The notes under the pieces: generated by a model
Told to the model about the DNA's origin: nothing
Databases searched by the model: none
Seen by the model: the letters and a program-made list of their open reading frames with translations, nothing else
Shown: positions 1 to 64,000 of the stretch, piece by piece
Layout of the letters: each line of letters begins with the position of its first letter
Numbering within the stretch: the stretch's first letter is position 1
Made by a program: the position numbers and the translations under genes
Assembly: GCF_020529025.1 (NCBI RefSeq)
Contig: NZ_JACNMM010000003.1
Coordinates: forward strand, 372,001 to 436,000
DNA: 64,000 nucleotides
Direction of reading: 5' to 3'
DNA from: Oceaniglobus trochenteri
GTDB lineage: Bacteria; Pseudomonadota; Alphaproteobacteria; Rhodobacterales; Rhodobacteraceae

Positions 1-43
1 GGGTATCTTCTGGCCTCGGACTGATCGGCGGGGCGCGTTTTCC

Positions 44-77
44 GCCTCTGGCGGGGATGTTTGATGACCAAGGATGA
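44..77. repeat. Interspersed gene-end element, degenerate copy 1
   Basis: Bases 44-62 read as a one-mismatch copy of the GCCTCCGGCGGGGATATTT half-site seen perfectly at 32480. The following bases to 77 resemble the ACCAAAGATGG arm of that same copy. The element runs into the 5' end of the deacetylase gene, which argues that codons upstream of 85 are repeat-derived and not protein-coding. Confidence 0.5.
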
Positions 78-84
78 GGGCGCG

Positions 85-1005
85 ATGATCTATTTTTCGC
101 ATGATGACGGCTTGGCCCATGTCAATCCGCCGGGCCACCCCGAACAGGTGGCGCGGCTTGAAGCCGTGGGCGCGGCACTGGCGGGCATGGACCTGGACAG
201 GCGCGCCGCCCCCCTGTGCGACGATGCCGAGATCCTGCGCTGCCATCCCCGCGCCCACCTGGACCGCATCGCCGCCGCAGTGCCGGCCGAGGGTTGGCGG
301 GCGCTGGATGCCGATACCTCGCTTTCGCCCGGCAGCCTGACCGCCGCGCGCCGGGCGGTCGGCGGTTGCGTGGCTGCGGTGGATGCCGTGCTGGCGGGCG
401 AGGCGAAGACGGCCTTCGTGGGGTGCCGCCCGCCGGGCCACCATGCCGAACGTGAGACGCCCATGGGGTTCTGCCTGTTCGGCAATATCGCCATCGCGGC
501 CATGCGGGCGCTGGACCATCACGGGCTGGATCGCGTCGCGGTGGTGGATTTCGATGTCCACCACGGCAACGGCACCCAGGATCTGCTGTGGGACGAGGGG
601 CGCGCGCTGTTCGTGTCGTCCCACCAGATGCCGCTTTACCCCGGCACCGGCGCTGCCTCGGAGCGGGGGGCGCAGGACAACGTGCTGAACCTGCCCCTGG
701 CGGCGGGCAGCGGCGGCGAGGCCATGCGCGCCCTCTACGAGGATCGCGTCTTTCCGGCGCTGCGCGATTTCGCCCCCGACCTTCTGCTGATTTCGGCCGG
801 GTTCGATGCCCATGCCGCCGACCCGCTGGCCGGCCTGAACTGGTCAACCGCGGACTTCGGCTGGCTGACCGGGCGGCTGTGCGACCTTGCCGATGAGCTT
901 TGCGGCGGGCGCATCGTCTCGACACTGGAGGGCGGGTATGATTTGCAGGCCCTGGGCGCCTCGGTGGCGGCCCATGTGGCGGTTTTGAAGGAGCGGAGCG
1001 CATGA
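85..1005 (+). CDS. Histone deacetylase family protein (AcuC/HDAC-fold amidohydrolase)
   Basis: This is a zinc-dependent deacetylase-fold hydrolase of about 306 residues, probably acting on acetylated small molecules or lysines in the cytoplasm. The family signature is intact: the PPGHH pair at H119-H120, DFDVHH at residues 155-160 carrying metal ligands, GFDAH with the third ligand at D241, and EGGY with the catalytic-type Tyr at 285. I chose the ATG at 85, not the ATG at 64, because homologues begin a few residues before the conserved HVNPPGHPE segment and because the upstream bases look repeat-derived. Its stop overlaps the xseB start (ATGA), so the two are translationally coupled. The true substrate cannot be read from sequence. 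Confidence 0.88.
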   Translation: MIYFSHDDGLAHVNPPGHPEQVARLEAVGAALAGMDLDRRAAPLCDDAEILRCHPRAHLDRIAAAVPAEGWRALDADTSLSPGSLTAARRAVGGCVAAVDAVLAGEAKTAFVGCRPPGHHAERETPMGFCLFGNIAIAAMRALDHHGLDRVAVVDFDVHHGNGTQDLLWDEGRALFVSSHQMPLYPGTGAASERGAQDNVLNLPLAAGSGGEAMRALYEDRVFPALRDFAPDLLLISAGFDAHAADPLAGLNWSTADFGWLTGRLCDLADELCGGRIVSTLEGGYDLQALGASVAAHVAVLKERSA

Positions 1006-1244
1006 GCGAGCAGCCGGTAGCGGAAATGACATTCGAACAGGCCATGGCCGAGCTGGAGCGCGTTGTCGGCCAGCTGGAATCGGGCAACGTGCCGCTGGAG
1101 CAGTCGATCGCGCTCTATGAACGCGGCGCCGCCCTGAAGGCGCGCTGCGAGGCCAAGCTGAAAGAGGCCGAAGAGAAGGTGGCGGCGATCACCCTGGACC
1201 GGGACGGCGCGCCGACCGGAACGGCGGCCTTTGACGGCAAGTGA
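1002..1244 (+). CDS. xseB: Exodeoxyribonuclease VII small subunit
   Basis: This 80-residue protein is the small subunit of exonuclease VII, which degrades single-stranded DNA from both ends together with the large subunit XseA (not in the window). It has the family length and the helical core containing FEQAMAELERVV and LESGNVPLEQSIALYERG, which form the antiparallel coiled-coil. It overlaps the preceding gene by 4 bases. The xseB-ispA-dxs order is common in alphaproteobacteria. Confidence 0.95.
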   Translation: MSEQPVAEMTFEQAMAELERVVGQLESGNVPLEQSIALYERGAALKARCEAKLKEAEEKVAAITLDRDGAPTGTAAFDGK

Positions 1245-1253
1245 CGGGCATTT

Positions 1254-1277
1254 GAGTATTTTCGGCAAGAAAGAGAG
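1254..1277. repeat. Interspersed gene-end element, half copy 2
   Basis: The run GAGTATTTTCGGCAAGAAAG continues as AGAG and matches the outer arm of the larger copy at 17752. It fills the short gap between xseB and ispA. Its AAAGAGAG tail sits 6-13 bases before the GTG start of ispA and probably serves as the ribosome-binding site. Confidence 0.6.
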
Positions 1278-1283
1278 CGCAGC

Positions 1284-2159
1284 GTGAGCCGGTTTCAGGC
1301 GCGGCTGGCCGAAAGCGCCGCGGCGGTTCAGCACTGCCTTGACGATGCCATGGCGCCCCTGGGCGACCTGCCGGTGGTGCAGGGCATGCGTTGGGCCTGC
1401 AACGGCGGCAAGCGGCTGCGCGGTTTCCTGGTGACCGAGGGGGCGGCGCTGCACGGTCTGCCGCTGGCCCGGTCGGTGCGCACCGCCGCCGCGATCGAGG
1501 CCCTGCATGCCTACTCGCTGGTGCATGACGATCTGCCCTGCATGGACGATGACGACCTGCGCCGGGGCCAGCCCACGGTGCATGTGAAATGGGACGAGAC
1601 GACGGCGGTGCTGGTGGGGGACGCCTTGCATTGCCTGGCCTTCGAGCTGCTGTCCGATCCGGCCTGCCATGACGACCCCGCCGTGCGGTCGGCGCTGGTC
1701 CTGTCTCTGGCGCGGGCGGCCGGGGCGCAGGGCATGGTCCTGGGGCAGGCGATGGACATTGCCGCCGAGACCGCGCCCGAACCCCTGGACCTGGCGCAGA
1801 TCACCGCATTGCAGGCGGGCAAGACGGGGGCGCTGATCCGTTGGTCGGGAGCTGCGGGCGCCCTGCTGGCGGGGGGCGATCCCGCGCCGCTGGAACGCTA
1901 TGCCACGGCGCTGGGGCTGGCGTTCCAGATCGCCGACGACCTTCTGGATGTGACCGGCGACGCCTTGATGGCGGGCAAGGCCCTGGGCAAGGACGCGGCG
2001 GCGGGCAAGGCCACCTTCGTTTCCCTGCTGGGGGTCGCGGGCGCGCGGGCCCGCGCGGGCGAGTTGGTGGACGAGGCCTGTGGCGCGCTTGACACCTACG
2101 GCGATGCGGCCGGACCCTTGCGCGACTGCGCGCGTTTTGTCATTGAGCGGGACCGCTGA
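1284..2159 (+). CDS. ispA: Polyprenyl (geranyl/farnesyl) diphosphate synthase
   Basis: This short-chain prenyl diphosphate synthase (291 residues) condenses isopentenyl diphosphate with dimethylallyl or geranyl diphosphate. The first aspartate-rich motif is visible as DDLPCMDDDD followed by LRRGQPT, and the second as FQIADDLLD. GGKRLRG near residue 40 is the substrate phosphate-binding segment. The start is GTG at 1284, preceded by an AGAGAG sequence. It lies 40 bases after xseB and about 70 before dxs, matching the usual isoprenoid precursor cluster. FPP as main product is the family norm; product length is not proven by sequence. Confidence 0.93.
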   Translation: MSRFQARLAESAAAVQHCLDDAMAPLGDLPVVQGMRWACNGGKRLRGFLVTEGAALHGLPLARSVRTAAAIEALHAYSLVHDDLPCMDDDDLRRGQPTVHVKWDETTAVLVGDALHCLAFELLSDPACHDDPAVRSALVLSLARAAGAQGMVLGQAMDIAAETAPEPLDLAQITALQAGKTGALIRWSGAAGALLAGGDPAPLERYATALGLAFQIADDLLDVTGDALMAGKALGKDAAAGKATFVSLLGVAGARARAGELVDEACGALDTYGDAAGPLRDCARFVIERDR

Positions 2160-2233
2160 GCCGGACCCGCGCGTCAAACTGACCCTTTCGCCGGGCGCTG
2201 CGGTGCCTATGCTGGAAAGCGGAGGAGATTGTG

Positions 2234-4159
2234 ATGAGCGACAGACCTTCAACCCCCCTTCTGGACCGTATCGCCGGCCCGGCGGACATGCGCGGGATGA
2301 GCGACAGCGAATTGAAGCGGCTGGCGGGCGAGTTGCGCGCCGATGTCATCCATGCCGTGTCGCAGACGGGCGGGCACCTGGGCGCGGGCCTGGGTGTTGT
2401 CGAACTGACCGTTGCGCTGCACGCCGTCTTCGACACGCCGCGCGACCGGCTGATCTGGGATGTGAGCCACCAGTGCTATCCGCACAAGGTTCTGACCGGG
2501 CGACGCGACAGGATGAACACCCTGCGCCAGAAGGACGGGCTGAGCGGCTTCACCAAGCGCAGCGAATCGCCCTTCGATCCTTTCGGCGCGGCCCATTCCA
2601 GCACCTCGATTTCCGCCGCGCTGGGGTTTTCCGTGGCGCGCGATCTGGGCGGATCGCCCGAACACGGGCTGGGCGATGCCATCGCCGTGATCGGTGACGG
2701 CGCCATGAGCGCGGGCATGGCCTATGAGGCGATGAACAATGCCGGCCACCTGGGCAAGCGACTGATCGTGATCCTGAACGACAACGAGATGAGCATCGCG
2801 CCCCCCGTCGGCGCCATGAGCGCCTATCTCTCGCGGCTTTATGCCGGGGCGCCGTTCCAGGAATTCAAGGCCCTGGCCAAGGGCGCCGTGTCGTTCCTGC
2901 CACCGCCGTTCCAGGAGGGCGCGCGCCGGGCGAAGGAGCTGGTCAAGGGCATGACCGTGGGCGGTACCCTGTTCGAGGAGTTGGGGTTCTCCTACATCGG
3001 GCCCATCGACGGGCACGACCTGGACCAGATCCTGCCGATCCTGCGCACGGTGAAATCCCGTGCCACGGGGCCGGTCCTGATTCACGCGATCACCCAGAAG
3101 GGCAAGGGATACGCCCCCGCCGAACATGCCGCAGACAGGGGCCATGCGCGGGGCAAGTTCGACGTGGTGACAGGCGCTCAGGCCAAGGCGAAAAGCAATG
3201 CGCCCAGCTATACCTCGGTCTTTGCCAAGGCGCTGCTGGCCCATGGCGCCGAGGATGACAAGGTGGTGGCGGTGACGGCGGCAATGCCCGACGGCACCGG
3301 GCTGAACCTCTTTGCCGAGCGTTACCCCAGCCGCTGTTTCGACGTGGGCATCGCCGAGCAACACGGCGTGACCTTCAGTGCCGGTCTTGCGGCGGGCGGG
3401 ATGAAACCCTTCTGCGCGCTTTATTCCACCTTCCTGCAACGGGGCTATGACCAGGTGGTACATGACGTGGCGATCCAGCGCCTGCCGGTGCGTTTCGCCA
3501 TCGACCGGGCCGGGCTGGTGGGGGCCGACGGCGCCACCCATGCCGGAGCCTTCGACGTGGCCTTCCTGGCCAACCTGCCGGGGTTCACGGTGATGGCCGC
3601 GGCGGACGAGGCCGAGCTGATGCACATGGTCGCCACCGCTGTCGCCCATGACGAGGGGCCCATCGCCTTCCGCTTTCCGCGCGGCGAAGGCGTGGGGGTG
3701 GAACTGCCCGCCAAGGGCGTGCCGCTGGAGATCGGCAAGGGGCGCATGGTGCGCGAAGGATCGGGCGTCGCGATCCTGTCCTTCGGCACGCGGCTCTCCG
3801 AGGTGGAAACCGCCTGCGAGGGGCTGGCCGCGCGCGGCATCACCCCCACGGTGGCCGATGCCCGTTTCGCCAAGCCGCTGGACCGCGACCTGATCCTGGC
3901 GCTGGCCCGCGATCACGACGCGCTGATCACCATCGAGGAAGGGGCCATCGGCGGTTTCGGCAGCCACGTTGCGCAACTGCTGGCCGAGGAAGGCGTGTTC
4001 GACACCGGGCTGAAATACCGCTCCATGGTGCTGCCCGACATCTTCATCGATCAGGCCTCCCCCGCCGACATGTACGCCGTCGCCGGCCTCAACGCCTCGG
4101 ACATCGAGGCGAAGGTGCTGGAGGTCATGGGCCTGGGCCAGATCGGCAAGCGGGCGTGA
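2234..4159 (+). CDS. dxs: 1-deoxy-D-xylulose-5-phosphate synthase
   Basis: Dxs makes 1-deoxy-xylulose 5-phosphate from pyruvate and glyceraldehyde 3-phosphate using thiamine diphosphate, the first step of the MEP pathway. The 641-residue product has family length. The thiamine-binding segment [18 protein letters not shown] is present near residue 155, the transketolase pyrimidine domain around residues 320-480 (with [15 protein letters not shown]), and the C-terminal transketolase domain after that. ATG 2234 was chosen over the adjacent GTG at 2231; GGAGGA at 2221 is the Shine-Dalgarno. The stop overlaps the start of the downstream restriction gene. Confidence 0.97.
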
Positions 4160-5091
4160 GCGGGATACCCGATTACCAAACTCTGATGTGCCCTACGCTG
4201 AGGGCTTTCGCGGATGGGGCGACCAGTGTTCGTGAAGTCGTTCCCGTATTGAAACGACTTTTCGATCTGAGCGACGCGCAGTGCGAGCAAACATTGCCAA
4301 GCGGGCGCGTGACTGTTCTGGCCAGCCGTACACATTGGGCGCGAACCTACTTGGGCAAGGCGGGAATGTTGCACAGTCCCCGCCGCAATGTTCACGAAAT
4401 CACGCGGCGCGGGCGTGATTTTCTCGCGCGCTTTCCCGACGGATTCCGCCAGTCCGATCTGGAGGAATCTGCCGAATTTCGCGATTGGAAGGCCACCTCG
4501 GCCCAAGGAAATACCGCCACACCTGACCGGCCGATACTTGAGCCTTCCGACAATGCGCAGGAAACGCCGGAAGCGATTCTGGAACGAACCTTCGGAGAGA
4601 TCGAGGCAAGCCTTGTCGAGGAAGTGCTGCTTGCTGTCCTCGGTCTTTCGCCCGACCGTTTCGAGCTTCTGATTGTCGATCTGCTTGTAGCCATGGGATA
4701 TGGCGGCGGCGACGCGGCCATGGCGCGGGCCATCGGAAGGTCGGGCGATGGCGGCATCGACGGGATCATCAACGAAGATGCGCTTGGCCTTGACGCGGTC
4801 TATGTTCAGGCCAAACGCTATGCGCTGGACAATAAGGTGGGGCGTCCGGCGATTCAGGCCTTCGTGGGATCCCTGACAGGGGAAAGCGCGACAAAAGGTG
4901 TTTTCGTCACGACCTCGGGCTTCAGCAGCGAAGCACGCGCCTATATCAAAAAGGTGCAGCAGCGGATCGTGCTGATCAACGGAGACCAACTGGCCCGTCT
5001 GATGATCCGCCACGAGGTGGGAGTGCGGGCGCGTCAGACCTATGTCCTGCGGTCTATTGACGAAGATTACTTCGCCGAATCAACGGCCTGA
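4156..5091 (+). CDS. mrr: Mrr-type restriction endonuclease
   Basis: This 311-residue protein resembles Mrr, a type IV enzyme that cuts methylated DNA. Residues 1-90 form the winged-helix N-terminal domain (Mrr_N). Residues 160-290 are the PD-(D/E)XK nuclease, with GDGGIDG (D198, D202) and the QAK triad at Q218-K220 all intact. Translation starts at a GTG that overlaps the dxs stop by 4 bases, so expression should ride on the isoprenoid operon. By eye the codon use and GC are lower than in dxs, suggesting lateral acquisition. No partner methylase lies beside it. Confidence 0.88.
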
Positions 5092-5123
5092 CCAGCTCGG
5101 GTAGCATTGCGAGGGAGTGATGG

Positions 5124-5699
5124 ATGTTGCAGCAGGTTCCCTTCGCGCCCGAAATTCCGCCCCTGCCCGATCATTTGCGCCCCCTGGCCCGGGCCGCCGA
5201 GGAGCGGGCTGCGATGTTGGGCGATCCGGCGTTTGCCGGCAGGGTGGCGGGCTTTGTCATGTCCGATCCGCGCATTGCCTGGGGCATCGTCAGTTCCCTG
5301 CGGGGCGTGGACGGCGTGCGGGATGACAGTTTCTGCGAATGGGGCTGCGGGATCGGGCTGGTCACCTGTCTGGCCGCGCAGGCCGGGTGGCAGGCCCGGG
5401 GGATCGAACTGGAACCGGGGCTGGTGGCCGAAGGGCAGGCGCTGGCCAAGGCCCATGGCATCGCGGCAGAGTTGAGCGTGGGCAGCTACAAGCCCGCGGG
5501 GTTCTTCGATGGTCCGCCCCCCGTGCCGGCCCTTCCCGAGGCCGCGCCGGGGCTGTGCGATGCGGCGGTCACCTATGTCTATGGCTGGCCCGCCGAGGCC
5601 GAGGCGGTGTTGCGGTTCTTTGGCCGGGCGGCCCCCACCGGGGCGCTGTTGCTGCTTTACCGTGGCGGGCTTGAGATGAGCCTCTGGCGTCAGGACTGA
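5124..5699 (+). CDS. Class I SAM-dependent methyltransferase
   Basis: This is a 191-residue Rossmann-type methyltransferase. Motif I is seen as CEWGCGIG near residue 73, followed by the acidic residue of motif II in GIELEPG. There is no NPPY or PC motif of DNA or cytosine methylases, so it is not a modification partner for the adjacent Mrr-like gene. GAGGGAG upstream of the ATG at 5124 is a good ribosome-binding site. The 3' end overlaps the convergent gene by 10 bases. The substrate is unknown. Confidence 0.75.
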   Translation: MLQQVPFAPEIPPLPDHLRPLARAAEERAAMLGDPAFAGRVAGFVMSDPRIAWGIVSSLRGVDGVRDDSFCEWGCGIGLVTCLAAQAGWQARGIELEPGLVAEGQALAKAHGIAAELSVGSYKPAGFFDGPPPVPALPEAAPGLCDAAVTYVYGWPAEAEAVLRFFGRAAPTGALLLLYRGGLEMSLWRQD

Positions 5700-6556
5700 T
5701 CCTCGCGGGCCAGCAGGGCGGCCAGACCGCTGCGGTAATCGGGATGTTTCAGGGTGACGCCAAGCTCGGTCTTGATCCGGTCGTTGCGCACCCTCTTGGA
5801 TTCGGCATAGAAACTGCGCGCCATCGCGGACATCTCGGCCTTGTCGAAGTCGACCTCGGGGGGCATCGGCAGACAAAGCAGACGTGCGGCATGGGCGATC
5901 ACGTCCTGCGGCGGCGCCGGGTCGTCATCGCAGAGGTTGTAGATCGCGCCGGGGTTCGGCCGTTCCATCGAGGCGGCAAGAACCTGCGCGATGTCTTCGA
6001 CGTGGATGCGCGAAAACACCTGTCCCGGCTTGATGATCCGGCGCGCCGTTCCCGCCCGCACCTTGGCGAAGGGGCCGCGCCCCGGGCCATAGATGCCCGC
6101 CAGCCGGAAGATGTGCAGTGGCAGACCGTGGTCGCGCGCCACCGCCTCCCAGCCCGCTTCGGCCTTTACCCGCAGGGCACCGCGCCGGGTTGTCGGGGTA
6201 AGGGGCGTGGTTTCGTCCACCCATGCGCCTTCGTGGTCGCCGTAGACCCCGGTGGTGGAAAGATAGCCTATCCATTTCAGGTGCCGGGCCTTGCCGATCT
6301 GGTCGCCCATTGTGTTCAGCACCGGATCGCCCGCGTCATCCGGCCCGGCCGAGATCAGAAGATGGCTGGCATCTGCCAGCGCCCCGGTCACGTCCTGACC
6401 GGGCCAGACAAGGGGCGCAATGCCGGTTTCGGCCAGGGCGGCCGCCTTTTCGGCGCTGCGGGTGGTGCCGGTGATCTGCCAGCCCAGCGGCAGAAGAAGC
6501 GCGGCCAGCGCGCGGGCCGAATAGCCGTGGCCAAGGCTGAGTAGGTTCTGTGTCAT
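5690..6556 (-). CDS. NAD(P)-binding SDR/epimerase family protein (YeeZ-like)
   Basis: This 288-residue protein has an N-terminal Rossmann fold with the sequence LGHGYSARALA in place of the canonical glycine-rich loop. The later YLSTTGVYGDHEGAWVDE segment is typical of extended SDR/epimerase proteins. RLAGIYGPGR near residue 165 is also characteristic. It resembles the atypical SDR group that includes E. coli YeeZ. The ATG at 6556 was chosen because the residues before it are arginine- and proline-rich and precede the first beta strand. The substrate is not known. Confidence 0.78.
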   Translation of the reverse strand: MTQNLLSLGHGYSARALAALLLPLGWQITGTTRSAEKAAALAETGIAPLVWPGQDVTGALADASHLLISAGPDDAGDPVLNTMGDQIGKARHLKWIGYLSTTGVYGDHEGAWVDETTPLTPTTRRGALRVKAEAGWEAVARDHGLPLHIFRLAGIYGPGRGPFAKVRAGTARRIIKPGQVFSRIHVEDIAQVLAASMERPNPGAIYNLCDDDPAPPQDVIAHAARLLCLPMPPEVDFDKAEMSAMARSFYAESKRVRNDRIKTELGVTLKHPDYRSGLAALLAREDQS

Positions 6557-6629
6557 GCCCCGAGGCTTGCCGCCTTTGGCGCGCGGGGGCAAGAGGGGAT
6601 GCCGGCAGGGCGGGACATTGCCCGCGCCG

Positions 6630-7055
6630 TTACATCAGCCGGGACAGCAGGGCGATCAGGGTGTCGCGTTCGCCCTTGTCCAGGGGCTCAAGCGTCTGTT
6701 CGGTGATCTGGGTGCCTGCTTCCTTCAGGGCCGGGATCAGATTGCGCGCCCGATCCGTCAGGGTGATCAGCCGGCGCCGCTTGTCGCCGGGATATTCGGT
6801 CAGTTCCACCAGCCCCTTGGCGCGCAGCCGGTCCACCACGCCCTTGATCGTGGCTACGTCCATCGCCGCCGCGCGGCCCAGTTCGTTCTGCGAACAGGGG
6901 CCGTTTTCCTGCAAACGGATCAGGGTGGAAAACTGCGTCGGGGTCAGACCGTCGGGCGCGTTGGCCTGAAAGATCAGGGCGTGGCGCTGGCTGACCTGGC
7001 GCAGGATGAACCCCACCTGCGCGTCAAGCTTGTAGTCCCTGCCGGGGCGCGTCAC
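6630..7055 (-). CDS. MarR family transcriptional regulator
   Basis: A 141-residue MarR regulator with the winged helix around residues 35-105 (LTPTQFSTLIRL, then the recognition helix AAMDVATIKGVVDRL and the wing YPGDKRRR). It starts with GTG at 7055, overlapping the stop of the upstream DUF1185 gene (GTGA), and is the last gene of the seven-gene catabolic operon. MarR proteins of catabolic operons usually bind an intermediate and repress their own operon. The palindrome at 14014-14029 is a candidate operator, though this link is inference. Confidence 0.9.
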   Translation of the reverse strand: MTRPGRDYKLDAQVGFILRQVSQRHALIFQANAPDGLTPTQFSTLIRLQENGPCSQNELGRAAAMDVATIKGVVDRLRAKGLVELTEYPGDKRRRLITLTDRARNLIPALKEAGTQITEQTLEPLDKGERDTLIALLSRLM

Positions 7056-7636
7056 CGCAACCCGTCCTTGCCGGTCGCATCGGCGTGGGTCAGCCCGCCG
7101 ACGCGGGGCAGGGGGCGGCCGCTGTCGGTGACGGCGACGGCCACCATGATCTCGTTCGGGCGGGGGGCGTCGTTCAGCCGCACCTCGACCCCGTCGAAAT
7201 GGCTGCGCACATAGGCGGCATCCTTGTGGCCCAGCGGCACGTCGAGATCCTGACCCGGCCCGCCCATCTTCTTCGACGAGGGCACCAGCGCCGCACCCTT
7301 TTCGACGGCCGTACGCAGGGGCGCGCCCAGCTTGGGGTGCAAGATCGCGGCGGCGTGTTCCAGTTCGCCGTTTTCACCCACCATGGCCGCCTTGCCATAG
7401 CTTTCGGCCTGGGCCGGGGCGATGCCCAGAGCCTTCACGCAGCGTTCGCCCAGCAGGGCGCCCAGTTCGGCGCCGATATCCATCAGCGGGGCAAGATCCT
7501 CAACGTATTGCCCGGCGAAGGGGTTGGCGATCACGGCAACCGCCACCGCCTTGCGGGTGGGCGGGGCGATGGTGCGGTTCATCTCCAGGTGGGTTTCCTC
7601 GACCCAGACGGCGATCTTGCGGATTTCGGCGCTCAT
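7052..7636 (-). CDS. Amino acid synthesis family protein (DUF1185), copy B
   Basis: This 194-residue protein belongs to the family called AA_synth or DUF1185 (PF06684). Known structures show a variant of the Bacillus chorismate mutase fold, and no enzymatic function is established. Shared marks with its upstream paralogue are VIANPFAGQYV, a YGKAAMVG...GELEHAA stretch, PSSKK and AYVRSHFDGVEV. It starts with ATG at 7636, overlapping the stop of the paralogue by 4 bases. Its place among hydroxylase and Hnr-type reductase genes suggests a step in N-heterocycle breakdown and not amino-acid synthesis as the name implies. Confidence 0.85.
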   Translation of the reverse strand: MSAEIRKIAVWVEETHLEMNRTIAPPTRKAVAVAVIANPFAGQYVEDLAPLMDIGAELGALLGERCVKALGIAPAQAESYGKAAMVGENGELEHAAAILHPKLGAPLRTAVEKGAALVPSSKKMGGPGQDLDVPLGHKDAAYVRSHFDGVEVRLNDAPRPNEIMVAVAVTDSGRPLPRVGGLTHADATGKDGLR

Positions 7637-8217
7637 CTCAAACCATCCTCTCCGGTGATGTCTTCGGCCAGAAGGCCGCCACAGCGGCTGTGTACCCGTG
7701 GCCCCGTTGTCATGGCCAGGATATAGCACAGTTCGTTCGCCCGCGGCGCATCGTTCAGACCCACTTCGATGCTGTCGAAGTGGCTGCGCACATAGCTGGC
7801 GTTGACATGGGTGATCGGCACGTCCAGCCGCGCCCCGGCCCGCCCGACCTTTTTCGTCGAGGGGACGATGGCCTTGGGCGCGCCCAGAACCTCGCGCATG
7901 GAATAGCCGCCGGGGGCGTGCCACAGCGCGCCATGCTCCAGCTCGCCCGCGGTGCCGATGATGGCGCCCTTGCCATAGCCCTCGATCCGCGCGGCATCGC
8001 CGCCAAGGTCACTCAGAAGGCGGCGGGCCATCGACAGGCCCAGGGGCTTCAGGTCTTCCATGAAGGGCTGGATGTCGGCCACGTAACCGTTCGCGAAGGG
8101 GTTGGCGATGACAGCGAGGACCACGCCGCGCAACAGGGGGGTGTCCGGGGCGGGGCCGAATTCGTGGAAGATTTCCTCGATCTGGGTGGCCACCTTGCGG
8201 ATCTGCACTTCAGGCAT
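7633..8217 (-). CDS. Amino acid synthesis family protein (DUF1185), copy A
   Basis: This is the first of two tandem DUF1185 proteins, also 194 residues. It aligns with the second over its full length (VIANPFANGYV, YGKGAIIG...GELEHGA, PSTKKVG, SYVRSHFDSIEV, LNDAPRANEL, ending in EDGLR in both). The two have diverged clearly, so they are better read as subunits of a heteromer or as two related enzymes than as a recent duplication. The stop of the upstream UPF0280 gene overlaps its start by 8 bases, supporting co-translation. Confidence 0.85.
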   Translation of the reverse strand: MPEVQIRKVATQIEEIFHEFGPAPDTPLLRGVVLAVIANPFANGYVADIQPFMEDLKPLGLSMARRLLSDLGGDAARIEGYGKGAIIGTAGELEHGALWHAPGGYSMREVLGAPKAIVPSTKKVGRAGARLDVPITHVNASYVRSHFDSIEVGLNDAPRANELCYILAMTTGPRVHSRCGGLLAEDITGEDGLR

Positions 8218-9067
8218 GGGCGGGTTCCTTTCCTTCGATCAGGTGTGAGGCGCCGACGATCCGCGTCTGTCCGTCCAGGAACAGGGCGGCGGCGTCAACA
8301 AGGCCACGACGCGCCATGTCACGCGCCAGGGCGGCACCCCGAGACAGGGCCGTTTCGCGATCGCGCGGCGAAATCGGGCCGCGATGGGTGACGACCGGCC
8401 TTGCGCCAAGATCGCTGTCGGGGGACAGGGCATTGGCCGGTTGCCGGGTGATGGCCGGATGGCCGGGCAGATCGACGGCATTGGCGATCAGCGTCGCGGC
8501 GACATCGGCCATGGCGGCTGTGCGCGCCAGCACCGTCACCTGGTCGGCGATGCCCATGGTCAGGCTGCGCCCGCCCCGCCCACTGGTGGCGATGCCGCGG
8601 GCGGTGTCGGTGGCGGTCAGGGTGATGCGGCCAAGGTCGCGGTTGTCGAGCGATCTCATGGCGAGGGTGAAGGCGGGGGCTTTCCGATCGTCATTGTCTA
8701 GGTCGTTCAGACATATCGCAATGTCCCCGCCGTTGTTCACATAGGCCCGGGTCAGCCCCCCGCCCGCGACCATGGCCGCCAGCACCGTGTCCGCCACCGC
8801 CCCCGCCACCGCCGCCATGGGCGTGACGAAGACCGCACGGTGCGGCCAGCAGGCGGCGTGCATCGTTCGGGCAATCGGGCGGCGCGGCACCGCGCCCACG
8901 GGCGAGCGCAGCAAGGGCAACTCCTCTACCAGTTCCTCAAGCACCGAAGCAAACCGCGCCTCCGCTGCCGAAAACGCCGCCGCGCGCGCGCCATCGGCCC
9001 CGATCACCAGGTCGATGGGGCCGTGTTGCAGGTGCAACCGGTCGCCGGGCAGGCGGGCGGCGATCAC
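8210..9067 (-). CDS. UPF0280 family protein (ApbE-like fold)
   Basis: This 285-residue protein matches UPF0280, a family related in fold to the flavin transferase ApbE. The conserved stretch FVTPMAAVAGAVADTVLAAM is followed by AYVNNGGDIAI and then by GIATSGRGGRS, which in ApbE-like proteins surround the nucleotide and metal site. It starts with a GTG at 9067 that overlaps the stop of the 6-hydroxynicotinate reductase gene (GTGA). The adjacency raises the possibility that it handles a cofactor of that flavoprotein, but UPF0280 has no proven role and this is inference. Confidence 0.82.
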   Translation of the reverse strand: MIAARLPGDRLHLQHGPIDLVIGADGARAAAFSAAEARFASVLEELVEELPLLRSPVGAVPRRPIARTMHAACWPHRAVFVTPMAAVAGAVADTVLAAMVAGGGLTRAYVNNGGDIAICLNDLDNDDRKAPAFTLAMRSLDNRDLGRITLTATDTARGIATSGRGGRSLTMGIADQVTVLARTAAMADVAATLIANAVDLPGHPAITRQPANALSPDSDLGARPVVTHRGPISPRDRETALSRGAALARDMARRGLVDAAALFLDGQTRIVGASHLIEGKEPAHA

Positions 9068-10467
9068 GGCCTGCGCCCTTTCGGCACCCGGCGGATGGCG
9101 GGGTTCATCACGTCGGCCACGGGGCGGATGCGGTCCATGTGGCCCCCAAGGGCGGCGTAATCGGACCGGCGCATGGTGAATTCGATGGGCGCGACAAGGG
9201 CAGGTGTGGGCACATAGCCGAAGGCGTTGCTGGGCATGTCCATCACGTCGGCCATCACCGTGATGCCGCCACCGGGCCAGACATAGCCATCGGCGCCCCC
9301 CACGGTCACCCGGGTCAGCGCCTCCTTGACGCTGCGGGTCAGGCCCACCGGGTTCTCGGTGACACCGGCACGCAGGCTGCCCCCGGCGCCGCCCATGAAC
9401 AGCACGGAACACATCGAGGGTTCGCAATTGTCGGCGATGCGTTCGGCCACCACGCGCAGGGCCTCGGGAATGTCGGCGGGTTGCGGCACAAGGGCATCGT
9501 CCAGCGTGAAATAGGCCCATTGTTCGCCGGTGGTAGAAATCATCAGCAGGCGCAGGCCGGGCCAGGCCACCTTCGGGTCGATCTTCTTGATGATGGTCAG
9601 CGGGTCGGTCACATCAGTGCCGCCCCAGCCGGTGCCGGGATTGGCCACCTGGAAATACCGCCCCGGCGTGCTGCGCCGCCCGGTGACGCGGATGCCCGCC
9701 GGCTTCATGTCCAACTGCTTGCCCGCTTCGTGTTCGGTCAGCACGCCGGTGATGTGATCGTCCACCACGATCACCTCGTCGACATGGGGCGCCCATTGCA
9801 GCGCGAACATCCCGATGGTGGCCGACCCGCAGCCGACCCGCATCAGGTGTTCGGGCACGCCGTCGATGACCGGCGCATGGCCCGCCTGCACGGTGATCGT
9901 CACGCCGCCGTCGATGGTCAGCTCCACCGCCTCGCGGTTGCACAGCGCCAGCAGGGCGTCGCAGGTGGCGCGACCTTCCTTCTTGCTGCCGCCGGTCAGG
10001 TGATCGACCCCGCCAAGGCTCAGCATCTTGGAGCCGTATTCACCGGTCATCACATGGCCGATCGCTTCGCCCTCGGCCCGCACCACGGCGCATTCCTCGC
10101 CGATGTGGCGGTCGGTGTCGATTTTCACCTTCACGCCGCAATAGGAAAAGATGCCCTCGGTCACGACGGTGATCATGTCCACGTCATCCACCATCTGGCT
10201 GACGATGAAGGGGGCGGGCTTGTAATCGGGATAGGTGGTGCCCGCGCCGATGGCGGTGACGAAGGGGCGATCCCCCTGCAGGATATCGCCATCCCAGTCG
10301 CGGCCCAGGAAGGGCACCATCGCTCCGCCGCCCTCGATCACGGTCAGCGGGTCAAGGCGCACCAGATCGCCCCCGTGGTTGGCATAGCGGTCACAGGCGC
10401 CCGTGCGTCCATCCGCGATATAGCACATCACCGGGCAGGCATCGCAGCGGATCTTCTCGTCGGTCAT
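9064..10467 (-). CDS. hnr: 6-hydroxynicotinate reductase homologue
   Basis: The 467-residue protein resembles Hnr of Eubacterium barkeri, an iron-sulfur flavoprotein that reduces 6-hydroxynicotinate to 1,4,5,6-tetrahydro-6-oxonicotinate. The N-terminus holds a cysteine cluster CDACPVMC with a further Cys at 25 (C8, C11, C15, C25), consistent with a [4Fe-4S] cluster. A glycine-rich region occurs near residue 240 (RVGCGSATIG) and another near 365 (FMGGAGGS). It is translationally coupled to the hydroxylase gene before it (ATGA) and the UPF0280 gene after it. Substrate identity is inferred by family and by the enamidase gene at 21128; a related N-heterocycle is possible. Confidence 0.82.
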   Translation of the reverse strand: MTDEKIRCDACPVMCYIADGRTGACDRYANHGGDLVRLDPLTVIEGGGAMVPFLGRDWDGDILQGDRPFVTAIGAGTTYPDYKPAPFIVSQMVDDVDMITVVTEGIFSYCGVKVKIDTDRHIGEECAVVRAEGEAIGHVMTGEYGSKMLSLGGVDHLTGGSKKEGRATCDALLALCNREAVELTIDGGVTITVQAGHAPVIDGVPEHLMRVGCGSATIGMFALQWAPHVDEVIVVDDHITGVLTEHEAGKQLDMKPAGIRVTGRRSTPGRYFQVANPGTGWGGTDVTDPLTIIKKIDPKVAWPGLRLLMISTTGEQWAYFTLDDALVPQPADIPEALRVVAERIADNCEPSMCSVLFMGGAGGSLRAGVTENPVGLTRSVKEALTRVTVGGADGYVWPGGGITVMADVMDMPSNAFGYVPTPALVAPIEFTMRRSDYAALGGHMDRIRPVADVMNPAIRRVPKGRRP

Positions 10468-13160
10468 GTCAGGGCTTTCAGGGCGGCGTGCAGCCGCGAT
10501 GGCGTGACGGGCACCGAACGCAACCGGGCGCCGGTGGCGTGGTATATCGCATTCAGAAGCGCGGGGGCAGTGGGAATAAGCACGTGTTCGCCCAGTCCCT
10601 TGGCACCGAAGGGGCCGTGGGCGTCGGGTTCTTCGACGATCAGGGTTTCCACCGGGGGCATGTCGCCCACGGTGGGGATCAGGTAATCGTGCAGGTTTTC
10701 GGTGCGCCCGGGCAGGTATTCCTCCATCAGCGCCATGCCCAGGCCCTGGGCGATGCCGCCCTGCACCTGGCCTTCCACCAGCAGGGGGTTGATGGCCTGG
10801 CCCACGTCATGGGCGGCGGTGAACCCGATGGGCGTGACGCTGCCAAGCGCCAGGTCAACCTCGACCACGGCAAGATGCGCGGCATAGCCGAACTGCGCAT
10901 AGGGGCTGCCCTGGCCGTTTTCATCCAGCGGCAGGGTGGGCGGATCATAGGTTTCCTCGGCCCGGAAGACATAGCCTTCGGTGTCGGCAGGCATGTCGGC
11001 AAGGGCAAGGCGGGCCTCGCCCACCAGGATCTGCCCCGCCTCGATCACGATTTCGGCGGTTTCGGGCGCGTTCAGCCGGTGCAGGATCGCGGCGCGCAGG
11101 GCGTCGCCCGCCCGCTTGGCCGCCGCGCCGGTGACGAAGGTCTGGCGCGATGCGCTGGTCTTGCCCGCGTCCGGGGTCACGTCGGTGTCGGGGCCGACAA
11201 GGGTGATCTGCGACAGGGGCAGACCCAGGGCCTGGGCAAAGATCTGGGCGATCACGGTGTTCGCGCCCTGCCCGATGTCCATGGCCCCCTGGTGCAGCAC
11301 CACGGTGCCCTCGGCGGTGATGCCCACCTTGATGGTGGATGGATTGGGAAGCGAGGTATTGCCGCAGCCGTACCAGCCCGCGGCGATCCCGACGCCGCGT
11401 TTCACCCCGTCATGGGTGGCGTTGAAAGCCTCGGCGCTGGCCCGGGCGCTGGCCCAGGCGGGGCGCAGGGCATCGAAACAGGCGCCGATGCCCACGCCCT
11501 GTTCGAAGACCTGCCCGCAGATCGTGGGCAGCCCGTTTCTCAGGGCGTTCAGCGCGCGAAACTCCAGCGGATCAAGGGCCAGCTTTTCGGCCAGTTCATC
11601 GAAAAGTACCTCTTGCGCGATGGCCGATTGCGGCACGCCGAAGCCGCGAAAGGCCCCCGAGGGCGGGCAATGGGTGTGGATGCCCTGCGCCTCGGCCCGG
11701 TAATCGGCCAGGTGATAGGGCCCCGAGGCATGAACCGGCACACGGTTGGCCACGGTCGGCCCCCAACTGGAATAGGCGCCGGTGTTGAACAACCCGTCAA
11801 AGCGCATCCCGCACAGCTTTCCGTCCTTGGTGGCGCCGATCCTGACGTGCAGGTCGGACGGATGCCGCTTGGTCGTCGATTGCATGGATTCGACCCGCGA
11901 ATAGGCCAGGCGCACCGGCTGACCCGTCTTCAGGGCGGCAAGGGCCAGGTAGGGCTGCACCGACAGGTCCAGCTTCGATCCGAAACCGCCGCCCACCGCC
12001 GTCGGCACGATCCGCACGCGCGACCTGTCCCACCCCAGGATCAGCGCCATCGAATCCCGGTCCATCACCGGGGCCTGGGTGCAGGCGTGGATTTCGATCC
12101 TGTCGCCCACCATTTGCGCGAAACCGGCCTCGGGCTCGATATAAGCGTGTTCGACGAAACCGCTGGTGAAATGCCCCTCGGCCACCACGTCGGCGCGGGC
12201 CAGGGCGGCATCGGGATCGCCGCATTGCACGAAACCGCCGGTCATGACATTGCCGGGGCGGTGGGGGTGCAGCAGGGGCGCACCTTCGGCCATGGCCTCG
12301 GCGGGCGTTTCCACGGCGGGCAGGGGGGTGAAGCTGACCGGGAAGGTGGCCAGATCGACGGTTGCATCCGCGTCACAGATGACGGCGGCCACGGCCTCAC
12401 CGCGAAAGCGCGCCTCGGATTCGGCAAAGACCGGCTGATCGACGAAACCGGGAATGACCCCGAAGGCATTCTGCCCCGGCACATCCCGCGCGGTCAGCGT
12501 GGCCACCACGCCGGGGGTGGCGCTGGCCCAGGCGTCAAGATCGCCCAGGGTAAAGGCGGCGCGGGAGTGGGGCGCGCGGACAAGGCGCAGGGTCAGGGTG
12601 CCCGGCGGCGCGATATCGTCGCCAAAGCGCGTGGTGCCCGCCACCCGCTCGGCCCCGTCGATCCGGCGCACCGCATCGCCCACCGCCCCCGTGCCCGACA
12701 GGGTGGCGGGCCGCCCCATCACCGCGTCGATGATCTTGCGATAGCCGGTGCAGCGGCACAGCACACCGCCCAGGGCATCCTGCACCTGGCTTTCGTCAGG
12801 CGCAGGCACGGCGCGCAGAAGGGCGATGGCCGATACCATCATGCCGGGTGTGCAGATGCCGCATTGCGCCGCCTGATGATCCTGAAACCGCGCGTCCAGC
12901 GCCCGCCCCTCGGGGCTGTCGCGCAGCCCGGCCAGGGTGTCCACGGCTCGCCCCGCCGCCTGTTGCGTCGGCACAAGGCAGGCACAGACCGGCGCGCCAT
13001 CCAGCAGGACGGTGCAGGCGCCGCAATCGCCTGCGTTGCAACCCACCTTCACGTCCCGCGCGCCCAGCCTTTCGCGCAGGGTGTGGGACAGACGTTCGCC
13101 CACCTTCGGTGTGGCCTCGGCGGGTTGGCCGTTCAGGATGATGCGGCAACGCTCAGACAT
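10464..13160 (-). CDS. Xanthine dehydrogenase family hydroxylase, FeS and molybdopterin subunits fused
   Basis: This 898-residue protein joins two subunits that are usually separate. Residues 1-165 are the small subunit, with a plant-type [2Fe-2S] site (GCNAGDCGACTV plus a later Cys) and the second site (QCGICTPGMM and LCRCTGY). From about 170 to the end is the molybdopterin subunit, with GGGFGSK, the SGAFRGFGVPQ segment and a C-terminal GAKGLGE carrying the catalytic Glu. Such enzymes hydroxylate N-heterocycles at carbon next to nitrogen, as nicotinate dehydrogenase does. ATG 13160 overlaps the stop of the FAD subunit by 8 bases. No XdhC-type maturation factor is beside it. Confidence 0.88.
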   Translation of the reverse strand: MSERCRIILNGQPAEATPKVGERLSHTLRERLGARDVKVGCNAGDCGACTVLLDGAPVCACLVPTQQAAGRAVDTLAGLRDSPEGRALDARFQDHQAAQCGICTPGMMVSAIALLRAVPAPDESQVQDALGGVLCRCTGYRKIIDAVMGRPATLSGTGAVGDAVRRIDGAERVAGTTRFGDDIAPPGTLTLRLVRAPHSRAAFTLGDLDAWASATPGVVATLTARDVPGQNAFGVIPGFVDQPVFAESEARFRGEAVAAVICDADATVDLATFPVSFTPLPAVETPAEAMAEGAPLLHPHRPGNVMTGGFVQCGDPDAALARADVVAEGHFTSGFVEHAYIEPEAGFAQMVGDRIEIHACTQAPVMDRDSMALILGWDRSRVRIVPTAVGGGFGSKLDLSVQPYLALAALKTGQPVRLAYSRVESMQSTTKRHPSDLHVRIGATKDGKLCGMRFDGLFNTGAYSSWGPTVANRVPVHASGPYHLADYRAEAQGIHTHCPPSGAFRGFGVPQSAIAQEVLFDELAEKLALDPLEFRALNALRNGLPTICGQVFEQGVGIGACFDALRPAWASARASAEAFNATHDGVKRGVGIAAGWYGCGNTSLPNPSTIKVGITAEGTVVLHQGAMDIGQGANTVIAQIFAQALGLPLSQITLVGPDTDVTPDAGKTSASRQTFVTGAAAKRAGDALRAAILHRLNAPETAEIVIEAGQILVGEARLALADMPADTEGYVFRAEETYDPPTLPLDENGQGSPYAQFGYAAHLAVVEVDLALGSVTPIGFTAAHDVGQAINPLLVEGQVQGGIAQGLGMALMEEYLPGRTENLHDYLIPTVGDMPPVETLIVEEPDAHGPFGAKGLGEHVLIPTAPALLNAIYHATGARLRSVPVTPSRLHAALKALT

Positions 13161-13986
13161 GGGCCAGCGCCTGCCGGATCGCCCGGTCGCAAAGTTCGGT
13201 GACGGCCTCCTGCCGGTATTCGGCGCTGCCGCGCACATCGGCGATGGGCGACAGCGGGGCAAGGTGCTCGGGCCGGGTGAGGCCCGGATCGTTGACCGGG
13301 CGCCCCACCAGCGCCGCCTCAAGCGCCGGAAGGCGTTGCGCGACCGGCGAGGCGGCGCCGACCGTCACCCGCGCCCCGGCGATCCGGCCCTCCCTGGCCC
13401 AGAGGTTGGCCGCCACCATGACGATCGAGATTACCAGGTAGCGCCGGCTGCCCAGTTTCCGAAAGGCCGAAACCATGCCATCGGGCTGTGTCGGAACATG
13501 CACCGCCGTCACGATCTCTCCCTTTTGCAGGGCGGTCTTGCGCACCCCCAGCAGGAACTTCGACAGGGGCAGGCGGCGCGTCTGCGCAGGGCCGGCGATT
13601 TCCACCTCGGCCTCGAGGGCCAGAAGCGGCGGCACGCCATCGGCAGCGGGCGAGGCATTGCAGAGGTTGCCCGCCACGGTGCCGGAATTCTGGATCTGGA
13701 CCGATCCCACCTCGCGGGCGGCGGCCCTGAGGGCATCGAAACAGGGCGGCAGGGGCGCGCGCAGGATGTCGCTCCAGGAGGTTGCGGCACCGATGCGCCA
13801 GCCCTCTGCGGTTTGCGCAATGCCGCGCAGCCCGTCGATGCGGGTCACGTCGATCAGGGTTTGCGGGGCCGGGCCCTCGCCCAGGGCGGGAAAGAAATCG
13901 GTGCCCCCGGCCACGATCCGTGCATCGCCATGACGGGCGAGTGCGGACAGGGCGTCGTCCAGGTGGGTGGGCATGGAATAGCCCAT
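13153..13986 (-). CDS. FAD-binding subunit of the molybdenum hydroxylase
   Basis: A 277-residue medium subunit of a xanthine-dehydrogenase-type enzyme, carrying electrons between the FeS centres and the final acceptor. The flavin-binding motif is visible as ARIVAGGTDFFP near residue 30. The second motif QNSGTVAGNLCNASPAAD lies near residue 105. The ATG at 13986 is preceded by AGGAGA at ideal spacing. It is the first gene of the seven-gene operon whose promoter and operator lie just upstream (14014-14055). Confidence 0.9.
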   Translation of the reverse strand: MGYSMPTHLDDALSALARHGDARIVAGGTDFFPALGEGPAPQTLIDVTRIDGLRGIAQTAEGWRIGAATSWSDILRAPLPPCFDALRAAAREVGSVQIQNSGTVAGNLCNASPAADGVPPLLALEAEVEIAGPAQTRRLPLSKFLLGVRKTALQKGEIVTAVHVPTQPDGMVSAFRKLGSRRYLVISIVMVAANLWAREGRIAGARVTVGAASPVAQRLPALEAALVGRPVNDPGLTRPEHLAPLSPIADVRGSAEYRQEAVTELCDRAIRQALAHV

Positions 13987-14013
13987 AGCTGTCTCCTGAC
14001 GGATGGCGGGCAC

Positions 14014-14029
14014 ATCGTTTGTACACGAT
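14014..14029. promoter_or_regulatory. Palindromic operator-like site
   Basis: ATCGTTTGTACACGAT is an imperfect palindrome with 6 of 8 base pairs matched. It overlaps the -10 box and the expected start site of the minus-strand catabolic operon, where a repressor would block initiation. A GGCGGGCA...TGCCCGCC inverted repeat (14006-14013 and 14039-14046) flanks it. A similar sequence lies before the transporter operon at 16319. MarR at 6630 is the obvious candidate ligand, unproven. Confidence 0.5.
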
Positions 14030-14055
14030 CAAAACAGATGCCCGCCCTGTGTCAA
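14028..14055 (-). promoter_or_regulatory. Sigma70-type promoter of the catabolic operon
   Basis: Reading the minus strand, a perfect TTGACA (14055-14050) is followed after 16 bases by TTTGAT (14033-14028). It points at the FAD subunit gene starting at 13986 and sits in the only gap of the seven-gene operon. The -10 box touches the palindrome at 14014-14029. Confidence 0.55.
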
Positions 14056-14061
14056 CAGGTT

Positions 14062-14853
14062 TCAGGGGCGCGCCACCTCCAGCGTCACGCTGGCCGTGAC
14101 CGGGCGATCATTCACCACATAGGCGCGATGATCGTTGGTGTTCAGGGTCACCTCGACCAGATGCGCCCCTTCGGGCAGGGCGCCGATACGGGCGGTGGGG
14201 GCATACATCCGCTGCAACTTCACCCCGTCGACATAAAGGTGCCCGTGACCATAGCCCGGGATATGACCCATGTCGGCCATCGGTTCCGAGAAGGTGAAGT
14301 CGTCCGACTCCACGGTCACCGTCCAGCCCGTGCCATCCGGCGTGACCGACAGGCGCAGTTGCGGCGCCGGTTCGCCCTCGCCCACGCGGCAGATGCCCCC
14401 CAGCGACAGAAGCCCCAGATCGCCCGCCGCGCCGCGCGCCATGGGATCGGACAGAACCGCGCGCGTGCTGACCCGCGCGCCGCTGGCAAACTGCAGCGTC
14501 AGGGGCAGGACGGCACCGTCGCCCGGCATTTCCTCAAGCCCCGACAGGCGCAGGTGGGCACCATCCATGGCCAGGATCGGCGCACTTTCGGCGGGCAGGG
14601 TGATTCCGTCGCCCGGCGCCACGATTCCGATGGTTCCCCCAAGGGGCGAACTGGCACCGGTCAGCCGGTCGGCCCCGCCGTCATTGTGCAGCGTCATGAA
14701 CAGCCGCAGGGTGCCGGGTTCGTCGGTCAGGGGCACCGCCGTCGCTCCCTCGGCCCGGATCGGCACCGGGGCGGGGCGCAGCGCCAGGAACAGCGCCCCA
14801 CCCGCCAGAAGGGCAAGGGTAAGCAAAATCGCGATACGGCGGCGCAGTGTCAT
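14062..14853 (-). CDS. PCu(A)C-domain-like exported protein with extra C-terminal domain
   Basis: A 263-residue protein with an N-terminal membrane segment or signal (RRRIAILLTLALLAGGALFLA). Residues 45-130 align with the copper chaperone PCu(A)C fold: a DRLTGASSP stretch, GITLPA and AHLRLSGL. The His and Met ligands of true PCu(A)C are not at their usual places (IGIVAPG stands where a His is expected). A second domain of about 110 residues carries IPGYGHGHLYVDG and TNDHRAYV, whose histidines could bind metal. It is divergent from a polytopic membrane protein with a 35-base gap. I infer a periplasmic metal-related role with low certainty. Confidence 0.6.
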   Translation of the reverse strand: MTLRRRIAILLTLALLAGGALFLALRPAPVPIRAEGATAVPLTDEPGTLRLFMTLHNDGGADRLTGASSPLGGTIGIVAPGDGITLPAESAPILAMDGAHLRLSGLEEMPGDGAVLPLTLQFASGARVSTRAVLSDPMARGAAGDLGLLSLGGICRVGEGEPAPQLRLSVTPDGTGWTVTVESDDFTFSEPMADMGHIPGYGHGHLYVDGVKLQRMYAPTARIGALPEGAHLVEVTLNTNDHRAYVVNDRPVTASVTLEVARP

Positions 14854-14888
14854 TGGCATCCCGGCAAAGCTGTGGCTTGCTGCGCAGC

Positions 14889-16292
14889 ATGTTTGCCCTG
14901 CGCCGTTCCGTCAATCTCTGCCTTGCCGTGCTTCTGCCCTCGGCCGCGCTGGCGCATCCGGCGCAGGGGGGCTTTGTCCTGCTGCTGCCCACCGGGCTTT
15001 ACATCACCGGCGGCTGCCTTGCCGTCGCGCTGAGCGTGCTGATCGTCGCCGGCCTGCCCGATGGCTGGCTGACCGGGCTGTTCACCCCCCGCAGGCTGAT
15101 GCGCACACCTCCGCTGGCCATGGCGCGCCGGATCATCAGCCTGCTGTCGCTGGCGCTGCTGGCCTGGCTTCTATGGGTCGGGTTCAACGGGCCGCGCGAC
15201 CCGCTGTCGAACCTGCTGCCGCTGACAATCTGGACGCTGTGGTGGATTGCTCTGTTCACGCTTCAGGGGGTGGTGGGCAATCTCTGGGCCTGGGTCAATC
15301 CTTGGCGCGGGCTGCACGGCCTGCTGTGGGGCGATGCGCCGCCGCCGTTGCGCCTGCCGGCCCGGCTGGGCCATGCCCCGGCGATCCTGGTCTTTCTCGC
15401 CGTCACCGGCTTTGCGCTGGCCGATCCGGCGCCCGACGATCCGGCAAGGCTGGCGGCCTTCGTCATGGGATATGCCCTGTTCACCTTTGCCGGCATGGCG
15501 CTGTTTGGCGCCGACGACTGGTTGGAGCGGGCCGAGTGCTTCACCCTTCTGTTGCGGCTTTTCGCGACGCTGGCGCCCCTGCGCTGGCATCCGCGCCTTG
15601 CCATCGGCTGCCCCGGCTGGGCCGTGCCGCAGCGCGACGTGCCGCTGTCGCTGGGCCTTTTCGTGATCGTGATCCTGGGCGCGGGGAGCTTTGACGGGTT
15701 GAACGACACCTTCTGGTGGCTGGCGCAGATCGGCATCAACCCGCTGGCCTTTCCGGGCCGTTCGGCGGTGATCTGGCCGACGGCCCTGGGCCTGCTGGGG
15801 GCGAACCTGGCGCTGGTGCTGGTGTTCGCCGCCTGCGTGGCCACCGGGCACCTGGCCCTGCGTGCGGTCGATCCGGCGGCACCGCTGCCGCCGCTGAAAG
15901 GGGCCATCGCGCATCTGGCGATGTCGGTCCTGCCCATCGCCTTTGGCTATCACGTCGCCCATTTCCTGACCACATTCCTGGTCAACGGCCAATATGCCCT
16001 TGCGGCCCTGACCGACCCGCTGGCGAAGGGCGCCGATCTTCTTGGGCTGGGGCAGTTCTATGTCACCACGGGATTCTTCAACACCCGCGCCACGGTGCAG
16101 GCGATCTGGCTGGGGCAGGCGGGAATCATCGTTCTGGCGCACATGCTTGGCGTGCTTCTGGCGCATCGGGCGGCTGTCGTGCTCTATGGACGCGGACATT
16201 CTGCGCTGATCGCGCAAATCCCCTTGGCGGTGTTCATGGTCCTCTATACGCTGTTGGGGCTATGGCTTCTTGCGGCGCCGCGCGGCGCATGA
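14889..16292 (+). CDS. Polytopic integral membrane protein, function unknown
   Basis: The 467-residue product has a cleavable-looking signal (CLAVLLPSAALAHPAQ) followed by roughly ten hydrophobic segments across its length. Notable polar membrane residues include GYHVAHFLTTF near residue 350 and the aromatic WAWVNPWRG near residue 135. I do not recognise a characterised family with confidence. Start 14889 was chosen because it directly precedes the signal peptide; an upstream GTG at 14847 would overlap the divergent PCu(A)C-like gene. That pairing suggests a shared envelope or metal function. It lies between the two halves of the heterocycle island without obvious connection. Confidence 0.6.
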   Translation: MFALRRSVNLCLAVLLPSAALAHPAQGGFVLLLPTGLYITGGCLAVALSVLIVAGLPDGWLTGLFTPRRLMRTPPLAMARRIISLLSLALLAWLLWVGFNGPRDPLSNLLPLTIWTLWWIALFTLQGVVGNLWAWVNPWRGLHGLLWGDAPPPLRLPARLGHAPAILVFLAVTGFALADPAPDDPARLAAFVMGYALFTFAGMALFGADDWLERAECFTLLLRLFATLAPLRWHPRLAIGCPGWAVPQRDVPLSLGLFVIVILGAGSFDGLNDTFWWLAQIGINPLAFPGRSAVIWPTALGLLGANLALVLVFAACVATGHLALRAVDPAAPLPPLKGAIAHLAMSVLPIAFGYHVAHFLTTFLVNGQYALAALTDPLAKGADLLGLGQFYVTTGFFNTRATVQAIWLGQAGIIVLAHMLGVLLAHRAAVVLYGRGHSALIAQIPLAVFMVLYTLLGLWLLAAPRGA

Positions 16293-16318
16293 CCCTGAGT
16301 AAAGAAAAATCTGGACAG

Positions 16319-16333
16319 ATCGTTCGCACACAT
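16319..16333. promoter_or_regulatory. Second copy of the operator-like motif
   Basis: ATCGTTCGCACACAT matches the first half of the palindrome at 14014 with about 12 of the first 13-14 positions equal (ATCGTT-G-ACAC pattern). It lies about 80 bases before the start of the transporter operon. A TGGACA sequence just upstream (16312-16317) and TACAAC (16333-16338) could form a weak promoter around it. Shared regulation of both operons is inferred. Confidence 0.35.
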
Positions 16334-16408
16334 ACAACTTGAATTCCAATGACAAGGGCCAGAAGGCCCCATCCCGGCGCCCGGCGCCACCCGACCAGGA
16401 GGTTTGAC

Positions 16409-17704
16409 ATGACCGAAAGACTCCCCGCACGTGGATTGCTTGACCGGCGCGGCGCGCTGAAGACACTTGGCCTTGGCGCCGGGGCCCTTGCCGCCAGCAC
16501 GGCGATGCCCGGTTTCATCCAGGCGCAATCCAGCGCCCCGATCAGGATCGGGTTCCAGGTGCACCGGACGGGCATCGGCGCCTCGTACGGGCGCTGGTAT
16601 GACCGCACCAGCCAGGCCGCCGTCAAGCGGATCAACGACGCGGGCGGCATCAACGGGCGCATGGTGGAACTGGTCCCCGAGGATGACGGCACCGACCCCA
16701 AGCGCGGCGCCGAGGTGGTCGAGAAATTCGCCACCCAAAGCAAGTGCGACGTGGCCTTCGGCACGCTCTTCTCCCATGTCGTCATCGGCTCGGCCCCCCG
16801 GGCGGGCGAATTGAAGCTGCCCTATTTCGTCGTCTCCGAAGGCCATCACGTGGCCAGCGGAATGCTGAACCGCTATACCCTGCAGCCCGGAATCACCGAC
16901 GTGAAAAGCCAGGTCCAGGCGATGGCGCCCTTCGTGTCGCAGAACCTGGGCAAGAAGGTCTGCATGATCTTCCCGGATTTCGCCTTCGGCCACGATCACC
17001 GCGATTATTTCAGCAAGGCGTTCGAGGCACAGGGCGGCACGATCAACGCCAAGATCGCGATTCCGCCCACCGAAACCAGCTTTACCAAGTATTTCCCGCA
17101 GATCCCCCGCGACACCGAGGTGATCTATCACGTCATGACCGGCCCCGCCGTCCTGACCTTCGTGAAGGAACTGGGCGAATTCTTCGGCCCCTCGCGCCCC
17201 GAGCTCTTCGGCTTCATCGACAGCCTCGAAGCGGTCGACATGTCGTCGCCGGGGCTGGAATTCCTTGAAGGGTCCTACATGTGGGAAGGCAACCCGCGCT
17301 ATGCCCAGGCCGACCAGACCGAATACGACAAAGCCTACCGCGAGGCCGTCGGCGTGGACGACAACGGCGCCTCGGTCAGCGACGGCAAGGATGTCAGCAC
17401 CTATGCCCACATGTTCGGATGCTGGGAAACGCTGAACATCATCAAGGCGGGAATGGAGGCTTCGGGATACCAGGGCCCCGACGACCGCGCCGCGCTGATC
17501 GAGGCGGTCGAGGCCATGACCGACATGCCCGAAGGCATGGACCACCCCCAGGGCGCCAAGCGGTTCAATGGCAAGACCCACCAGGTCTTCGGCCACCAGT
17601 ACATCAGCAAGGTCGAAGGCGGGCGGATGAACCGCGTCCACACCACCAGCATCGAAGATACCCTCTACGAGGACGAAGTGGATTACACCACGCAGTCCTT
17701 CTGA
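16409..17704 (+). CDS. ABC transporter substrate-binding protein (branched-chain amino acid/amide type)
   Basis: A 431-residue periplasmic binding protein of the Leu/Ile/Val-binding superfamily. It begins with a twin-arginine-like leader (DRRGALKTLGLGAGALAAST) and continues with IRIGFQVHRTG. ATG 16409 follows AGGAGG by six bases. It leads an operon with two permeases, two ATPases and an enamidase-like gene, which points to an aromatic or heterocyclic carboxylate ligand and not an amino acid. That ligand assignment is inference. An inverted repeat follows the gene, which may favour high relative expression of the binding protein. Confidence 0.88.
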   Translation: MTERLPARGLLDRRGALKTLGLGAGALAASTAMPGFIQAQSSAPIRIGFQVHRTGIGASYGRWYDRTSQAAVKRINDAGGINGRMVELVPEDDGTDPKRGAEVVEKFATQSKCDVAFGTLFSHVVIGSAPRAGELKLPYFVVSEGHHVASGMLNRYTLQPGITDVKSQVQAMAPFVSQNLGKKVCMIFPDFAFGHDHRDYFSKAFEAQGGTINAKIAIPPTETSFTKYFPQIPRDTEVIYHVMTGPAVLTFVKELGEFFGPSRPELFGFIDSLEAVDMSSPGLEFLEGSYMWEGNPRYAQADQTEYDKAYREAVGVDDNGASVSDGKDVSTYAHMFGCWETLNIIKAGMEASGYQGPDDRAALIEAVEAMTDMPEGMDHPQGAKRFNGKTHQVFGHQYISKVEGGRMNRVHTTSIEDTLYEDEVDYTTQSF

Positions 17705-17751
17705 ACCGGCGCACAGCCGACAGGGCAGCCCATGGTGCGACGGCGGGATCT

Positions 17752-17818
17752 GAGTATTTGCGGCAAGAAAGAGGGCAGTTGCGTTTCTTTCTTGCCCAAA
17801 TACTCCCGCCGGAGGCGC
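17752..17818. repeat. Interspersed gene-end element, inverted-repeat copy 3
   Basis: GAGTATTTGCGGCAAGAAAG pairs with CTTTCTTGCCCAAATACTC across a short loop, and the right side continues into CCCGCCGGAGGC. The folded RNA would be a stem of about 20 base pairs. It lies inside an operon, between the binding-protein gene and the first permease. Confidence 0.8.
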
Positions 17819-17881
17819 ATCTGTCGGGCCGCGCTGACGCCCGTGGTTTTGCCCTTCCCATCCAGAGGATCGAACTGAGAC

Positions 17882-18808
17882 ATGGATTTCGGCCCCCACC
17901 TTATGCTTGCCATGCTGGAAGGCGCGGTTGCCGCGGCCATCCTGGCGCTGACGGCCATGGGCCTTTCGGTGGTCTTCGGCGTGATGCGCGTGGTCAACGT
18001 GGCGCACGGCGAATTCTACATGCTGGGCGCGGTCATCGCCTGGTTCGTGGCAACGACCCTGGGCACCCATCCGGCGCTGGGGTTCGTCGCCGCGCTGGTC
18101 ATTGCCCCGGCCCTTGTGGGGGCGCTGGCGGCGGCGGCGGACAAGCTGATCCTGCAACGCATCGACTATGACCCCGAGCGCACGATCGTCGCCACCATCG
18201 GTCTGCTTTACATCATCCAGCAGGGCACCCTGATGACCTTCGGCCCCGATGCCCGCCCGGTCGAACCCCCCTTCAACAGCCGCATCGCCCTGCCGTGGTA
18301 CGAATGGGTGGATGGCAAACTGTCGTTCTACTATCCTTGGGGGCTGTCCATCACGTCGTACAAGCTTTTCGTCATTGCCGCCGCCGCCGCGATCCTGGTG
18401 GCGCTCTGGCTGTTCATGACGCGCACCCGGGCCGGTCTGATCATGCGCGCCACCCAGCAGGACAGCCAGATGGCGCAGGCCTTCGGCATCCCGGTGTCGC
18501 GGGTCTATGCCCTTGTCTTCGGGCTGGGCGCCGCGCTTGCCGCCATGGGCGCCGTGCTGGTGGTGCCGATCCAGCAGGCCCATTACCTGATGGGGGCCGA
18601 TCCGCTGCTTCTGTCCTTCATCGTGGTGATCATCGGCGGGCTCGGGTCGCTGCCCGGCACGGTGATTGCCGCCATTCTGATCGGGATGAGCGACGGCGTG
18701 ATCTCGGTCTTCTTTTCCCCCACGCTGGCCAAGATCCTTGCCACGCTGGCGGTGGCCATGGTGCTGGTCTTCCGGCCCCAGGGCATTCTGGGCAAGAAGG
18801 CGCACTGA
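17882..18808 (+). CDS. Branched-chain-type ABC transporter permease (LivH-like)
   Basis: A 308-residue inner-membrane permease with about eight hydrophobic segments and the LivH hallmark VVFGVMRVVNVAHGEFYMLGA near residues 25-45. A second conserved region is AQAFGIPVSRVYALVFGLGAALA, followed by GGLGSLPGT, the cytoplasmic loop contacting the ATPases. AGAGGA precedes the ATG at 17882. The stop overlaps the next permease start (TGATG). Confidence 0.92.
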   Translation: MDFGPHLMLAMLEGAVAAAILALTAMGLSVVFGVMRVVNVAHGEFYMLGAVIAWFVATTLGTHPALGFVAALVIAPALVGALAAAADKLILQRIDYDPERTIVATIGLLYIIQQGTLMTFGPDARPVEPPFNSRIALPWYEWVDGKLSFYYPWGLSITSYKLFVIAAAAAILVALWLFMTRTRAGLIMRATQQDSQMAQAFGIPVSRVYALVFGLGAALAAMGAVLVVPIQQAHYLMGADPLLLSFIVVIIGGLGSLPGTVIAAILIGMSDGVISVFFSPTLAKILATLAVAMVLVFRPQGILGKKAH

Positions 18809-19743
18809 TGGGACGGGGGCTGGTTCTGCATCTCTGCACCATCGCGCTGCTGGCGGCGGCGTTCTTCGTGTTGCCGGCCTATCATTCGGGCAACCTGGCG
18901 CGGATCATGGTGCTGGCGATCTATGCCATGGGGTACAATCTGGCCTTCGGCTATACCGGGCTGCTGTCGCTGGGCCACGCCTTGTTCTTTGCCGCCGGGA
19001 TGTACGGGCTGTCGCTGGCCATGACGCATCTTGCCATCCCCGCCCTGCCGGCCCTTGGGCTGGCGCTGGTGGCCGCCGGAGTGGTGGCGGGCATCACCGG
19101 GGCGCTGGCGCTGCGCACGCGGGGGGTGGCCTTCATGATCGTGACGCTGATGTTCGCGCAGGCGGGATACCTCACCGCGCTCTATTTCAGCGAATGGACC
19201 AGGGGCGAGGAAGGCTTCGTCATTCCCCAGGCCATGCGCAACATCGCCGGCATCGACCTGAGCGGCGAGACGGGGCGCTATTTCGCCGCGCTGTTCCTGT
19301 TTGCGGTCGTCCTGCTTCTGATCGGTGCGCTGGTGCGTGCACCCTTCGGGCGCACCCTGATCGCCATCCGCGAGAACGAGGCGCGGGCGACCATGCTGGG
19401 CTATGACGTGCAGCGGCTGAAGTGGATCGCGCTGGTGGTCTCGGGGATGATCTCGGGGCTGGCGGGGGCCGCCTATGCCCTGCTGTTCGGCTATGCCGGT
19501 GCCAGTTTCGCCGCCGTGCCCTATTCGATCTTCCCGCTGCTCTATGTCCTGCTGGGCGGGGCGGGCACCACCCTTGGGCCGCTGATCGGGGCGGTGTTCA
19601 TGTTCTACCTGATCGACCTGTCCAGCGGTCTGACCGACGCCTACATGCTCGTGGCGGGCGTGGTGCTGGTGGCGCTGACGTTGTTCCTGCCCCAGGGCAT
19701 TCTGGGCACGCTGCGCAAGAGGGGGCTGCCGTGGCTTCCGTGA
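18808..19743 (+). CDS. Branched-chain-type ABC transporter permease (LivM-like)
   Basis: The second permease (311 residues) shows the LivM pattern YNLAFGYTGLLSLGHALFFAAGMY near residue 45 and the coupling region IRENEARATMLGYDV. A GGAGTTLGPLIGA loop follows. It begins at ATG 18808, sharing bases with the stop of the preceding gene, and its end overlaps the GTG-initiated ATPase. The two permeases would form the heterodimeric channel. Confidence 0.92.
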   Translation: MGRGLVLHLCTIALLAAAFFVLPAYHSGNLARIMVLAIYAMGYNLAFGYTGLLSLGHALFFAAGMYGLSLAMTHLAIPALPALGLALVAAGVVAGITGALALRTRGVAFMIVTLMFAQAGYLTALYFSEWTRGEEGFVIPQAMRNIAGIDLSGETGRYFAALFLFAVVLLLIGALVRAPFGRTLIAIRENEARATMLGYDVQRLKWIALVVSGMISGLAGAAYALLFGYAGASFAAVPYSIFPLLYVLLGGAGTTLGPLIGAVFMFYLIDLSSGLTDAYMLVAGVVLVALTLFLPQGILGTLRKRGLPWLP

Positions 19744-20438
19744 TCCTGCAAACCCGTGGCCTGACCAAGACATATGCCGGTGTCACCGCCAACACCGACG
19801 TTGATTTCGACCTGCCCGCCGGGCAGATCCGCGCGCTGATCGGGCCGAACGGGGCGGGAAAATCCACCTTCGTCGGCATGCTCTGCGGGCGGATCGAGGC
19901 GACGCGCGGCACGGTTTCCTTTGACGGGCAGGACATATCGCACCTGCCCGCGCACAGGCGTATCGCCCTTGGCATTGCCTATACCTTCCAGATCACCTCG
20001 GTCTTTGCCGGGCTGTCGGTGCATGAAAACGTCGCCCTTGCGGCACGGCGCGCGGGGGGCAGCGCGGCGCGGGTGGCCGATGTGCTGAACCGGGTCGGTC
20101 TGGCCGACAGGGCCGGGCAGGTGGCGGGCGATCTGTCCTACGGCCATCAGCGGATCCTCGAGATCGGGATGGGCCTGGCCCAGAACCCCCGGCTGTTCAT
20201 CCTGGACGAACCCACCCAGGGCCTGGCCGAATCCGAGATCGCGGATTTCAAGGCGCTGATCACCGGGCTGAAGGATACCACCATCCTGCTGATCGAACAC
20301 AACATGTCGGTGGTCATGGAAACCGCGCAGTATATCACCGTGCTGAACCAGGGGCAGATTCTGGCCGAGGGCACCCCCGACCAGATCCGCGCCGACACCC
20401 ATGTGCAGGCCGCCTACCTGGGAACCGAGGATGCTTGA
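19731..20438 (+). CDS. ABC transporter ATP-binding protein (LivG-like)
   Basis: A 235-residue ATPase with Walker A GPNGAGKST, a Q-loop in FQITSVF, the signature in DLSYGHQRILEI (LSYGHQR in place of LSGGQ, normal for LivG-like proteins), Walker B LFILDEP and the switch His in LLIEHNM. Translation starts at GTG 19731 behind GAGGGGG and overlaps the permease by 13 bases. It powers import together with the next gene. Confidence 0.92.
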   Translation: MASVILQTRGLTKTYAGVTANTDVDFDLPAGQIRALIGPNGAGKSTFVGMLCGRIEATRGTVSFDGQDISHLPAHRRIALGIAYTFQITSVFAGLSVHENVALAARRAGGSAARVADVLNRVGLADRAGQVAGDLSYGHQRILEIGMGLAQNPRLFILDEPTQGLAESEIADFKALITGLKDTTILLIEHNMSVVMETAQYITVLNQGQILAEGTPDQIRADTHVQAAYLGTEDA

Positions 20439-21126
20439 ACTTGCCGACATCCACGCCGCCTATGGCCGGGTGAACACCCTGTTCGGCGTATCGCTGACGG
20501 CGAAACCGGGGGAAATCACCTGCCTGCTGGGGCGCAATGGGGCCGGGAAAACCACCGTCATGCGGGCCATCATGGGGCTGCTGCCGGTCAGCGCCGGAAC
20601 GATCACGCTGGACGGGGCGCCGCTGCATGGCCTGCCGCCCGAACGGATCGCGAAACAGCGGGTCGGCTATATCCCCCAGGGCCGCCGTTTGTTCGCCGAA
20701 CTGAGCGTGGCCGAGAATATCGACATCGGCCTGATGACCTGCGGCGAAGGGCGCGACACCCGCGACTGGGTGCTGTCGATCTTTCCCCGGTTGCGCGAAC
20801 GCCTGTCCCAGCGGGCCGAAACCCTGTCGGGCGGTGAACAGCAGATGCTGGCCACCGCCCGCGCCCTGTGCCTGCGCCCGCGCGTGTTGCTGCTGGACGA
20901 ACCCACCGAAGGGCTTCAGCCCAGCATGATCGACCAGATCCGCCAGGTGGTGCTGCGGATGAAATCCGAAGGTGTTGCCGTGGTGCTGGTGGAGCAGCGG
21001 ATGGAGGCGATCCTGTCGCTGGCCGATCTCGCGGTCTTCATCGAAAGCGGGCGCACCATCGAAACCCTGCGCGGCGATGCCCTGCGCGCGAACCCCGAAA
21101 CCCTGACCCGCCACCTGGGAGTGTGA
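20431..21126 (+). CDS. ABC transporter ATP-binding protein (LivF-like)
   Basis: The second ATPase (231 residues) contains Walker A GRNGAGKTT, LSGGEQQ signature, Walker B VLLLDEP and the LivF-typical YIPQGRRLFAELSVAENI. ATG 20431 overlaps the previous stop by 8 bases. It is followed after one base by the enamidase-like gene, so transport and ring opening are made from one transcript. Confidence 0.92.
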   Translation: MLELADIHAAYGRVNTLFGVSLTAKPGEITCLLGRNGAGKTTVMRAIMGLLPVSAGTITLDGAPLHGLPPERIAKQRVGYIPQGRRLFAELSVAENIDIGLMTCGEGRDTRDWVLSIFPRLRERLSQRAETLSGGEQQMLATARALCLRPRVLLLDEPTEGLQPSMIDQIRQVVLRMKSEGVAVVLVEQRMEAILSLADLAVFIESGRTIETLRGDALRANPETLTRHLGV

Positions 21127-21127
21127 C

Positions 21128-22291
21128 ATGTCCGAAAAGCTCGTCATCAAGAACATCGGCCTGATGCTGTCCGGCAAGATGGAGCAACCGATCTACGAGG
21201 CCGACACGATCATTGCGGTGGATGGCAAGATCACCGAATGGGGCCGCGAAAAGGACATGGACCTGGAGGGCGCGACAACCACGGTCGATGCCAATGGCGT
21301 CACCCTGGCGCCGGGCCTGATCGACAGCCACGTTCACCCGGTGGTGGGCGATTACACCCCCCGCCAGCAACAGCTGCACTGGATCGACAGCACGCTGCAC
21401 GGTGGCGTCACCACCCTGATCTCGGCGGGCGAGGTGCATATGCCCGGCCGCCCGAACGATCCGGTGGGTACCGTGGCGATGGCGATCGCGGCGCAGCGCT
21501 GGTACGAGAACCTGCGCCCCTCGGGGATGAAGGTGCATGCCGGGGCGCCCCTGCTTCAGAAGGGGCTGGAGGAACATCATTTCAAGCAGATGGCCGATGC
21601 GGGCGTGCGCCTGATCGGCGAGGTGGGTCTGGGCACCATCAAGGACGGCAAGACCGCGAACGAGATGATCGGCTGGGCCCGCGAGTACGGGATGCAAAGC
21701 ACCATCCACACCGGAGGCCCCTCAATCCCCGGATCGGGGTTGATCGACGCCGACATGGTGCTGGAAACCGGAACCGATGTGGTGGGCCATATCAACGGCG
21801 GCCATTCCGCCCTGCCGGATGATCAGATCGTCTGCATCTGCGAAAGCTGCAAGGCGGCGCTTGAAATCGTGCACAACGGCAACGAACGCGCCGCGCTTCT
21901 GACCCTGAACACGGCGCGCGAGCTGGACAAGCTGGATCAGGTGATCCTGGGCACCGACGGGCCGGCCGGATCGGGGGTGCAGCCCCTGGGCATCCTGCGG
22001 ATGATCGCCATGCTGGCGAGCCTTGGCAACGTGCCCGCCGAAATCGCCTTCTGCTTTGGCAACGGCAATACGGCGCGCCAGCGCAAGCTGGATACCGGGT
22101 TGATCGAAAAGGGCATGTGCGCCGATTTCGTCCTGATGGACCAGGCCCAGCACGCGCCGGGCAAGACGATCCTTGAATCGGTGCAACTGGGCAACCTGCC
22201 CGGCGTGGGGATGACCGTGATCGACGGGCGCATCACCAGCCAGCGTTCGCGCAACACGCCGCCCGCCACGCGCCTGCCGCAAACGGTGTGA
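21128..22291 (+). CDS. ena: Enamidase-like amidohydrolase
   Basis: This 387-residue metal-dependent amidohydrolase resembles enamidase of Eubacterium barkeri nicotinate fermentation, which hydrolyses 1,4,5,6-tetrahydro-6-oxonicotinate to 2-formylglutarate and ammonia. Similarities I recall include the opening IIKNIG-type strand, a GDYTPRQ motif after the metal-binding HVH (H68, H70), HGGVTTLISAG, the GEVGLGTIK segment, HTGG (H194) and the C-terminal SRNTPPA. It ends the transporter operon. Together with the Hnr homologue on the opposite operon it is the best evidence that this island degrades a nicotinate-type ring. Confidence 0.82.
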   Translation: MSEKLVIKNIGLMLSGKMEQPIYEADTIIAVDGKITEWGREKDMDLEGATTTVDANGVTLAPGLIDSHVHPVVGDYTPRQQQLHWIDSTLHGGVTTLISAGEVHMPGRPNDPVGTVAMAIAAQRWYENLRPSGMKVHAGAPLLQKGLEEHHFKQMADAGVRLIGEVGLGTIKDGKTANEMIGWAREYGMQSTIHTGGPSIPGSGLIDADMVLETGTDVVGHINGGHSALPDDQIVCICESCKAALEIVHNGNERAALLTLNTARELDKLDQVILGTDGPAGSGVQPLGILRMIAMLASLGNVPAEIAFCFGNGNTARQRKLDTGLIEKGMCADFVLMDQAQHAPGKTILESVQLGNLPGVGMTVIDGRITSQRSRNTPPATRLPQTV

Positions 22292-22312
22292 GGGTCGCAA
22301 GCGCCTGACAAT

Positions 22313-22365
22313 GAGTATTTGGACAAAGAAGAAATCCATGCTGTTTCTCTTTTGCAAAAATACTC
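22313..22365. repeat. Interspersed gene-end element, inverted-repeat copy 4
   Basis: GAGTATTT at 22313 faces AAATACTC ending at 22365, with partly complementary ACAAAGAAGAAA and TTTCTCTTTTG arms between. It lacks the GCCTCCGGCGGG outer arms. It lies just after the enamidase stop and may act as its transcription end or RNA-stabilising hairpin. Confidence 0.65.
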
Positions 22366-22386
22366 ACTGCCCCACGCCAGACGAAA

Positions 22387-22414
22387 ACGGGCCGCCCGGT
22401 GTGGGGCGGCCCGT
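22387..22414 (-). terminator. Rho-independent terminator of the HU gene
   Basis: An 11-base-pair perfect stem (ACGGGCCGCCC with its complement) closes a six-base loop. On the minus strand the stem ends in a run of four T followed by CGT. It sits 25 bases after the HU stop codon. Confidence 0.8.
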
Positions 22415-22439
22415 CTGACATCAAGCGATGTCGAAAGGC

Positions 22440-22727
22440 TTATTCGTTCACGCTGTCCTTGAGTGCCTTGGCGATGGTCATCTTCACCACCTTGTCGGCC
22501 TCTTTCTTGATCTGCTCGCCGGTGGCGGGGTTGCGCACCATCCGCTCGGGGCGTTCGCGGCAATAGATCTTGCCGACGCCGGGCAGGGTGACAGCGCCAC
22601 CGCCCGAAACTTCGCGGGTGATGATGGCGATGATGCTGTCCAGCGCGGTGCCGGCGGCTTTCTTGTCGGTTCCCATTTCATCGGCCAGGGCGGCGACGAG
22701 CTGGGTCTTGGTCATTGGTTTTGCCAT
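22440..22727 (-). CDS. hup: HU family DNA-binding protein
   Basis: A 95-residue nucleoid protein of the HU/IHF family that bends DNA as a dimer. The helical N-terminus MTKTQLVAALADEMGTDKKAA and the beta-arm region GVGKIYCRERPERMVRNPATGE are clear, the latter carrying the arm sequence RNPATG typical of HU. A GAGGAG site precedes the ATG at 22727. An unusual feature is the Cys in KIYCRER. It has its own promoter and terminator. Confidence 0.95.
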   Translation of the reverse strand: MAKPMTKTQLVAALADEMGTDKKAAGTALDSIIAIITREVSGGGAVTLPGVGKIYCRERPERMVRNPATGEQIKKEADKVVKMTIAKALKDSVNE

Positions 22728-22769
22728 GTATGGTCTCCTCAATATGCCCTCACTAGGCATCATTGGCGC

Positions 22770-22799
22770 AATTTAGCCCTATATAGAGGGCCGACACAA
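22770..22799 (-). promoter_or_regulatory. Candidate promoter of the HU gene
   Basis: On the minus strand TTGTGT (22799-22794) and TAAATT (22775-22770) are separated by 18 bases and lie about 45 bases before the start codon. The spacer contains a near-palindromic GCCCTCTATATAGGGC. Assignment is by eye only. Confidence 0.4.
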
Positions 22800-22855
22800 C
22801 GACTAGTGGTGCAATTTCCTCATAAAACAGGCATTTTGCGCCGGTTTTTGCCACG

Positions 22856-24340
22856 TCAGAGAAAAGCCGTTTCCTCAAACGAGCGCAACTTGCGCGAATG
22901 TATCCGGTCCAGCGGCATTCCGTTGAGGGATTCCATGGCCCTGATGCCGATGAAAAGGTGTCGCGCCACCTGTGTGCGGTAGAAATCGCTGGCCATTCCG
23001 GGCAGTTTCAATTCGCCGTGCAGCGGCTTGTCCGAAACGCAGAGCAGCGTGCCATAGGGCACCCGGAAGCGGAATCCGTTGGCCGCGATGGTGGCGCTCT
23101 CCATGTCGAGCGCGACGGCACGGCTTTGCGACAGGCGCTGCACCGGGCCGGACTGGTCGCGCAACTCCCAGTTGCGGTTGTCGAGGCTGGCGACGGTGCC
23201 GGTGCGCATGATCCGTTTCAGATCGAAGCCTTCCAGCTCGGTCACCTGGGCGACCGCCTGTTCCAGCGCGATCTGGATCTCGGCCAGGGCGGGGACGGGC
23301 ACCCAGACGGGCAGGTCGTCGTCCAGCACCTTGTCTTCGCGCAGATAGGCATGGGCCAGCACGAAATCGCCCAGCCGCTGGGAATTGCGCAGCCCGGCGC
23401 AGTGGCCGACCATGATCCAGGCATGGGGGCGCAGCACCGCGATATGGTCGGTGGCCGTCTTGGCGTTGCTGGGGCCGACGCCGATGTTGACCAGGGTGAT
23501 CCCGCCGCCATCCGCCTTTTTCAGGTGGTAGGAGGGCATCTGCGGCAGCTTGGCCGGGGTCGGCATCGGGGCCTCGGGATCGGTGATCTCCTGGTTGCCG
23601 GGGCCGACGAAACTTTCGTATCCGCTGTCCGGGTCGGCCAGGACGCTGCGGGCATAGGCCTCGAATTCCTCGATGTAGAACTGGTAGTTGGTGAACAGGA
23701 CGTGGTTCTGGAAATGCGCCGGGCTGGTGGCCGTGTAGTGGGACAGGCGCGCCAGCGAATAGTCGATCCGCTGGGCGGTAAAGGGGGCCAGGGGCGCCGC
23801 GCCGTCGGGATAGGTGAAGCCGAAGCCGTTCACGATATCGTCGTTCGTCGTGGCCAGGTCGGGCACGTCGAAGACATCGCGCAGGGTGAAATCCATGGTC
23901 CCTTCGTGCGGAACGGTCACGGTGCCGTCGCCGGCCATGGCGAAATGCACCGGGATCGGCGTGGTCGAGGGGCCGATCTGGACACCGACGCCGTGGTTCT
24001 CGATCAGCAGGCCCATCTGCTGGCGTAGGTAGGCCGCGAAAAGATCGGGCCGCGTGATGGTGGTGGAATAGATGCCAGGCCCCGCCACATGGCCAAAGCT
24101 GAGCCGGCTGTCCACTCCGGCAAAGCTGGTCGTGGTGAAGCGGATCTCGGGATAGAAGGCCCGATAGCGCGACGTGGGCGCGTCCCCCGAAATCGCGGCC
24201 AGGAAATGACGGCCCAGGAACTGGCAGGCCTCGTCGTAAAGTTCCTGCAGGCGCAGGACGGCGGCGGCGGGGTCGGTGAATGTCTCATGCGCCCGGGTTT
24301 CGGGCGTGACGATGGGAAGGTTCTTTGTGGGGGCGTACAT
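22856..24340 (-). CDS. amn: AMP nucleosidase
   Basis: Amn hydrolyses AMP to adenine and ribose 5-phosphate, adjusting the adenylate pool. The 494-residue length fits the long bacterial form: an N-terminal regulatory domain to about residue 180 and a C-terminal nucleoside-phosphorylase-type domain. GHCAGLR and the ALDMESATIAANG motif near residue 425 lie in the catalytic domain. ATG 24340 is preceded by AAAGGA at good spacing. It is divergent from the topoisomerase gene, with about 114 bases for both promoters. Confidence 0.93.
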   Translation of the reverse strand: MYAPTKNLPIVTPETRAHETFTDPAAAVLRLQELYDEACQFLGRHFLAAISGDAPTSRYRAFYPEIRFTTTSFAGVDSRLSFGHVAGPGIYSTTITRPDLFAAYLRQQMGLLIENHGVGVQIGPSTTPIPVHFAMAGDGTVTVPHEGTMDFTLRDVFDVPDLATTNDDIVNGFGFTYPDGAAPLAPFTAQRIDYSLARLSHYTATSPAHFQNHVLFTNYQFYIEEFEAYARSVLADPDSGYESFVGPGNQEITDPEAPMPTPAKLPQMPSYHLKKADGGGITLVNIGVGPSNAKTATDHIAVLRPHAWIMVGHCAGLRNSQRLGDFVLAHAYLREDKVLDDDLPVWVPVPALAEIQIALEQAVAQVTELEGFDLKRIMRTGTVASLDNRNWELRDQSGPVQRLSQSRAVALDMESATIAANGFRFRVPYGTLLCVSDKPLHGELKLPGMASDFYRTQVARHLFIGIRAMESLNGMPLDRIHSRKLRSFEETAFL

Positions 24341-24454
24341 GGCGCATCCTTTCTTGTTGGTCTTCCCATGGTCCGGGAATGGCATTGCCTATCGCAGAAT
24401 GCCCCTGTCGGGCAAGATCTGCGGGAACCGCCGCATCGGCCCCCGCGTTCGCCG

Positions 24455-25462
24455 ATGACAGCCGGAAATGACAGCGCCGTGACAGAGCCAGACCTGATCC
24501 ATTATCCCGATAGCCGCCCGGGCATCACCCGCCACCGGGCCGGGCGCGGATTTTCCTATCGTGCGCCGGACGGCACCCGGATCGAGGATGCGGACGAACG
24601 GGCCCGCCTGGCGGCGATGGCCGTGCCCCCTGCCTATGAGGACGTGTGGATGTGCCCGGTTGCGCGGGGCCACCTTCAGGCGACGGGGCGCGATGCCAAG
24701 GCGCGCAAGCAGTACCGCTATCACCCCGACTGGACCGCCTTTCGCGCCCGCAAGAAGTTTGACGACCTGCCCCGTTTCGGCGCCGCCTTGCCCGCCCTGC
24801 GCCGCCGGATCGCCGCCGATCTGCGCCGTGAAGATGCCGACCGCCCCTTTGCCATCGCCGCCGTTCTGGCGATGATCGACCGGATGTCGCTGCGCATCGG
24901 CAATGCCGGGTATGCGCAGGGCAACGGGGCCTATGGCGCGACGACCCTGAGATCGCGCCACATGCGGGTGGACGACGACGGCGCGATCACCCTGCGGTTC
25001 ACCGCCAAGGGCGGGCAGAAGGTGCGCCGCCCGGTGCATGATCGGACCCTGCAACGCACGCTGCACAGGCTTGACGATCTGTCGGGCGCAACGCTTGTCG
25101 GCTGGGTGGACGATGACGGCACGGCCCATTCCGTCAGTTCCGACGCGGTGAACGCCGCCCTGGCCGAGATGACCGGCGAAGAGGGGCTGACCGCCAAGAC
25201 CTTCCGCACCTGGAACGGCACGGTCGCCGCCCTTCACGCCGCGCTGACCGACGGAAAGCGGACGATCAAGGCCATGTCCGAAGCCGCGGCAAAGCGTCTG
25301 GCCAATACCCCCGCCATCGCGCGCAAAAGCTATATCCACCCCAGCGTCATCGCCCTGAGCGAGGCGGATGCGAAGGACATCGACAGCATCCGCGACACCA
25401 TGCCCGACATTGCCGGCCTGCGTCAGGACGAACGGCGCATGATGGCGCTTCTTGGCGGTTAG
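24455..25462 (+). CDS. DNA topoisomerase IB (eukaryotic-like)
   Basis: A 335-residue type IB topoisomerase of the bacterial/poxvirus group, which relaxes supercoils through a 3'-phosphotyrosyl intermediate. The N-terminal DNA-binding part includes VPPAYEDVWMCP and the KARKQYRYHPDW loop. The catalytic domain has RIGNAGYAQGNGAYGATTLR and KTFRTWNGT. The nucleophile is Y293 in RKSYIHP. ATG 24455 is the best in-frame start; GTG 24479 is an alternative giving a product eight residues shorter. Confidence 0.93.
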   Translation: MTAGNDSAVTEPDLIHYPDSRPGITRHRAGRGFSYRAPDGTRIEDADERARLAAMAVPPAYEDVWMCPVARGHLQATGRDAKARKQYRYHPDWTAFRARKKFDDLPRFGAALPALRRRIAADLRREDADRPFAIAAVLAMIDRMSLRIGNAGYAQGNGAYGATTLRSRHMRVDDDGAITLRFTAKGGQKVRRPVHDRTLQRTLHRLDDLSGATLVGWVDDDGTAHSVSSDAVNAALAEMTGEEGLTAKTFRTWNGTVAALHAALTDGKRTIKAMSEAAAKRLANTPAIARKSYIHPSVIALSEADAKDIDSIRDTMPDIAGLRQDERRMMALLGG

Positions 25463-25548
25463 GGCGCGCGGCCACGTTTCCTGCTGACGCCGCCCGCCGT
25501 TCGGGTTAGCCCTTGCCCCGGGAAGACAGGCGGAACCGGAGCAGCAGC

Positions 25549-26445
25549 ATGGACATCAAGTCAATCGTCATGGGCATGGCCTTTGCCTTCATGTGGTCTT
25601 CGGCCTTCACCTCGGCGCGGATGATCGTTGTCGATGCGCCACCGCTGATGTCGCTGTCGCTGCGGTTCCTGGTATCGGGCATCCTGGGGGTGGGCATAGC
25701 GCTGGCGTTGGGCCAGACTTGGCGGCTGACGCGCGGGCAGTGGCGGGCGACGGTGGTTTTCGGCATCTGCCAGAACGCGCTTTACCTCGGGTTGAACTTT
25801 GTCGCGATGCAGAAGATCGAAGCGGGGCTTGCCTCGATCATCGCATCGTCGCTGCCGCTGATGGTGGCCTTTGCGGGCTGGATGTTTCTTGGCGAACGCA
25901 CCCGCCCCCTTGGCCTGGCGGGGCTGGCGGCGGGCATGCTGGGGGTGCTGCTGATCATGGGGTCGCGCCTTTCGGGCGGGGTGGATATCGGCGGACTGGC
26001 GCTTTGCCTGCTGGGGGCAATGGCGCTGACGGTGGCCACGCTTTCGGTCAGGGGCGCGTCATCGGGGGGCAACCTGTTGATGGTAGTGGGCCTTCAGATG
26101 TTCGTGGGCAGCATCTGCCTTGCGCTGGTTTCGGCGGCGACGGAAACCTACGAGGTGCAATGGTCGCTGCGGCTGGTGCTGGCCTTTGCCTATACCACAC
26201 TGGTGCCGGGGCTGATCGCGACGCTGGTCTGGTTCATGCTGGTGGATCGCATCGGTGCGGTGCGGGCGGCAACCTTCCATTTCCTCAACCCCTTCCTTGG
26301 CGTGACCATCGCCGCGCTGTTGCTGGGCGAGACCCTGGGCTGGATCGACCTGCTGGGCGTGGCCATCATCACCGCCGGGATTGCGGCCGTTCAGATATCG
26401 AAGGCGGCGCGCGTCGGGGCGGCATCGCCGGGCATCGGCAAATAG
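25549..26445 (+). CDS. EamA/DMT family transporter
   Basis: A 298-residue membrane protein with ten hydrophobic segments in two EamA repeats. The first repeat contains AFMWSSAFTSARM and the second ends in AATFHFLNPFLGVTIAALLLGETLGW, the usual signature for drug/metabolite exporters. A GGAG site precedes ATG 25549. It stands alone on the plus strand, so no substrate can be inferred. Confidence 0.88.
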   Translation: MDIKSIVMGMAFAFMWSSAFTSARMIVVDAPPLMSLSLRFLVSGILGVGIALALGQTWRLTRGQWRATVVFGICQNALYLGLNFVAMQKIEAGLASIIASSLPLMVAFAGWMFLGERTRPLGLAGLAAGMLGVLLIMGSRLSGGVDIGGLALCLLGAMALTVATLSVRGASSGGNLLMVVGLQMFVGSICLALVSAATETYEVQWSLRLVLAFAYTTLVPGLIATLVWFMLVDRIGAVRAATFHFLNPFLGVTIAALLLGETLGWIDLLGVAIITAGIAAVQISKAARVGAASPGIGK

Positions 26446-26514
26446 GGCCGGATCGGAACAAATTTCATGCCGATACGTTGTTCAGGCAACGCATCCGGAA
26501 TGGAGGACTTTCCG

Positions 26515-26886
26515 ATGACCACCAACACCGTTACCGACACCGCCTCGACCCATGTATCGTCACGCGACGTGACCGGAACCGAGGTTTACAGCCCCACGGG
26601 CGACCATATCGGCACCATCGACCATGTCATGATCGACAAGGAAAGTGGCAAGATCGGCTATGCCGTGATGGGGTTCGGCGGCTTCCTTGGCCTTGGCGAA
26701 GAACATATGCCGGTGCCTTGGGCCAAGTTGAGCTATGACACCGACAAGGGCGGCTATGTCACCGACATCACGAAAGAGCAGCTGGAAAGCTTGCCGCCGC
26801 GCGAGGACGATTGGGCGCGCGATCGCGACCGTCGGTGGGAAATGCAGGCGCATGGCCATTTCGGCCTGCCCTATTACTGGATCTGA
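26515..26886 (+). CDS. PRC-barrel domain protein
   Basis: A 123-residue protein with one PRC-barrel domain (residues 20-80: GTEVYSPTGDHIGTIDHVMIDK and GYAVMGFGGFLGLGEEHMPVPW). Such small PRC-barrel proteins occur widely in Rhodobacterales and Rhizobia, often stress-linked, without a known molecular role. The sequence TGGAGGAC sits eight bases before ATG 26515. The C-terminus is rich in charged and aromatic residues. A strong terminator follows. Confidence 0.88.
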   Translation: MTTNTVTDTASTHVSSRDVTGTEVYSPTGDHIGTIDHVMIDKESGKIGYAVMGFGGFLGLGEEHMPVPWAKLSYDTDKGGYVTDITKEQLESLPPREDDWARDRDRRWEMQAHGHFGLPYYWI

Positions 26887-26911
26887 TCCAGCGGAACGAT
26901 AACCCGATAAC

Positions 26912-26940
26912 GGGGGCCGGTCAGCCGATCGGCCCCCTTT
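26912..26940 (+). terminator. Rho-independent terminator overlapping the aroC 3' end
   Basis: GGGGGCCG (26912-26919) pairs with CGGCCCCC (26930-26937) and is followed by TTT on the plus strand. It would end the PRC-barrel transcript. The hairpin includes the stop codon and last codons of the convergent aroC gene, so it is partly protein-coding on the other strand. Confidence 0.75.
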
Positions 26941-28024
26941 CGCCGCCGGTCTGGCCGCGATCCAGAAGCAGGTGATCGAGGATCACGCAGGCCATCATCG
27001 CCTCGCCCACCGGAACGGCGCGGATGCCAACACAGGGATCGTGGCGGCCCTTGGTGACGATCTCGGCGGCCTTGCCCGACTTGGTGATCGTCTGGCGGGG
27101 CTTCAGGATGCTTGAGGTGGGTTTCACCGCAAAGCGCACCACCACGTCCTGCCCGGTGGAGATGCCCCCCAGGATGCCGCCGGCATGGTTCGACGAAAAC
27201 ACCGGGCGGCCATCGTTGCCCATGAAAATCTCGTCGGCGTTGGCCTCGCCGGTCAGGGCGGCGGCGGCCATGCCTTCTCCGATCTCGACGCCCTTCACGG
27301 CGTTGATGCTCATCATCGCGGCGGCCAGATCGGTGTCGAGCTTGCCGTAGATCGGCGCACCCAGCCCGGCGGGAACGCCCCGCGCCACAACCTCGATCAC
27401 CGCGCCGCAGGAATTGCCGTTCTTGCGCAGGGTGTCGAGGTATCCGGCCCAATAGGCCGCGGCGTCGGCATCGGGGGTCCAGAAGGGATTGCGGGCGATC
27501 TCGTCCCAGTCGAACTGTTCACGGTTGATCGCATGGGGGCCCATCTGCACCATGTAGCCGGTGATCGACAGGTCGGGGAGCATCTTGGCCAGGGCGGCGC
27601 GCGCCACGCCCCCGGCGGCCACGCGCGCGGCCGTCTCGCGGGCCGAAGACCGCCCGCCGCCGCGCGGATCGCGGATGCCGTATTTCTGCCAATAGGTGAT
27701 GTCGGCATGGCCCGGGCGGAATTTCTCGGCGATCTCGCTGTAGTCCTTCGACCGCTGGTCGGTGTTCTGGATCGCAAGCTGGATCGGTGTGCCGGTCGTC
27801 ACCCCCTCGTACATCCCCGAAAGGATTTCCACGGCGTCGGGTTCGCGCCGCTGGGTGGTATACTTGTTCTGCCCGGGCTTGCGCCGGTCCAGCCAGTGCT
27901 GAAGCGCCTCGGCGGTGACGGGCACGCCGGGGGGGCAGCCGTCGATGGTGGCGCCCAGGGCGGGGCCGTGGCTTTCGCCCCATGTGGTGACGCGGAACAG
28001 GTGACCGAAGGTGTTCAGGCTCAT
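26921..28024 (-). CDS. aroC: Chorismate synthase
   Basis: AroC converts 5-enolpyruvylshikimate 3-phosphate to chorismate using reduced FMN, the last shared step of aromatic biosynthesis. The 367-residue product has the three classic motifs: [18 protein letters not shown] at residue 16, the [17 protein letters not shown] region near 120, and the [15 protein letters not shown] region near 280. ATG 28024 is the first methionine of [20 protein letters not shown], the conserved beginning. Confidence 0.98.
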
Positions 28025-28092
28025 GAGGGCGGATCGCTTTCTTGTCTGGCGCTGTCGTTCCTAACGCCGGGGCGGGCGCAAGGAAAGTGGGT

Positions 28093-28941
28093 TCAGGCCT
28101 TGGGAAGCCGCAGCAGGGCGGCGCCGGCAAGTGTCATCATGGTGGCCGCCACCTTTCCCAGGTTCAGCCTTTCGTTCAGGAAGGCCACGCCGATCACGAG
28201 GGCAAAGACGATGCTGGTTTCGCGCAGCGCGACCACGAGGGCGATGGGTGCCTGCGTGAAGGCCCAGATCACGATGCTGTAGGCAACGAACGAGGCGCTG
28301 CCCCCGATCAAAAGCACCCCCCGCGCCGAGCCCCATAGCGCGGGAATGCTGCGGCGGGCGGTGATCGCCATGTAGCCCAGAAAGACCGCCGCATCGCCAA
28401 TCGCGATCACGGCGAAAAACCCGAAGGCCGTTCCCGCCAGCCGCGCCCCGATGCCATCGACGATCGAATACGAGGCGATGAAACACCCGGTGATCAGCGC
28501 CAGCCGCGCCGCAGGGCCGTTGCGCAAGCCGTCGCTCTGGCGGACCAGCGCGATGCTCAGGATACCGCAGGCGATCATCGCGATGGCCAGGATTTCAACC
28601 GGCGCCAGCACCACTCCCAGCCCGAAGAACGACACGACGGCCACGATCAGCGGCGCCGACCCCCGCGCGATGGGATAGACCTGCGTCAGGTCGCCCCGCC
28701 GATAGGATTGCACCAGGAAGATCTGGTATCCCGCGTGCAGGAATATCCCGGCAATGGCATAGGGCCAGCTTTCGGGCGCCGGCACGGGCGACAGCAGCAG
28801 CGCCAGCGTGGCCAGCGGAACCGCACCGACGGTGATGGCGCACATGCTCAGCCGCTTGTCTGCTCCGCCCTTGAGCAAGGCGTTCCACGAGGCATGAAGC
28901 AGCGCCGCCAGCAGAACGGCGCAAAAGACGAGAAGGGTCAT
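28093..28941 (-). CDS. EamA/DMT family transporter
   Basis: A 282-residue ten-segment transporter beginning with LLAALLHASWNALLKGG. QSYRRGDLTQVYPIARGSAPL near residue 78 is typical of the EamA group that includes phosphonate and multidrug permeases. It stops 68 bases before aroC and faces away from the thiamine operon, leaving about 70 bases before the riboswitch promoter. The substrate is unknown. Confidence 0.86.
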   Translation of the reverse strand: MTLLVFCAVLLAALLHASWNALLKGGADKRLSMCAITVGAVPLATLALLLSPVPAPESWPYAIAGIFLHAGYQIFLVQSYRRGDLTQVYPIARGSAPLIVAVVSFFGLGVVLAPVEILAIAMIACGILSIALVRQSDGLRNGPAARLALITGCFIASYSIVDGIGARLAGTAFGFFAVIAIGDAAVFLGYMAITARRSIPALWGSARGVLLIGGSASFVAYSIVIWAFTQAPIALVVALRETSIVFALVIGVAFLNERLNLGKVAATMMTLAGAALLRLPKA

Positions 28942-29010
28942 GTGAGGGCCTTGCGATGCAATGTCGGCGCGACGCTAGGCCAAAGCGCCGCCGCGGGCAA
29001 TGGCCGCCCC

Positions 29011-29039
29011 TTGCCGCAGGCCCCCCGACCCTTTATGCA
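29011..29039 (+). promoter_or_regulatory. Promoter of the thiamine transport operon
   Basis: TTGCCG (29011-29016) and TATGCA (29034-29039) are spaced by exactly 17 bases. The predicted transcription start falls at the first bases of the TPP aptamer, which strongly supports the assignment. Confidence 0.55.
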
Positions 29040-29045
29040 GAAGAG

Positions 29046-29134
29046 ACCTCGGGGAGCCCTTGTTTCTGGGCTGAGATGCACATCGCTGCGGACCCGTCGA
29101 ACCTGAACCGGTTAGGACCGGCGGAGGGAAGGTG
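29046..29134 (+). promoter_or_regulatory. TPP riboswitch (THI element)
   Basis: The thiamine pyrophosphate aptamer is recognisable from its two conserved arms: GGGGAGCCC with GGGCTGAGATG on one side and ACCTGAACCGGTTAGGACCG followed by GCGGAGGGA on the other. It precedes thiBPQ, thiamine import genes, as expected. Downstream, GGAAG...GAGAT can pair with ATCTC...CTTCC (about 29128-29157), and a CCCCGCTTCCGGGG hairpin follows before the thiB ribosome-binding site. No T-run is seen, so control at translation is more likely than termination. Confidence 0.93.
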
Positions 29135-29203
29135 AGATCGCATCTCTCCCACTTCCGATCATCAATTCGCCCCGCTTCCGGGGCCAACGAAGGATCGAAC
29201 ACC

Positions 29204-30181
29204 ATGAAATACCTGTTGCCCCTTGCGCTTCTGGCCACCCCCGCCCTGGCCCAGGATCGGCCGGTGCTGACCGTCTATACCTACGACAGCTTCGTCTCTG
29301 ACTGGGGGCCGGGCCCGGCCATCGAAAAGGCCTTCGAGGCAGAATGCGCCTGCGATCTGCAATTCGTGGCCGCCGGTGACGGCGCCGCGCTGCTGGCCCG
29401 CCTGAAGCTGGAGGGCGAACGGACCCGCGCCGACGTGGTGCTGGGGCTTGACACCAACCTGACGGCCGCCGCCGCCGAAACGGGCCTTTTCGGGCAGCAC
29501 GACCTGGGCGATCTGTCGCTGGACCTGCCCGTCGACTGGGAGGACGACATGTTCGTGCCCTTCGACTGGGGCTATTTCGCCTTCGTCCACAACACCGGCA
29601 TCACCCCGCCCACCAGCTTTCGCGAATTGGCCGACAGCGACCTGAAGATCGTGATCCAGGACCCGCGCAGCTCCACCCCCGGGCTGGGCCTCTTGCTTTG
29701 GGTCAAGGCCGCCTATGGCGACGAGGCGCCCGCGATCTGGGAGGGGCTGGTCGACAACATACTGACCGTGACCAAGGGCTGGTCGGAATCCTATGGCATG
29801 TTCACCGAGGGCGAGGCCGACATGGTCCTGTCCTACACCACCTCGCCCGCCTATCACCTGATCGCGGAAGAGGACGACACCAAGGCCGCCGCCCCCTTCA
29901 CGGAAGGGCATTACCTCCAGATCGAGGTGGCCGCGACGGTGGCTTCTTCCGACCGGATCGACCTGGCCAATGATTTCCTGGCCTTCATGCTGACCGATGG
30001 CTTCCAGTCGGTGATTCCCACGACCAACTGGATGTATCCGGCCGTTCTGCCCGCTGCTGGCTTGCCCAAGGGCTTCGAAACCCTGACCGACCCCGAAACC
30101 GCCCTGATCTTTCCCGCAGGTGAGGCCGAAGAGGCCCGCGATGTCGCGCTGGCCGAATGGCTGACGGCGCTCAGCCGCTGA
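29204..30181 (+). CDS. thiB: Thiamine ABC transporter substrate-binding protein
   Basis: A 325-residue periplasmic thiamine-binding protein with a clear signal peptide (YLLPLALLATPALAQ). Family marks are LTVYTYDSFVSDWGPGP at the mature N-terminus, a VPFDWGYFAFVHN segment, IQDPRSSTPGLGLLLW and the C-terminal PTTNWMYP. ATG 29204 has AAGGA upstream. With thiP and thiQ it imports thiamine or its phosphates under TPP riboswitch control. Confidence 0.95.
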   Translation: MKYLLPLALLATPALAQDRPVLTVYTYDSFVSDWGPGPAIEKAFEAECACDLQFVAAGDGAALLARLKLEGERTRADVVLGLDTNLTAAAAETGLFGQHDLGDLSLDLPVDWEDDMFVPFDWGYFAFVHNTGITPPTSFRELADSDLKIVIQDPRSSTPGLGLLLWVKAAYGDEAPAIWEGLVDNILTVTKGWSESYGMFTEGEADMVLSYTTSPAYHLIAEEDDTKAAAPFTEGHYLQIEVAATVASSDRIDLANDFLAFMLTDGFQSVIPTTNWMYPAVLPAAGLPKGFETLTDPETALIFPAGEAEEARDVALAEWLTALSR

Positions 30182-30185
30182 TCGG

Positions 30186-31784
30186 ATGAAAGCGCGGGCC
30201 AAAGCGGCGCCCCCGGTCCGCCGGGATCGGGGGCTGGCGGTCTGGGCCGGGGGGCTGGCGGCGGGGTTCATCCTGCTGCTGACCTTCGGATCGGTCGTTG
30301 CCGTGCTGTCGCGGGCCGAGGGCGGCCTTACGCTTGGCGCGGGCGACTGGGCGGCGATCCGGTTCACCGTTTTGCAGGCGGCGCTTTCGGCGGCCCTGTC
30401 CGTGGGGCTGGCCGTGCCGGTGGCGCGGGCGCTGGCGCGGCGGCGCTTCGCCGGGCGGGCGGTGCTGGTCACGCTGATGGGCGCGCCCTTCATCCTGCCG
30501 GTGATCGTGGCGGTGCTGGGGCTGGTCATGGTCTTCGGGCGCGCGGGATGGGTGTCGCACCTGCTGGCGCTGTTCGGGCTGGCGCCCGTCAACATCTACG
30601 GGTTGCACGGGGTGGTCATCGCCCATGTGTTCTTCAACCTGCCGCTGGCCACGCGGCTGATCCTGCAGGGCTGGTTGGCCATCCCGGCGGAACGGTTCCG
30701 CCTTGCCGCCACCCTTGGCATGGGGCCGGGCGACATCGCCCGCCACCTTGGACGCCCGATGCTGCGGGCCACCCTTCCCGGCGCCTTCATGGTGATCTTC
30801 CTGATCTGCACCACCAGCTTTGCCGTGGCGCTGGCGCTGGGGGGCGGGCCGCGGGCGACGACGGTGGAACTGGCCATCTACCAGGCGTTCCGCTTCGATT
30901 TCGACCTGTCCCGCGCCGCGCTTCTGGCGCTGATCCAGCTGGCGATTTCCGGCGCGGCGGCCCTGCTGGCGCTGTGGGTCGCGGTGCCGCAGGCCACGGG
31001 CGCCGGGCTGGACCGGACGGTCGAACGTTGGGACGCGGCGACGCCGGGTTTGCGGCTGCTGGATGGCGGGCTGATTGCCCTGGCCGCCCTGTTCCTGCTG
31101 CTGCCACTGCTGGCCGTGGCCCTGCGCGGGTTGCCCGAACTGGCCAGCCTGCCGGCGCCGGTCTGGGCGGCGGCCTGGCGCTCGCTCTGGGTGGCGGGTC
31201 TGTCGGTGGTGCTGGCGCTGACGCTGGCCATGGCGATGACCCTGGCCATCACCCGGCTGCGTCACCGCCCGGCGCTGTCGCGCGGGGTCGAGGTGACGGG
31301 CTATCTCGCCGTGGCGGTTTCGCCGCTGGTCATCGGAACCGGGCTGTTCCTGATCCTCTTTCCTCTGGTGGATCCGGTGGCACTGGCCCTGCCGGTGACG
31401 GCGCTGGTGAACGCGGTGATGGCCCTGCCCTTCGCGCTGCGGGCGCTGGTGCCGGCGGCGGCCGAGGTCGAATCGCGCTTCGGTCCCCTGGCCGACAGCC
31501 TTGGGATGACCGGCCTGAACCGCCTGCGCCGCCTGACCCTGCCGCGCCTGCGCCGCCCGCTCGGCTTTGCCGCGGCGCTCACCGGGGCGCTCTCGATGGG
31601 AGATTTGGGGGTGATCGCGCTTTTCGCCGATCCGGATGGCGCAACCCTGCCGCTGCTGCTGTTTCGCTACATGGGCAGCTACCGGATGGAGACGGCAGCG
31701 GGCGTCGCGCTTCTTTTGCTGGGGCTGAGCCTGCTGATCTTCTGGTGCCTTGATCGCGGAGGGCGAGTGAATGCTGACCTTTGA
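30186..31784 (+). CDS. thiP: Thiamine ABC transporter permease
   Basis: A 532-residue permease with two fused binding-protein-dependent transport domains and about twelve hydrophobic segments. Both EAA-like loops are visible (ERFRLAATLGMGPGDIARHLG near 180 and VESRFGPLADSLGMTGLNRLRR near 430). It starts four bases after thiB and overlaps thiQ by 14 bases. Confidence 0.94.
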   Translation: MKARAKAAPPVRRDRGLAVWAGGLAAGFILLLTFGSVVAVLSRAEGGLTLGAGDWAAIRFTVLQAALSAALSVGLAVPVARALARRRFAGRAVLVTLMGAPFILPVIVAVLGLVMVFGRAGWVSHLLALFGLAPVNIYGLHGVVIAHVFFNLPLATRLILQGWLAIPAERFRLAATLGMGPGDIARHLGRPMLRATLPGAFMVIFLICTTSFAVALALGGGPRATTVELAIYQAFRFDFDLSRAALLALIQLAISGAAALLALWVAVPQATGAGLDRTVERWDAATPGLRLLDGGLIALAALFLLLPLLAVALRGLPELASLPAPVWAAAWRSLWVAGLSVVLALTLAMAMTLAITRLRHRPALSRGVEVTGYLAVAVSPLVIGTGLFLILFPLVDPVALALPVTALVNAVMALPFALRALVPAAAEVESRFGPLADSLGMTGLNRLRRLTLPRLRRPLGFAAALTGALSMGDLGVIALFADPDGATLPLLLFRYMGSYRMETAAGVALLLLGLSLLIFWCLDRGGRVNADL

Positions 31785-32463
31785 CGGGTTGCTGATCGAA
31801 CAGGGTGATTTCCACCTTGCGGTGGACATGGTCGTGCCATCGGGCGCGCAGGTGGCGATCATGGGGCCCTCGGGCGCCGGGAAATCCACCTTCCTTTCGC
31901 TGGTGGCGGGGTTCATGGCGCCGGTGGCGGGCCGGTTGCTCTGGCGGGGCACCGACCTGTTGCCGCTGCCCCCGGCGCAGCGCCCGGTCAGCATGATCTT
32001 CCAGGACAACAACCTGTTTCCCCACCTCACCGCCTTCGGCAACGCCGCCCTCGGGGTGCGCCCCTCGGGCCGGCTGGACCGGGGCGAAACCGCGATGGTG
32101 ATGCGCGCGCTTGCCAGCGTCGGGCTGGAGGGGCTGGAACACCGCAAGCCGGCAACCCTTTCGGGCGGGCAGCAAAGCCGCGCCGCCCTGGCGCGGATGC
32201 TGGTCCAGGATCGCCCGCTGGTCCTGCTCGACGAACCCTTCTCGGCCCTCGGCCCGGCGCTGCGGGCCGAGATGGTGGGCCTTGTCTCGGATCTCTGCGC
32301 CAAGCGGCGGGCAACCCTGCTGATGGTCACCCACGACCCGGCCGATGCCGCCCGCCTTGACGGCAGCCTCTGCATCGTCGCCGCAGGAAAGGTAAGCGCC
32401 CCGGCCCCCGCCCGCGCCACACTGGCCAATCCGCCCGAGGCCCTGCGCAGCTACCTGGGATAG
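31771..32463 (+). CDS. thiQ: Thiamine ABC transporter ATP-binding protein
   Basis: A 230-residue ATPase with Walker A GPSGAGKST, FQDNNLFPHLT (Q-loop), LSGGQQSR signature, Walker B VLLDEPF and the switch His in THDPAD. The DNNLFPHL stretch is typical of ThiQ and related importers. Overlap with thiP implies coupled translation. A repeat hairpin follows its stop. Confidence 0.94.
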   Translation: MLTFDGLLIEQGDFHLAVDMVVPSGAQVAIMGPSGAGKSTFLSLVAGFMAPVAGRLLWRGTDLLPLPPAQRPVSMIFQDNNLFPHLTAFGNAALGVRPSGRLDRGETAMVMRALASVGLEGLEHRKPATLSGGQQSRAALARMLVQDRPLVLLDEPFSALGPALRAEMVGLVSDLCAKRRATLLMVTHDPADAARLDGSLCIVAAGKVSAPAPARATLANPPEALRSYLG

Positions 32464-32479
32464 GAAGAAAGAACTTTCC

Positions 32480-32561
32480 GCCTCCGGCGGGGATATTTCC
32501 GGACCAAAGATGGCAGGCAGTGGCGCCCCATCTTTGGTCTTCAAATATCCCCGCCGGAGGC
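32480..32561. repeat. Interspersed gene-end element, full inverted-repeat copy 5
   Basis: A perfect 19-base inverted repeat (GCCTCCGGCGGGGATATTT at 32480-32498 and its complement at 32543-32561) encloses a second perfect 10-base pair (CCAAAGATGG at 32504 and CCATCTTTGG at 32528). It fills the gap between thiQ and the convergent transglycosylase gene. This is the most complete copy in the window. Confidence 0.9.
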
Positions 32562-32635
32562 TGCGCCCGAAGGGCGCGTGGGGCGCGCCGAAGGCGCGCC
32601 CGGATCGGCGGCGCCAGCCGCCGAAATGGCGGGGG

Positions 32636-33967
32636 TCAGCGCAACCGGTTCAGGATGGCAAGCGAGGCATAGCCGTCGGGGGCCTGCCCGACCGAGCGCT
32701 GGAAATCGCGCACCGCCTGGATGGTCAGCGGGCCGATCCGCCCGTCGATTCCCTTGGTGTCGAACCCCTTGCCGGTCAGCAGCCGTTGCATTTCCTGGCG
32801 TTCGTCGAACGTCAGCGCGCGGTCGCCGCGGGGCCAGTCGCTCTGGATCGGGGCGCCCCCGGCGATCCGGTCGGCCAGGTGGCCGACGCCGATCACATAG
32901 GCATCGGCGGTGTTGTAGCGTTCGATGACCGCGAAGTTGTCGAAGACCAGGAAGGCCGCCCCCTCCGCCCCGGCGGGCAGCAGGACCGACGCCCTGCCGT
33001 GGTCGGCGACCGGCTTGCCATCCATGCCCAGCACCCCAAGCTGCGCCCATTGCGACGGCAGCCTGGTGTTCTCGCGGTTGGCGCTGGCGTAGTCGAAGCC
33101 TTCGGGCAACCGCACCTCGACACCCCAGGGCTGCCCCCTGGTCCAGCCGAACCGCGATAGATAGGCGGCGGTGCTGGCCAGCGCATCGGTGGGGTCGTCG
33201 CCCCAGATGTCGCGCTTGCCGTCGCCGGTGAGATCGACGGCATAGGTCAGGAACGAGGTCGGAATGAACTGCGTATGGCCCATGGCCCCGGCCCAGCTGC
33301 CGGTCATCGCGCGGGGGGGCACGTCGCCGGCCTCGAGGATCTTCAGCGCCGCCACCAGCTGTTCCTCGAAAAAGGCGCTGCGCCTGGCGTCGTAGGCCAG
33401 CGTGGCAAGGGATTGGACCACGTCGTTGCTGCCCTTGAAGGTGCCATAGGCGGATTCAAGGCCCCAGATGGCCGTGACCACCTCCTTGTCGACGCCATAT
33501 TTCGCCTCGATCCGGTCGAGAACAGTGTCGTGCCGGGCCAGGGCCTTCTTGCCGTTGGCGACGCGCAGGTCCGAGGCAGCCGTGTCGAGGTAATCCCAGA
33601 TCGTCTTGGTGAATTCGCTTTGGTTGCGGTCGCGTTCGATGACCTTGGGGTCATAGCTTATGCCCTGCACCGCCCTGTCGAAGACGGCCCCGCTGATTCC
33701 CTGGGCCAGGGCGCGGGCGCGGAAATCGCGCAGCCAGGCCGCGAAGCCGGGTGCCCGCGAGGAGGAATCGACCGTCGCCTCGGCCTGGGCAGGACGGGCA
33801 CGGGGGGCGCGATGCGATGCCGTCGCGGCCCCCGGCGCGGCAACGGCCCGGGCCAGGACGACATCCGCACGCTTGGCCGGGCGCGGCGATTGTTCGACCG
33901 GCGCGGCGCGGGCGGTTGCCGCACCCAGCGCCAGGATCACCCAGATCGCGATCAGCTTGAAACCCAT
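32636..33967 (-). CDS. MltB-family lytic murein transglycosylase with peptidoglycan-binding domain
   Basis: A 443-residue exported enzyme that cleaves peptidoglycan glycan strands non-hydrolytically. After the signal (LIAIWVILALGAATARA) and a low-complexity linker comes the SLT/MltB domain from about residue 75 to 370. It holds the catalytic Glu in IWGLESAYGTF, and the AMGHTQFIPTSF motif follows. Residues 380-440 form a PG_binding_1 domain. The start at 33967 was preferred because GGGGAAG precedes it and the promoter at 33997-34024 leaves almost no leader for the ATG at 33988. Confidence 0.9.
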   Translation of the reverse strand: MGFKLIAIWVILALGAATARAAPVEQSPRPAKRADVVLARAVAAPGAATASHRAPRARPAQAEATVDSSSRAPGFAAWLRDFRARALAQGISGAVFDRAVQGISYDPKVIERDRNQSEFTKTIWDYLDTAASDLRVANGKKALARHDTVLDRIEAKYGVDKEVVTAIWGLESAYGTFKGSNDVVQSLATLAYDARRSAFFEEQLVAALKILEAGDVPPRAMTGSWAGAMGHTQFIPTSFLTYAVDLTGDGKRDIWGDDPTDALASTAAYLSRFGWTRGQPWGVEVRLPEGFDYASANRENTRLPSQWAQLGVLGMDGKPVADHGRASVLLPAGAEGAAFLVFDNFAVIERYNTADAYVIGVGHLADRIAGGAPIQSDWPRGDRALTFDERQEMQRLLTGKGFDTKGIDGRIGPLTIQAVRDFQRSVGQAPDGYASLAILNRLR

Positions 33968-33996
33968 GATCTTCCCCGCCTGTTCCATACCGCTTT

Positions 33997-34024
33997 ATTG
34001 TAGCTAAAGATGAAACAATCGCAA
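33997..34024 (-). promoter_or_regulatory. Promoter of the lytic transglycosylase gene
   Basis: On the minus strand TTGCGA (34024-34019) and TACAAT (34002-33997) are 16 bases apart. Transcription would begin near 33990, giving a leader of about 20 bases before the chosen start codon. Confidence 0.55.
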
Positions 34025-34055
34025 AGATCCGGCAGGCCGTATCGGCAAGGACCGG

Positions 34056-36308
34056 CTATTTCCGGCTGCGTTTGACCTTGCGCTTGATCTTGGCCGCCTT
34101 GGCCTTGCCCTTGCCGATCTTGCGGCCCGGCACCCGGCGCCTGCCGCCCGGCTTCGGCCCCTGGGGCAGGGTATCGCCCGCCACGTCAAGCAGTTCCAGC
34201 ATCAGCCCGCCGGTCACCGGCACCGCTTCGGTCAGGCGGACGGTGACACGTTGCCCGGGCGACAGGATCAGGCCGGTATCCGATCCCATCAGCGTCTGGC
34301 TTTCGGCATCGTAGTGGAAATACTCGGCCCCGATGCTGCGCACCGGCACCAGCCCGTCGGCGCCGGTTTCATCCAGCCGCACGAAGGCGCCGAACCGCTG
34401 GATGCCCGAGATCCGCCCCGTCAGTTCGGTTCCCACCCGTTCCGACAGGTAGGAGGCCAGGTAACGGTCGGTGGTGTCACGCTCGGCCACCATCGAGCGG
34501 CGCTCGGTATCCGAGATGTGCTTGGCGGTCGCTTCCAGGTTCTCGATTTCCGAGACGCTCAGCCCGTCCTTGCCCCAGCCATGGGCGGTGATCAGGGCGC
34601 GATGCACGATCAGGTCTGAATAGCGCCGGATGGGCGAGGTGAAATGCGCATAGTTCTTCAGCGCCAGCCCGAAGTGGCCGAAGTTTTCGGGAAAGTAGTA
34701 GGCCTGGGTCATGGCGCGCAGGGTCGAGATGTTGATCAACTCGCCAAAGGCGGTGTCTTGGGCCTGTTCCAGCAGGCGGTTGAGCGTTCTCGTCTGCAAC
34801 ACCTGGCCCTTGGCCAGGGTCAGCCCCGAGGCCTGCGCCACCTCGCGCAGCGCGTCGAGCTTTTGCGGGCTGGGTTCCTCGTGCACCCGGAACAGCAGGG
34901 GCGTGCGGCGCTTCACCAGTTCCTCGGCGGCGGCGACATTGGCCAGCACCATGCATTCCTCGATCAGGCGGTGGGCGTCCATCCTTTCCTTGAAGGCGAC
35001 GGTCTTCACCCTTCCGTCCTCGCCCAGCACGATCTGGCGTTCCGGCAGGTCAAGCTCCAGGGGCTGACGCTGGGCGCGGGCCTTTCGCAGGGCGTGATAG
35101 GCGGCATAGAGGTGTTCGATGTGATCCATCATCGGCACCAGGCGGTCGGAGACATCGCCGTCGATGGCGGCCTGCACCTCCTCGTAGGGCAGCGAGGCCT
35201 GGGAGCGCATCATGGCCCGGTGGAACCGGTGGTCGATCTTGTTGCCCTCGGCGTCGATCCGCATCTTCACGGCGATGCAGGCGCGATCCACGTTTTCGTG
35301 CAGCGAACACAGATCGCCCGACAGGATGTCGGGCAGCATCGGCACGACCCGGTCGGGAAAATAGGTGGAATTGCCCCGGTTGCGCGCCTCGCGGTCAAGG
35401 GGGCTGTCGGGCGTCACGTAATGGGCCACATCGGCGATGGCCACCCACAGGATATGCCCGCCCTTGTTGCCCGGGTCGTCGTCGGGGGCGGCGAAGACGG
35501 CATCGTCGCGGTCGCGGGCATCGGAGGGGTCGATGGTGACAAGGGGCAGATCGCGCAGGTCGGTACGCTCGCCCATGGGGGCGGGGGTGGCGGCATCGGC
35601 CTGTTCGATGGCGGCATCGGGGAAGGCATCGGGGATGTCGTGCTGGTGGATGGCGATCAGCGACACCGCGCGCGGCGCCGAGGGGTCGCCCAGCCGCTCC
35701 ACGATCCGGGCCGAGGGCAGGCCCATGCGCTTGGGTCCGGCCTGTTCCGCCTCGACCAGTTCGCCGTCCTTCGCGCCGTGGGTGGCGCCGGGGGCGACGG
35801 TCCATTCCTTGTCGGCACCCTTGTCGATGGGCACAATCCGCCCGCCTTCGCTGCGCGCGCGGAACACGCCCAGAATACGACGCGGGTTGGTGCCGATGCG
35901 GCGGATCAGCCGCGCTTCGTAACGATGATCCTCGCCCTTCACCTCGGCCAGGCGCGCCAGGATGCGGTCGCCCTCGCCCAAGGCGGGGTCGCTGTCGCGC
36001 AGGACCATCAGGATGCGCGGCTCGGGGCCTTCGCCCTGCCACTCCATCGCCTTGGCGTGCAGGTCGCCGTCGCGGTCGGGGGCCAGGACTGTCAGCACCG
36101 ACACCGGCGGCAGGCTTTGGGGATCGCGATAGGTCTTGCGGCGCTTTTCCAAATGCCCCTCGGCCTCAAGCTCTTTCAGCAGGCGCTTGAGGTCGATGCG
36201 CGCCGCCCCCTTGATGCCGAAGGCGCGGGCGATGTCGCGCTTGGCGGTCAGGGTGGGATTGTCGGAAATCCACTGAAGGATCTCGGGCTTTGAAGGGATC
36301 TGGGTCAT
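34056..36308 (-). CDS. rnr: Ribonuclease R
   Basis: A 750-residue 3'-to-5' exoribonuclease of the RNB family that degrades structured RNA. Domains in order are an N-terminal winged helix (about 1-60), cold-shock domains, the RNB catalytic domain from residue 235 with the metal-binding DPSDARDRDDAVF, and an S1 domain around 615-700. The C-terminus is lysine- and arginine-rich (KGKAKAAKIKRKVKRSRK), as in E. coli RNase R, where it aids RNA binding. ATG 36308 begins the conserved winged helix. Confidence 0.95.
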   Translation of the reverse strand: MTQIPSKPEILQWISDNPTLTAKRDIARAFGIKGAARIDLKRLLKELEAEGHLEKRRKTYRDPQSLPPVSVLTVLAPDRDGDLHAKAMEWQGEGPEPRILMVLRDSDPALGEGDRILARLAEVKGEDHRYEARLIRRIGTNPRRILGVFRARSEGGRIVPIDKGADKEWTVAPGATHGAKDGELVEAEQAGPKRMGLPSARIVERLGDPSAPRAVSLIAIHQHDIPDAFPDAAIEQADAATPAPMGERTDLRDLPLVTIDPSDARDRDDAVFAAPDDDPGNKGGHILWVAIADVAHYVTPDSPLDREARNRGNSTYFPDRVVPMLPDILSGDLCSLHENVDRACIAVKMRIDAEGNKIDHRFHRAMMRSQASLPYEEVQAAIDGDVSDRLVPMMDHIEHLYAAYHALRKARAQRQPLELDLPERQIVLGEDGRVKTVAFKERMDAHRLIEECMVLANVAAAEELVKRRTPLLFRVHEEPSPQKLDALREVAQASGLTLAKGQVLQTRTLNRLLEQAQDTAFGELINISTLRAMTQAYYFPENFGHFGLALKNYAHFTSPIRRYSDLIVHRALITAHGWGKDGLSVSEIENLEATAKHISDTERRSMVAERDTTDRYLASYLSERVGTELTGRISGIQRFGAFVRLDETGADGLVPVRSIGAEYFHYDAESQTLMGSDTGLILSPGQRVTVRLTEAVPVTGGLMLELLDVAGDTLPQGPKPGGRRRVPGRKIGKGKAKAAKIKRKVKRSRK

Positions 36309-36339
36309 GCCCGTTGGCTAGCACGGGGCGGGCGGGGCG

Positions 36340-36912
36340 TCATGGCAAATCGTCTGCGGTATCGACATCGTGCAGTGTCTCCACCACGGCCCAGCGCAGC
36401 CCGGGGGCCGAGGCCAGCGTATCGGCCATGGCCTGCGCGCTGGACCAGCGCACGCCGTGAAACAGACCGGCCGGCATTGCGGCGGTACGCTTCAGCCCGA
36501 TCAGCCAGTATCCGCCATCGGGCGCCGGGCCGATCACCGCGTCGTGGCCCCCAAGGGCGGCGAAGGCGCGGGCGATGTGGGGGCGGGTGATGCCCGGAAT
36601 ATCGGCGCCGATCACCATGGCGGGCCCCGGCGGGGCACCACGCAGGGCGCGCGCCATCCTGTCGCCCAGATCGCCCGCGCCCTGGGGGATGCGGCGCAGG
36701 TGGGCCGGCCAGATGCGGCTGGACAGGCCTTCGCGGTCGGGGGCGACGGCCAGCACCGTTTCCCAGCGCGGATCTTCCAACCGCCGCAGCAGGCGCCTTG
36801 TCTGGTGGCGAAACCACCAAGCGGCGGCCACCATCCCGATATCGCGCCCCAGCCGGGTTTTCACGCGGCCGGGGCGGGGCTCCTTGACCATGACGATCAG
36901 GGTTCGGGTCAA
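36340..36912 (-). CDS. DUF2064/TIGR04282 glycosyltransferase-like protein
   Basis: A 190-residue GT-A-fold protein of the family named after arsenosugar biosynthesis. The nucleotide-binding start VMVKEPRPGRVKTRLGRDIG is intact, as is the MVIGADIPGITRPHI region with the metal-binding Asp, followed by IGPAPDGGYWLIGL. It begins at a TTG (36912) overlapping the stop of the GNAT gene; homologues start a few residues before the MVKEP strand, so the rare start is credible, with ATG 36891 the alternative. No arsenic methylation gene is nearby, so the arsenosugar role is not supported here. Confidence 0.8.
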   Translation of the reverse strand: MTRTLIVMVKEPRPGRVKTRLGRDIGMVAAAWWFRHQTRRLLRRLEDPRWETVLAVAPDREGLSSRIWPAHLRRIPQGAGDLGDRMARALRGAPPGPAMVIGADIPGITRPHIARAFAALGGHDAVIGPAPDGGYWLIGLKRTAAMPAGLFHGVRWSSAQAMADTLASAPGLRWAVVETLHDVDTADDLP

Positions 36913-37328
36913 AGGGTGAAATCCATGTCGCGATGATCGATTCCCGCGTCGTCGTAGACGGGGCCATGAGCGGTAAAACCCAACCGTTCGTAAAAGCCGA
37001 TGGCATGCACCTGCGCGCCCAGCCGCGCGATCCTGATGCCGGGCTGGCGGCGCAATTCATCCAGCGCCGCGCGGATCAGCGCCGCGCCCAGCCCGGTGCC
37101 CCGGTGCGACGGCAGCACGCAGACCCGCCCGATCTTGCCCACCTCGCCCTTCGGCAAAAGGCGCGCGCTGCCCACGGGCAGGTCATCGACCCGGGCCAGA
37201 AGGTGCAGCGCGACGCCGTCCAGATCGTCAAGCTCGTCCGCTTCGCTCACGCCCTGTTCCTCGATGAACACGGAGCGGCGCAGGGCGTGACAGGCGGCGA
37301 TATCGTCGGTCAGGGCAATGTGGATCAT
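36909..37328 (-). CDS. GNAT family N-acetyltransferase
   Basis: A 139-residue acetyltransferase with the acetyl-CoA-binding motif [18 protein letters not shown] near residue 75. The later [20 protein letters not shown] segment resembles ElaA-type GNATs. It overlaps dapE upstream (ATGA) and the DUF2064 gene downstream, so all three are co-translated. The substrate is unknown. Confidence 0.88.
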
Positions 37329-38476
37329 GCGAAGTAATCGCGCAGGATGCGCCCGTAGATCGCCTTGAGCTGGCGGATGTGTTCCACCTCGACGCATTCG
37401 TCCACCTGGTGCATCGTGCGCCCCACCAGCCCGAATTCCACCACCGGGCAATGGGCCTTGACGAAACGCGCATCCGAGGTGCCGCCGGTTGTCGACAGAA
37501 CCGGGTCGATCCCGGTTTCGGCTTTCACCGCCCGCCCGATGGCATCCGACAGCGGGCCGGGTGGCGTGATGAAGCTTTCGCCCGAAACCTTCAGTGTCAT
37601 GTCGAAGGTCACGCCCGTCTCGCCGCTGACCCGATCCGCCTCTTCCCGCAGCCAGGCGTCAAGCTTGTCCGAGGTCTGGGCATCGTTGAAGCGGATGTTC
37701 ACCGTGGCCCGGCATGTGCCCGGAATCACGTTGTTGGCCGGATTGCCGGTGTCGATCGTGGTCACCGCCAGGGTCGAGGCGTCGAAATGCTCGGTTCCGG
37801 CGTCAATCTCGTGGCTGGCCAGCCGGTCCATCAGCCGCGCCATGGCGGGCAGCGGGTTTTTGGCGCGGTGCGGATAGGCGGCATGGCCCTGCACGCCGGT
37901 GGCGGTGAAATAGGCGGTCATCGAACCGCGCCGCCCGATCTTCATCATCTCGCCCATGGTGTCGGGGCAGGTGGGTTCGCCCACAAGGCAATGATCCATC
38001 CGCTCGCCGTTCTCGCCCATCCAGTCAAGGATCGCAGAGGTGCCGTCGATGCCGTCGCCCTCCTCGTCTCCGGTGATGGTCAGAACGACGGCCCCCTCCG
38101 GCGGTGTGTCGCGCACAAAATCCACGGCGGCGGCGGCAAAGGCGGCAACCCCCGATTTCATGTCGCAGGCGCCGCGCCCGTACATCACGCCGTCCACCAC
38201 CGCAGCGCCAAAGGGGTCGTGGGTCCAATCGGCGCGGTTGCCCACCGGAACCACATCAGTATGGCCGTTGAACCCGAAGACGCGGCCATTGCCCTGCGTT
38301 CCCCAGCGGGCGTGCAGGTTGGATATGCCGCCCCTCTCGATCCGGGTACAGGTGAAACCCGCCTGTTCCAGAAGCCGCTGAAGAAGGGTGATCGCCCCGC
38401 CTTCCTCGGGCGTGACCGAGGGACAGCGGATCAGGTCGGCGGTCAGGGCGACGGCGTCGCAGGGCGTGTGGGACAT
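37325..38476 (-). CDS. dapE: Succinyl-diaminopimelate desuccinylase
   Basis: DapE releases L,L-diaminopimelate from its N-succinyl form, a step of lysine and peptidoglycan precursor synthesis. The 383-residue M20 peptidase-family protein has the zinc ligands in [13 protein letters not shown] and in the [11 protein letters not shown] region, the catalytic Glu in TGDEEGDG, and the C-terminal [11 protein letters not shown] motif diagnostic for DapE. dapD, which makes its substrate precursor, is 770 bases upstream on the same strand. Confidence 0.95.
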
Positions 38477-38538
38477 GATGGCAGGGCTCCTCGCTTTGGC
38501 CCTTGGATACCGGGCCGAAGGCGGGGCCGCAACGGGGC

Positions 38539-38877
38539 TCAGCCCTTGGTCTTGTCCTCGAAGAAGGGGGTCATCTGCGCGACGATCACGGCGTTCTCGG
38601 CCCGGGCGCGTTCCATCAGCGCCTGTTCCTCATCGTCGATGTCGTGGCCTTCGTCCAGCCGTTCCTCAAGCGTGCCGTAGCCTGTCACGTCAAGGGGGGC
38701 CATGTCGGCCTGTTTCAGGATCGCGACGGTTTCGCGCACCGCCTCGGCCTCGTCCACGCCGCTGGCATAGCACATCAGCGCGGCACCCGTCGCCCCGTCG
38801 GGAAGGCCGTCGCCGGTCTTGCGACCGACCTCGACCAGAAGGGTATAGACGTGGTGGATTCTCTCGGATTTTGCCAT
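38539..38877 (-). CDS. Conserved hypothetical protein, 112 residues
   Basis: I do not recognise this family. The 112-residue protein is acidic and soluble with no signal or membrane segment. Its central part ([31 protein letters not shown]) reads like a small alpha/beta domain, and its end is helical and charged ([20 protein letters not shown]). ATG 38877 was chosen over an upstream ATG at 38913 because the conserved-looking sequence begins there. It lies between dapE and a small membrane protein, and its coding pattern is like its neighbours. Confidence 0.7.
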
Positions 38878-38916
38878 GGCGCATGTCGTGTCAGGAACAT
38901 GCGCCATGGGCAAGCC

Positions 38917-39162
38917 CTATCGTTTGACGGCGCGCCAGACGGCGATCAATCCGCAGGCACCGACAAGCCCGACAATCAGCTGCGGCAGCCAGCTGCGTTC
39001 GGCATAGATGCCCAGGGCACCCAGGATCAGGTTCAGAACCACCGCGCCGACGATGCCAAGACCGATGTTCATGATCAGGCCGGTGTCGGCCTTCATGATG
39101 ATGCTGGCGATCCATCCTGCCAGACCGCCGATGATGATTGCCCCGATCAGACCGATACCCAT
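38917..39162 (-). CDS. GlsB/YeaQ/YmgE family stress response membrane protein
   Basis: An 81-residue membrane protein with three hydrophobic helices. The glycine-rich pattern IGLIGAIIIGGLAGWIA at the start and NIGLGIVGAVVLNLILGALG in the middle are family hallmarks. Members are induced by envelope or acid stress in enterobacteria; no precise function is known. GGGAG precedes ATG 39162. Confidence 0.9.
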   Translation of the reverse strand: MGIGLIGAIIIGGLAGWIASIIMKADTGLIMNIGLGIVGAVVLNLILGALGIYAERSWLPQLIVGLVGACGLIAVWRAVKR

Positions 39163-39201
39163 GTTCGCACTCCCGTTTTGTTTTTCATACCACAAGACAA
39201 T

Positions 39202-39232
39202 CCGGTGACGGCGGATTAGTTCCCGTCACCGG
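39202..39232. terminator. Stem-loop after dapD
   Basis: CCGGTGACGG and CCGTCACCGG form a perfect 10-base-pair stem with an 11-base loop just beyond the dapD stop. Neither strand shows a T-run after the stem, so it may be a weak or Rho-assisted terminator or an RNA-stabilising hairpin. Confidence 0.45.
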
Positions 39233-39244
39233 TGCCCTGCGGGA

Positions 39245-40072
39245 TCAGTCGCGCAGGAGTTCGTTGATCCCGGTCTTGCTGCGGGTCTGGGCATCGACCC
39301 GCTTCACGATCACGGCGCAATAGAGGTTGATGCCGTTCTTGCTGGGCATCGAACCGGCCACGACCACCGAATAGGGGGGCACTTCGCCGAAGGTCACATT
39401 GCCGGTCTCGCGGTCGACGATCTTGGTGGACTTGCCGATGAACACGCCCATGCCCAACACGCTGCCCTCGCGCACGATGCAGCCCTCCACGACTTCCGAG
39501 CGGGCGCCGATGAAACAATTGTCCTCGATGATGGTCGGCCCGGCCTGCATGGGTTCCAGCACGCCGCCGATGCCGACGCCGCCCGACAGGTGCACGTTCT
39601 TGCCGATCTGCGCACAGCTGCCCACGGTGGCCCAGGTATCGACCATGGTGCCCGAATCCACATAGGCGCCAAGGTTCACGAAGGACGGCATCAGTACGAC
39701 GCCCGGCGCGATATAGGCCGACTTGCGCACGATGCAGTTGGGAACGGCGCGGAATCCGGCCGCTTTCCACTGGTTCTCGCCCCAGCCGGCGAACTTGCTG
39801 TCCACCTTGTCCCACCAGCCGGCCCCCTGCGGCCCGCCGGCCTGCATCTCCATGTCCTTGATGCGGAAGCCCAGCAGCACCGCCTTCTTGGCCCACTGGT
39901 TCACGTTCCAGTCGCCGTTCTCCTGGCGTTCGGCCACGCGCAGCTTGCCGGAATCCAGCGCGTTCAGCGTGTCCTCGATGGCCTCGCGGGTTTCGCCCTT
40001 GGTGGCAGGCGTGATGGTGTCCCGTGCGTCCCAGGCGGATTCGATGGCGGTTTCCAGGGCGGCGTTCGACAT
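39245..40072 (-). CDS. dapD: 2,3,4,5-tetrahydropyridine-2,6-dicarboxylate N-succinyltransferase
   Basis: DapD succinylates tetrahydrodipicolinate with succinyl-CoA in the lysine/diaminopimelate pathway. The 275-residue protein has an N-terminal helical domain and a left-handed beta-helix of hexapeptide repeats from about residue 110 ([39 protein letters not shown], the [13 protein letters not shown] segment). ATG 40072 begins the conserved helical domain. Confidence 0.96.
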
Positions 40073-40164
40073 GGGGCGGCTCCTTGCTGCAGTGATCGGT
40101 TCTCCGCCATAGACACCAAACCGCCAAATTAGGCAATGCGCAGCCCGGGGCACGGCCCCCCGGG

Positions 40165-40197
40165 TTTCTTCTTTGCCCAAATACTCCCGCCGGAGGC
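40165..40197. repeat. Interspersed gene-end element, half copy 6
   Basis: TTTCTTCTTTGCCCAAATAC continuing as TCCCGCCGGAGGC is almost identical to the right arm of the copy at 17752, without the left arm. It lies between dapD and the Trm112-like gene. Confidence 0.75.
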
Positions 40198-40222
40198 GTC
40201 CCGCACCCTCGGGGCCGCGCCA

Positions 40223-40402
40223 TCAGTCAAGCGCGCGCGCCTCGCTTTCCAGCATGACCGGAATCCCGTTGCGGATCGGATAGGCCAGGTGCGCGGCCTT
40301 GCTCACCAGTTCCAGGCGCTCGGCATCGAAGGTCAGGGGGGCGCGGGTCTGGGGGCAGACCAGCGCCTCGAGCATGCGGCGGTCGTGAAGGGGGTCGGTC
40401 AT
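40223..40402 (-). CDS. Trm112/UPF0434 family small protein
   Basis: A 59-residue protein read directly from the minus strand, beginning [20 protein letters not shown] and ending LESEARALD. The pattern LEALVCP...L, then [12 protein letters not shown], is the Trm112-like fold (E. coli YcaR type). It has one cysteine in the first CP motif and lacks the other zinc cysteines, which is usual for bacterial members. ATG 40402 overlaps the stop of the upstream Lon-domain gene (ATGA), a pairing common in alphaproteobacteria. Molecular function in bacteria is not established. Confidence 0.88.
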
Positions 40403-41043
40403 TGCATGATGTCCTCGGCATCGCCCCGGCGCAGGGCGAATTCGATCAGGGTTACCAGGGTTTCGCGCCGGGTGGTCAGCGACGGTGCCTCAAGCAGGGC
40501 CTGCTTGTCCTCGGGTTCGAAGGGGCACAGCATGGACAGCGAATTGATCAGCAGTTCATCCTCGGCCTCGTGCAGGGAATCCCAGTCGGTCTTCAGGTCC
40601 TCGGAATCGAAGAACCGGCCCAGCAGTTTCAGAAAGGCGTCGCGGTCAAAGCCGTCATCGCGCTCGGTCGGTCCCATGTCGCGCGAAAAGCCGTCCCAGG
40701 ACACGTCGCAACGGGTGTAGGGTTGAAAACCCTCGACCTCGCCGGTGACGCGGAACCGGGAAATGCCGGTGAGGGTGACCATATAGCGCCCGTCCTCGGT
40801 TTCCGAAAAGGCGGTCAGCCGTCCGGCACAGCCGATGGCATGCAGGCGCGGCTTGTCCGATCCGGGCACGTCGCGCGGCTGGATCATCCCGATCAGCCGC
40901 CCGGGGGTCTTCAGGGCGTCGTCCAGCATGGCAAGATAGCGCGGCTCGAAGATGTGCAGCGGCAACCGCGCCCGGGGCAGAAGCAGCGCTCCGGGCAGCG
41001 GAAAGACGGGCAACGTGGCGGGCAGGTCTTTAATCGGAAACAT
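40399..41043 (-). CDS. LON peptidase N-terminal (substrate-binding) domain protein
   Basis: A 214-residue protein consisting only of the Lon N-terminal domain ([26 protein letters not shown] at the start, with [11 protein letters not shown] in the middle). There is no ATPase or protease domain, so it is not Lon protease itself. ATG 41043 was preferred over TTG 41052. It lies between the thioredoxin-TPR gene and the Trm112-like gene, the standard alphaproteobacterial order, which suggests a protein quality-control role. Confidence 0.9.
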
Positions 41044-41070
41044 GTCCGTCAAGATAGGGCGCGGCCCGCG

Positions 41071-41991
41071 TTAAGCAAATATCATCGACGACAGTTTCCG
41101 CCGCCCGCTCAGCACCACCGGATCCTTTGCGGGCAGGGCGTCGAAGATGGTGAAAAGCTGGGTCTTGGCGGCGGCATCGTTCCATTCGCGGTCGCGGCGG
41201 AACAGCTCCAGAAGCTCGGCAACGGCGCCTTCGGCATCGCCCTTGGCGTGCAGGGCGGTGGCCAGGTCGAAACGGGCCTGGTGGTCGTCGGGGTTCGCCT
41301 CGACGGCGGCGCGCAGATCGTCGATCGGGCCGGCGCCTTCGGCCTGTCGGGCCAGTTGCAGCTGGGCGGCCGCGGCCTCAAGCTCGGGCGCGTGGGAAAT
41401 GTCAGCGTCGGCGCCGTTCAGCACGGCCTCGGCCTGGTCCAGATCGCCCAGCGCGATATGGGCGCGCACCATGCCGCCGTAGGCGGCGGCGTTCTTGGGG
41501 TCTTCGCCCAGGATGGCGGCGAAGGTCTGGGCGGCGTCGGTGACGGCCCCCTCGGCCAGCATCTGCTCGGCCGCCTCAAGCGCTTCGGCCAGGCCATCGT
41601 CGGGGGCGGCACCGCCACCGGCGGCGATCACGCGCTTGACGAAGGCCTCGATCTCGGATTGCGGCTGGGCGCCCTGGAACCCATCGACAGGCTGGCCCTG
41701 GTAGAAGGCATAGACTGTGGGAATCGACTGGATGCGCAACTGTCCGGCGATATTCTGGGCTTGGTCGACGTTGACCTTCACCATCTTCACCGCGCCCTTG
41801 GCGGCAGTGACGGCGGCTTCCAGCATGGGGCCAAGCGTCTTGCAGGGGCCGCACCAGGGGGCCCAGAAATCGACGATCACCGGCACGTCCTTGCTGGCCT
41901 CGATGACATCGGCCATGAAGGTGGCTTCGGTGGTGTCCTTGATCAGGTCGGCGGCGGCGGGGGCGGCGGGGGTCTGGCCGAATTCCAGCAT
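41071..41991 (-). CDS. Thioredoxin-TPR protein (CnoX/YbbN family)
   Basis: A 306-residue protein with a thioredoxin domain at 25-125 carrying the active site FWAPWCGPCKTLGPM. Tetratricopeptide-type repeats follow to the end. E. coli CnoX (YbbN) is a chaperedoxin that protects clients from oxidation and hands them to GroEL; here the CGPC site is complete, unlike the SQHC of the E. coli protein. AAAGGA lies before ATG 41991. Confidence 0.92.
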   Translation of the reverse strand: MLEFGQTPAAPAAADLIKDTTEATFMADVIEASKDVPVIVDFWAPWCGPCKTLGPMLEAAVTAAKGAVKMVKVNVDQAQNIAGQLRIQSIPTVYAFYQGQPVDGFQGAQPQSEIEAFVKRVIAAGGGAAPDDGLAEALEAAEQMLAEGAVTDAAQTFAAILGEDPKNAAAYGGMVRAHIALGDLDQAEAVLNGADADISHAPELEAAAAQLQLARQAEGAGPIDDLRAAVEANPDDHQARFDLATALHAKGDAEGAVAELLELFRRDREWNDAAAKTQLFTIFDALPAKDPVVLSGRRKLSSMIFA

Positions 41992-42060
41992 GGCAGGCGG
42001 TCCTTTGCGCAAAGTCCTTGTTGCCGTTCTAGATGGCGTAAGCGGCCCCGCGTTGCAAGG

Positions 42061-42366
42061 TCAGCCCGCGGGTTTGCCGGGCCGGGGCAGGGGCAGGCAT
42101 CCGGTCAGACCCGCCGGCAGAACCAGGCGCGCCCCGGCGGCATAGAGGGCGCGGGCAAACCGGGGGGTGTCGTTCTTCAGTGTCAGGTGAAGCGGCCCGG
42201 CGGCGATGATGCCGGTGCCGTCGGGCAGGCGGGCGGCAAATCCGTCGGGCGGCAGGATCACCACCGCCGCCGGTGCGGCATCGCTGAACAGCATGACCGA
42301 GGCCATCACCGCAATCCACCCCGCGAAGAGCAGCGGCAGCGCGATGAGCAGCCGCCTAGTAATCAT
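42061..42366 (-). CDS. Small membrane-anchored hypothetical protein
   Basis: A 101-residue protein with one N-terminal hydrophobic helix (LLIALPLLFAGWIAVMASVML) and a short periplasmic domain (FAARLPDGTGIIAAGPLHL). It overlaps the upstream 348-residue gene by 11 bases and closes a coupled set with an exported FAD oxidase. I recognise no family. Coding status rests on the overlap, the membrane helix and codon pattern. Confidence 0.6.
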   Translation of the reverse strand: MITRRLLIALPLLFAGWIAVMASVMLFSDAAPAAVVILPPDGFAARLPDGTGIIAAGPLHLTLKNDTPRFARALYAAGARLVLPAGLTGCLPLPRPGKPAG

Positions 42367-43402
42367 GGATATGCTCCAGCCGTGCGCCGGGCGGAATATC
42401 GCGCAGCAGTGCGGCCAGATCGCGCAGCTTCACGATGAGAAGCGAACGTGTATCGCCATACCCCTGCCGCGCAAAGGCATGCACCGCGCCGGGCAGAGGG
42501 GCGGGGGCGGTCAGCGTCAGCAGGATGTCGTCGTTGCCCGCGATCTCGGTGATCTCGGCCCCCCGGGCGGCCAGGTCGGCCAGGATGCGGGTGAAGGCGC
42601 GATAGCGCGGCGTTTCGATCTCGATCCCCTCGTCGCGGGTGGCGATCACCGTCACGCCGTCGATCCTGCACAGGGCTTCGGGCGCCAGGCCGGTCACGAC
42701 GCTGCGGATTGTCAGCCGGTCGGCCCCCACCTGCCCGACGGCCTGTTCGATCAGACCGGCATAGGCGGATTTGGCGCCATATTCCAACCCCACCGCCAGG
42801 GCGCGTTCGCGGTCGCGGAACACGGAGGTTTTCGCGTCCTGCAGGGCCGTGGCGTCGCGGGTGAAATCCCACTTGTACCAGGGCACCTGTTGCAGGAAGC
42901 GGGCGTAATCGGCCGCCTGGCGCGCGGTCAGGTCGTCCAGCGGTGCGCGGGTGTCGCCGCGTATCCATGTGGCGATGCGGCCCAGGGTTTCCTCATAGGC
43001 GGCCTTCAGCGCCATTTCCGCGGTAAAGCTGACCCCGATGGTATAGATCGTCGCCTTGGTTTCGCCGGTCACACCGCCATGCCGTGCCGACAGTTCGTTC
43101 AGCGGGCAAAGCGCCTGCCAGAACCCCATGACCGCCTGTCGAAAGTCGAAATCATGGGGGTCGCCGGTGCCAATCACCCGGGCGTAATCGTCATAGGCGT
43201 GAACGATGTGCCATTCCGGATAGGTCATCAGGCTGCGCGATTCCGCGCGGTGGTGTTCGGGGGGCAGGATCGCGGGATAGCCGGGGGTTTCGCCGCTGCC
43301 GCGACAGGCCAGTTCGACCCAGGCGATGGGCGACAGCAGAACCGCCGCCACCATGAATAGGGCCAGAAGAACACCGCCCAGCCATTTGCCCAGCGTCTTC
43401 AT
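42356..43402 (-). CDS. Membrane-anchored hypothetical protein, 348 residues
   Basis: The protein has a single N-terminal hydrophobic helix (GVLLALFMVAAVLLSPIAWVE) and a large, probably periplasmic, domain. Recognisable blocks are SLMTYPEWHIVHAYDDYARV near residue 55, the GETKATIYTIGVSFTAEMALK stretch, and LLTLTAPAPLP near 310. The WHI/YDDYA block suggests a conserved function, but I cannot name the family. It overlaps neighbours on both sides (ATGA upstream), so it is co-expressed with the exported FAD oxidase. Confidence 0.78.
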   Translation of the reverse strand: MKTLGKWLGGVLLALFMVAAVLLSPIAWVELACRGSGETPGYPAILPPEHHRAESRSLMTYPEWHIVHAYDDYARVIGTGDPHDFDFRQAVMGFWQALCPLNELSARHGGVTGETKATIYTIGVSFTAEMALKAAYEETLGRIATWIRGDTRAPLDDLTARQAADYARFLQQVPWYKWDFTRDATALQDAKTSVFRDRERALAVGLEYGAKSAYAGLIEQAVGQVGADRLTIRSVVTGLAPEALCRIDGVTVIATRDEGIEIETPRYRAFTRILADLAARGAEITEIAGNDDILLTLTAPAPLPGAVHAFARQGYGDTRSLLIVKLRDLAALLRDIPPGARLEHIHDY

Positions 43403-43800
43403 CGCCGCGCCAGAAACAGGCCCGACAGCAGGGCGACACCGCCCAGCCCGATATGCGGCAGGTTGGCCAAAATGCGGAAGGTGAGGGGATAATCCTGCAC
43501 CCCGTAAAAGAAGATCCCGAAATCGAGGTAGCCCACGCCGGTGGCCAGCCCCAGCGCCCCGTCGGCCAGGTAAAGCGCGCCGAAGGTCAGCAGGTAGAAC
43601 CGCGATGCCCGGTGCGACACCAGCGCCGCCGCCCCTGCCCAAAGCGCCGAGGCCAGGTGAAGCGCATCGTCGAAGGCATCCAGTTCGAATATCCCGAAGG
43701 TCAGGCCTTCGCTGTCGCGCACCCCGGGGATGTAGTTCAGCGCCGCGACGATCAGCAACACGACGAAATAACCAAGGCAGATCTTGCGCAGCAGGGTCAT
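43399..43800 (-). CDS. Four-helix membrane protein (DUF4383-like)
   Basis: A 133-residue integral membrane protein with four hydrophobic segments: ICLGYFVVLLIVAALNY, ALHLASALWAGAAALV, YLLTFGALYLADGALGLATG and HIGLGGVALLSGLFLA. The arrangement resembles DUF4383-type membrane proteins, with no known function. Start and stop overlap the flanking genes by 4 bases each. Confidence 0.78.
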   Translation of the reverse strand: MTLLRKICLGYFVVLLIVAALNYIPGVRDSEGLTFGIFELDAFDDALHLASALWAGAAALVSHRASRFYLLTFGALYLADGALGLATGVGYLDFGIFFYGVQDYPLTFRILANLPHIGLGGVALLSGLFLARR

Positions 43801-45284
43801 AGCGGCTCCAGGTATCTGTCCCACAGGGCGTTGCGGAAGCGCAGGTCGGGGTCGATCTCGCGCTTCTTCGCGGCGAATTCGGGCGCGCGGGGATAGGCGC
43901 GCAGGAACTGCTCCTGCGTGGCGTGCAGGCGATAGGGCAGGTAATAGCTGCCGCCGATATCAAGCACGCCGTCGATCAGGGCGCGGGTCATGCGGGCCAT
44001 GTCCTCTTCGCCGCGGGTCGTCATTTCCTGCGAAAACAGCATGACGGCGGCGATGCGCGGTTCGGGCGCATAGGACAGCCAGGATTCCGTGTCGGCCTGC
44101 ACATAACGCAGGGTGATGTTCAGAAGCTCCTGATAGCTTGACGGGATGACCCGCTGGCACACCCGCACGAAGTCGGCAAAGCGGTCGGGAGCGATGAAAT
44201 ATTCGTGCAGGATGTCGGTGCGCGACGGATCGCCGTCATCCAGGGTGACGACCGGTTCGTTGATCAGGCTGTTGCGCGTGGCCGCGCCGCCGGTGATGAC
44301 GGGCGACAGGGTGGATTCCACGAACCAGCGGCCCTTTTTCACCGTCTCGTTGCCCAGCTGCGCGCGGAAAATGTCGCGCGCGATATGGGCCAGGGTGCCT
44401 GACCCGCTGGCCGGCGGAAGCTCGGTCTGATCCGCCGAGGGGCGATAGGTGATCAGCAGGGCATCCTGAAAGAACCGGTCACGATCGACGTTCAGGCGGC
44501 CATAGGCCATGTCGATGCTGCCGTCGCTCAGCGCATCGGCGAAGGCAAGGCCCAGGTTCTCGCCCGGCAGCTTCACGAAATCGGGTTCCAGCCGCCGGTT
44601 GGGGGCCATTTCCACCGTCAGGTCGGTGATGAGGCCGGTCAGCCCGTATCCCCCCATGGTCATCGCGAAAAGATCGGCGTTTTCCTCACGCGAACAGGTG
44701 ATCCAGTCGCCATCATGGGTCACCATGCGGAATTCGCGCACCGTGCTGCCCATGGGGCCGTGGGGCACGGGCCAGCCGTGGGCGTTGACGGCGAAGGTGC
44801 TGCCGACGCCGAAATCGTTGTTCGACTGCATGACCTTGGGGGAAAATCCCAGCGGGTCGAGCGCGGCGATCACCTGGCCCCAGCGGGCACCGGAATGCAC
44901 GCGGTAGGTGCCGTTCGCCGTGTCGGGTTCGACAAAGCCGTTGTCGCAGGTGATGGCATGGCCGCCGCGCGGGATGGATTGCCCGCCCATGGAGTGGCGC
45001 GCCGCCGAAAGGCAGACGGGGCGGCGGCTTTCGCGGGCCTCGTCCAGTTCGCCGCGCAACCGGGCCACCAGCACATCGCCCACGTCATCGTTCAGTGTGA
45101 CATGGCGGAAGATCGGTGTTTCGTTCAGCCCGCTGGCATCGTTCAGCGTGTCGGCATTGGCCGGCGGGATCAGCGACGTGGTGCCGTCGCGCGTGGGCAG
45201 GGCCGGGCCGAAGCGCCCCGCGCCCCAGGCCCCCACGGCGGCCCCGCCCCCGAACAGCAAGGCACGACGCGTCAGTTTCCACAT
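43797..45284 (-). CDS. Tat-exported FAD-linked oxidase (aldonolactone/alditol oxidase type)
   Basis: A 495-residue flavoprotein of the PCMH/BBE-like fold related to D-arabinono-1,4-lactone and alditol oxidases. The leader KLTRRALLFGGGAAVGAWGAG is a twin-arginine signal, so it folds in the cytoplasm and is exported. The FAD-binding region runs from about 80 to 250, with RPVCLSAARHSMGGQ and MQSNNDFGVGSTFAVNAHGW. The SARHSMGG histidine may bind flavin covalently, as in relatives. It is coupled to a four-helix membrane protein, which could pass electrons onward. The substrate is unknown. Confidence 0.82.
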   Translation of the reverse strand: MWKLTRRALLFGGGAAVGAWGAGRFGPALPTRDGTTSLIPPANADTLNDASGLNETPIFRHVTLNDDVGDVLVARLRGELDEARESRRPVCLSAARHSMGGQSIPRGGHAITCDNGFVEPDTANGTYRVHSGARWGQVIAALDPLGFSPKVMQSNNDFGVGSTFAVNAHGWPVPHGPMGSTVREFRMVTHDGDWITCSREENADLFAMTMGGYGLTGLITDLTVEMAPNRRLEPDFVKLPGENLGLAFADALSDGSIDMAYGRLNVDRDRFFQDALLITYRPSADQTELPPASGSGTLAHIARDIFRAQLGNETVKKGRWFVESTLSPVITGGAATRNSLINEPVVTLDDGDPSRTDILHEYFIAPDRFADFVRVCQRVIPSSYQELLNITLRYVQADTESWLSYAPEPRIAAVMLFSQEMTTRGEEDMARMTRALIDGVLDIGGSYYLPYRLHATQEQFLRAYPRAPEFAAKKREIDPDLRFRNALWDRYLEPL

Positions 45285-45291
45285 GGCGCCC

Positions 45292-46080
45292 TCACAGATC
45301 GAAGGTGGCGAAGACGGGGGCGTGATCGCTGGGCTTGTCCCAGCCGCGCGCATGGCGCAGCACGCGCGATCCATGGGCCGCCCCGGCAATGTCGGGCGTG
45401 GCCCAGAGATGATCGAGCCGCCGGCCCTTGTCGGCGCTGTCCCAGTCGGGCGACCGGTAGGACCACCAGGAATAAAGCTGCCCCTCGGGAATGTCGGCGC
45501 GGGTCACATCCACCCATTTGCCGGCATCCTGCGCCGCGCCCAGGTGTTCCACCTCGACCGGCGTGTGGCTGACCACCTTCAGCATCTTCTTGTGATCCCA
45601 AACGTCATCCTCGCGCGGGGCGATGTTGAGGTCGCCCACCAGAATCGCCTTTTCGGGCCGTTCGGCATGGAAGGCGTCGCGCATGTCGGTGAGGTAATCC
45701 AGCTTCTGGCCGAACTTGTCGTTGATCTCGCGGTCGGGCTTGTCGCCGCCCGCGGGCACATAGAAGTTGTGGATCGTCACGCCGTTTTCCAATTGCCCGG
45801 CGATGTGTCGGGCATGGCCCAGCCCGGCGTGATCCAGCGCCGACACCTCGGCAATCGGCAGTTTCGACAGGATGGCGACGCCGTTGTACCCCTTTTGGCC
45901 ACGGGCGATCATGTGGGTATATCCCAGCGCCTCGAAGGCCTCGCGCGGGATCTTGTCGACCGGGCTCTTGCATTCCTGAAGGCACAGGATGTCGGGGGTT
46001 TCCTCTTCCATCAGGCGCAGGACCAGCGGCTCGCGCAGGCGGACCGAGTTGATGTTCCAGGTGGCAAGGGTGAAGGGCAT
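45292..46080 (-). CDS. xthA: Exodeoxyribonuclease III
   Basis: A 262-residue AP endonuclease/3'-exonuclease of base-excision repair. All active-site motifs are visible: ATWNINSVR (Asn), LCLQECK (Glu), the Tyr-His region HNFYVPAGGDKPD, VGDLNIAP (Asp/Asn) and the C-terminal PSDHAPV catalytic Asp-His. ATG 46080 precedes the invariant first strand. A GGGGCCG...CGGCCCC hairpin (46109-46127) lies in the upstream leader. Confidence 0.94.
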   Translation of the reverse strand: MPFTLATWNINSVRLREPLVLRLMEEETPDILCLQECKSPVDKIPREAFEALGYTHMIARGQKGYNGVAILSKLPIAEVSALDHAGLGHARHIAGQLENGVTIHNFYVPAGGDKPDREINDKFGQKLDYLTDMRDAFHAERPEKAILVGDLNIAPREDDVWDHKKMLKVVSHTPVEVEHLGAAQDAGKWVDVTRADIPEGQLYSWWSYRSPDWDSADKGRRLDHLWATPDIAGAAHGSRVLRHARGWDKPSDHAPVFATFDL

Positions 46081-46239
46081 GGATTGATCCGTATCTTGGT
46101 GGCGTGGAGGGGCCGGGGAACGGCCCCGGCAAGGGCCGCCGGGCGGCGCGGGGTGTTGCACCACATATGCCCGACATCGGCCGTCATCGCCAGTGCGATG
46201 CGCGCGCGATGCGGGTCGCGCGCCGGGTGTCGCCACAGC

Positions 46240-46271
46240 AAAAAGGGCAGGTGGCGTGATGCCACCTGCCC
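46240..46271 (-). terminator. Rho-independent terminator
   Basis: GGGCAGGTGGC and GCCACCTGCCC form a perfect 11-base-pair stem with a five-base loop. On the minus strand it is followed by TTTTT. It lies about 60 bases after the small secreted protein gene and isolates xthA from it. Confidence 0.85.
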
Positions 46272-46333
46272 GACATGCCCTGCCCCGGCTGGAGATGTGC
46301 GGATAAGGCCGCGACAGGACAATTCCTGAACTG

Positions 46334-46759
46334 TCAGCCCCGGCGCCAGCCGTAGCTGTGCAGGCAACGGGGCGAATACCCGTTGTCGCGGCGGTTCTTG
46401 TGGCCCCCGCCCACGCGGATTTCACAGGCCGCGGGCAGGCGGTTCGCGTGGCGCATCTTCCGTTGCAGGCAGCGCTTGGCGAAATACCGCTCGGTCCCGT
46501 GGCGGGTTTCGGTGCGGCGCAGGCATTCGGAGGGCACGATCTTCACCTCCGGGCGGGGGCGGTAATCGGGGCGTTCGGCCTCGGCCTCGCGCTGGCGCTT
46601 GTCACGGAAGTGGTCATAGGTCGCGCCCAGGATGATCACCGTCGCGACGCCCCCCAGAAGCCGCTTGAGGTTGTCGTTGTCCGCTTGTGCGGGGGCGGCG
46701 CCCAGGGTGGACAGGGCAAGGGCGGCGGACAGGATCGTGGCGATGAGGGGGCGTGACAT
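46334..46759 (-). CDS. Small secreted hypothetical protein, basic, Cys-containing
   Basis: A 141-residue protein with a clear signal peptide (TILSAALALSTLGAAPAQA). A short hydrophobic stretch follows (LLGGVATVIILGATY). The mature part is very basic with four cysteines (SECLRR, KRCLQRK, AACEIR, PRCLHS) that could pair as disulfides in the periplasm. I recognise no family. It has its own terminator and is divergent from another small secreted protein. Confidence 0.72.
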   Translation of the reverse strand: MSRPLIATILSAALALSTLGAAPAQADNDNLKRLLGGVATVIILGATYDHFRDKRQREAEAERPDYRPRPEVKIVPSECLRRTETRHGTERYFAKRCLQRKMRHANRLPAACEIRVGGGHKNRRDNGYSPRCLHSYGWRRG

Positions 46760-46966
46760 GAGAATTTCCTTTCGGCTTCGGATCAGGGTGATGCCGGGCC
46801 GGGGAATGCCCGACCTGGCCTGTTCCCAACATCGGCCCGGGGGCGCCAGACAGGCAATATCGCGCCGCGGTTATCGGATAGCGGCGGCGCAAACCCCTGC
46901 CGTTATTGAATATCCGCAGCTTTGCGCCCATCGTGACAGCTGTACCCGGAAACCAGAGGTTGCCCC

Positions 46967-47260
46967 ATGTTCCGCCTGTTAGCCCCCTTCGTTCTGGCCC
47001 TGTCGATGATCGGCATCGCGGCCGGGGCAGATGCCGCCTGTTACGCCGATTACAAGGCCAAGACCGACGACCCCCTGCGCCTGCATTACGGCGTGATCCG
47101 CCTGCCGGCCGAATCCTGTTCGGTGGGGGCCGCGCGTTCGGTCATCGCCGCACGGATCGGGGCCGATGGCTGGACCTTGCTGAACGTGCTGTCGGTTTTC
47201 GACGATTCGGGGCTGGAAGAAAGGAAGGCGAATGCCGGGCAATATTTCCTTCGCTACTGA
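46967..47260 (+). CDS. Small secreted hypothetical protein
   Basis: A 97-residue protein with signal peptide LAPFVLALSMIGIAAGADA and a short mature domain (ACYADYKAKTDDPLRLHYGV, then SCSVGAARSVIAARI). Two cysteines could form a disulfide. Similar short proteins occur in Rhodobacteraceae without known function. Its last 29 bases overlap the next gene, indicating coupling to the membrane winged-helix protein. Confidence 0.75.
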   Translation: MFRLLAPFVLALSMIGIAAGADAACYADYKAKTDDPLRLHYGVIRLPAESCSVGAARSVIAARIGADGWTLLNVLSVFDDSGLEERKANAGQYFLRY

Positions 47261-47936
47261 TGCGCGGCGCTCGACCGCGCGGATCGTCGCCTTCGGAATC
47301 GGGGCCATCGTCGCGATCCTGCTGATCGCGGCGGTGCTGCTGTTCGTGAACCTGCCCGATGCCAACGCCTTCAACGCCCGGGTCGAACAGATATTCGTGA
47401 ACAACGACGCGCTGACCCAGGGGGGCGACATCAAGCTTCTGGAAATCCTTGCCCAGTCCGGCACCGCCTTTTCCGACGTGCTGAGCAGTTACCGGGTGGT
47501 GATCTTCGTGCTGCTGGTCTTTGCCACCGCGCTTCTGATCGCCTCGCTGGTGTTTCTGGTGACGCTGATCGCCCTGAACCGCCGGATGGGCGAAATCGAA
47601 AGGGCGGGGATACAGGTGTCATCGCTGCTGATCTCTCGCGAGGAACGCACGGTCTATCTGAACAACATTGAGTTCAAGCTGACCGAGGCCGCCATCGAAA
47701 CCCTGTCGGCCCTGGCCGAGGCGCGGATGGACGACGACGTTTTGTCCGGCGCCGAGCTTGAATCGGTGATCTCGGGGCGAAAGGCCGCCGATTGCGACGA
47801 GGCGGCAGGCGCCACCCGGATAAAGCGGCTGCGCGACACCCTGGGCAACCAGATGGTCAGCGAGCTTCTGGTCAAGAACATCGCACGGCGCGGTTACATG
47901 CTGTCGATCGACAAGGGCGTCATACGCATGGTGTGA
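47232..47936 (+). CDS. Membrane protein with C-terminal OmpR-like winged helix
   Basis: A 234-residue protein with two hydrophobic helices (VAFGIGAIVAILLIAAVLLF at about 20-40 and VVIFVLLVFATALLIASLVF at about 88-108) enclosing a roughly 45-residue loop. Residues 130-232 fit the OmpR/PhoB winged helix: a strand ERTVYLNNIEFKLTE, helices, the recognition helix with ATRIKRLRDTLG, and the terminal hairpin NIARRGYMLSI. The DNA-binding part would face the cytoplasm. Its order is reversed relative to ToxR/CadC, which carry the winged helix at the N-terminus. The target genes are unknown. Confidence 0.72.
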   Translation: MPGNISFATDARRSTARIVAFGIGAIVAILLIAAVLLFVNLPDANAFNARVEQIFVNNDALTQGGDIKLLEILAQSGTAFSDVLSSYRVVIFVLLVFATALLIASLVFLVTLIALNRRMGEIERAGIQVSSLLISREERTVYLNNIEFKLTEAAIETLSALAEARMDDDVLSGAELESVISGRKAADCDEAAGATRIKRLRDTLGNQMVSELLVKNIARRGYMLSIDKGVIRMV

Positions 47937-47944
47937 CGCGGCGC

Positions 47945-48892
47945 CTACAGCCAGCCGCGCCGCTTGAAGAACAGATAGGGTACCACCGCCGAAACCACCA
48001 TCAGCCCCAGCGCCATGGGATAGCCATAGGGCAGCGCAAGTTCCGGCATGTTGACAAAGTTCATCCCGTAGACCGACGCGACCAGGGTGGGCGGCAGGAA
48101 CATCACCGCCGCCACCGAGAAGATCTTGATGATGCCGTTCTGTTCGATGCTGATCAGCCCCAGGGTGGCATCCAGAAGGAAAGTCACCTTCTGGGAGATG
48201 AAGCCGCAGTGGTCCAGCAGCGAACGGATGTCCTGGCCCAGGGTGCGCAGCGCCTCGTGGCGGGCGGGGCCGGGGCCTTGCAGGCGGGGCTCGAGAAAGG
48301 TGGCAAGGCGCGACAGGGTCATCAGGCTGTCGCGCAGGTTCGAGGTAAGATCGCCCTTGCGCCCGATGGTTTCCAGCGTGGTCTTGTAGTCGGGGCTGGG
48401 AGCGGTGCCCTTGGGGGCGAAAACCTGGCGCGACACGGCGTCCACGTCATGGCCTGCCCGCTCGAGGATGTCGGCCAGCCGGTCGACCACGCCATCCAGC
48501 AAATGCAGCAGCGCGCCCTCGGCATCGACGATATCAAGATCGCCCCGTTCGAACCGCGCCGCGGCAGCGCCGAACACCCGCGGATCGTGATAGCGGATCG
48601 TGATCAACCGCCCGGCCGAAAGGATGAAGGTCACCGGTTTCATCAGCAGATCGTCGGTGTCGGTGCGTGACGGGATCAGCGCGGTCATGAAGGCGGCCTT
48701 GCCCTCGACGTAGAGACGCGATGAAATCTCGATCTCGACCATGTCATCCAGGGTGGGCAGCGCAAAGCCGCAGGTCTGTTCGACCGCCTCGATCTCGGGG
48801 GCGGTGGGTTCGAACAGGTCCAGCCACAGCGCATCGGCCAGGGTTTCGGACTGGCGCAGAAGGGGGCCATCGGGGGCAAAGGCGCGGATCAT
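47945..48892 (-). CDS. corA: CorA family magnesium/cobalt (or zinc) transporter
   Basis: A 315-residue CorA-type channel with a large N-terminal cytoplasmic domain, a long helix, and two C-terminal membrane helices. The signature YGMNF is present after the first membrane helix (SVAAVMFLPPTLVASVYGMNF). The C-terminus is basic (FFKRRGWL). ATG 48892 was chosen because the frame upstream loses family character. The cation cannot be told from sequence. Confidence 0.92.
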   Translation of the reverse strand: MIRAFAPDGPLLRQSETLADALWLDLFEPTAPEIEAVEQTCGFALPTLDDMVEIEISSRLYVEGKAAFMTALIPSRTDTDDLLMKPVTFILSAGRLITIRYHDPRVFGAAAARFERGDLDIVDAEGALLHLLDGVVDRLADILERAGHDVDAVSRQVFAPKGTAPSPDYKTTLETIGRKGDLTSNLRDSLMTLSRLATFLEPRLQGPGPARHEALRTLGQDIRSLLDHCGFISQKVTFLLDATLGLISIEQNGIIKIFSVAAVMFLPPTLVASVYGMNFVNMPELALPYGYPMALGLMVVSAVVPYLFFKRRGWL

Positions 48893-49022
48893 GGCGTGGC
48901 TTTCGGATCTTGTCGCGACAGGGCAATCCCCTGCCTGTCTGACCGCCCGCCGCGCGGCAATCAAGCCCCGCCTTCGCGCGGTTTTCACCCCGACCCTTGG
49001 CAAGCAGGACGAAACAACCGAT

Positions 49023-49952
49023 ATGAAGAGGGATGAAAACACATGGCCAAGGGCGGTGAGGATGGGCGGACTGCCCCTGAAGGGATTGAATGGACATGTG
49101 CGCGCCCGCCGCGGCTGGCGGAGGCTGTTCGTCTTCAGCGGCCTGCCCGATTTCGTGCACCACGACGTGACCACGCCACGGTGGAGCGGCCCGCCGCTTT
49201 CCATCGCGCTTCTGTCGGATTTTCACACCATGTCGCCCTGGAACGGTCTGCCCGCGCTCGAGGCGCTGGTGGAGCAGGTGAATGCCCTGCCGGTCGACCT
49301 GATCCTGCTGCTGGGCGATTACATCCCGGCGCGCCCCACCCCCGGGCTGGGCGCCACGCCCGAACAGACGGCCGAGGCGCTGGCGGGTCTGAAGGCGCCC
49401 CTCGGGGTGCACGCGGTTCTGGGCAACCACGACTGGCGCGACGACGACGTGGCCCGCAACAGCGACTACCGCGAAAGCGGCGTTCTGAACGCCCTGACGG
49501 GCGCCGGGCATTCGATGCTGCTGAACGATTCGATCGCGCTTGACCACCACGGGTTCAAGTTCTGGCTGGTGGGCTACGACAGCCAGCAGGGCCACAAGCA
49601 CTGGCGCGACGGCACCGCGCGCCACGATCCCGAACGCGCCTTCCGCGACGTTCCCGAGGATGCGCCGGCGATCCTCATGGCGCATGAACCCGACTGCTTT
49701 GCCCTGCGCAACCCACGGGCATTGCTGCAACTTTCCGGTCATACCCATGGCGGACAGGCCAACTTCTTCGGCTGGCGTCCGCTGACTCCTTCGGAATATT
49801 CCGACCGCTATGCCTATGGACATGTGCAGGAAGATGGCCATCATCTGGTGGTGTCGGGTGGCATCGGATATTCCCACGTTCCGCTGCGCATTGCCCAGCC
49901 GCCCGAGGTGACACTGGTAACGCTGCGCGGCGACCTGCCCGAAACGGAGTGA
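49023..49952 (+). CDS. Calcineurin-like metallophosphoesterase
   Basis: A metallophosphoesterase of about 309 residues resembling the YkuE type. Metal ligands are in LLSDFHT (Asp, His), LLGDYI (Asp), VLGNHDWRD (Asn-His), an isolated MAHEPD and LSGHTHGGQ (His-His). The start is uncertain: ATG 49023 gives a basic N-terminus without a clear ribosome-binding site, while GTG 49059 or ATG 49065 are possible. No signal peptide is evident. It stops three bases before the thiolase gene. Confidence 0.84.
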   Translation: MKRDENTWPRAVRMGGLPLKGLNGHVRARRGWRRLFVFSGLPDFVHHDVTTPRWSGPPLSIALLSDFHTMSPWNGLPALEALVEQVNALPVDLILLLGDYIPARPTPGLGATPEQTAEALAGLKAPLGVHAVLGNHDWRDDDVARNSDYRESGVLNALTGAGHSMLLNDSIALDHHGFKFWLVGYDSQQGHKHWRDGTARHDPERAFRDVPEDAPAILMAHEPDCFALRNPRALLQLSGHTHGGQANFFGWRPLTPSEYSDRYAYGHVQEDGHHLVVSGGIGYSHVPLRIAQPPEVTLVTLRGDLPETE

Positions 49953-49955
49953 CCC

Positions 49956-51131
49956 ATGAACGACATCGTGATCCTGTCCGGCGCCCGCACCGCGATCGGC
50001 ACCTTTGGTGGTGCCTTTTCCGGCACACCCCCCACCGACCTGGCCGCGACGGCAAGCCGCGCCGCGCTGGAAAGGGCGGGGCTTGCCGCTGACAGGATCG
50101 GCCATGTGATGTTCGGCCATGTCATCAACACCGAACCGCGCGACATGTACCTGTCGCGGGTGGCGGCGATGGCGGCGGGTGTACCAGACAGCGTTCCGGC
50201 GATGAATGTGAACCGGCTGTGCGGATCGGGGGTGCAGGCCGTGGTTTCGGCCATGCAGGCGCTGGCGCTGGGGGATGCCGATTTCGCCCTCGCAGGCGGC
50301 GCCGAATGCATGAGCCGCGCGCCCTATATCCTGCCCTCGGCGCGCTGGGGCGCGAAGATGGGCGATCAGCCGGTGGGCGACATGATGCTGGGGGCGCTGA
50401 ACTGCCCCTTCGGCACCGGCCACATGGGTGTCACCGCCGAAAACGTGGCTTCCGAACACGGGATCAGCCGCGATGATCAGGATGCCTTCGCGCTGGAAAG
50501 CCAGCGCCGCGCCGCCGCCGCCATCGCCGAGGGGCGCTTTGACGAACAGATCGTGCCGGTCGAGCTGAAAAGCCGCCGCGAGACGGTGGCCTTCCGCACC
50601 GACGAACACCCCAAGGAAACGACAGCCGAAGGGCTGGGCAGGCTGCGCCCCGCCTTCCAGAAGGACGGGACGGTGACGGCGGGCAATGCCAGCGGCATCA
50701 ACGACGGTGCCGCCGCCCTGGTGCTGGCGCGCCACGATGCGGCCGAAAAGGCCGGCCTTGCCCCGAAGTTCCGCCTGCTGGGCTATGCTCATGCCGGGGT
50801 GCGCCCCGAGGTGATGGGCATCGGCCCGGTTCCGGCGGTGCGCGCGCTGTTCGACCGCACCGGCCTTGGCCCCGATGATTTCGACGTGATCGAAAGCAAC
50901 GAGGCCTTCGCGGCCCAGGCCATTGCCGTCAGTCGCGAACTGGGTCTTGATCCGGCCCGGGTGAACCCCAACGGCGGCGCCATCGCGCTGGGCCATCCGG
51001 TGGGGGCCACGGGGGCGATCATCACCGTCAAGGCGATGTACGAACTTGAGCGTACCGGCGGACATCGTGCCCTTGTCACCATGTGCATCGGCGGCGGCCA
51101 GGGCATCGCCCTGGCGCTGGAGCGGCTTTAA
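49956..51131 (+). CDS. Acetyl-CoA C-acyltransferase (beta-ketothiolase)
   Basis: A 391-residue thiolase of the biosynthetic/degradative acetyl-CoA acetyltransferase family. The nucleophile is C89 in VNRLCGSGVQAV; the His is in GGAIALGHPVGATGA and the second Cys in TMCIGGGQG. PhaA- and BktB-like enzymes of this group supply polyhydroxybutyrate or oxidise short beta-keto acids. No phaB is adjacent, so the pathway is open. It follows the metallophosphoesterase after three bases. Confidence 0.92.
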   Translation: MNDIVILSGARTAIGTFGGAFSGTPPTDLAATASRAALERAGLAADRIGHVMFGHVINTEPRDMYLSRVAAMAAGVPDSVPAMNVNRLCGSGVQAVVSAMQALALGDADFALAGGAECMSRAPYILPSARWGAKMGDQPVGDMMLGALNCPFGTGHMGVTAENVASEHGISRDDQDAFALESQRRAAAAIAEGRFDEQIVPVELKSRRETVAFRTDEHPKETTAEGLGRLRPAFQKDGTVTAGNASGINDGAAALVLARHDAAEKAGLAPKFRLLGYAHAGVRPEVMGIGPVPAVRALFDRTGLGPDDFDVIESNEAFAAQAIAVSRELGLDPARVNPNGGAIALGHPVGATGAIITVKAMYELERTGGHRALVTMCIGGGQGIALALERL

Positions 51132-51184
51132 CCCGCAGGCGTCCAAAAGGCGGCGCTGACGCGCCACGTCTTTATCTGATTAGC

Positions 51185-51207
51185 GCGCCCCTTGGCGGGG
51201 CGCCTTT
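51185..51207 (+). terminator. Rho-independent terminator of the thiolase gene
   Basis: GCGCCCC pairs with GGGGCGC around a five-base loop and is followed by CTTT on the plus strand, about 55 bases after the thiolase stop. Confidence 0.7.
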
Positions 51208-51234
51208 CCATTGTCGCTGCGCGGGCCGCGATGT

Positions 51235-51270
51235 GCCTCCGGCGGGAGTATTTCGTGCAAGAAAGAGAGG
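51235..51270. repeat. Interspersed gene-end element, half copy 7
   Basis: GCCTCCGGCGGGAGTATTT is followed by CGTGCAAGAAAGAGAG, matching the left-arm orientation of the family. It lies between the convergent thiolase and PBP1C genes, next to a conventional terminator. Confidence 0.8.
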
Positions 51271-51277
51271 GCGCGGG

Positions 51278-53308
51278 TCAGTCCAGCCGCACGCTGCTGC
51301 GGGCCGAGCGGCCGGCGCCGTCGATCACCGAAAGGGTGACGAAGCCCGCGCCGGGCCGGTCGATCCAGGCCTCGCGTTGATCGAGGCGGCGCACCACCGG
51401 GCGGCCATCGGCGAGGATCGTGAAGGGGGGGCGGCCCTCGCGCAGTTTCACCACCAGCGGTGCGCCGTTCAGCGCCAGGCGCGCGCCGTCGGGCGGGAAG
51501 GCGATCAGCGGCGCGTCGGGGTCGGGGGCGAAGGCGGCGGCCCGGCTTTTGAAGTGGCGCAGGGGGGCGGGCAGATCGGCGGTGCCCACCATCAGCGTTG
51601 CGGGGGGCGGTGCGGGCAGCGGCACCCGACGGCCCGGCAGGCGGCCGAAAGCCTGGAACAGCACCGGCGCGGCGACATCGCCCCCGAAGGCGCCGGGCAC
51701 GGGTGTGCCGTCGGGGCGGCCCATCCAGACGCCGATCACATGCTGTCCGTCCCATCCCAGCGCCCAGGCATCGCGGTAGCCGTAGGATGTGCCTGTCTTG
51801 TAGGCGATGCCCCCCTTCGGTGCGCCGGGGGGCGGGGCCAGGCCCGACAGGATGTCGCCCAGGTGCCAGGCGGCCTCGGGCGAGAGGATGCGCGCGCCCG
51901 GCGGGGTATCATCGGCGGTGGCGTGAAGCCGAAGGCCGACCCCGCCCCCCGCGATCATGGCATAGAGTTGCACCATGCCCTCAAGGGTGACGCCGACGCC
52001 CCCCAGCGCCAGGGCCAGCCCGGGTTTGCCCGGCAGTTCGGCCTGCATCCCGCTGCGCCGCATGTCCGAGAGAAGGCGGGCGGGGCCGATCGCCTCGGTC
52101 AGTTGCACCACCGGCAGGTTCAGCGACAGCTGCAGCGCCTCGCGCAGGGGAAGCGTGCCGCGAAAGTAGCCGTCGAAGTTTTGCGGGGCATAGGTGCCGA
52201 AGGTCATCGGCACATCGTCGATCAGGGTTTCGGGATGGGCCAGCCCCTGGTCGAAGGCCAGGCCATAGACCAGCGGTTTCAGGGTCGAGCCGGGCGAGCG
52301 CAGGGCCTGGGTCATGTCCACGAAACCCTGCCGCGGGTCGTTGTCATAGCGGGCCGAGCCGACATGGGCAAGGATTTCGCCGCTGCGGTGGTCGGCGACG
52401 ATGATGGCGATTGACATCCTTTCGCCCCGGGCACGCACCGCCTGGCGGGCCAGATCCTCGATCGCGATCTGGGTGGGGCGGTGCAGGGTTGTCATCCGAA
52501 CGCCGCCCCCCGCGCCAACAAGACGGTCCGAGAGGTGCGGCGCCAGGGCCGGAAAGGGGCGGCGCGCGCCGGGCACCTGTTCGCGCCGGGCGGTGCGGGC
52601 GGTTTCGGCGCCGATCACCCCGGCGGCCTGCATCCGCGCCAGCACCCGGTCGCGGGCGGCGCGGGCGGTTTCGGGGTGGCGGTCGGGGCGGCGGGTTTCG
52701 GGCGACTGCGGCAGCGCCACCAGCAGCGCGGCCTGCGCCGGGGTCAGGCGGGCCGGTTCCTTGCCGAACCAGGTCAGCGCGGCGGCGCGCAGCCCCTCGA
52801 CATTGCCGCCATAGGGCGCGCGGTTCAGGTAGAGCGTCAGGATCTCGTCCTTGCTCAGCCGGCGTTCCAGCGCGAGGGCCAGGCGCACCTGGCGCAGCTT
52901 GCCCGCGATTTCGCCGGTCGGGCCGTCTTCCAGCAGGCGGGCCACCTGCATGGTCAGCGTCGAGGCGCCCGAGGTCAGCCGCCCGCGTGCGATGCTTGTG
53001 GCCGCGGCGCGCAGAACCGCGCGGGGATCGACGCCGTGGTGGGTGAAGAACCTCTTGTCCTCGTAGGCCAGCAGCATCCGGGTAAAGCTGGGATCGACGG
53101 CATCAAGCCCGAGGCGCAGCCGCCAGCGCCCGTCGGCCACGGTATAGGCGCGCAGCAGATCGCCGTTGCGGTCGCGGATCTCGGTGCCGGTTTCGATGGC
53201 CAGGGTCGGCAGGGCGGTGGCGTCGATCCAGTCATCGAACCGGTCGCGGGAATAGCCCACCAGCGCCAGCACCAGGGCCAGCGCCAGAAGCCAGCGTTCA
53301 GGGCGCAT
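51278..53308 (-). CDS. pbpC: Penicillin-binding protein 1C
   Basis: A 676-residue bifunctional peptidoglycan synthase-type protein. After a short membrane anchor (WLLALALVLALVGYS) comes the glycosyltransferase 51 domain with the catalytic Glu in LLAYEDKRFFTHHGVD and later TLTMQVARLLE. The transpeptidase domain has SPGSTLKPL (SxxK near residue 340), SLN and KTGTSYGYRD. A C-terminal BiPBP_C domain completes the PBP1C architecture. ATG 53308 is the likeliest start; ATG 53320 is close. It overlaps the glycolipid-binding gene and is third in the operon with alpha-2-macroglobulin. Confidence 0.95.
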   Translation of the reverse strand: MRPERWLLALALVLALVGYSRDRFDDWIDATALPTLAIETGTEIRDRNGDLLRAYTVADGRWRLRLGLDAVDPSFTRMLLAYEDKRFFTHHGVDPRAVLRAAATSIARGRLTSGASTLTMQVARLLEDGPTGEIAGKLRQVRLALALERRLSKDEILTLYLNRAPYGGNVEGLRAAALTWFGKEPARLTPAQAALLVALPQSPETRRPDRHPETARAARDRVLARMQAAGVIGAETARTARREQVPGARRPFPALAPHLSDRLVGAGGGVRMTTLHRPTQIAIEDLARQAVRARGERMSIAIIVADHRSGEILAHVGSARYDNDPRQGFVDMTQALRSPGSTLKPLVYGLAFDQGLAHPETLIDDVPMTFGTYAPQNFDGYFRGTLPLREALQLSLNLPVVQLTEAIGPARLLSDMRRSGMQAELPGKPGLALALGGVGVTLEGMVQLYAMIAGGGVGLRLHATADDTPPGARILSPEAAWHLGDILSGLAPPPGAPKGGIAYKTGTSYGYRDAWALGWDGQHVIGVWMGRPDGTPVPGAFGGDVAAPVLFQAFGRLPGRRVPLPAPPPATLMVGTADLPAPLRHFKSRAAAFAPDPDAPLIAFPPDGARLALNGAPLVVKLREGRPPFTILADGRPVVRRLDQREAWIDRPGAGFVTLSVIDGAGRSARSSVRLD

Positions 53309-53858
53309 CGACCGTGCCATCCCAGCCGGTGGGATAGTGGGTGACAAAGCCCGAGGGATGGGCGACCAGATCGGCGTCGAACCCCGGCGCCCCATAGCGC
53401 AGGGTCTGGGCGTCGATCCGGTGATAGCGTTGCGACAGGGGCTGCACCCGTCCGGCGGGCCAGGAGAGCCAGAGCGCCGTCACCGCCTGTGGCTGATCCA
53501 GCGTGGCCTCCAACCGCCGCAGCGGCAGCAGGTTGGTGGCCGGGGTGAAGCCCAGGTCGATGTCGATGCAATCGTCGGTGCCGGGCACCGCTGTGCCGTT
53601 CACCGTCCAGGCGCCGTTGCGCTGGAACCGCCAGCCCAGGGCCGAGGCGCCGAAGGTGCCGGTGACATCGGCGCCGGTGGTGTGCCAATGCCGGTCGCAG
53701 CGCACCACATAGTCCAGCGCCGCGTTTACCCCCGCCTGCACGAAGCGGGCGTGACCGATCAGCATGTAACCCTCGGGCTCGGCCACCAGGCGGCACTTGT
53801 CGTCGCCCTGGCCATCGAGACGACGCCAGTTTGCGGTGGCCAGGACCTGGCCCTTCAC
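53298..53858 (-). CDS. Putative glycolipid-binding family protein (DUF1089)
   Basis: A 186-residue protein matching the putative glycolipid-binding family (PF06475). Typical features are the opening ATANWRRLDGQGDDKCRL, then LNYVV-like LDYVVRCDRHWHT, the ASALGWRFQRNGAWTVNG core and a DCIDIDLGFTPATNLLP stretch. No signal peptide is visible, so it is probably cytoplasmic. It starts with GTG at 53858 overlapping the alpha-2-macroglobulin stop (GTGA), and its end overlaps PBP1C. Its presence inside this envelope operon is unusual. Confidence 0.8.
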   Translation of the reverse strand: MKGQVLATANWRRLDGQGDDKCRLVAEPEGYMLIGHARFVQAGVNAALDYVVRCDRHWHTTGADVTGTFGASALGWRFQRNGAWTVNGTAVPGTDDCIDIDLGFTPATNLLPLRRLEATLDQPQAVTALWLSWPAGRVQPLSQRYHRIDAQTLRYGAPGFDADLVAHPSGFVTHYPTGWDGTVDAP

Positions 53859-56800
53859 TGGGTCACCGTCACTTGCCCGGTTTCGGTGCGGGCGCGGAAA
53901 CGGGGGCGGTACATGTCCTCGACGCTGGCGGCGGGGTGATGGAAGGTGCCCGGCGAAATGGCCCGCACCACATAGGCCAGCCGGAAGGCGCGGTCGGATT
54001 GCCAGTTGATCGCCGTCAGGAAGCGGTCGGTGCGGAATTCGCTGTTCTCGACCTCTTCCACCGTATCCAGCCAGTCGAAGGACCCGACGTCGCCCGAGCG
54101 GACGAGGTTGGGGTTGTCGATCTCGAAGCCGGCAGGCAGCGGATCGTTCACCATCAGGCGGGCGCTGGTTTCGGCGAAGGGCTGCACCGTCAGCACGGTG
54201 ACAAGGCGGGTGCCCACCGGCACATTCGCCGGGTCTGCCGGGCTTCCCTCAAGGGTGAAATAGGTGCGTTCGATGGCATAGCCTTCGCCGCCCTTGGGCT
54301 CGGGCACCTCGGGGATGCCGAAGGTGGTGAGGGTGACGGTGGCCTCGGCGCTGCCGGTGTTGGCGATCAGCACCGGTTCGCCCGCGGTCTGGGCTTCAAG
54401 CACGCGGATCAGCGGGCCGTCGGGCACCGTGCCGTTCACCGTCAGCGCGCCGCCCGTGGTGTCGCCCAGCAGCGCGTTGGCGGCCAGCAGCGACCAGACC
54501 GCCTCTTGTGTCGAACGCTCGGGGCCGCCTTGCAGGGGGGCGATGGCGTCGATCATCAGGTCGCGGTTCAGCGCGGTGCTGCCGGATTCCACCGCAAGGG
54601 TCAGGACGGCGGCGTTGTCGCGCAGGCGGGTGCCGTAATCGGCCCGCCAACTGCGCGGGTCGTTCACCGGCTGGGTCAGCATCCGCCCCGCCTGCAGGAA
54701 CAGGGCATCGGCGCGGGTCGGGTCGCCATAGCTGGCCAGGGCCGCGCCCAGTTGCGCCACGGCCAGGGGGGTTGCCAGGTCGTCGGCCTTCACGTCGGCG
54801 TAATAGCGCAGATCGCCGATGTTCGCCGCGCCCTCGCGGGCCAGGACGTGCAGCGCATAGGCGATGTCTTCGCCGCCCTCGTCGAAATCGGGGGCATAGT
54901 TCACCCGGTTGCGCAGATTGTCGAGCGCCTGGCGGAAGGCGATGTCGGGCACGGCGATGCCCTGGGCGCGGGCCCGTGACAGGAAGTCGGTGACATAGGC
55001 ATCCAGCCAGAAATCACCCGAATCCGGGCGCCACATGCCAAAGCTGCCCCCCGGCGCCTGGTTGTCCAGCACCCGGGTCACTGCCTGTTCGATCCTTTCG
55101 CGCAGCTTGTCGCGCGTGCCAAGGCCCATGGCGCGGGCCACATCGTCGAGATAGAGCAGCGGCAGGGCGCGGCTGGTGGTCTGTTCGGTGCAGCCATAGG
55201 GGTAGCGATCCAGCGCTTCGAGAAGGCCGGGGGTGTTGAACCGCGCCAGCGGCCCGGCGGTGAGGGTTGCGGTGCCGGTGCCGGGGCGCAGGCCCGCGAA
55301 GACATCGGAATCGAAGGTGAAGGTATCCCCCGCCGCCAGCGAAAACCGGCTGGTGCGGTGGGTTTCGGGATCGTTCAGGCGCACCGGCAGGGTCAGTTGC
55401 TTGGTCAGTTGCTTGCCGTCGGGCGTGGTGAGGGACAGGTCGATTGTGTAATCGCCCACCTCTCCTGCGGTGACTGGCACGCTGAAGACCTGTTTCTCTC
55501 CCTCGGCCAGCGGGAACTGTGCCGGCAGGGCGCCGGTGTCCAGCGTGACGCCGGCACCACCGACGCTGAGCGCGGCAAGCCCCGTGGGCCCGGTGGCATG
55601 GACCACCTCAAGCAACATGCGCGAGCTGTCTCCGGGGGCCAGGAACCGGGGCAGGGTGGCGGTGACCACGACCGGATCACGCACCAGCACGTCCTGTTCG
55701 GCCTGTCCCACACCACTGTTGGACCAGACGACGGCCATCAGGCGCACCGTGCCGTTGAAGGCGGGCAGGTCGAAGGTGGCGCGGGCCACACCGTCCTGGC
55801 CCACCTGAACCGGGCCGCTGACGAAGGCCAGTAGGTCTTCGGTCGGGGGGGGCGATTGCATCCGCATGCCGCCCGCCGCATCACCGCCCGACCGCACCCG
55901 GCCCATGGCGCCGGAATTGCCGTCGATCAGGCGACCGTACATGTCGCGGATCGCCACGCCCAGCTTGCGCTGGCCGAAATAGTACTCCGACGGATCAGGG
56001 GATTCGAAACCGGTAAGGTTCAGGATGCCCACGTCGATGGCGGCAATGCTGGCCCAGGCGGTTTCGCCCGGTGCGATGCCCTCGACCCTCAGCGCAACCT
56101 CGAAGGGCTGGCGCGGCTGGGCCTCGGCGGGGACGTCGAAGCTGGCCTGCAACTGTGCCGCACCCGGATCGACCGGGGCATAGGACAGGCCCAAGGCGCG
56201 CGCCGGGGCGGTTTCGCTGTTCGCATCGCCGCCGGGGCGCAACACGGTGGCCGCCACATAGGCGCCCGGGCCCCAATCCTCGGTCACGGGGATCTGCACG
56301 GTGTTCTCACCCTCGGAAACCTCAACCGCGACCATGTCGATCAGGCGGTCCGACATGACCGTGACAAGGGCCTTGCCGGCATAGCGCGGGACAAGGCGCA
56401 GGGTGGCGGTGTCGCCCACATCGTAGGCGGCCTTGTCCAGCGACACCTCAAGCGTGTCGGGCGTATCGACGGCCGAGGCGGCGGTGTACCACCCGGCGTA
56501 GAATTCGACCGAACTGGCGGCATATTCACCGCCCAGCCGTTCAACCGTGATCTCGTAGCTGCCCCATTCGACCGGTGCGGCAACACTGACCGGTTCGCTG
56601 CCCAGTGTCACATCGCCGCTGGCGATCCGGGTGCGGCGGGTGATCGGCTCCCACTCCCACCGGCCGTTCAGCGAATACCACTGGTACTGGCGTTCGACGC
56701 GGTTGATGGTCCAGCGGGCCGGCATCGCCTGGGTGGCATTGGCGGCGACCAGGCTGAAACGCGCCTCGGTGTTCTCGGGCAGGGTGCCGTCGAAGGCGGG

Positions 56801-59287
56801 CTTGATGCCGATCATCGCGCCGGTGGGGGCGATGGCGCGGGTGATGCTGCGCTCGATGGGCCGGCCCGAACCTTCCTTGATTTGCGCGGTGATCCGCGCC
56901 TCAAGCGGGCGACCGGTGGGTTCGACCTCGGGCAGCACCAGCGGCAGGACGGCGCGGCCATCGGCATCGGTGGTCGTGCTGTCGAGATAGCGGGTTTCGC
57001 TTTGCCGGGGCGCGTCGTGGCGCCCGAAGCTGTAGCCGGGGAAACCCTCCAGCGTGTCGGACGGGCTGACGCGCAGATTCGCCTCGACCGCAAGCCCCGC
57101 ACCGGGGGTGCCAAACAGATAGCGCGCGTCAATGGTCAGGGTCGTGCGGGCCGACAGAGACAGCGGGCCTTCGGGCAACGTCAGGTCGGCGTCGATACGT
57201 TCGGGCAGGAAATCCTCGATCAGGACAGGCTGGCTGGCCAATGCCTCGGCCTTGGGGTCGGCGTGGATGTCCAGCCGCCAGGTGCCGCGCGCCACGTCGC
57301 CCCCCGTGGGCAGGCGGAACATGTGACCGCCCGCCTGGCCATCGGCCGAAAGCGTCCGCGAATACTCCACGCCATCGGGGCGATAGAGGATCGCGGTCAG
57401 CGGCACGCCGTCGATGGCCTTTGCGGCACTGTCTCGCAGCAGGGTGGTGGCGACCACGGTATCACCGGCGCGATAGGCGCCCCGGTCGGTGGTCAGGAAG
57501 ACATCCATCGGCCCGGCGGGGGCGCGCCCCTCTACACCGCGATCCGACAGGTCGAACTCGGGGTCGGTGAGGGGCAGGAAGGCCATGTCGTCGCTGCCGT
57601 TCTCGACCAGCAGCAGGGCCGGGGCCGCGCCGCCGGTGCCACGGGTCAGCCCGGCGGCGAAAAGGGCGTGCCCGGAGGCGTCCGCCGTGGCGGTGCCCAG
57701 CACGGCATTGGCCCGCGACAGCAGCGTGAGCTTTGCCCCCGCAACCGGATCGGCGCTGGACAGCGCGCGCACGAAGGCATGCAGCCCGTCGTTGCCCGCC
57801 AGCGTGGTCAGCCCCAGGTCGGAAACGACAAACCACTGGGTGGCGGGCGGGTTTTCATAGGTGTCGGCCCCGGGGATCATGGCCTGAAGCGCATAGACGC
57901 CGGTGGTCAGATCGCCCGCGACCTCGCCCAGGGGCAGGCGGGTGGTCATGTCGCGGTTCAGTTCGCGGCTGACCTCGCCCGTGCCTTCCCAGACCAGCTG
58001 GCTGACCTCGGTGGCGAATTCATCCTGGCGGTAGTCGGGCACCGGCTGGCCGAACATCCGGTCCTGGATCGCGCGGATCAGGTTGCGGTCCGACACGCGG
58101 AACAGCTTCAGATCGACTTCGGACAGGTTGACGGTGACGATGGGCAGGGCCACGTCGCCCCCGGCGGGCAGGATGTAGCCACGCCCTGAGAGCCGCGCCA
58201 CCGGCGATCTGTCACGCACATAGAGGTTCAGCGTCACCGATTTTGCCAGTTCCTCGCCCGAGGCGGCGGGCAGCCCCTCGCGGAAGGTGACGCGGTAACG
58301 GGTGCCATGTTCGACCCCTTCAAGGCATAGGCGCGAGTCTTCGGCCTGCACCGCAAGCCCAGTAACCTCGGTCTGAACGAAGGTGGCGTAATCGACGCCG
58401 GCCTGCACCAGGGGTTCGTTGAACTCGGCGCAGATGCGCGGGCTGGCCAGGTCGCTTTCGACCTGGTGGTCGGCGATGCGGAAGCCGAACTTGCCGATGG
58501 CATCGTCCAGCTTCGCGGCCAGGTCGTCACGCGGGGCCAGGCTTTGCGCCAGGCGCAGGGCGGGAATCATGTCGCGGCCCCGGTCGTTGCGTTCAAGCGC
58601 GTCGGCCATTACCGACAGGGCGGCCACCCGCACCGGCACCGTATCGGCGCGCAGATACCCGTTGATCGCGGCGTTCAGCGCGGCTTCGCGATAGGTGCGG
58701 CGCTGGCGGGAATCGCTGGTTTCGATGTTCAGCGACAGGCGGGCATATTCGGTCCAGAGATCGGCGGCATCGGTCAGGCCAAGGGCCATGCCGGTATAGC
58801 GCAGGGCGTTCAGGGTGCTGCCATTGGCGCGGGCATCGCGGGCCGATTGCAGCAGTTCGACAGCCGTCAGCCCGGTGTTGGCGTGGCGGCCGGGCAGGGC
58901 GACGGCTTCGGCCATGGCATCGGAAAAATCGCGCGGATCGAGAAACGCCAGTTCGTCACGGCGCTGTTGCGACAGAGCCAGCGCTTCGGGGGGCTGGCCC
59001 GTCACCTCGGCGGAAAAGGCGCCCTGGTAGGGTAGGCGGTCAGTCACCGAAGACTTGGTGAAACAGGCGTTCGAGCGGCTGTTGAAGGTGAAGGCGCGGC
59101 ATTGATTGTCGGTCAGGCAGGCCGTGCGGCAGACCTGGTAGGTGGTGTCGAAGATGGATTGCAGATCGCCGCCGAAGAAATCGGTGTCCTGGCTGACCGA
59201 CAGGCGCCGCTCGGGGATGGCGGGATCTGCCAGCGCGGGCAGCGCGGCCATGAGGCCAGCAAGAATCAGGGAAAACAGGCGGGTCAT
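53855..59287 (-). CDS. Bacterial alpha-2-macroglobulin family protein
   Basis: At 1810 residues this is the largest gene here. Bacterial alpha-2-macroglobulins trap proteases in the periplasm and often pair with PBP1C, as here. The signal peptide (LFSLILAGLMAALPALA) has no lipobox Cys, so the protein should be soluble, unlike lipid-anchored YfhM. Residues 30-100 form a PAN/Apple-like domain with paired cysteines (YQVCRTACLTDNQCRAFTF). Macroglobulin domains follow, then the thioester motif YGCTEQ with C1366 in a helical domain. AAAGAGG precedes ATG 59287. Confidence 0.94.
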   Translation of the reverse strand: MTRLFSLILAGLMAALPALADPAIPERRLSVSQDTDFFGGDLQSIFDTTYQVCRTACLTDNQCRAFTFNSRSNACFTKSSVTDRLPYQGAFSAEVTGQPPEALALSQQRRDELAFLDPRDFSDAMAEAVALPGRHANTGLTAVELLQSARDARANGSTLNALRYTGMALGLTDAADLWTEYARLSLNIETSDSRQRRTYREAALNAAINGYLRADTVPVRVAALSVMADALERNDRGRDMIPALRLAQSLAPRDDLAAKLDDAIGKFGFRIADHQVESDLASPRICAEFNEPLVQAGVDYATFVQTEVTGLAVQAEDSRLCLEGVEHGTRYRVTFREGLPAASGEELAKSVTLNLYVRDRSPVARLSGRGYILPAGGDVALPIVTVNLSEVDLKLFRVSDRNLIRAIQDRMFGQPVPDYRQDEFATEVSQLVWEGTGEVSRELNRDMTTRLPLGEVAGDLTTGVYALQAMIPGADTYENPPATQWFVVSDLGLTTLAGNDGLHAFVRALSSADPVAGAKLTLLSRANAVLGTATADASGHALFAAGLTRGTGGAAPALLLVENGSDDMAFLPLTDPEFDLSDRGVEGRAPAGPMDVFLTTDRGAYRAGDTVVATTLLRDSAAKAIDGVPLTAILYRPDGVEYSRTLSADGQAGGHMFRLPTGGDVARGTWRLDIHADPKAEALASQPVLIEDFLPERIDADLTLPEGPLSLSARTTLTIDARYLFGTPGAGLAVEANLRVSPSDTLEGFPGYSFGRHDAPRQSETRYLDSTTTDADGRAVLPLVLPEVEPTGRPLEARITAQIKEGSGRPIERSITRAIAPTGAMIGIKPAFDGTLPENTEARFSLVAANATQAMPARWTINRVERQYQWYSLNGRWEWEPITRRTRIASGDVTLGSEPVSVAAPVEWGSYEITVERLGGEYAASSVEFYAGWYTAASAVDTPDTLEVSLDKAAYDVGDTATLRLVPRYAGKALVTVMSDRLIDMVAVEVSEGENTVQIPVTEDWGPGAYVAATVLRPGGDANSETAPARALGLSYAPVDPGAAQLQASFDVPAEAQPRQPFEVALRVEGIAPGETAWASIAAIDVGILNLTGFESPDPSEYYFGQRKLGVAIRDMYGRLIDGNSGAMGRVRSGGDAAGGMRMQSPPPTEDLLAFVSGPVQVGQDGVARATFDLPAFNGTVRLMAVVWSNSGVGQAEQDVLVRDPVVVTATLPRFLAPGDSSRMLLEVVHATGPTGLAALSVGGAGVTLDTGALPAQFPLAEGEKQVFSVPVTAGEVGDYTIDLSLTTPDGKQLTKQLTLPVRLNDPETHRTSRFSLAAGDTFTFDSDVFAGLRPGTGTATLTAGPLARFNTPGLLEALDRYPYGCTEQTTSRALPLLYLDDVARAMGLGTRDKLRERIEQAVTRVLDNQAPGGSFGMWRPDSGDFWLDAYVTDFLSRARAQGIAVPDIAFRQALDNLRNRVNYAPDFDEGGEDIAYALHVLAREGAANIGDLRYYADVKADDLATPLAVAQLGAALASYGDPTRADALFLQAGRMLTQPVNDPRSWRADYGTRLRDNAAVLTLAVESGSTALNRDLMIDAIAPLQGGPERSTQEAVWSLLAANALLGDTTGGALTVNGTVPDGPLIRVLEAQTAGEPVLIANTGSAEATVTLTTFGIPEVPEPKGGEGYAIERTYFTLEGSPADPANVPVGTRLVTVLTVQPFAETSARLMVNDPLPAGFEIDNPNLVRSGDVGSFDWLDTVEEVENSEFRTDRFLTAINWQSDRAFRLAYVVRAISPGTFHHPAASVEDMYRPRFRARTETGQVTVTQ

Positions 59288-59439
59288 GGCAAAACCTCTT
59301 TGGAATGCGACATCTCATGCTGCCACGGGGCAGACGCGGCAGACAAGGATTCGCTGCCGTTCGACTTTAAGGCGATGTTTACATGAATCGCCCATGGTCG
59401 GGGAAACGGCAATGCAAAACGCATCCAGGGATGGGAAAG

Positions 59440-61886
<2,447 letters not shown>

Positions 61887-61902
<16 letters not shown>

Positions 61903-62660
61903 TCGCGCAGGAACACCGGGCGGTCCGGCTCGGACATCTCCAGGGCATGGGCATAGCCGCCGGTATCGAACCCTAGGATGTCCTGCGGGTCGGTCAGGCG
62001 GTTCTGCACGATGTAGCGCGCCATGGCGCCCCGGGCCTTCTTGGCGAAAAAGCTCACGATCTTCGCCTTGCCGTCCTTCAGCTCCATGAACTGCGGCGTG
62101 ACGACCCGGGGCGTCAGGCGTTTCAGATCGACGGCGCCGAAATATTCCTGGCTGGCACAGTTCACCAGGCTGTCGCTGCCCGTCTCGGCGGCCTGGGCAT
62201 TCAGCGCCCTGGCAATGGTATCGCCCCAGAAATCATAGAGCGTCTGGCCGCGCCTGGTTTTCAGGCGGCTGCCCATCTCCAGCCGATAGGCCTGGATGGC
62301 ATCGCGCGGGCGCAGGACACCGTAAAGCCCCGACAGGATGCGCAGGTGATCGCGCGCCCATTCCATGTCCTCGGGATCAAGGCTGGCGGCGTCCAGCCCC
62401 ATGTAGGTATCCCCCGCAAAGGCCAGCGCCGCGGGCTTGCTGTTGTCTTCGGTCGGCTCTGGTTCGAAGGCGCGGAACCTGTCACGGTTCAGGCGGGCCA
62501 GGTCATCGGAGAGCCCCATCAGCCCCTTCAGCTGCGCCAGCGTCAACTGGCGCGCATGACCGGCCAGGCGGTTTGCCTCGGCGTGGAAGTCCGGTGTGCT
62601 GACCGCCCCGCGCTCCACATCCCAGTTCAGCCGTTTGGCCGGCGAAATCACCACAAGCAT
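61887..62660 (-). CDS. yaaA: Peroxide stress protein YaaA
   Basis: A 257-residue DUF328 protein, the length of E. coli YaaA, which limits intracellular iron and oxidative damage. Conserved blocks are VVISPAKRLNWD at the start, FAGDTYMGLDA near residue 75, LSGLYGVLRPRDAIQAYRLEM near 110 and the C-terminal KKARGAMARYIVQNRL segment. ATG 62660 has a GGGGG site at suitable spacing, unlike ATG 62666. Its 3' end overlaps the convergent kinase gene by 16 bases. Confidence 0.93.
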
Positions 62661-62709
62661 CTGCATCCCCCGTCTGTTGACCGTCCAGATAGCAGCCAGG
62701 CGCGCAGGC

Positions 62710-64000
62710 TCAAGCGCTTTGCAGCAGTTCCAGGAAGGCGGGGCCGAAACGGGCGGCCCTCTGGGCGTCCATTCCGGGGGCATGTTCCAAGGCATCCAGG
62801 GAATCGGGGCGCCGTTCGGCGATCCAGCGCAGGGTGCTGGTGGTGCAGCTCAGCGGCTTGTCGATCCCGTCGGGGCCGCGGGCCAGGCCCAGTTGCGCCT
62901 CTTGCAGGGCATCGAACAGCGCGCCGGCGTCGCGCCCGGCCAGCTTGCGACGGGCCGGATGCATGGGGGCGGCGGCCTCGCCGGTGATCACCTCGAGGAA
63001 TGTCGCGCCGTAGCGTTCCAGCTTCTTGGCGCCCACGCCGGTGATCCCGGCCATCTGGTCCAGGCTGGTGGGGCGCCGCTCGGCCATCTCCACCAGGGTG
63101 CGGTCGGCGAAGATCACGAAGGCGGGCACGCGCTGGGCCTCGGCCAGGGCGCGGCGTTTCGCCTTCAGTGCCGAAAGCAGCGGCGCGTCCTCCTCGCTCA
63201 CCATGGCCTTGACGGCCGAGCGTGCGGATTGCGCCGCCTTGATCACGTCGCGGCGCAGCTCGATCGTCGCCTCGCCACGCAGGATCGGGCGGGCGCCTTC
63301 GGTCATGCGCAGGGCCCCGTGGCGTTCGGGATCGGGGCGCACCAGGTCGCGGCCCATCATCTGGCGGAAGATCGCCTGCCACTGCCCCTTGGAATACTTC
63401 GTGCCGACGCCGAAGGTGGGCAGCTTGTCATGCCCGCGCGCCGCCACCTTGTCGGTGCGGTTGCCCAGCAGGATGTCGATCAAATGGCCGGCGCCGAAAT
63501 ATTCCTCGGTGCGCAGGATCGCCGAAAGACCCATGCGCACGGCGGTGGTGCCGTCGAAGATCTCGGGGGCCTTGTCGCAGAGATCGCAATTGCCGCAGGG
63601 GGCGCTGTCCTCGCCGAAATAGGCCAGCAGGCGCTGACGGCGGCACCCCAGCGCCTCGGCCAGGCCTAGAAGCGCGTTCAGTCGCCCGTGATCGGCGCCC
63701 TTGCGTTCGCTGGGGGCCAGTCCCTCGTCGATCTGGGTGCGGCGCAGGCGGATGTCGTCAGGGCCATAGAGCGTCAGCGTCTCGGCAGGTGCCCCGTCAC
63801 GCCCGGCGCGGCCGATCTCCTGGTAATAGCTCTCGATGCTCTTGGGCAGGTCGGCATGGGCCACCCAGCGGATGTCGGGCTTGTCCACGCCCATGCCGAA
63901 GGCGACGGTGGCACAGACGATCAGCCCGTCTTCCTGGCTGAACCGCCGCTCCACCTCGCGGCGTTCGTCGGGGTCCATGGCGCCGTGGTAATGGCAGGCC
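62710..64000 (-). CDS. recQ: ATP-dependent DNA helicase RecQ, 3' part
   Basis: The gene runs off the right edge; about 430 C-terminal residues are present. The visible frame starts inside helicase motif IV/V (YHGAMDPDERR) and includes the motif VI stretch ESYYQEIGRAGRDG. The zinc-binding cysteines follow (CGNCDLCDK and an upstream Cys), then the RQC winged helix (GAGHLIDILLGNRTDKV) and the HRDC domain near the end, with a further HRDC-like segment. RecQ unwinds 3'-to-5' in recombination repair. Confidence 0.95.
   Translation of the reverse strand, partial: ACHYHGAMDPDERREVERRFSQEDGLIVCATVAFGMGVDKPDIRWVAHADLPKSIESYYQEIGRAGRDGAPAETLTLYGPDDIRLRRTQIDEGLAPSERKGADHGRLNALLGLAEALGCRRQRLLAYFGEDSAPCGNCDLCDKAPEIFDGTTAVRMGLSAILRTEEYFGAGHLIDILLGNRTDKVAARGHDKLPTFGVGTKYSKGQWQAIFRQMMGRDLVRPDPERHGALRMTEGARPILRGEATIELRRDVIKAAQSARSAVKAMVSEEDAPLLSALKAKRRALAEAQRVPAFVIFADRTLVEMAERRPTSLDQMAGITGVGAKKLERYGATFLEVITGEAAAPMHPARRKLAGRDAGALFDALQEAQLGLARGPDGIDKPLSCTTSTLRWIAERRPDSLDALEHAPGMDAQRAARFGPAFLELLQSA

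Follow-up and report, generated by a model that had tools for sequence, protein, structure and literature searches.

The genome of Oceaniglobus trochenteri contains two neighbouring operons in which putative enzymes for hydroxylating, reducing and opening a nitrogen-containing ring are encoded together with an importer and with members of two unexplained protein families, UPF0280 and DUF1185. We asked which ring acid the locus serves and what these two families contribute to its breakdown, using a stretch of 64,000 nucleotides (the window) and comparisons with other genomes. Most probably the cluster serves to import nicotinate, or a compound yielding nicotinate, and to degrade it reductively; substrates, catalytic steps and the functions assigned to the UPF0280 and DUF1185 proteins are predictions from homology and context.

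Gene content and predicted substrate

The minus-strand operon runs from 14013 to 6630 and the plus-strand operon from 16349 to 22291 (window coordinates; Table 1). The two are thus divergent, and not facing as in the initial annotation, although every gene named there for 6630–22291 (Mo hydroxylase, Hnr, enamidase, Liv importer, two DUF1185 genes, UPF0280 and MarR) was recovered by Pfam, NCBIfam, PDB or homologue comparisons. Minus-strand neighbours from the FAD subunit through MarR overlap by a few bases, as within a single operon. Pfam families were matched by MarR, both DUF1185 proteins, the amidohydrolase and all five importer components (binding protein, two permeases and two ATPases). 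The insertion site was viewed through two flanking genes, by eye a dxs gene and a histone-like HU gene, whose order varies between relatives.

Table 1. Features of the predicted nicotinate cluster in window coordinates.
Feature	Coordinates	Strand	Evidence
MarR-family regulator	6630..7055	-	Pfam MarR_2 and MarR above cut-off; homologue in 18/37 Hnr loci
DUF1185 copy A (PF06684), predicted enamidase partner	7052..7636	-	245 bits, cut-off 27
DUF1185 copy B (PF06684), paralogue next to UPF0280	7633..8217	-	224 bits, cut-off 27; PDB 3byq E 1.2e-58
UPF0280 (NF003322), predicted flavin-transfer/maturation partner of Hnr	8210..9067	-	NCBIfam match, model fold, co-occurrence
6-hydroxynicotinate reductase homologue (Hnr)	9064..10467	-	80% identity to Sulfitobacter pontiacus protein recorded as 6-hydroxynicotinate reductase
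Fused [2Fe-2S] and molybdopterin subunit, predicted nicotinate hydroxylase	10464..13160	-	Pfam MoCoBD_1/2, Fer2, Fer2_2
Hydroxylase FAD-binding subunit	13153..14013	-	ORF and translation; homologue in 31/37 Hnr loci
Liv-type importer, periplasmic substrate-binding protein	16349..17704	+	Peripla_BP_6 170 bits
LivH-type permease	17882..18808	+	BPD_transp_2 126 bits
LivM-type permease (start approximate)	18808..19743	+	BPD_transp_2 141 bits
LivG-type ATPase (start approximate)	19731..20438	+	ABC_tran and BCA_ABC_TP_C
LivF-type ATPase	20401..21126	+	ABC_tran 114 bits
Enamidase homologue, predicted opener of reduced ring	21128..22291	+	PDB 2VUN 351 bits, E 5.9e-104

In the proposed route the Liv-type importer would carry the ring acid into the cell, the hydroxylase (FAD and fused Fe-S/Mo subunits) would produce 6-hydroxynicotinate, Hnr would reduce the ring to 1,4,5,6-tetrahydro-6-oxonicotinate (THON), and the enamidase would convert THON to 2-formylglutarate and ammonia. 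UPF0280 would probably install or mature a flavin of Hnr. DUF1185 would probably take over directly once the ring is open, with either the enamine or the formyl diacid as its substrate. Glutarate semialdehyde, formed by decarboxylation, and then glutaryl-CoA would follow, as is reported for Azorhizobium, through genes located elsewhere; the cluster itself has no lower-route genes (glutarate, glutaryl-CoA). Homology supports import and the first three reductive nicotinate steps, as originally proposed for the locus; a literature search found no paper assaying these enzymes from this lineage.

Hnr has no match in Pfam or NCBIfam and nothing significant in a PDB sequence search (one hit, E 1.5). 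Its name comes from homologous proteins, several of them recorded as 6-hydroxynicotinate reductase. It is 41–48% identical to the copies in anaerobes, these and database-named homologues being the basis of comparison. A CxxCxxxC-x9-C motif (C8, C11, C15 and C25) is invariant in 48 aligned rows, from which we infer that these cysteines are iron-sulphur ligands; in the anaerobes' proteins an N-terminal extension of about 60 residues carries ferredoxin-like cysteines. A Foldseek search with the Hnr model (pLDDT 87) returned nothing at E ≤ 0.001, which leaves this predicted reducer of an aromatic ring acid without a nameable fold relative; nor did we find a solved structure for any relative.

Against the two Mo chains of E. 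barkeri nicotinate dehydrogenase (3hrd) the Mo subunit scores 257 and 197 bits, compared with 346 bits for 4-hydroxybenzoyl-CoA reductase and 282 bits for xanthine dehydrogenase over the whole region; the 3hrd comparison is rough, as it adds two chain scores. The best-scoring single PDB entry, at 405 bits with the Fe-S part counted in, is a Desulfovibrio aldehyde oxidoreductase, which we count against the nicotinate reading. The Sulfitobacter counterpart of the FAD-binding subunit is recorded as a xanthine dehydrogenase family subunit M. PDB matches to the importer's binding protein are all weak; the protein is 68% and 73% identical to its counterparts in two other loci (L037 and L039 respectively). 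Conservation of importer and hydroxylase falls below that of Hnr, which is 63–73% identical over the alphaproteobacterial class sample; moreover, some homologous clusters (Sulfitobacter, Sagittula) have an extra Rieske oxygenase gene beside the importer, whose product could act on a modified ring acid by demethylation or hydroxylation. These features would be consistent with another N-heterocyclic acid handled with the same chemistry, such as a picolinate-type acid or a nicotinate bearing a methyl or other substituent. We consider this improbable, however: the window cluster lacks the Rieske gene, enamidase chemistry requires an enamide such as THON, both nicotinate dehydrogenase Mo chains match well, and the conservation of Hnr gives little sign of substrate shifts. 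Nicotinate thus appears to be the likeliest substrate, rather than the different ring carboxylate that had been suggested, and an aerobic version of the pathway continuing to glutarate is already described in PMC3511419, which cites Kitts 1992.

Conservation of the gene set and two predicted forms of ring opening

The gene set is co-located beyond chance. Of 37 fetched alphaproteobacterial Hnr loci, 36 have UPF0280, 33 the Mo subunit (at least 40% identity) and 31 the FAD subunit, and the fetched stretches around 80 named enamidase genes include Hnr in 51 instances, UPF0280 in 49 and DUF1185 in 62, anaerobes included. UPF0280 adjoins Hnr in 49 of the 51 named loci that have Hnr. Hnr, UPF0280, DUF1185 and enamidase occur together in records from Sulfitobacter, Afipia, Bradyrhizobium, Acidovorax, Desulfobacteraceae and Clostridiales, and a family of about 273 residues, ferredoxin-NADP reductase-like by eye, is found in 22 loci among 54 named enamidase loci. 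The initial annotation took the missing fermentation genes and the presence of DUF1185 and UPF0280 to indicate an unusual variant, but this is the usual arrangement; the search for the same gene set that it proposed reveals a recurrent cluster, with neither remote homologues nor random neighbours in other genomes.

The window enamidase shares 45% identity with its E. barkeri counterpart (2VUN), with residues 4–383 aligned, and its HxH, Glu, His, His and Asp residues, presumably the binuclear metal ligands, are invariant in 10 rows. In 57 genomes with Hnr we find enamidase in 26, a hydantoinase pair (HyuAB) in 28, both in none and neither in three; within the class sample, 23 of 38 Hnr genomes have no enamidase orthologue and instead have HyuA of one type. 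On the Hnr tree the two forms require 10 switches, with at least five forced by starred branches, and they are similarly interleaved on the hydroxylase tree, where at least five are forced; one sister pair with SH-aLRT 100 contains an enamidase locus (L050) and a HyuA locus (L067). Because mutually exclusive forms are interleaved on both trees, an unrecognised substitute for enamidase is predicted, and HyuAB would be that substitute. The mutual exclusivity is new in this analysis, and our literature search found no paper joining hydantoinase with nicotinic acid and 6-hydroxynicotinate, or with 6-oxonicotinate.

An alternative explanation is that the clusters of HyuAB-type relatives act on a different substrate and that HyuAB does not replace enamidase. 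Enzymes of the HyuAB family are known to act on hydantoins and 5-oxoproline, DUF1185 is absent from four of the 23 HyuA-type genomes versus none of 14 enamidase genomes with Hnr, and in eight of the 23 HyuA and Hnr lie over 12 kb apart or on different contigs. This explanation is plausible but is made doubtful by the repeated switches on both trees and by the sister pair of opposite forms. A different ring for the HyuAB clusters (picolinate to aminoadipate) was considered and dropped as first choice in view of the interleaved Hnr and hydroxylase trees. Annotation based on enamidase only would miss the 23 HyuA-type genomes.

Predicted roles of UPF0280 and DUF1185

UPF0280 and Hnr are found in an identical set of 38 of 240 alphaproteobacterial genomes (p 4e-45, kinship ignored). 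The NF003322 match has 333.4 bits against a cut-off of 290, scored on the ORF at 8210–9520 that contains the gene, and no Pfam family, hence no ApbE sequence family, is matched at E ≤ 0.01. With the UPF0280 model (pLDDT 94), Foldseek gives 33 PDB matches at E ≤ 0.001, two of them to the family's own structure (2o34) and the other 31 all to ApbE/FmnB/Ftp flavin transferases (E 2e-6 to 9e-4, TM-scores 0.28–0.49 by query length, identity 10–16%). Gly-Asp, Thr-Ser-Gly and Asp-x3-Thr elements, which we take to be those of ApbE, are invariant in 32 rows. Occurrence in the same genomes and an ApbE-type flavin-transferase fold together suggest that UPF0280 probably matures Hnr; both observations are new in this analysis. 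In the literature searched, no mention of UPF0280 was found, and DUF1185 is named in three papers. One locus (L103) counts against this, as Hnr is present and UPF0280 was not found in its 6.4-kb contig.

UPF0280 could instead be a structural subunit, an FAD-binding electron donor or a chaperone of Hnr with no flavin-transferase activity, a possibility that we take seriously given the modest TM-scores and low identities. Hnr also has no clear flavinylation motif: across 48 rows the Thr of its GCGSAT stretch is conserved in 40 and replaced by Ala in seven and by Ser in one. Against these alternatives, all Foldseek matches beyond the family's own structure are flavin transferases and the ApbE-like elements do not vary. 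Among the literature matches listed, none was seen to describe a covalently bound flavin in the E. barkeri Hnr. A broader proposal is offered tentatively: Hnr would be a flavoenzyme with no structural relative known, its maturation carried out by a dedicated ApbE-like transferase (UPF0280), and enamidase and an ATP-dependent HyuAB lactamase would have replaced one another repeatedly at the ring-opening step, acting on the same intermediate.

In a quick tree (FastTree), DUF1185 copy A groups with the anaerobes' copies and copy B falls in a clade of 46 rows; both are outside the clade of DUF1185 proteins from luciferase/flavin-reductase clusters, in a tree that has no TgnF sequence. DUF1185 tracks enamidase, and four loci (L071, L072, L077 and L089) have it together with an Hgd homologue, Hgd being a dehydrogenase of the fermentation branch. 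This favours a step directly following the opening of the ring over one in decarboxylation; the association and this reading of it are new here. Two observations complicate the picture: an Archaeoglobi locus (L076) with Hnr, UPF0280 and enamidase has no DUF1185 in 21 kb, which we count against our reading, and a further 17 named enamidase loci show none, several of them short contigs. The E. barkeri enamidase is called bifunctional, performing both opening and deamination, in PMC9304392, which would leave less for DUF1185 to do.

Alternatively, DUF1185 may decarboxylate 2-formylglutarate to glutarate semialdehyde, a step that the aerobic route studied by Kitts in 1992 reportedly requires. A formyl diacid may arise in the trigonelline route too. 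In that route the DUF1185 homologue TgnF stimulates succinic semialdehyde oxidation, according to PMC7913881. However, the carboxyl group is kept in the four Hgd-type fermentation loci and DUF1185 is nonetheless present, and we regard decarboxylation as unlikely.

Comparison with known clusters

The window cluster is one of an already known kind of reductive nicotinate cluster, and adds one more bacterium to those that have it; the comparison across genomes matters more, in that UPF0280 and DUF1185 gain testable roles. PMC3511419 describes such clusters with two unexplained proteins in Azorhizobium, Bradyrhizobium, Rhodopseudomonas and strain SG-6C, the last of which converts 6-chloronicotinate to 6-hydroxynicotinate. 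According to the same source, the clusters of Azorhizobium, Bradyrhizobium, Rhodopseudomonas HaA2 and SG-6C, all Alphaproteobacteria, likewise combine the first three steps with an ABC importer and conserved unexplained genes, and UPF0280 and DUF1185 would fit as the two proteins. The window cluster similarly encodes Mo hydroxylase, Hnr, enamidase and ABC importer together; its hydroxylase has a fused Fe-S/Mo subunit and an FAD subunit, to which Bradyrhizobium loci offer a weak match of about 100 bits, located where the fetched stretch ends.

The E. barkeri nicotinate fermentation cluster shares the hydroxylase, enamidase (45% identity) and, judging from other anaerobes in its place, an Hnr-type reductase, but the Mo chains are fused in the window, where the cluster has no Hgd or mutase gene. 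Plasmid pDSM110277_c of Sulfitobacter pontiacus shares the amidohydrolase, hydroxylase, Hnr (80%), UPF0280, two DUF1185 genes, MarR and ABC importer, and differs in being plasmid-borne and in having ferredoxin-NADP reductase and Rieske oxygenase genes, neither of which is in the window cluster. Trigonelline (tgn) clusters likewise have a DUF1185 gene (TgnF) beside enzymes that open a pyridine-acid ring, as PMC7913881 describes, but they use oxygenase ring cleavage and a DUF1185 of a separate clade. The HyuAB-type clusters of Sagittula stellata, Neorhizobium and Fuscovulum share Hnr, UPF0280, DUF1185 and importer, with the hydroxylase also shared by Sagittula and Fuscovulum and a nicB-type hydroxylase gene in Neorhizobium; in these stretches a hydantoinase/oxoprolinase pair is present and enamidase is not.

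Cluster layout and occurrence of Hnr

The cluster encodes a molybdenum hydroxylase, a 6-hydroxynicotinate reductase homologue (Hnr), an enamidase-type amidohydrolase, a Liv-type importer, two DUF1185 proteins and a UPF0280 protein, all as proposed in the initial annotation; the two operons were there described as facing, but their strands and coordinates in the window show that they are divergent. Neighbouring genes on the minus strand overlap by a few bases. No homologue of the PCuAC protein turned up among the searched loci at a cut-off of E <= 0.001, and the 481-residue protein recurs at 32–42% identity in Hnr loci L037, L039, L040, L054, L061, L130, L172 and L173.

Features of the cluster and of the interval between its operons
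Feature	Position	Strand	Remarks
FAD subunit, fused Fe-S/Mo subunit, Hnr, UPF0280, two DUF1185, MarR regulator	14013 down to 6630	minus	
DUF1185 copy A	7052..7636	minus	
DUF1185 copy B	7633..8217	minus	beside UPF0280
PCuAC copper-chaperone domain protein	14062-14859	minus	between operons, ~50 bases upstream of FAD subunit
Membrane-type protein, 481 residues	14847-16292	plus	between operons; no Pfam match
Binding protein, two permeases, two ATPases, enamidase homologue	16349 to 22291	plus	

Hnr is present in 38 of 240 alphaproteobacterial genomes including our own (63–73% identity to the window protein), in 22 of 61 genomes of a set of relatives that shares G000, G001, G007 and others with the larger set, and in 5 of 6 genomes at genus level, own included, the sixth being 75% complete. 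In G258, counted among the 22, the Hnr copy at G258:C28:4397-5617 is remote (54%) and interrupted by five stop codons; both an enamidase orthologue and a HyuA match are missing from this same-family genome, and the region is likely a decayed cluster. An Archaeoglobi archaeon contig (JdFR-42 MAG, L076) carries Hnr, UPF0280, enamidase and Liv-type importer genes. A Rieske oxygenase alpha subunit adjoins the importer in Sulfitobacter (L170, 16058-17125) and Sagittula (L171, 15529-16599), where it could feed a methylated ring acid, e.g. trigonelline, into the route.

UPF0280 as a probable partner of Hnr

Across the 240 genomes searched, UPF0280 occurs in exactly the 38 that carry Hnr (Fisher p 4e-45, kinship ignored). 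It is likewise present in 49 of 51 named loci with Hnr, within 400 bases in 46 by an automatic rule; L127, L086 and L076, in which the rule measured only the first matched Hnr piece, were added from frame positions that put the two genes side by side. In the other two loci, the contig stops at Hnr (L070) or contains no UPF0280 (L103). The closest structural matches of the AlphaFold model of UPF0280 (pLDDT 94) are 2o34, the solved structure of UPF0280 itself, followed by 31 flavin transferase chains (ApbE, FmnB or Ftp). Across 32 rows no substitution is seen at Gly114-Asp115, Thr161-Ser162-Gly163, Asp188 or Thr192, residues that we take to resemble flavin- and metal-binding elements of ApbE. 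From the co-occurrence, fold matches and invariant residues we infer that UPF0280 probably installs or matures a flavin on Hnr, although the modest TM-scores to the flavin transferases (0.28–0.49), the absence of any Pfam match to UPF0280 and our failure to find a clear flavin acceptor motif in Hnr count against this reading. A ferredoxin-NADP reductase, a candidate electron donor of Hnr, is encoded in some relatives' clusters; our genome has a 60% homologue outside the cluster.

Two proposed ring-opening modules

The 38 Hnr genomes split into 14 with an enamidase orthologue (identity of at least 63%), 23 with HyuA of a hydantoinase/oxoprolinase pair (at least 61% identical to the L034 protein, a cut falling in a gap above other listed matches at 44–53%) and one, the 70% complete G226, with neither; none has both (p 2e-9, kinship ignored). 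Enamidase-like proteins at 35–41% (G060, G104, G185, G202, G210) were left out of the orthologue count, and HyuA counts cover Hnr-bearing genomes only; G082 has an enamidase orthologue without Hnr. A further 19 Hnr genomes of the window's family divide similarly, with enamidase in 12, HyuA in 5, both in none and neither in two, G258 and G273 (p 0.002). The enamidase gene and UPF0280 are no more than 20 kb apart in 11 of the 14 genomes, are separated by 367 kb in G197 and lie on different contigs in G001 and G071. HyuA lies less than 12 kb from Hnr in 15 of the 23; of the remaining 8 genomes, 4 have it farther away on that contig and 4 on a different one.

A quickly computed Hnr tree with SH-aLRT support only (75 rows, after dropping rows with fewer than 400 aligned residues and 10 Bradyrhizobium loci that are nearly identical) needs 10 switches between the two labels, at least 5 of them forced by starred branches; named loci were typed enamidase solely by the genes around them, with no HyuA search. 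The labels are interleaved as well in a hydroxylase tree (42 rows, each above 40% identity and 600 residues), which forces no fewer than 5 switches, and in both trees they are more clustered than shuffled labels. The simplest reading of these sequence comparisons would be a single substrate with two exchangeable ring-opening enzymes, an enamidase and one of HyuA type.

DUF1185 and the substrate

The 240 genomes contain 73 DUF1185 copies in 49 genomes. Counting enamidase matches of every listed identity and excluding two partial UPF0280 pieces, 26 copies have an enamidase match within 20 kb, 35 have UPF0280, 20 have both and 32 have neither. By genome, DUF1185 is found in 15/15 with an enamidase orthologue, 19/23 of HyuA type and 15/202 without Hnr, and it is in the fetched stretch of 62 of 80 named enamidase loci; several of the remaining 18 are short contigs, and others, L076 and L111 among them, are 21 kb long. 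In L083, L087, L089, L090, L092, L098, L101 and L140, several of them in Chloroflexi, enamidase and DUF1185 are paired and the stretch fetched contains no Hnr; L087 and L090 keep the fused hydroxylase. Such loci may use another ring reductase or have Hnr elsewhere.

Twenty loci (L150–L169), comprising 19 of the 32 copies near neither gene and one beside an enamidase-like gene, share an alpha/beta hydrolase (8), aldehyde dehydrogenase (6), luciferase-like monooxygenase (5) and flavin reductase (4), a content that would fit trigonelline clusters. The DUF1185 protein TgnF of trigonelline clusters is reported to stimulate succinic semialdehyde oxidation (PMC7913881); according to the same source, attempts to demonstrate a comparable effect for HcdD did not succeed. 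FastTree separates a trigonelline-type group (support 98), copy B (100), and copy A with the anaerobes' copies (89). Anaerobe loci L071, L072, L077 and L089 combine DUF1185 with a homologue of the fermentation enzyme Hgd (265 bits to 3cky in L072; the others 48–55% to that of L072); decarboxylation would be out of place there. With 27 positions that reach a conservation of 95% or more across 129 rows, including Lys82, Glu91, Glu93, His94, His100, Arg144, His146 and Asp156, DUF1185 looks like an enzyme; we predict that it acts on the enamine or formyl diacid directly after ring opening. The E. barkeri enamidase is itself bifunctional, according to PMC9304392, which speaks against a need for DUF1185 at that step.

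The window enamidase homologue is 45% identical to the E. barkeri enzyme over nearly its full length. It keeps HxH, Glu, His, His and Asp, presumably the metal ligands. The Mo subunit scores 257 bits against one Mo chain of E. barkeri nicotinate dehydrogenase and 197 against the other, 346 against 4-hydroxybenzoyl-CoA reductase, 282 against xanthine dehydrogenase and, as best single match, 405 against Desulfovibrio aldehyde oxidoreductase, a score that covers the Fe-S part too. Database records name several Hnr relatives 6-hydroxynicotinate reductase; no significant match of the Hnr model was found in the PDB. Such a cluster has already been described (PMC3511419) in Azorhizobium caulinodans, Bradyrhizobium japonicum, Rhodopseudomonas palustris HaA2 and the 6-chloronicotinate degrader SG-6C. 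Because of the enamidase and Mo homology, the Hnr record names and this precedent, nicotinate is the likeliest substrate. By itself the window cluster is ordinary, its interest coming from the comparative results on UPF0280, DUF1185 and HyuAB, and it is of the same kind as the reductive nicotinate clusters of PMC3511419.
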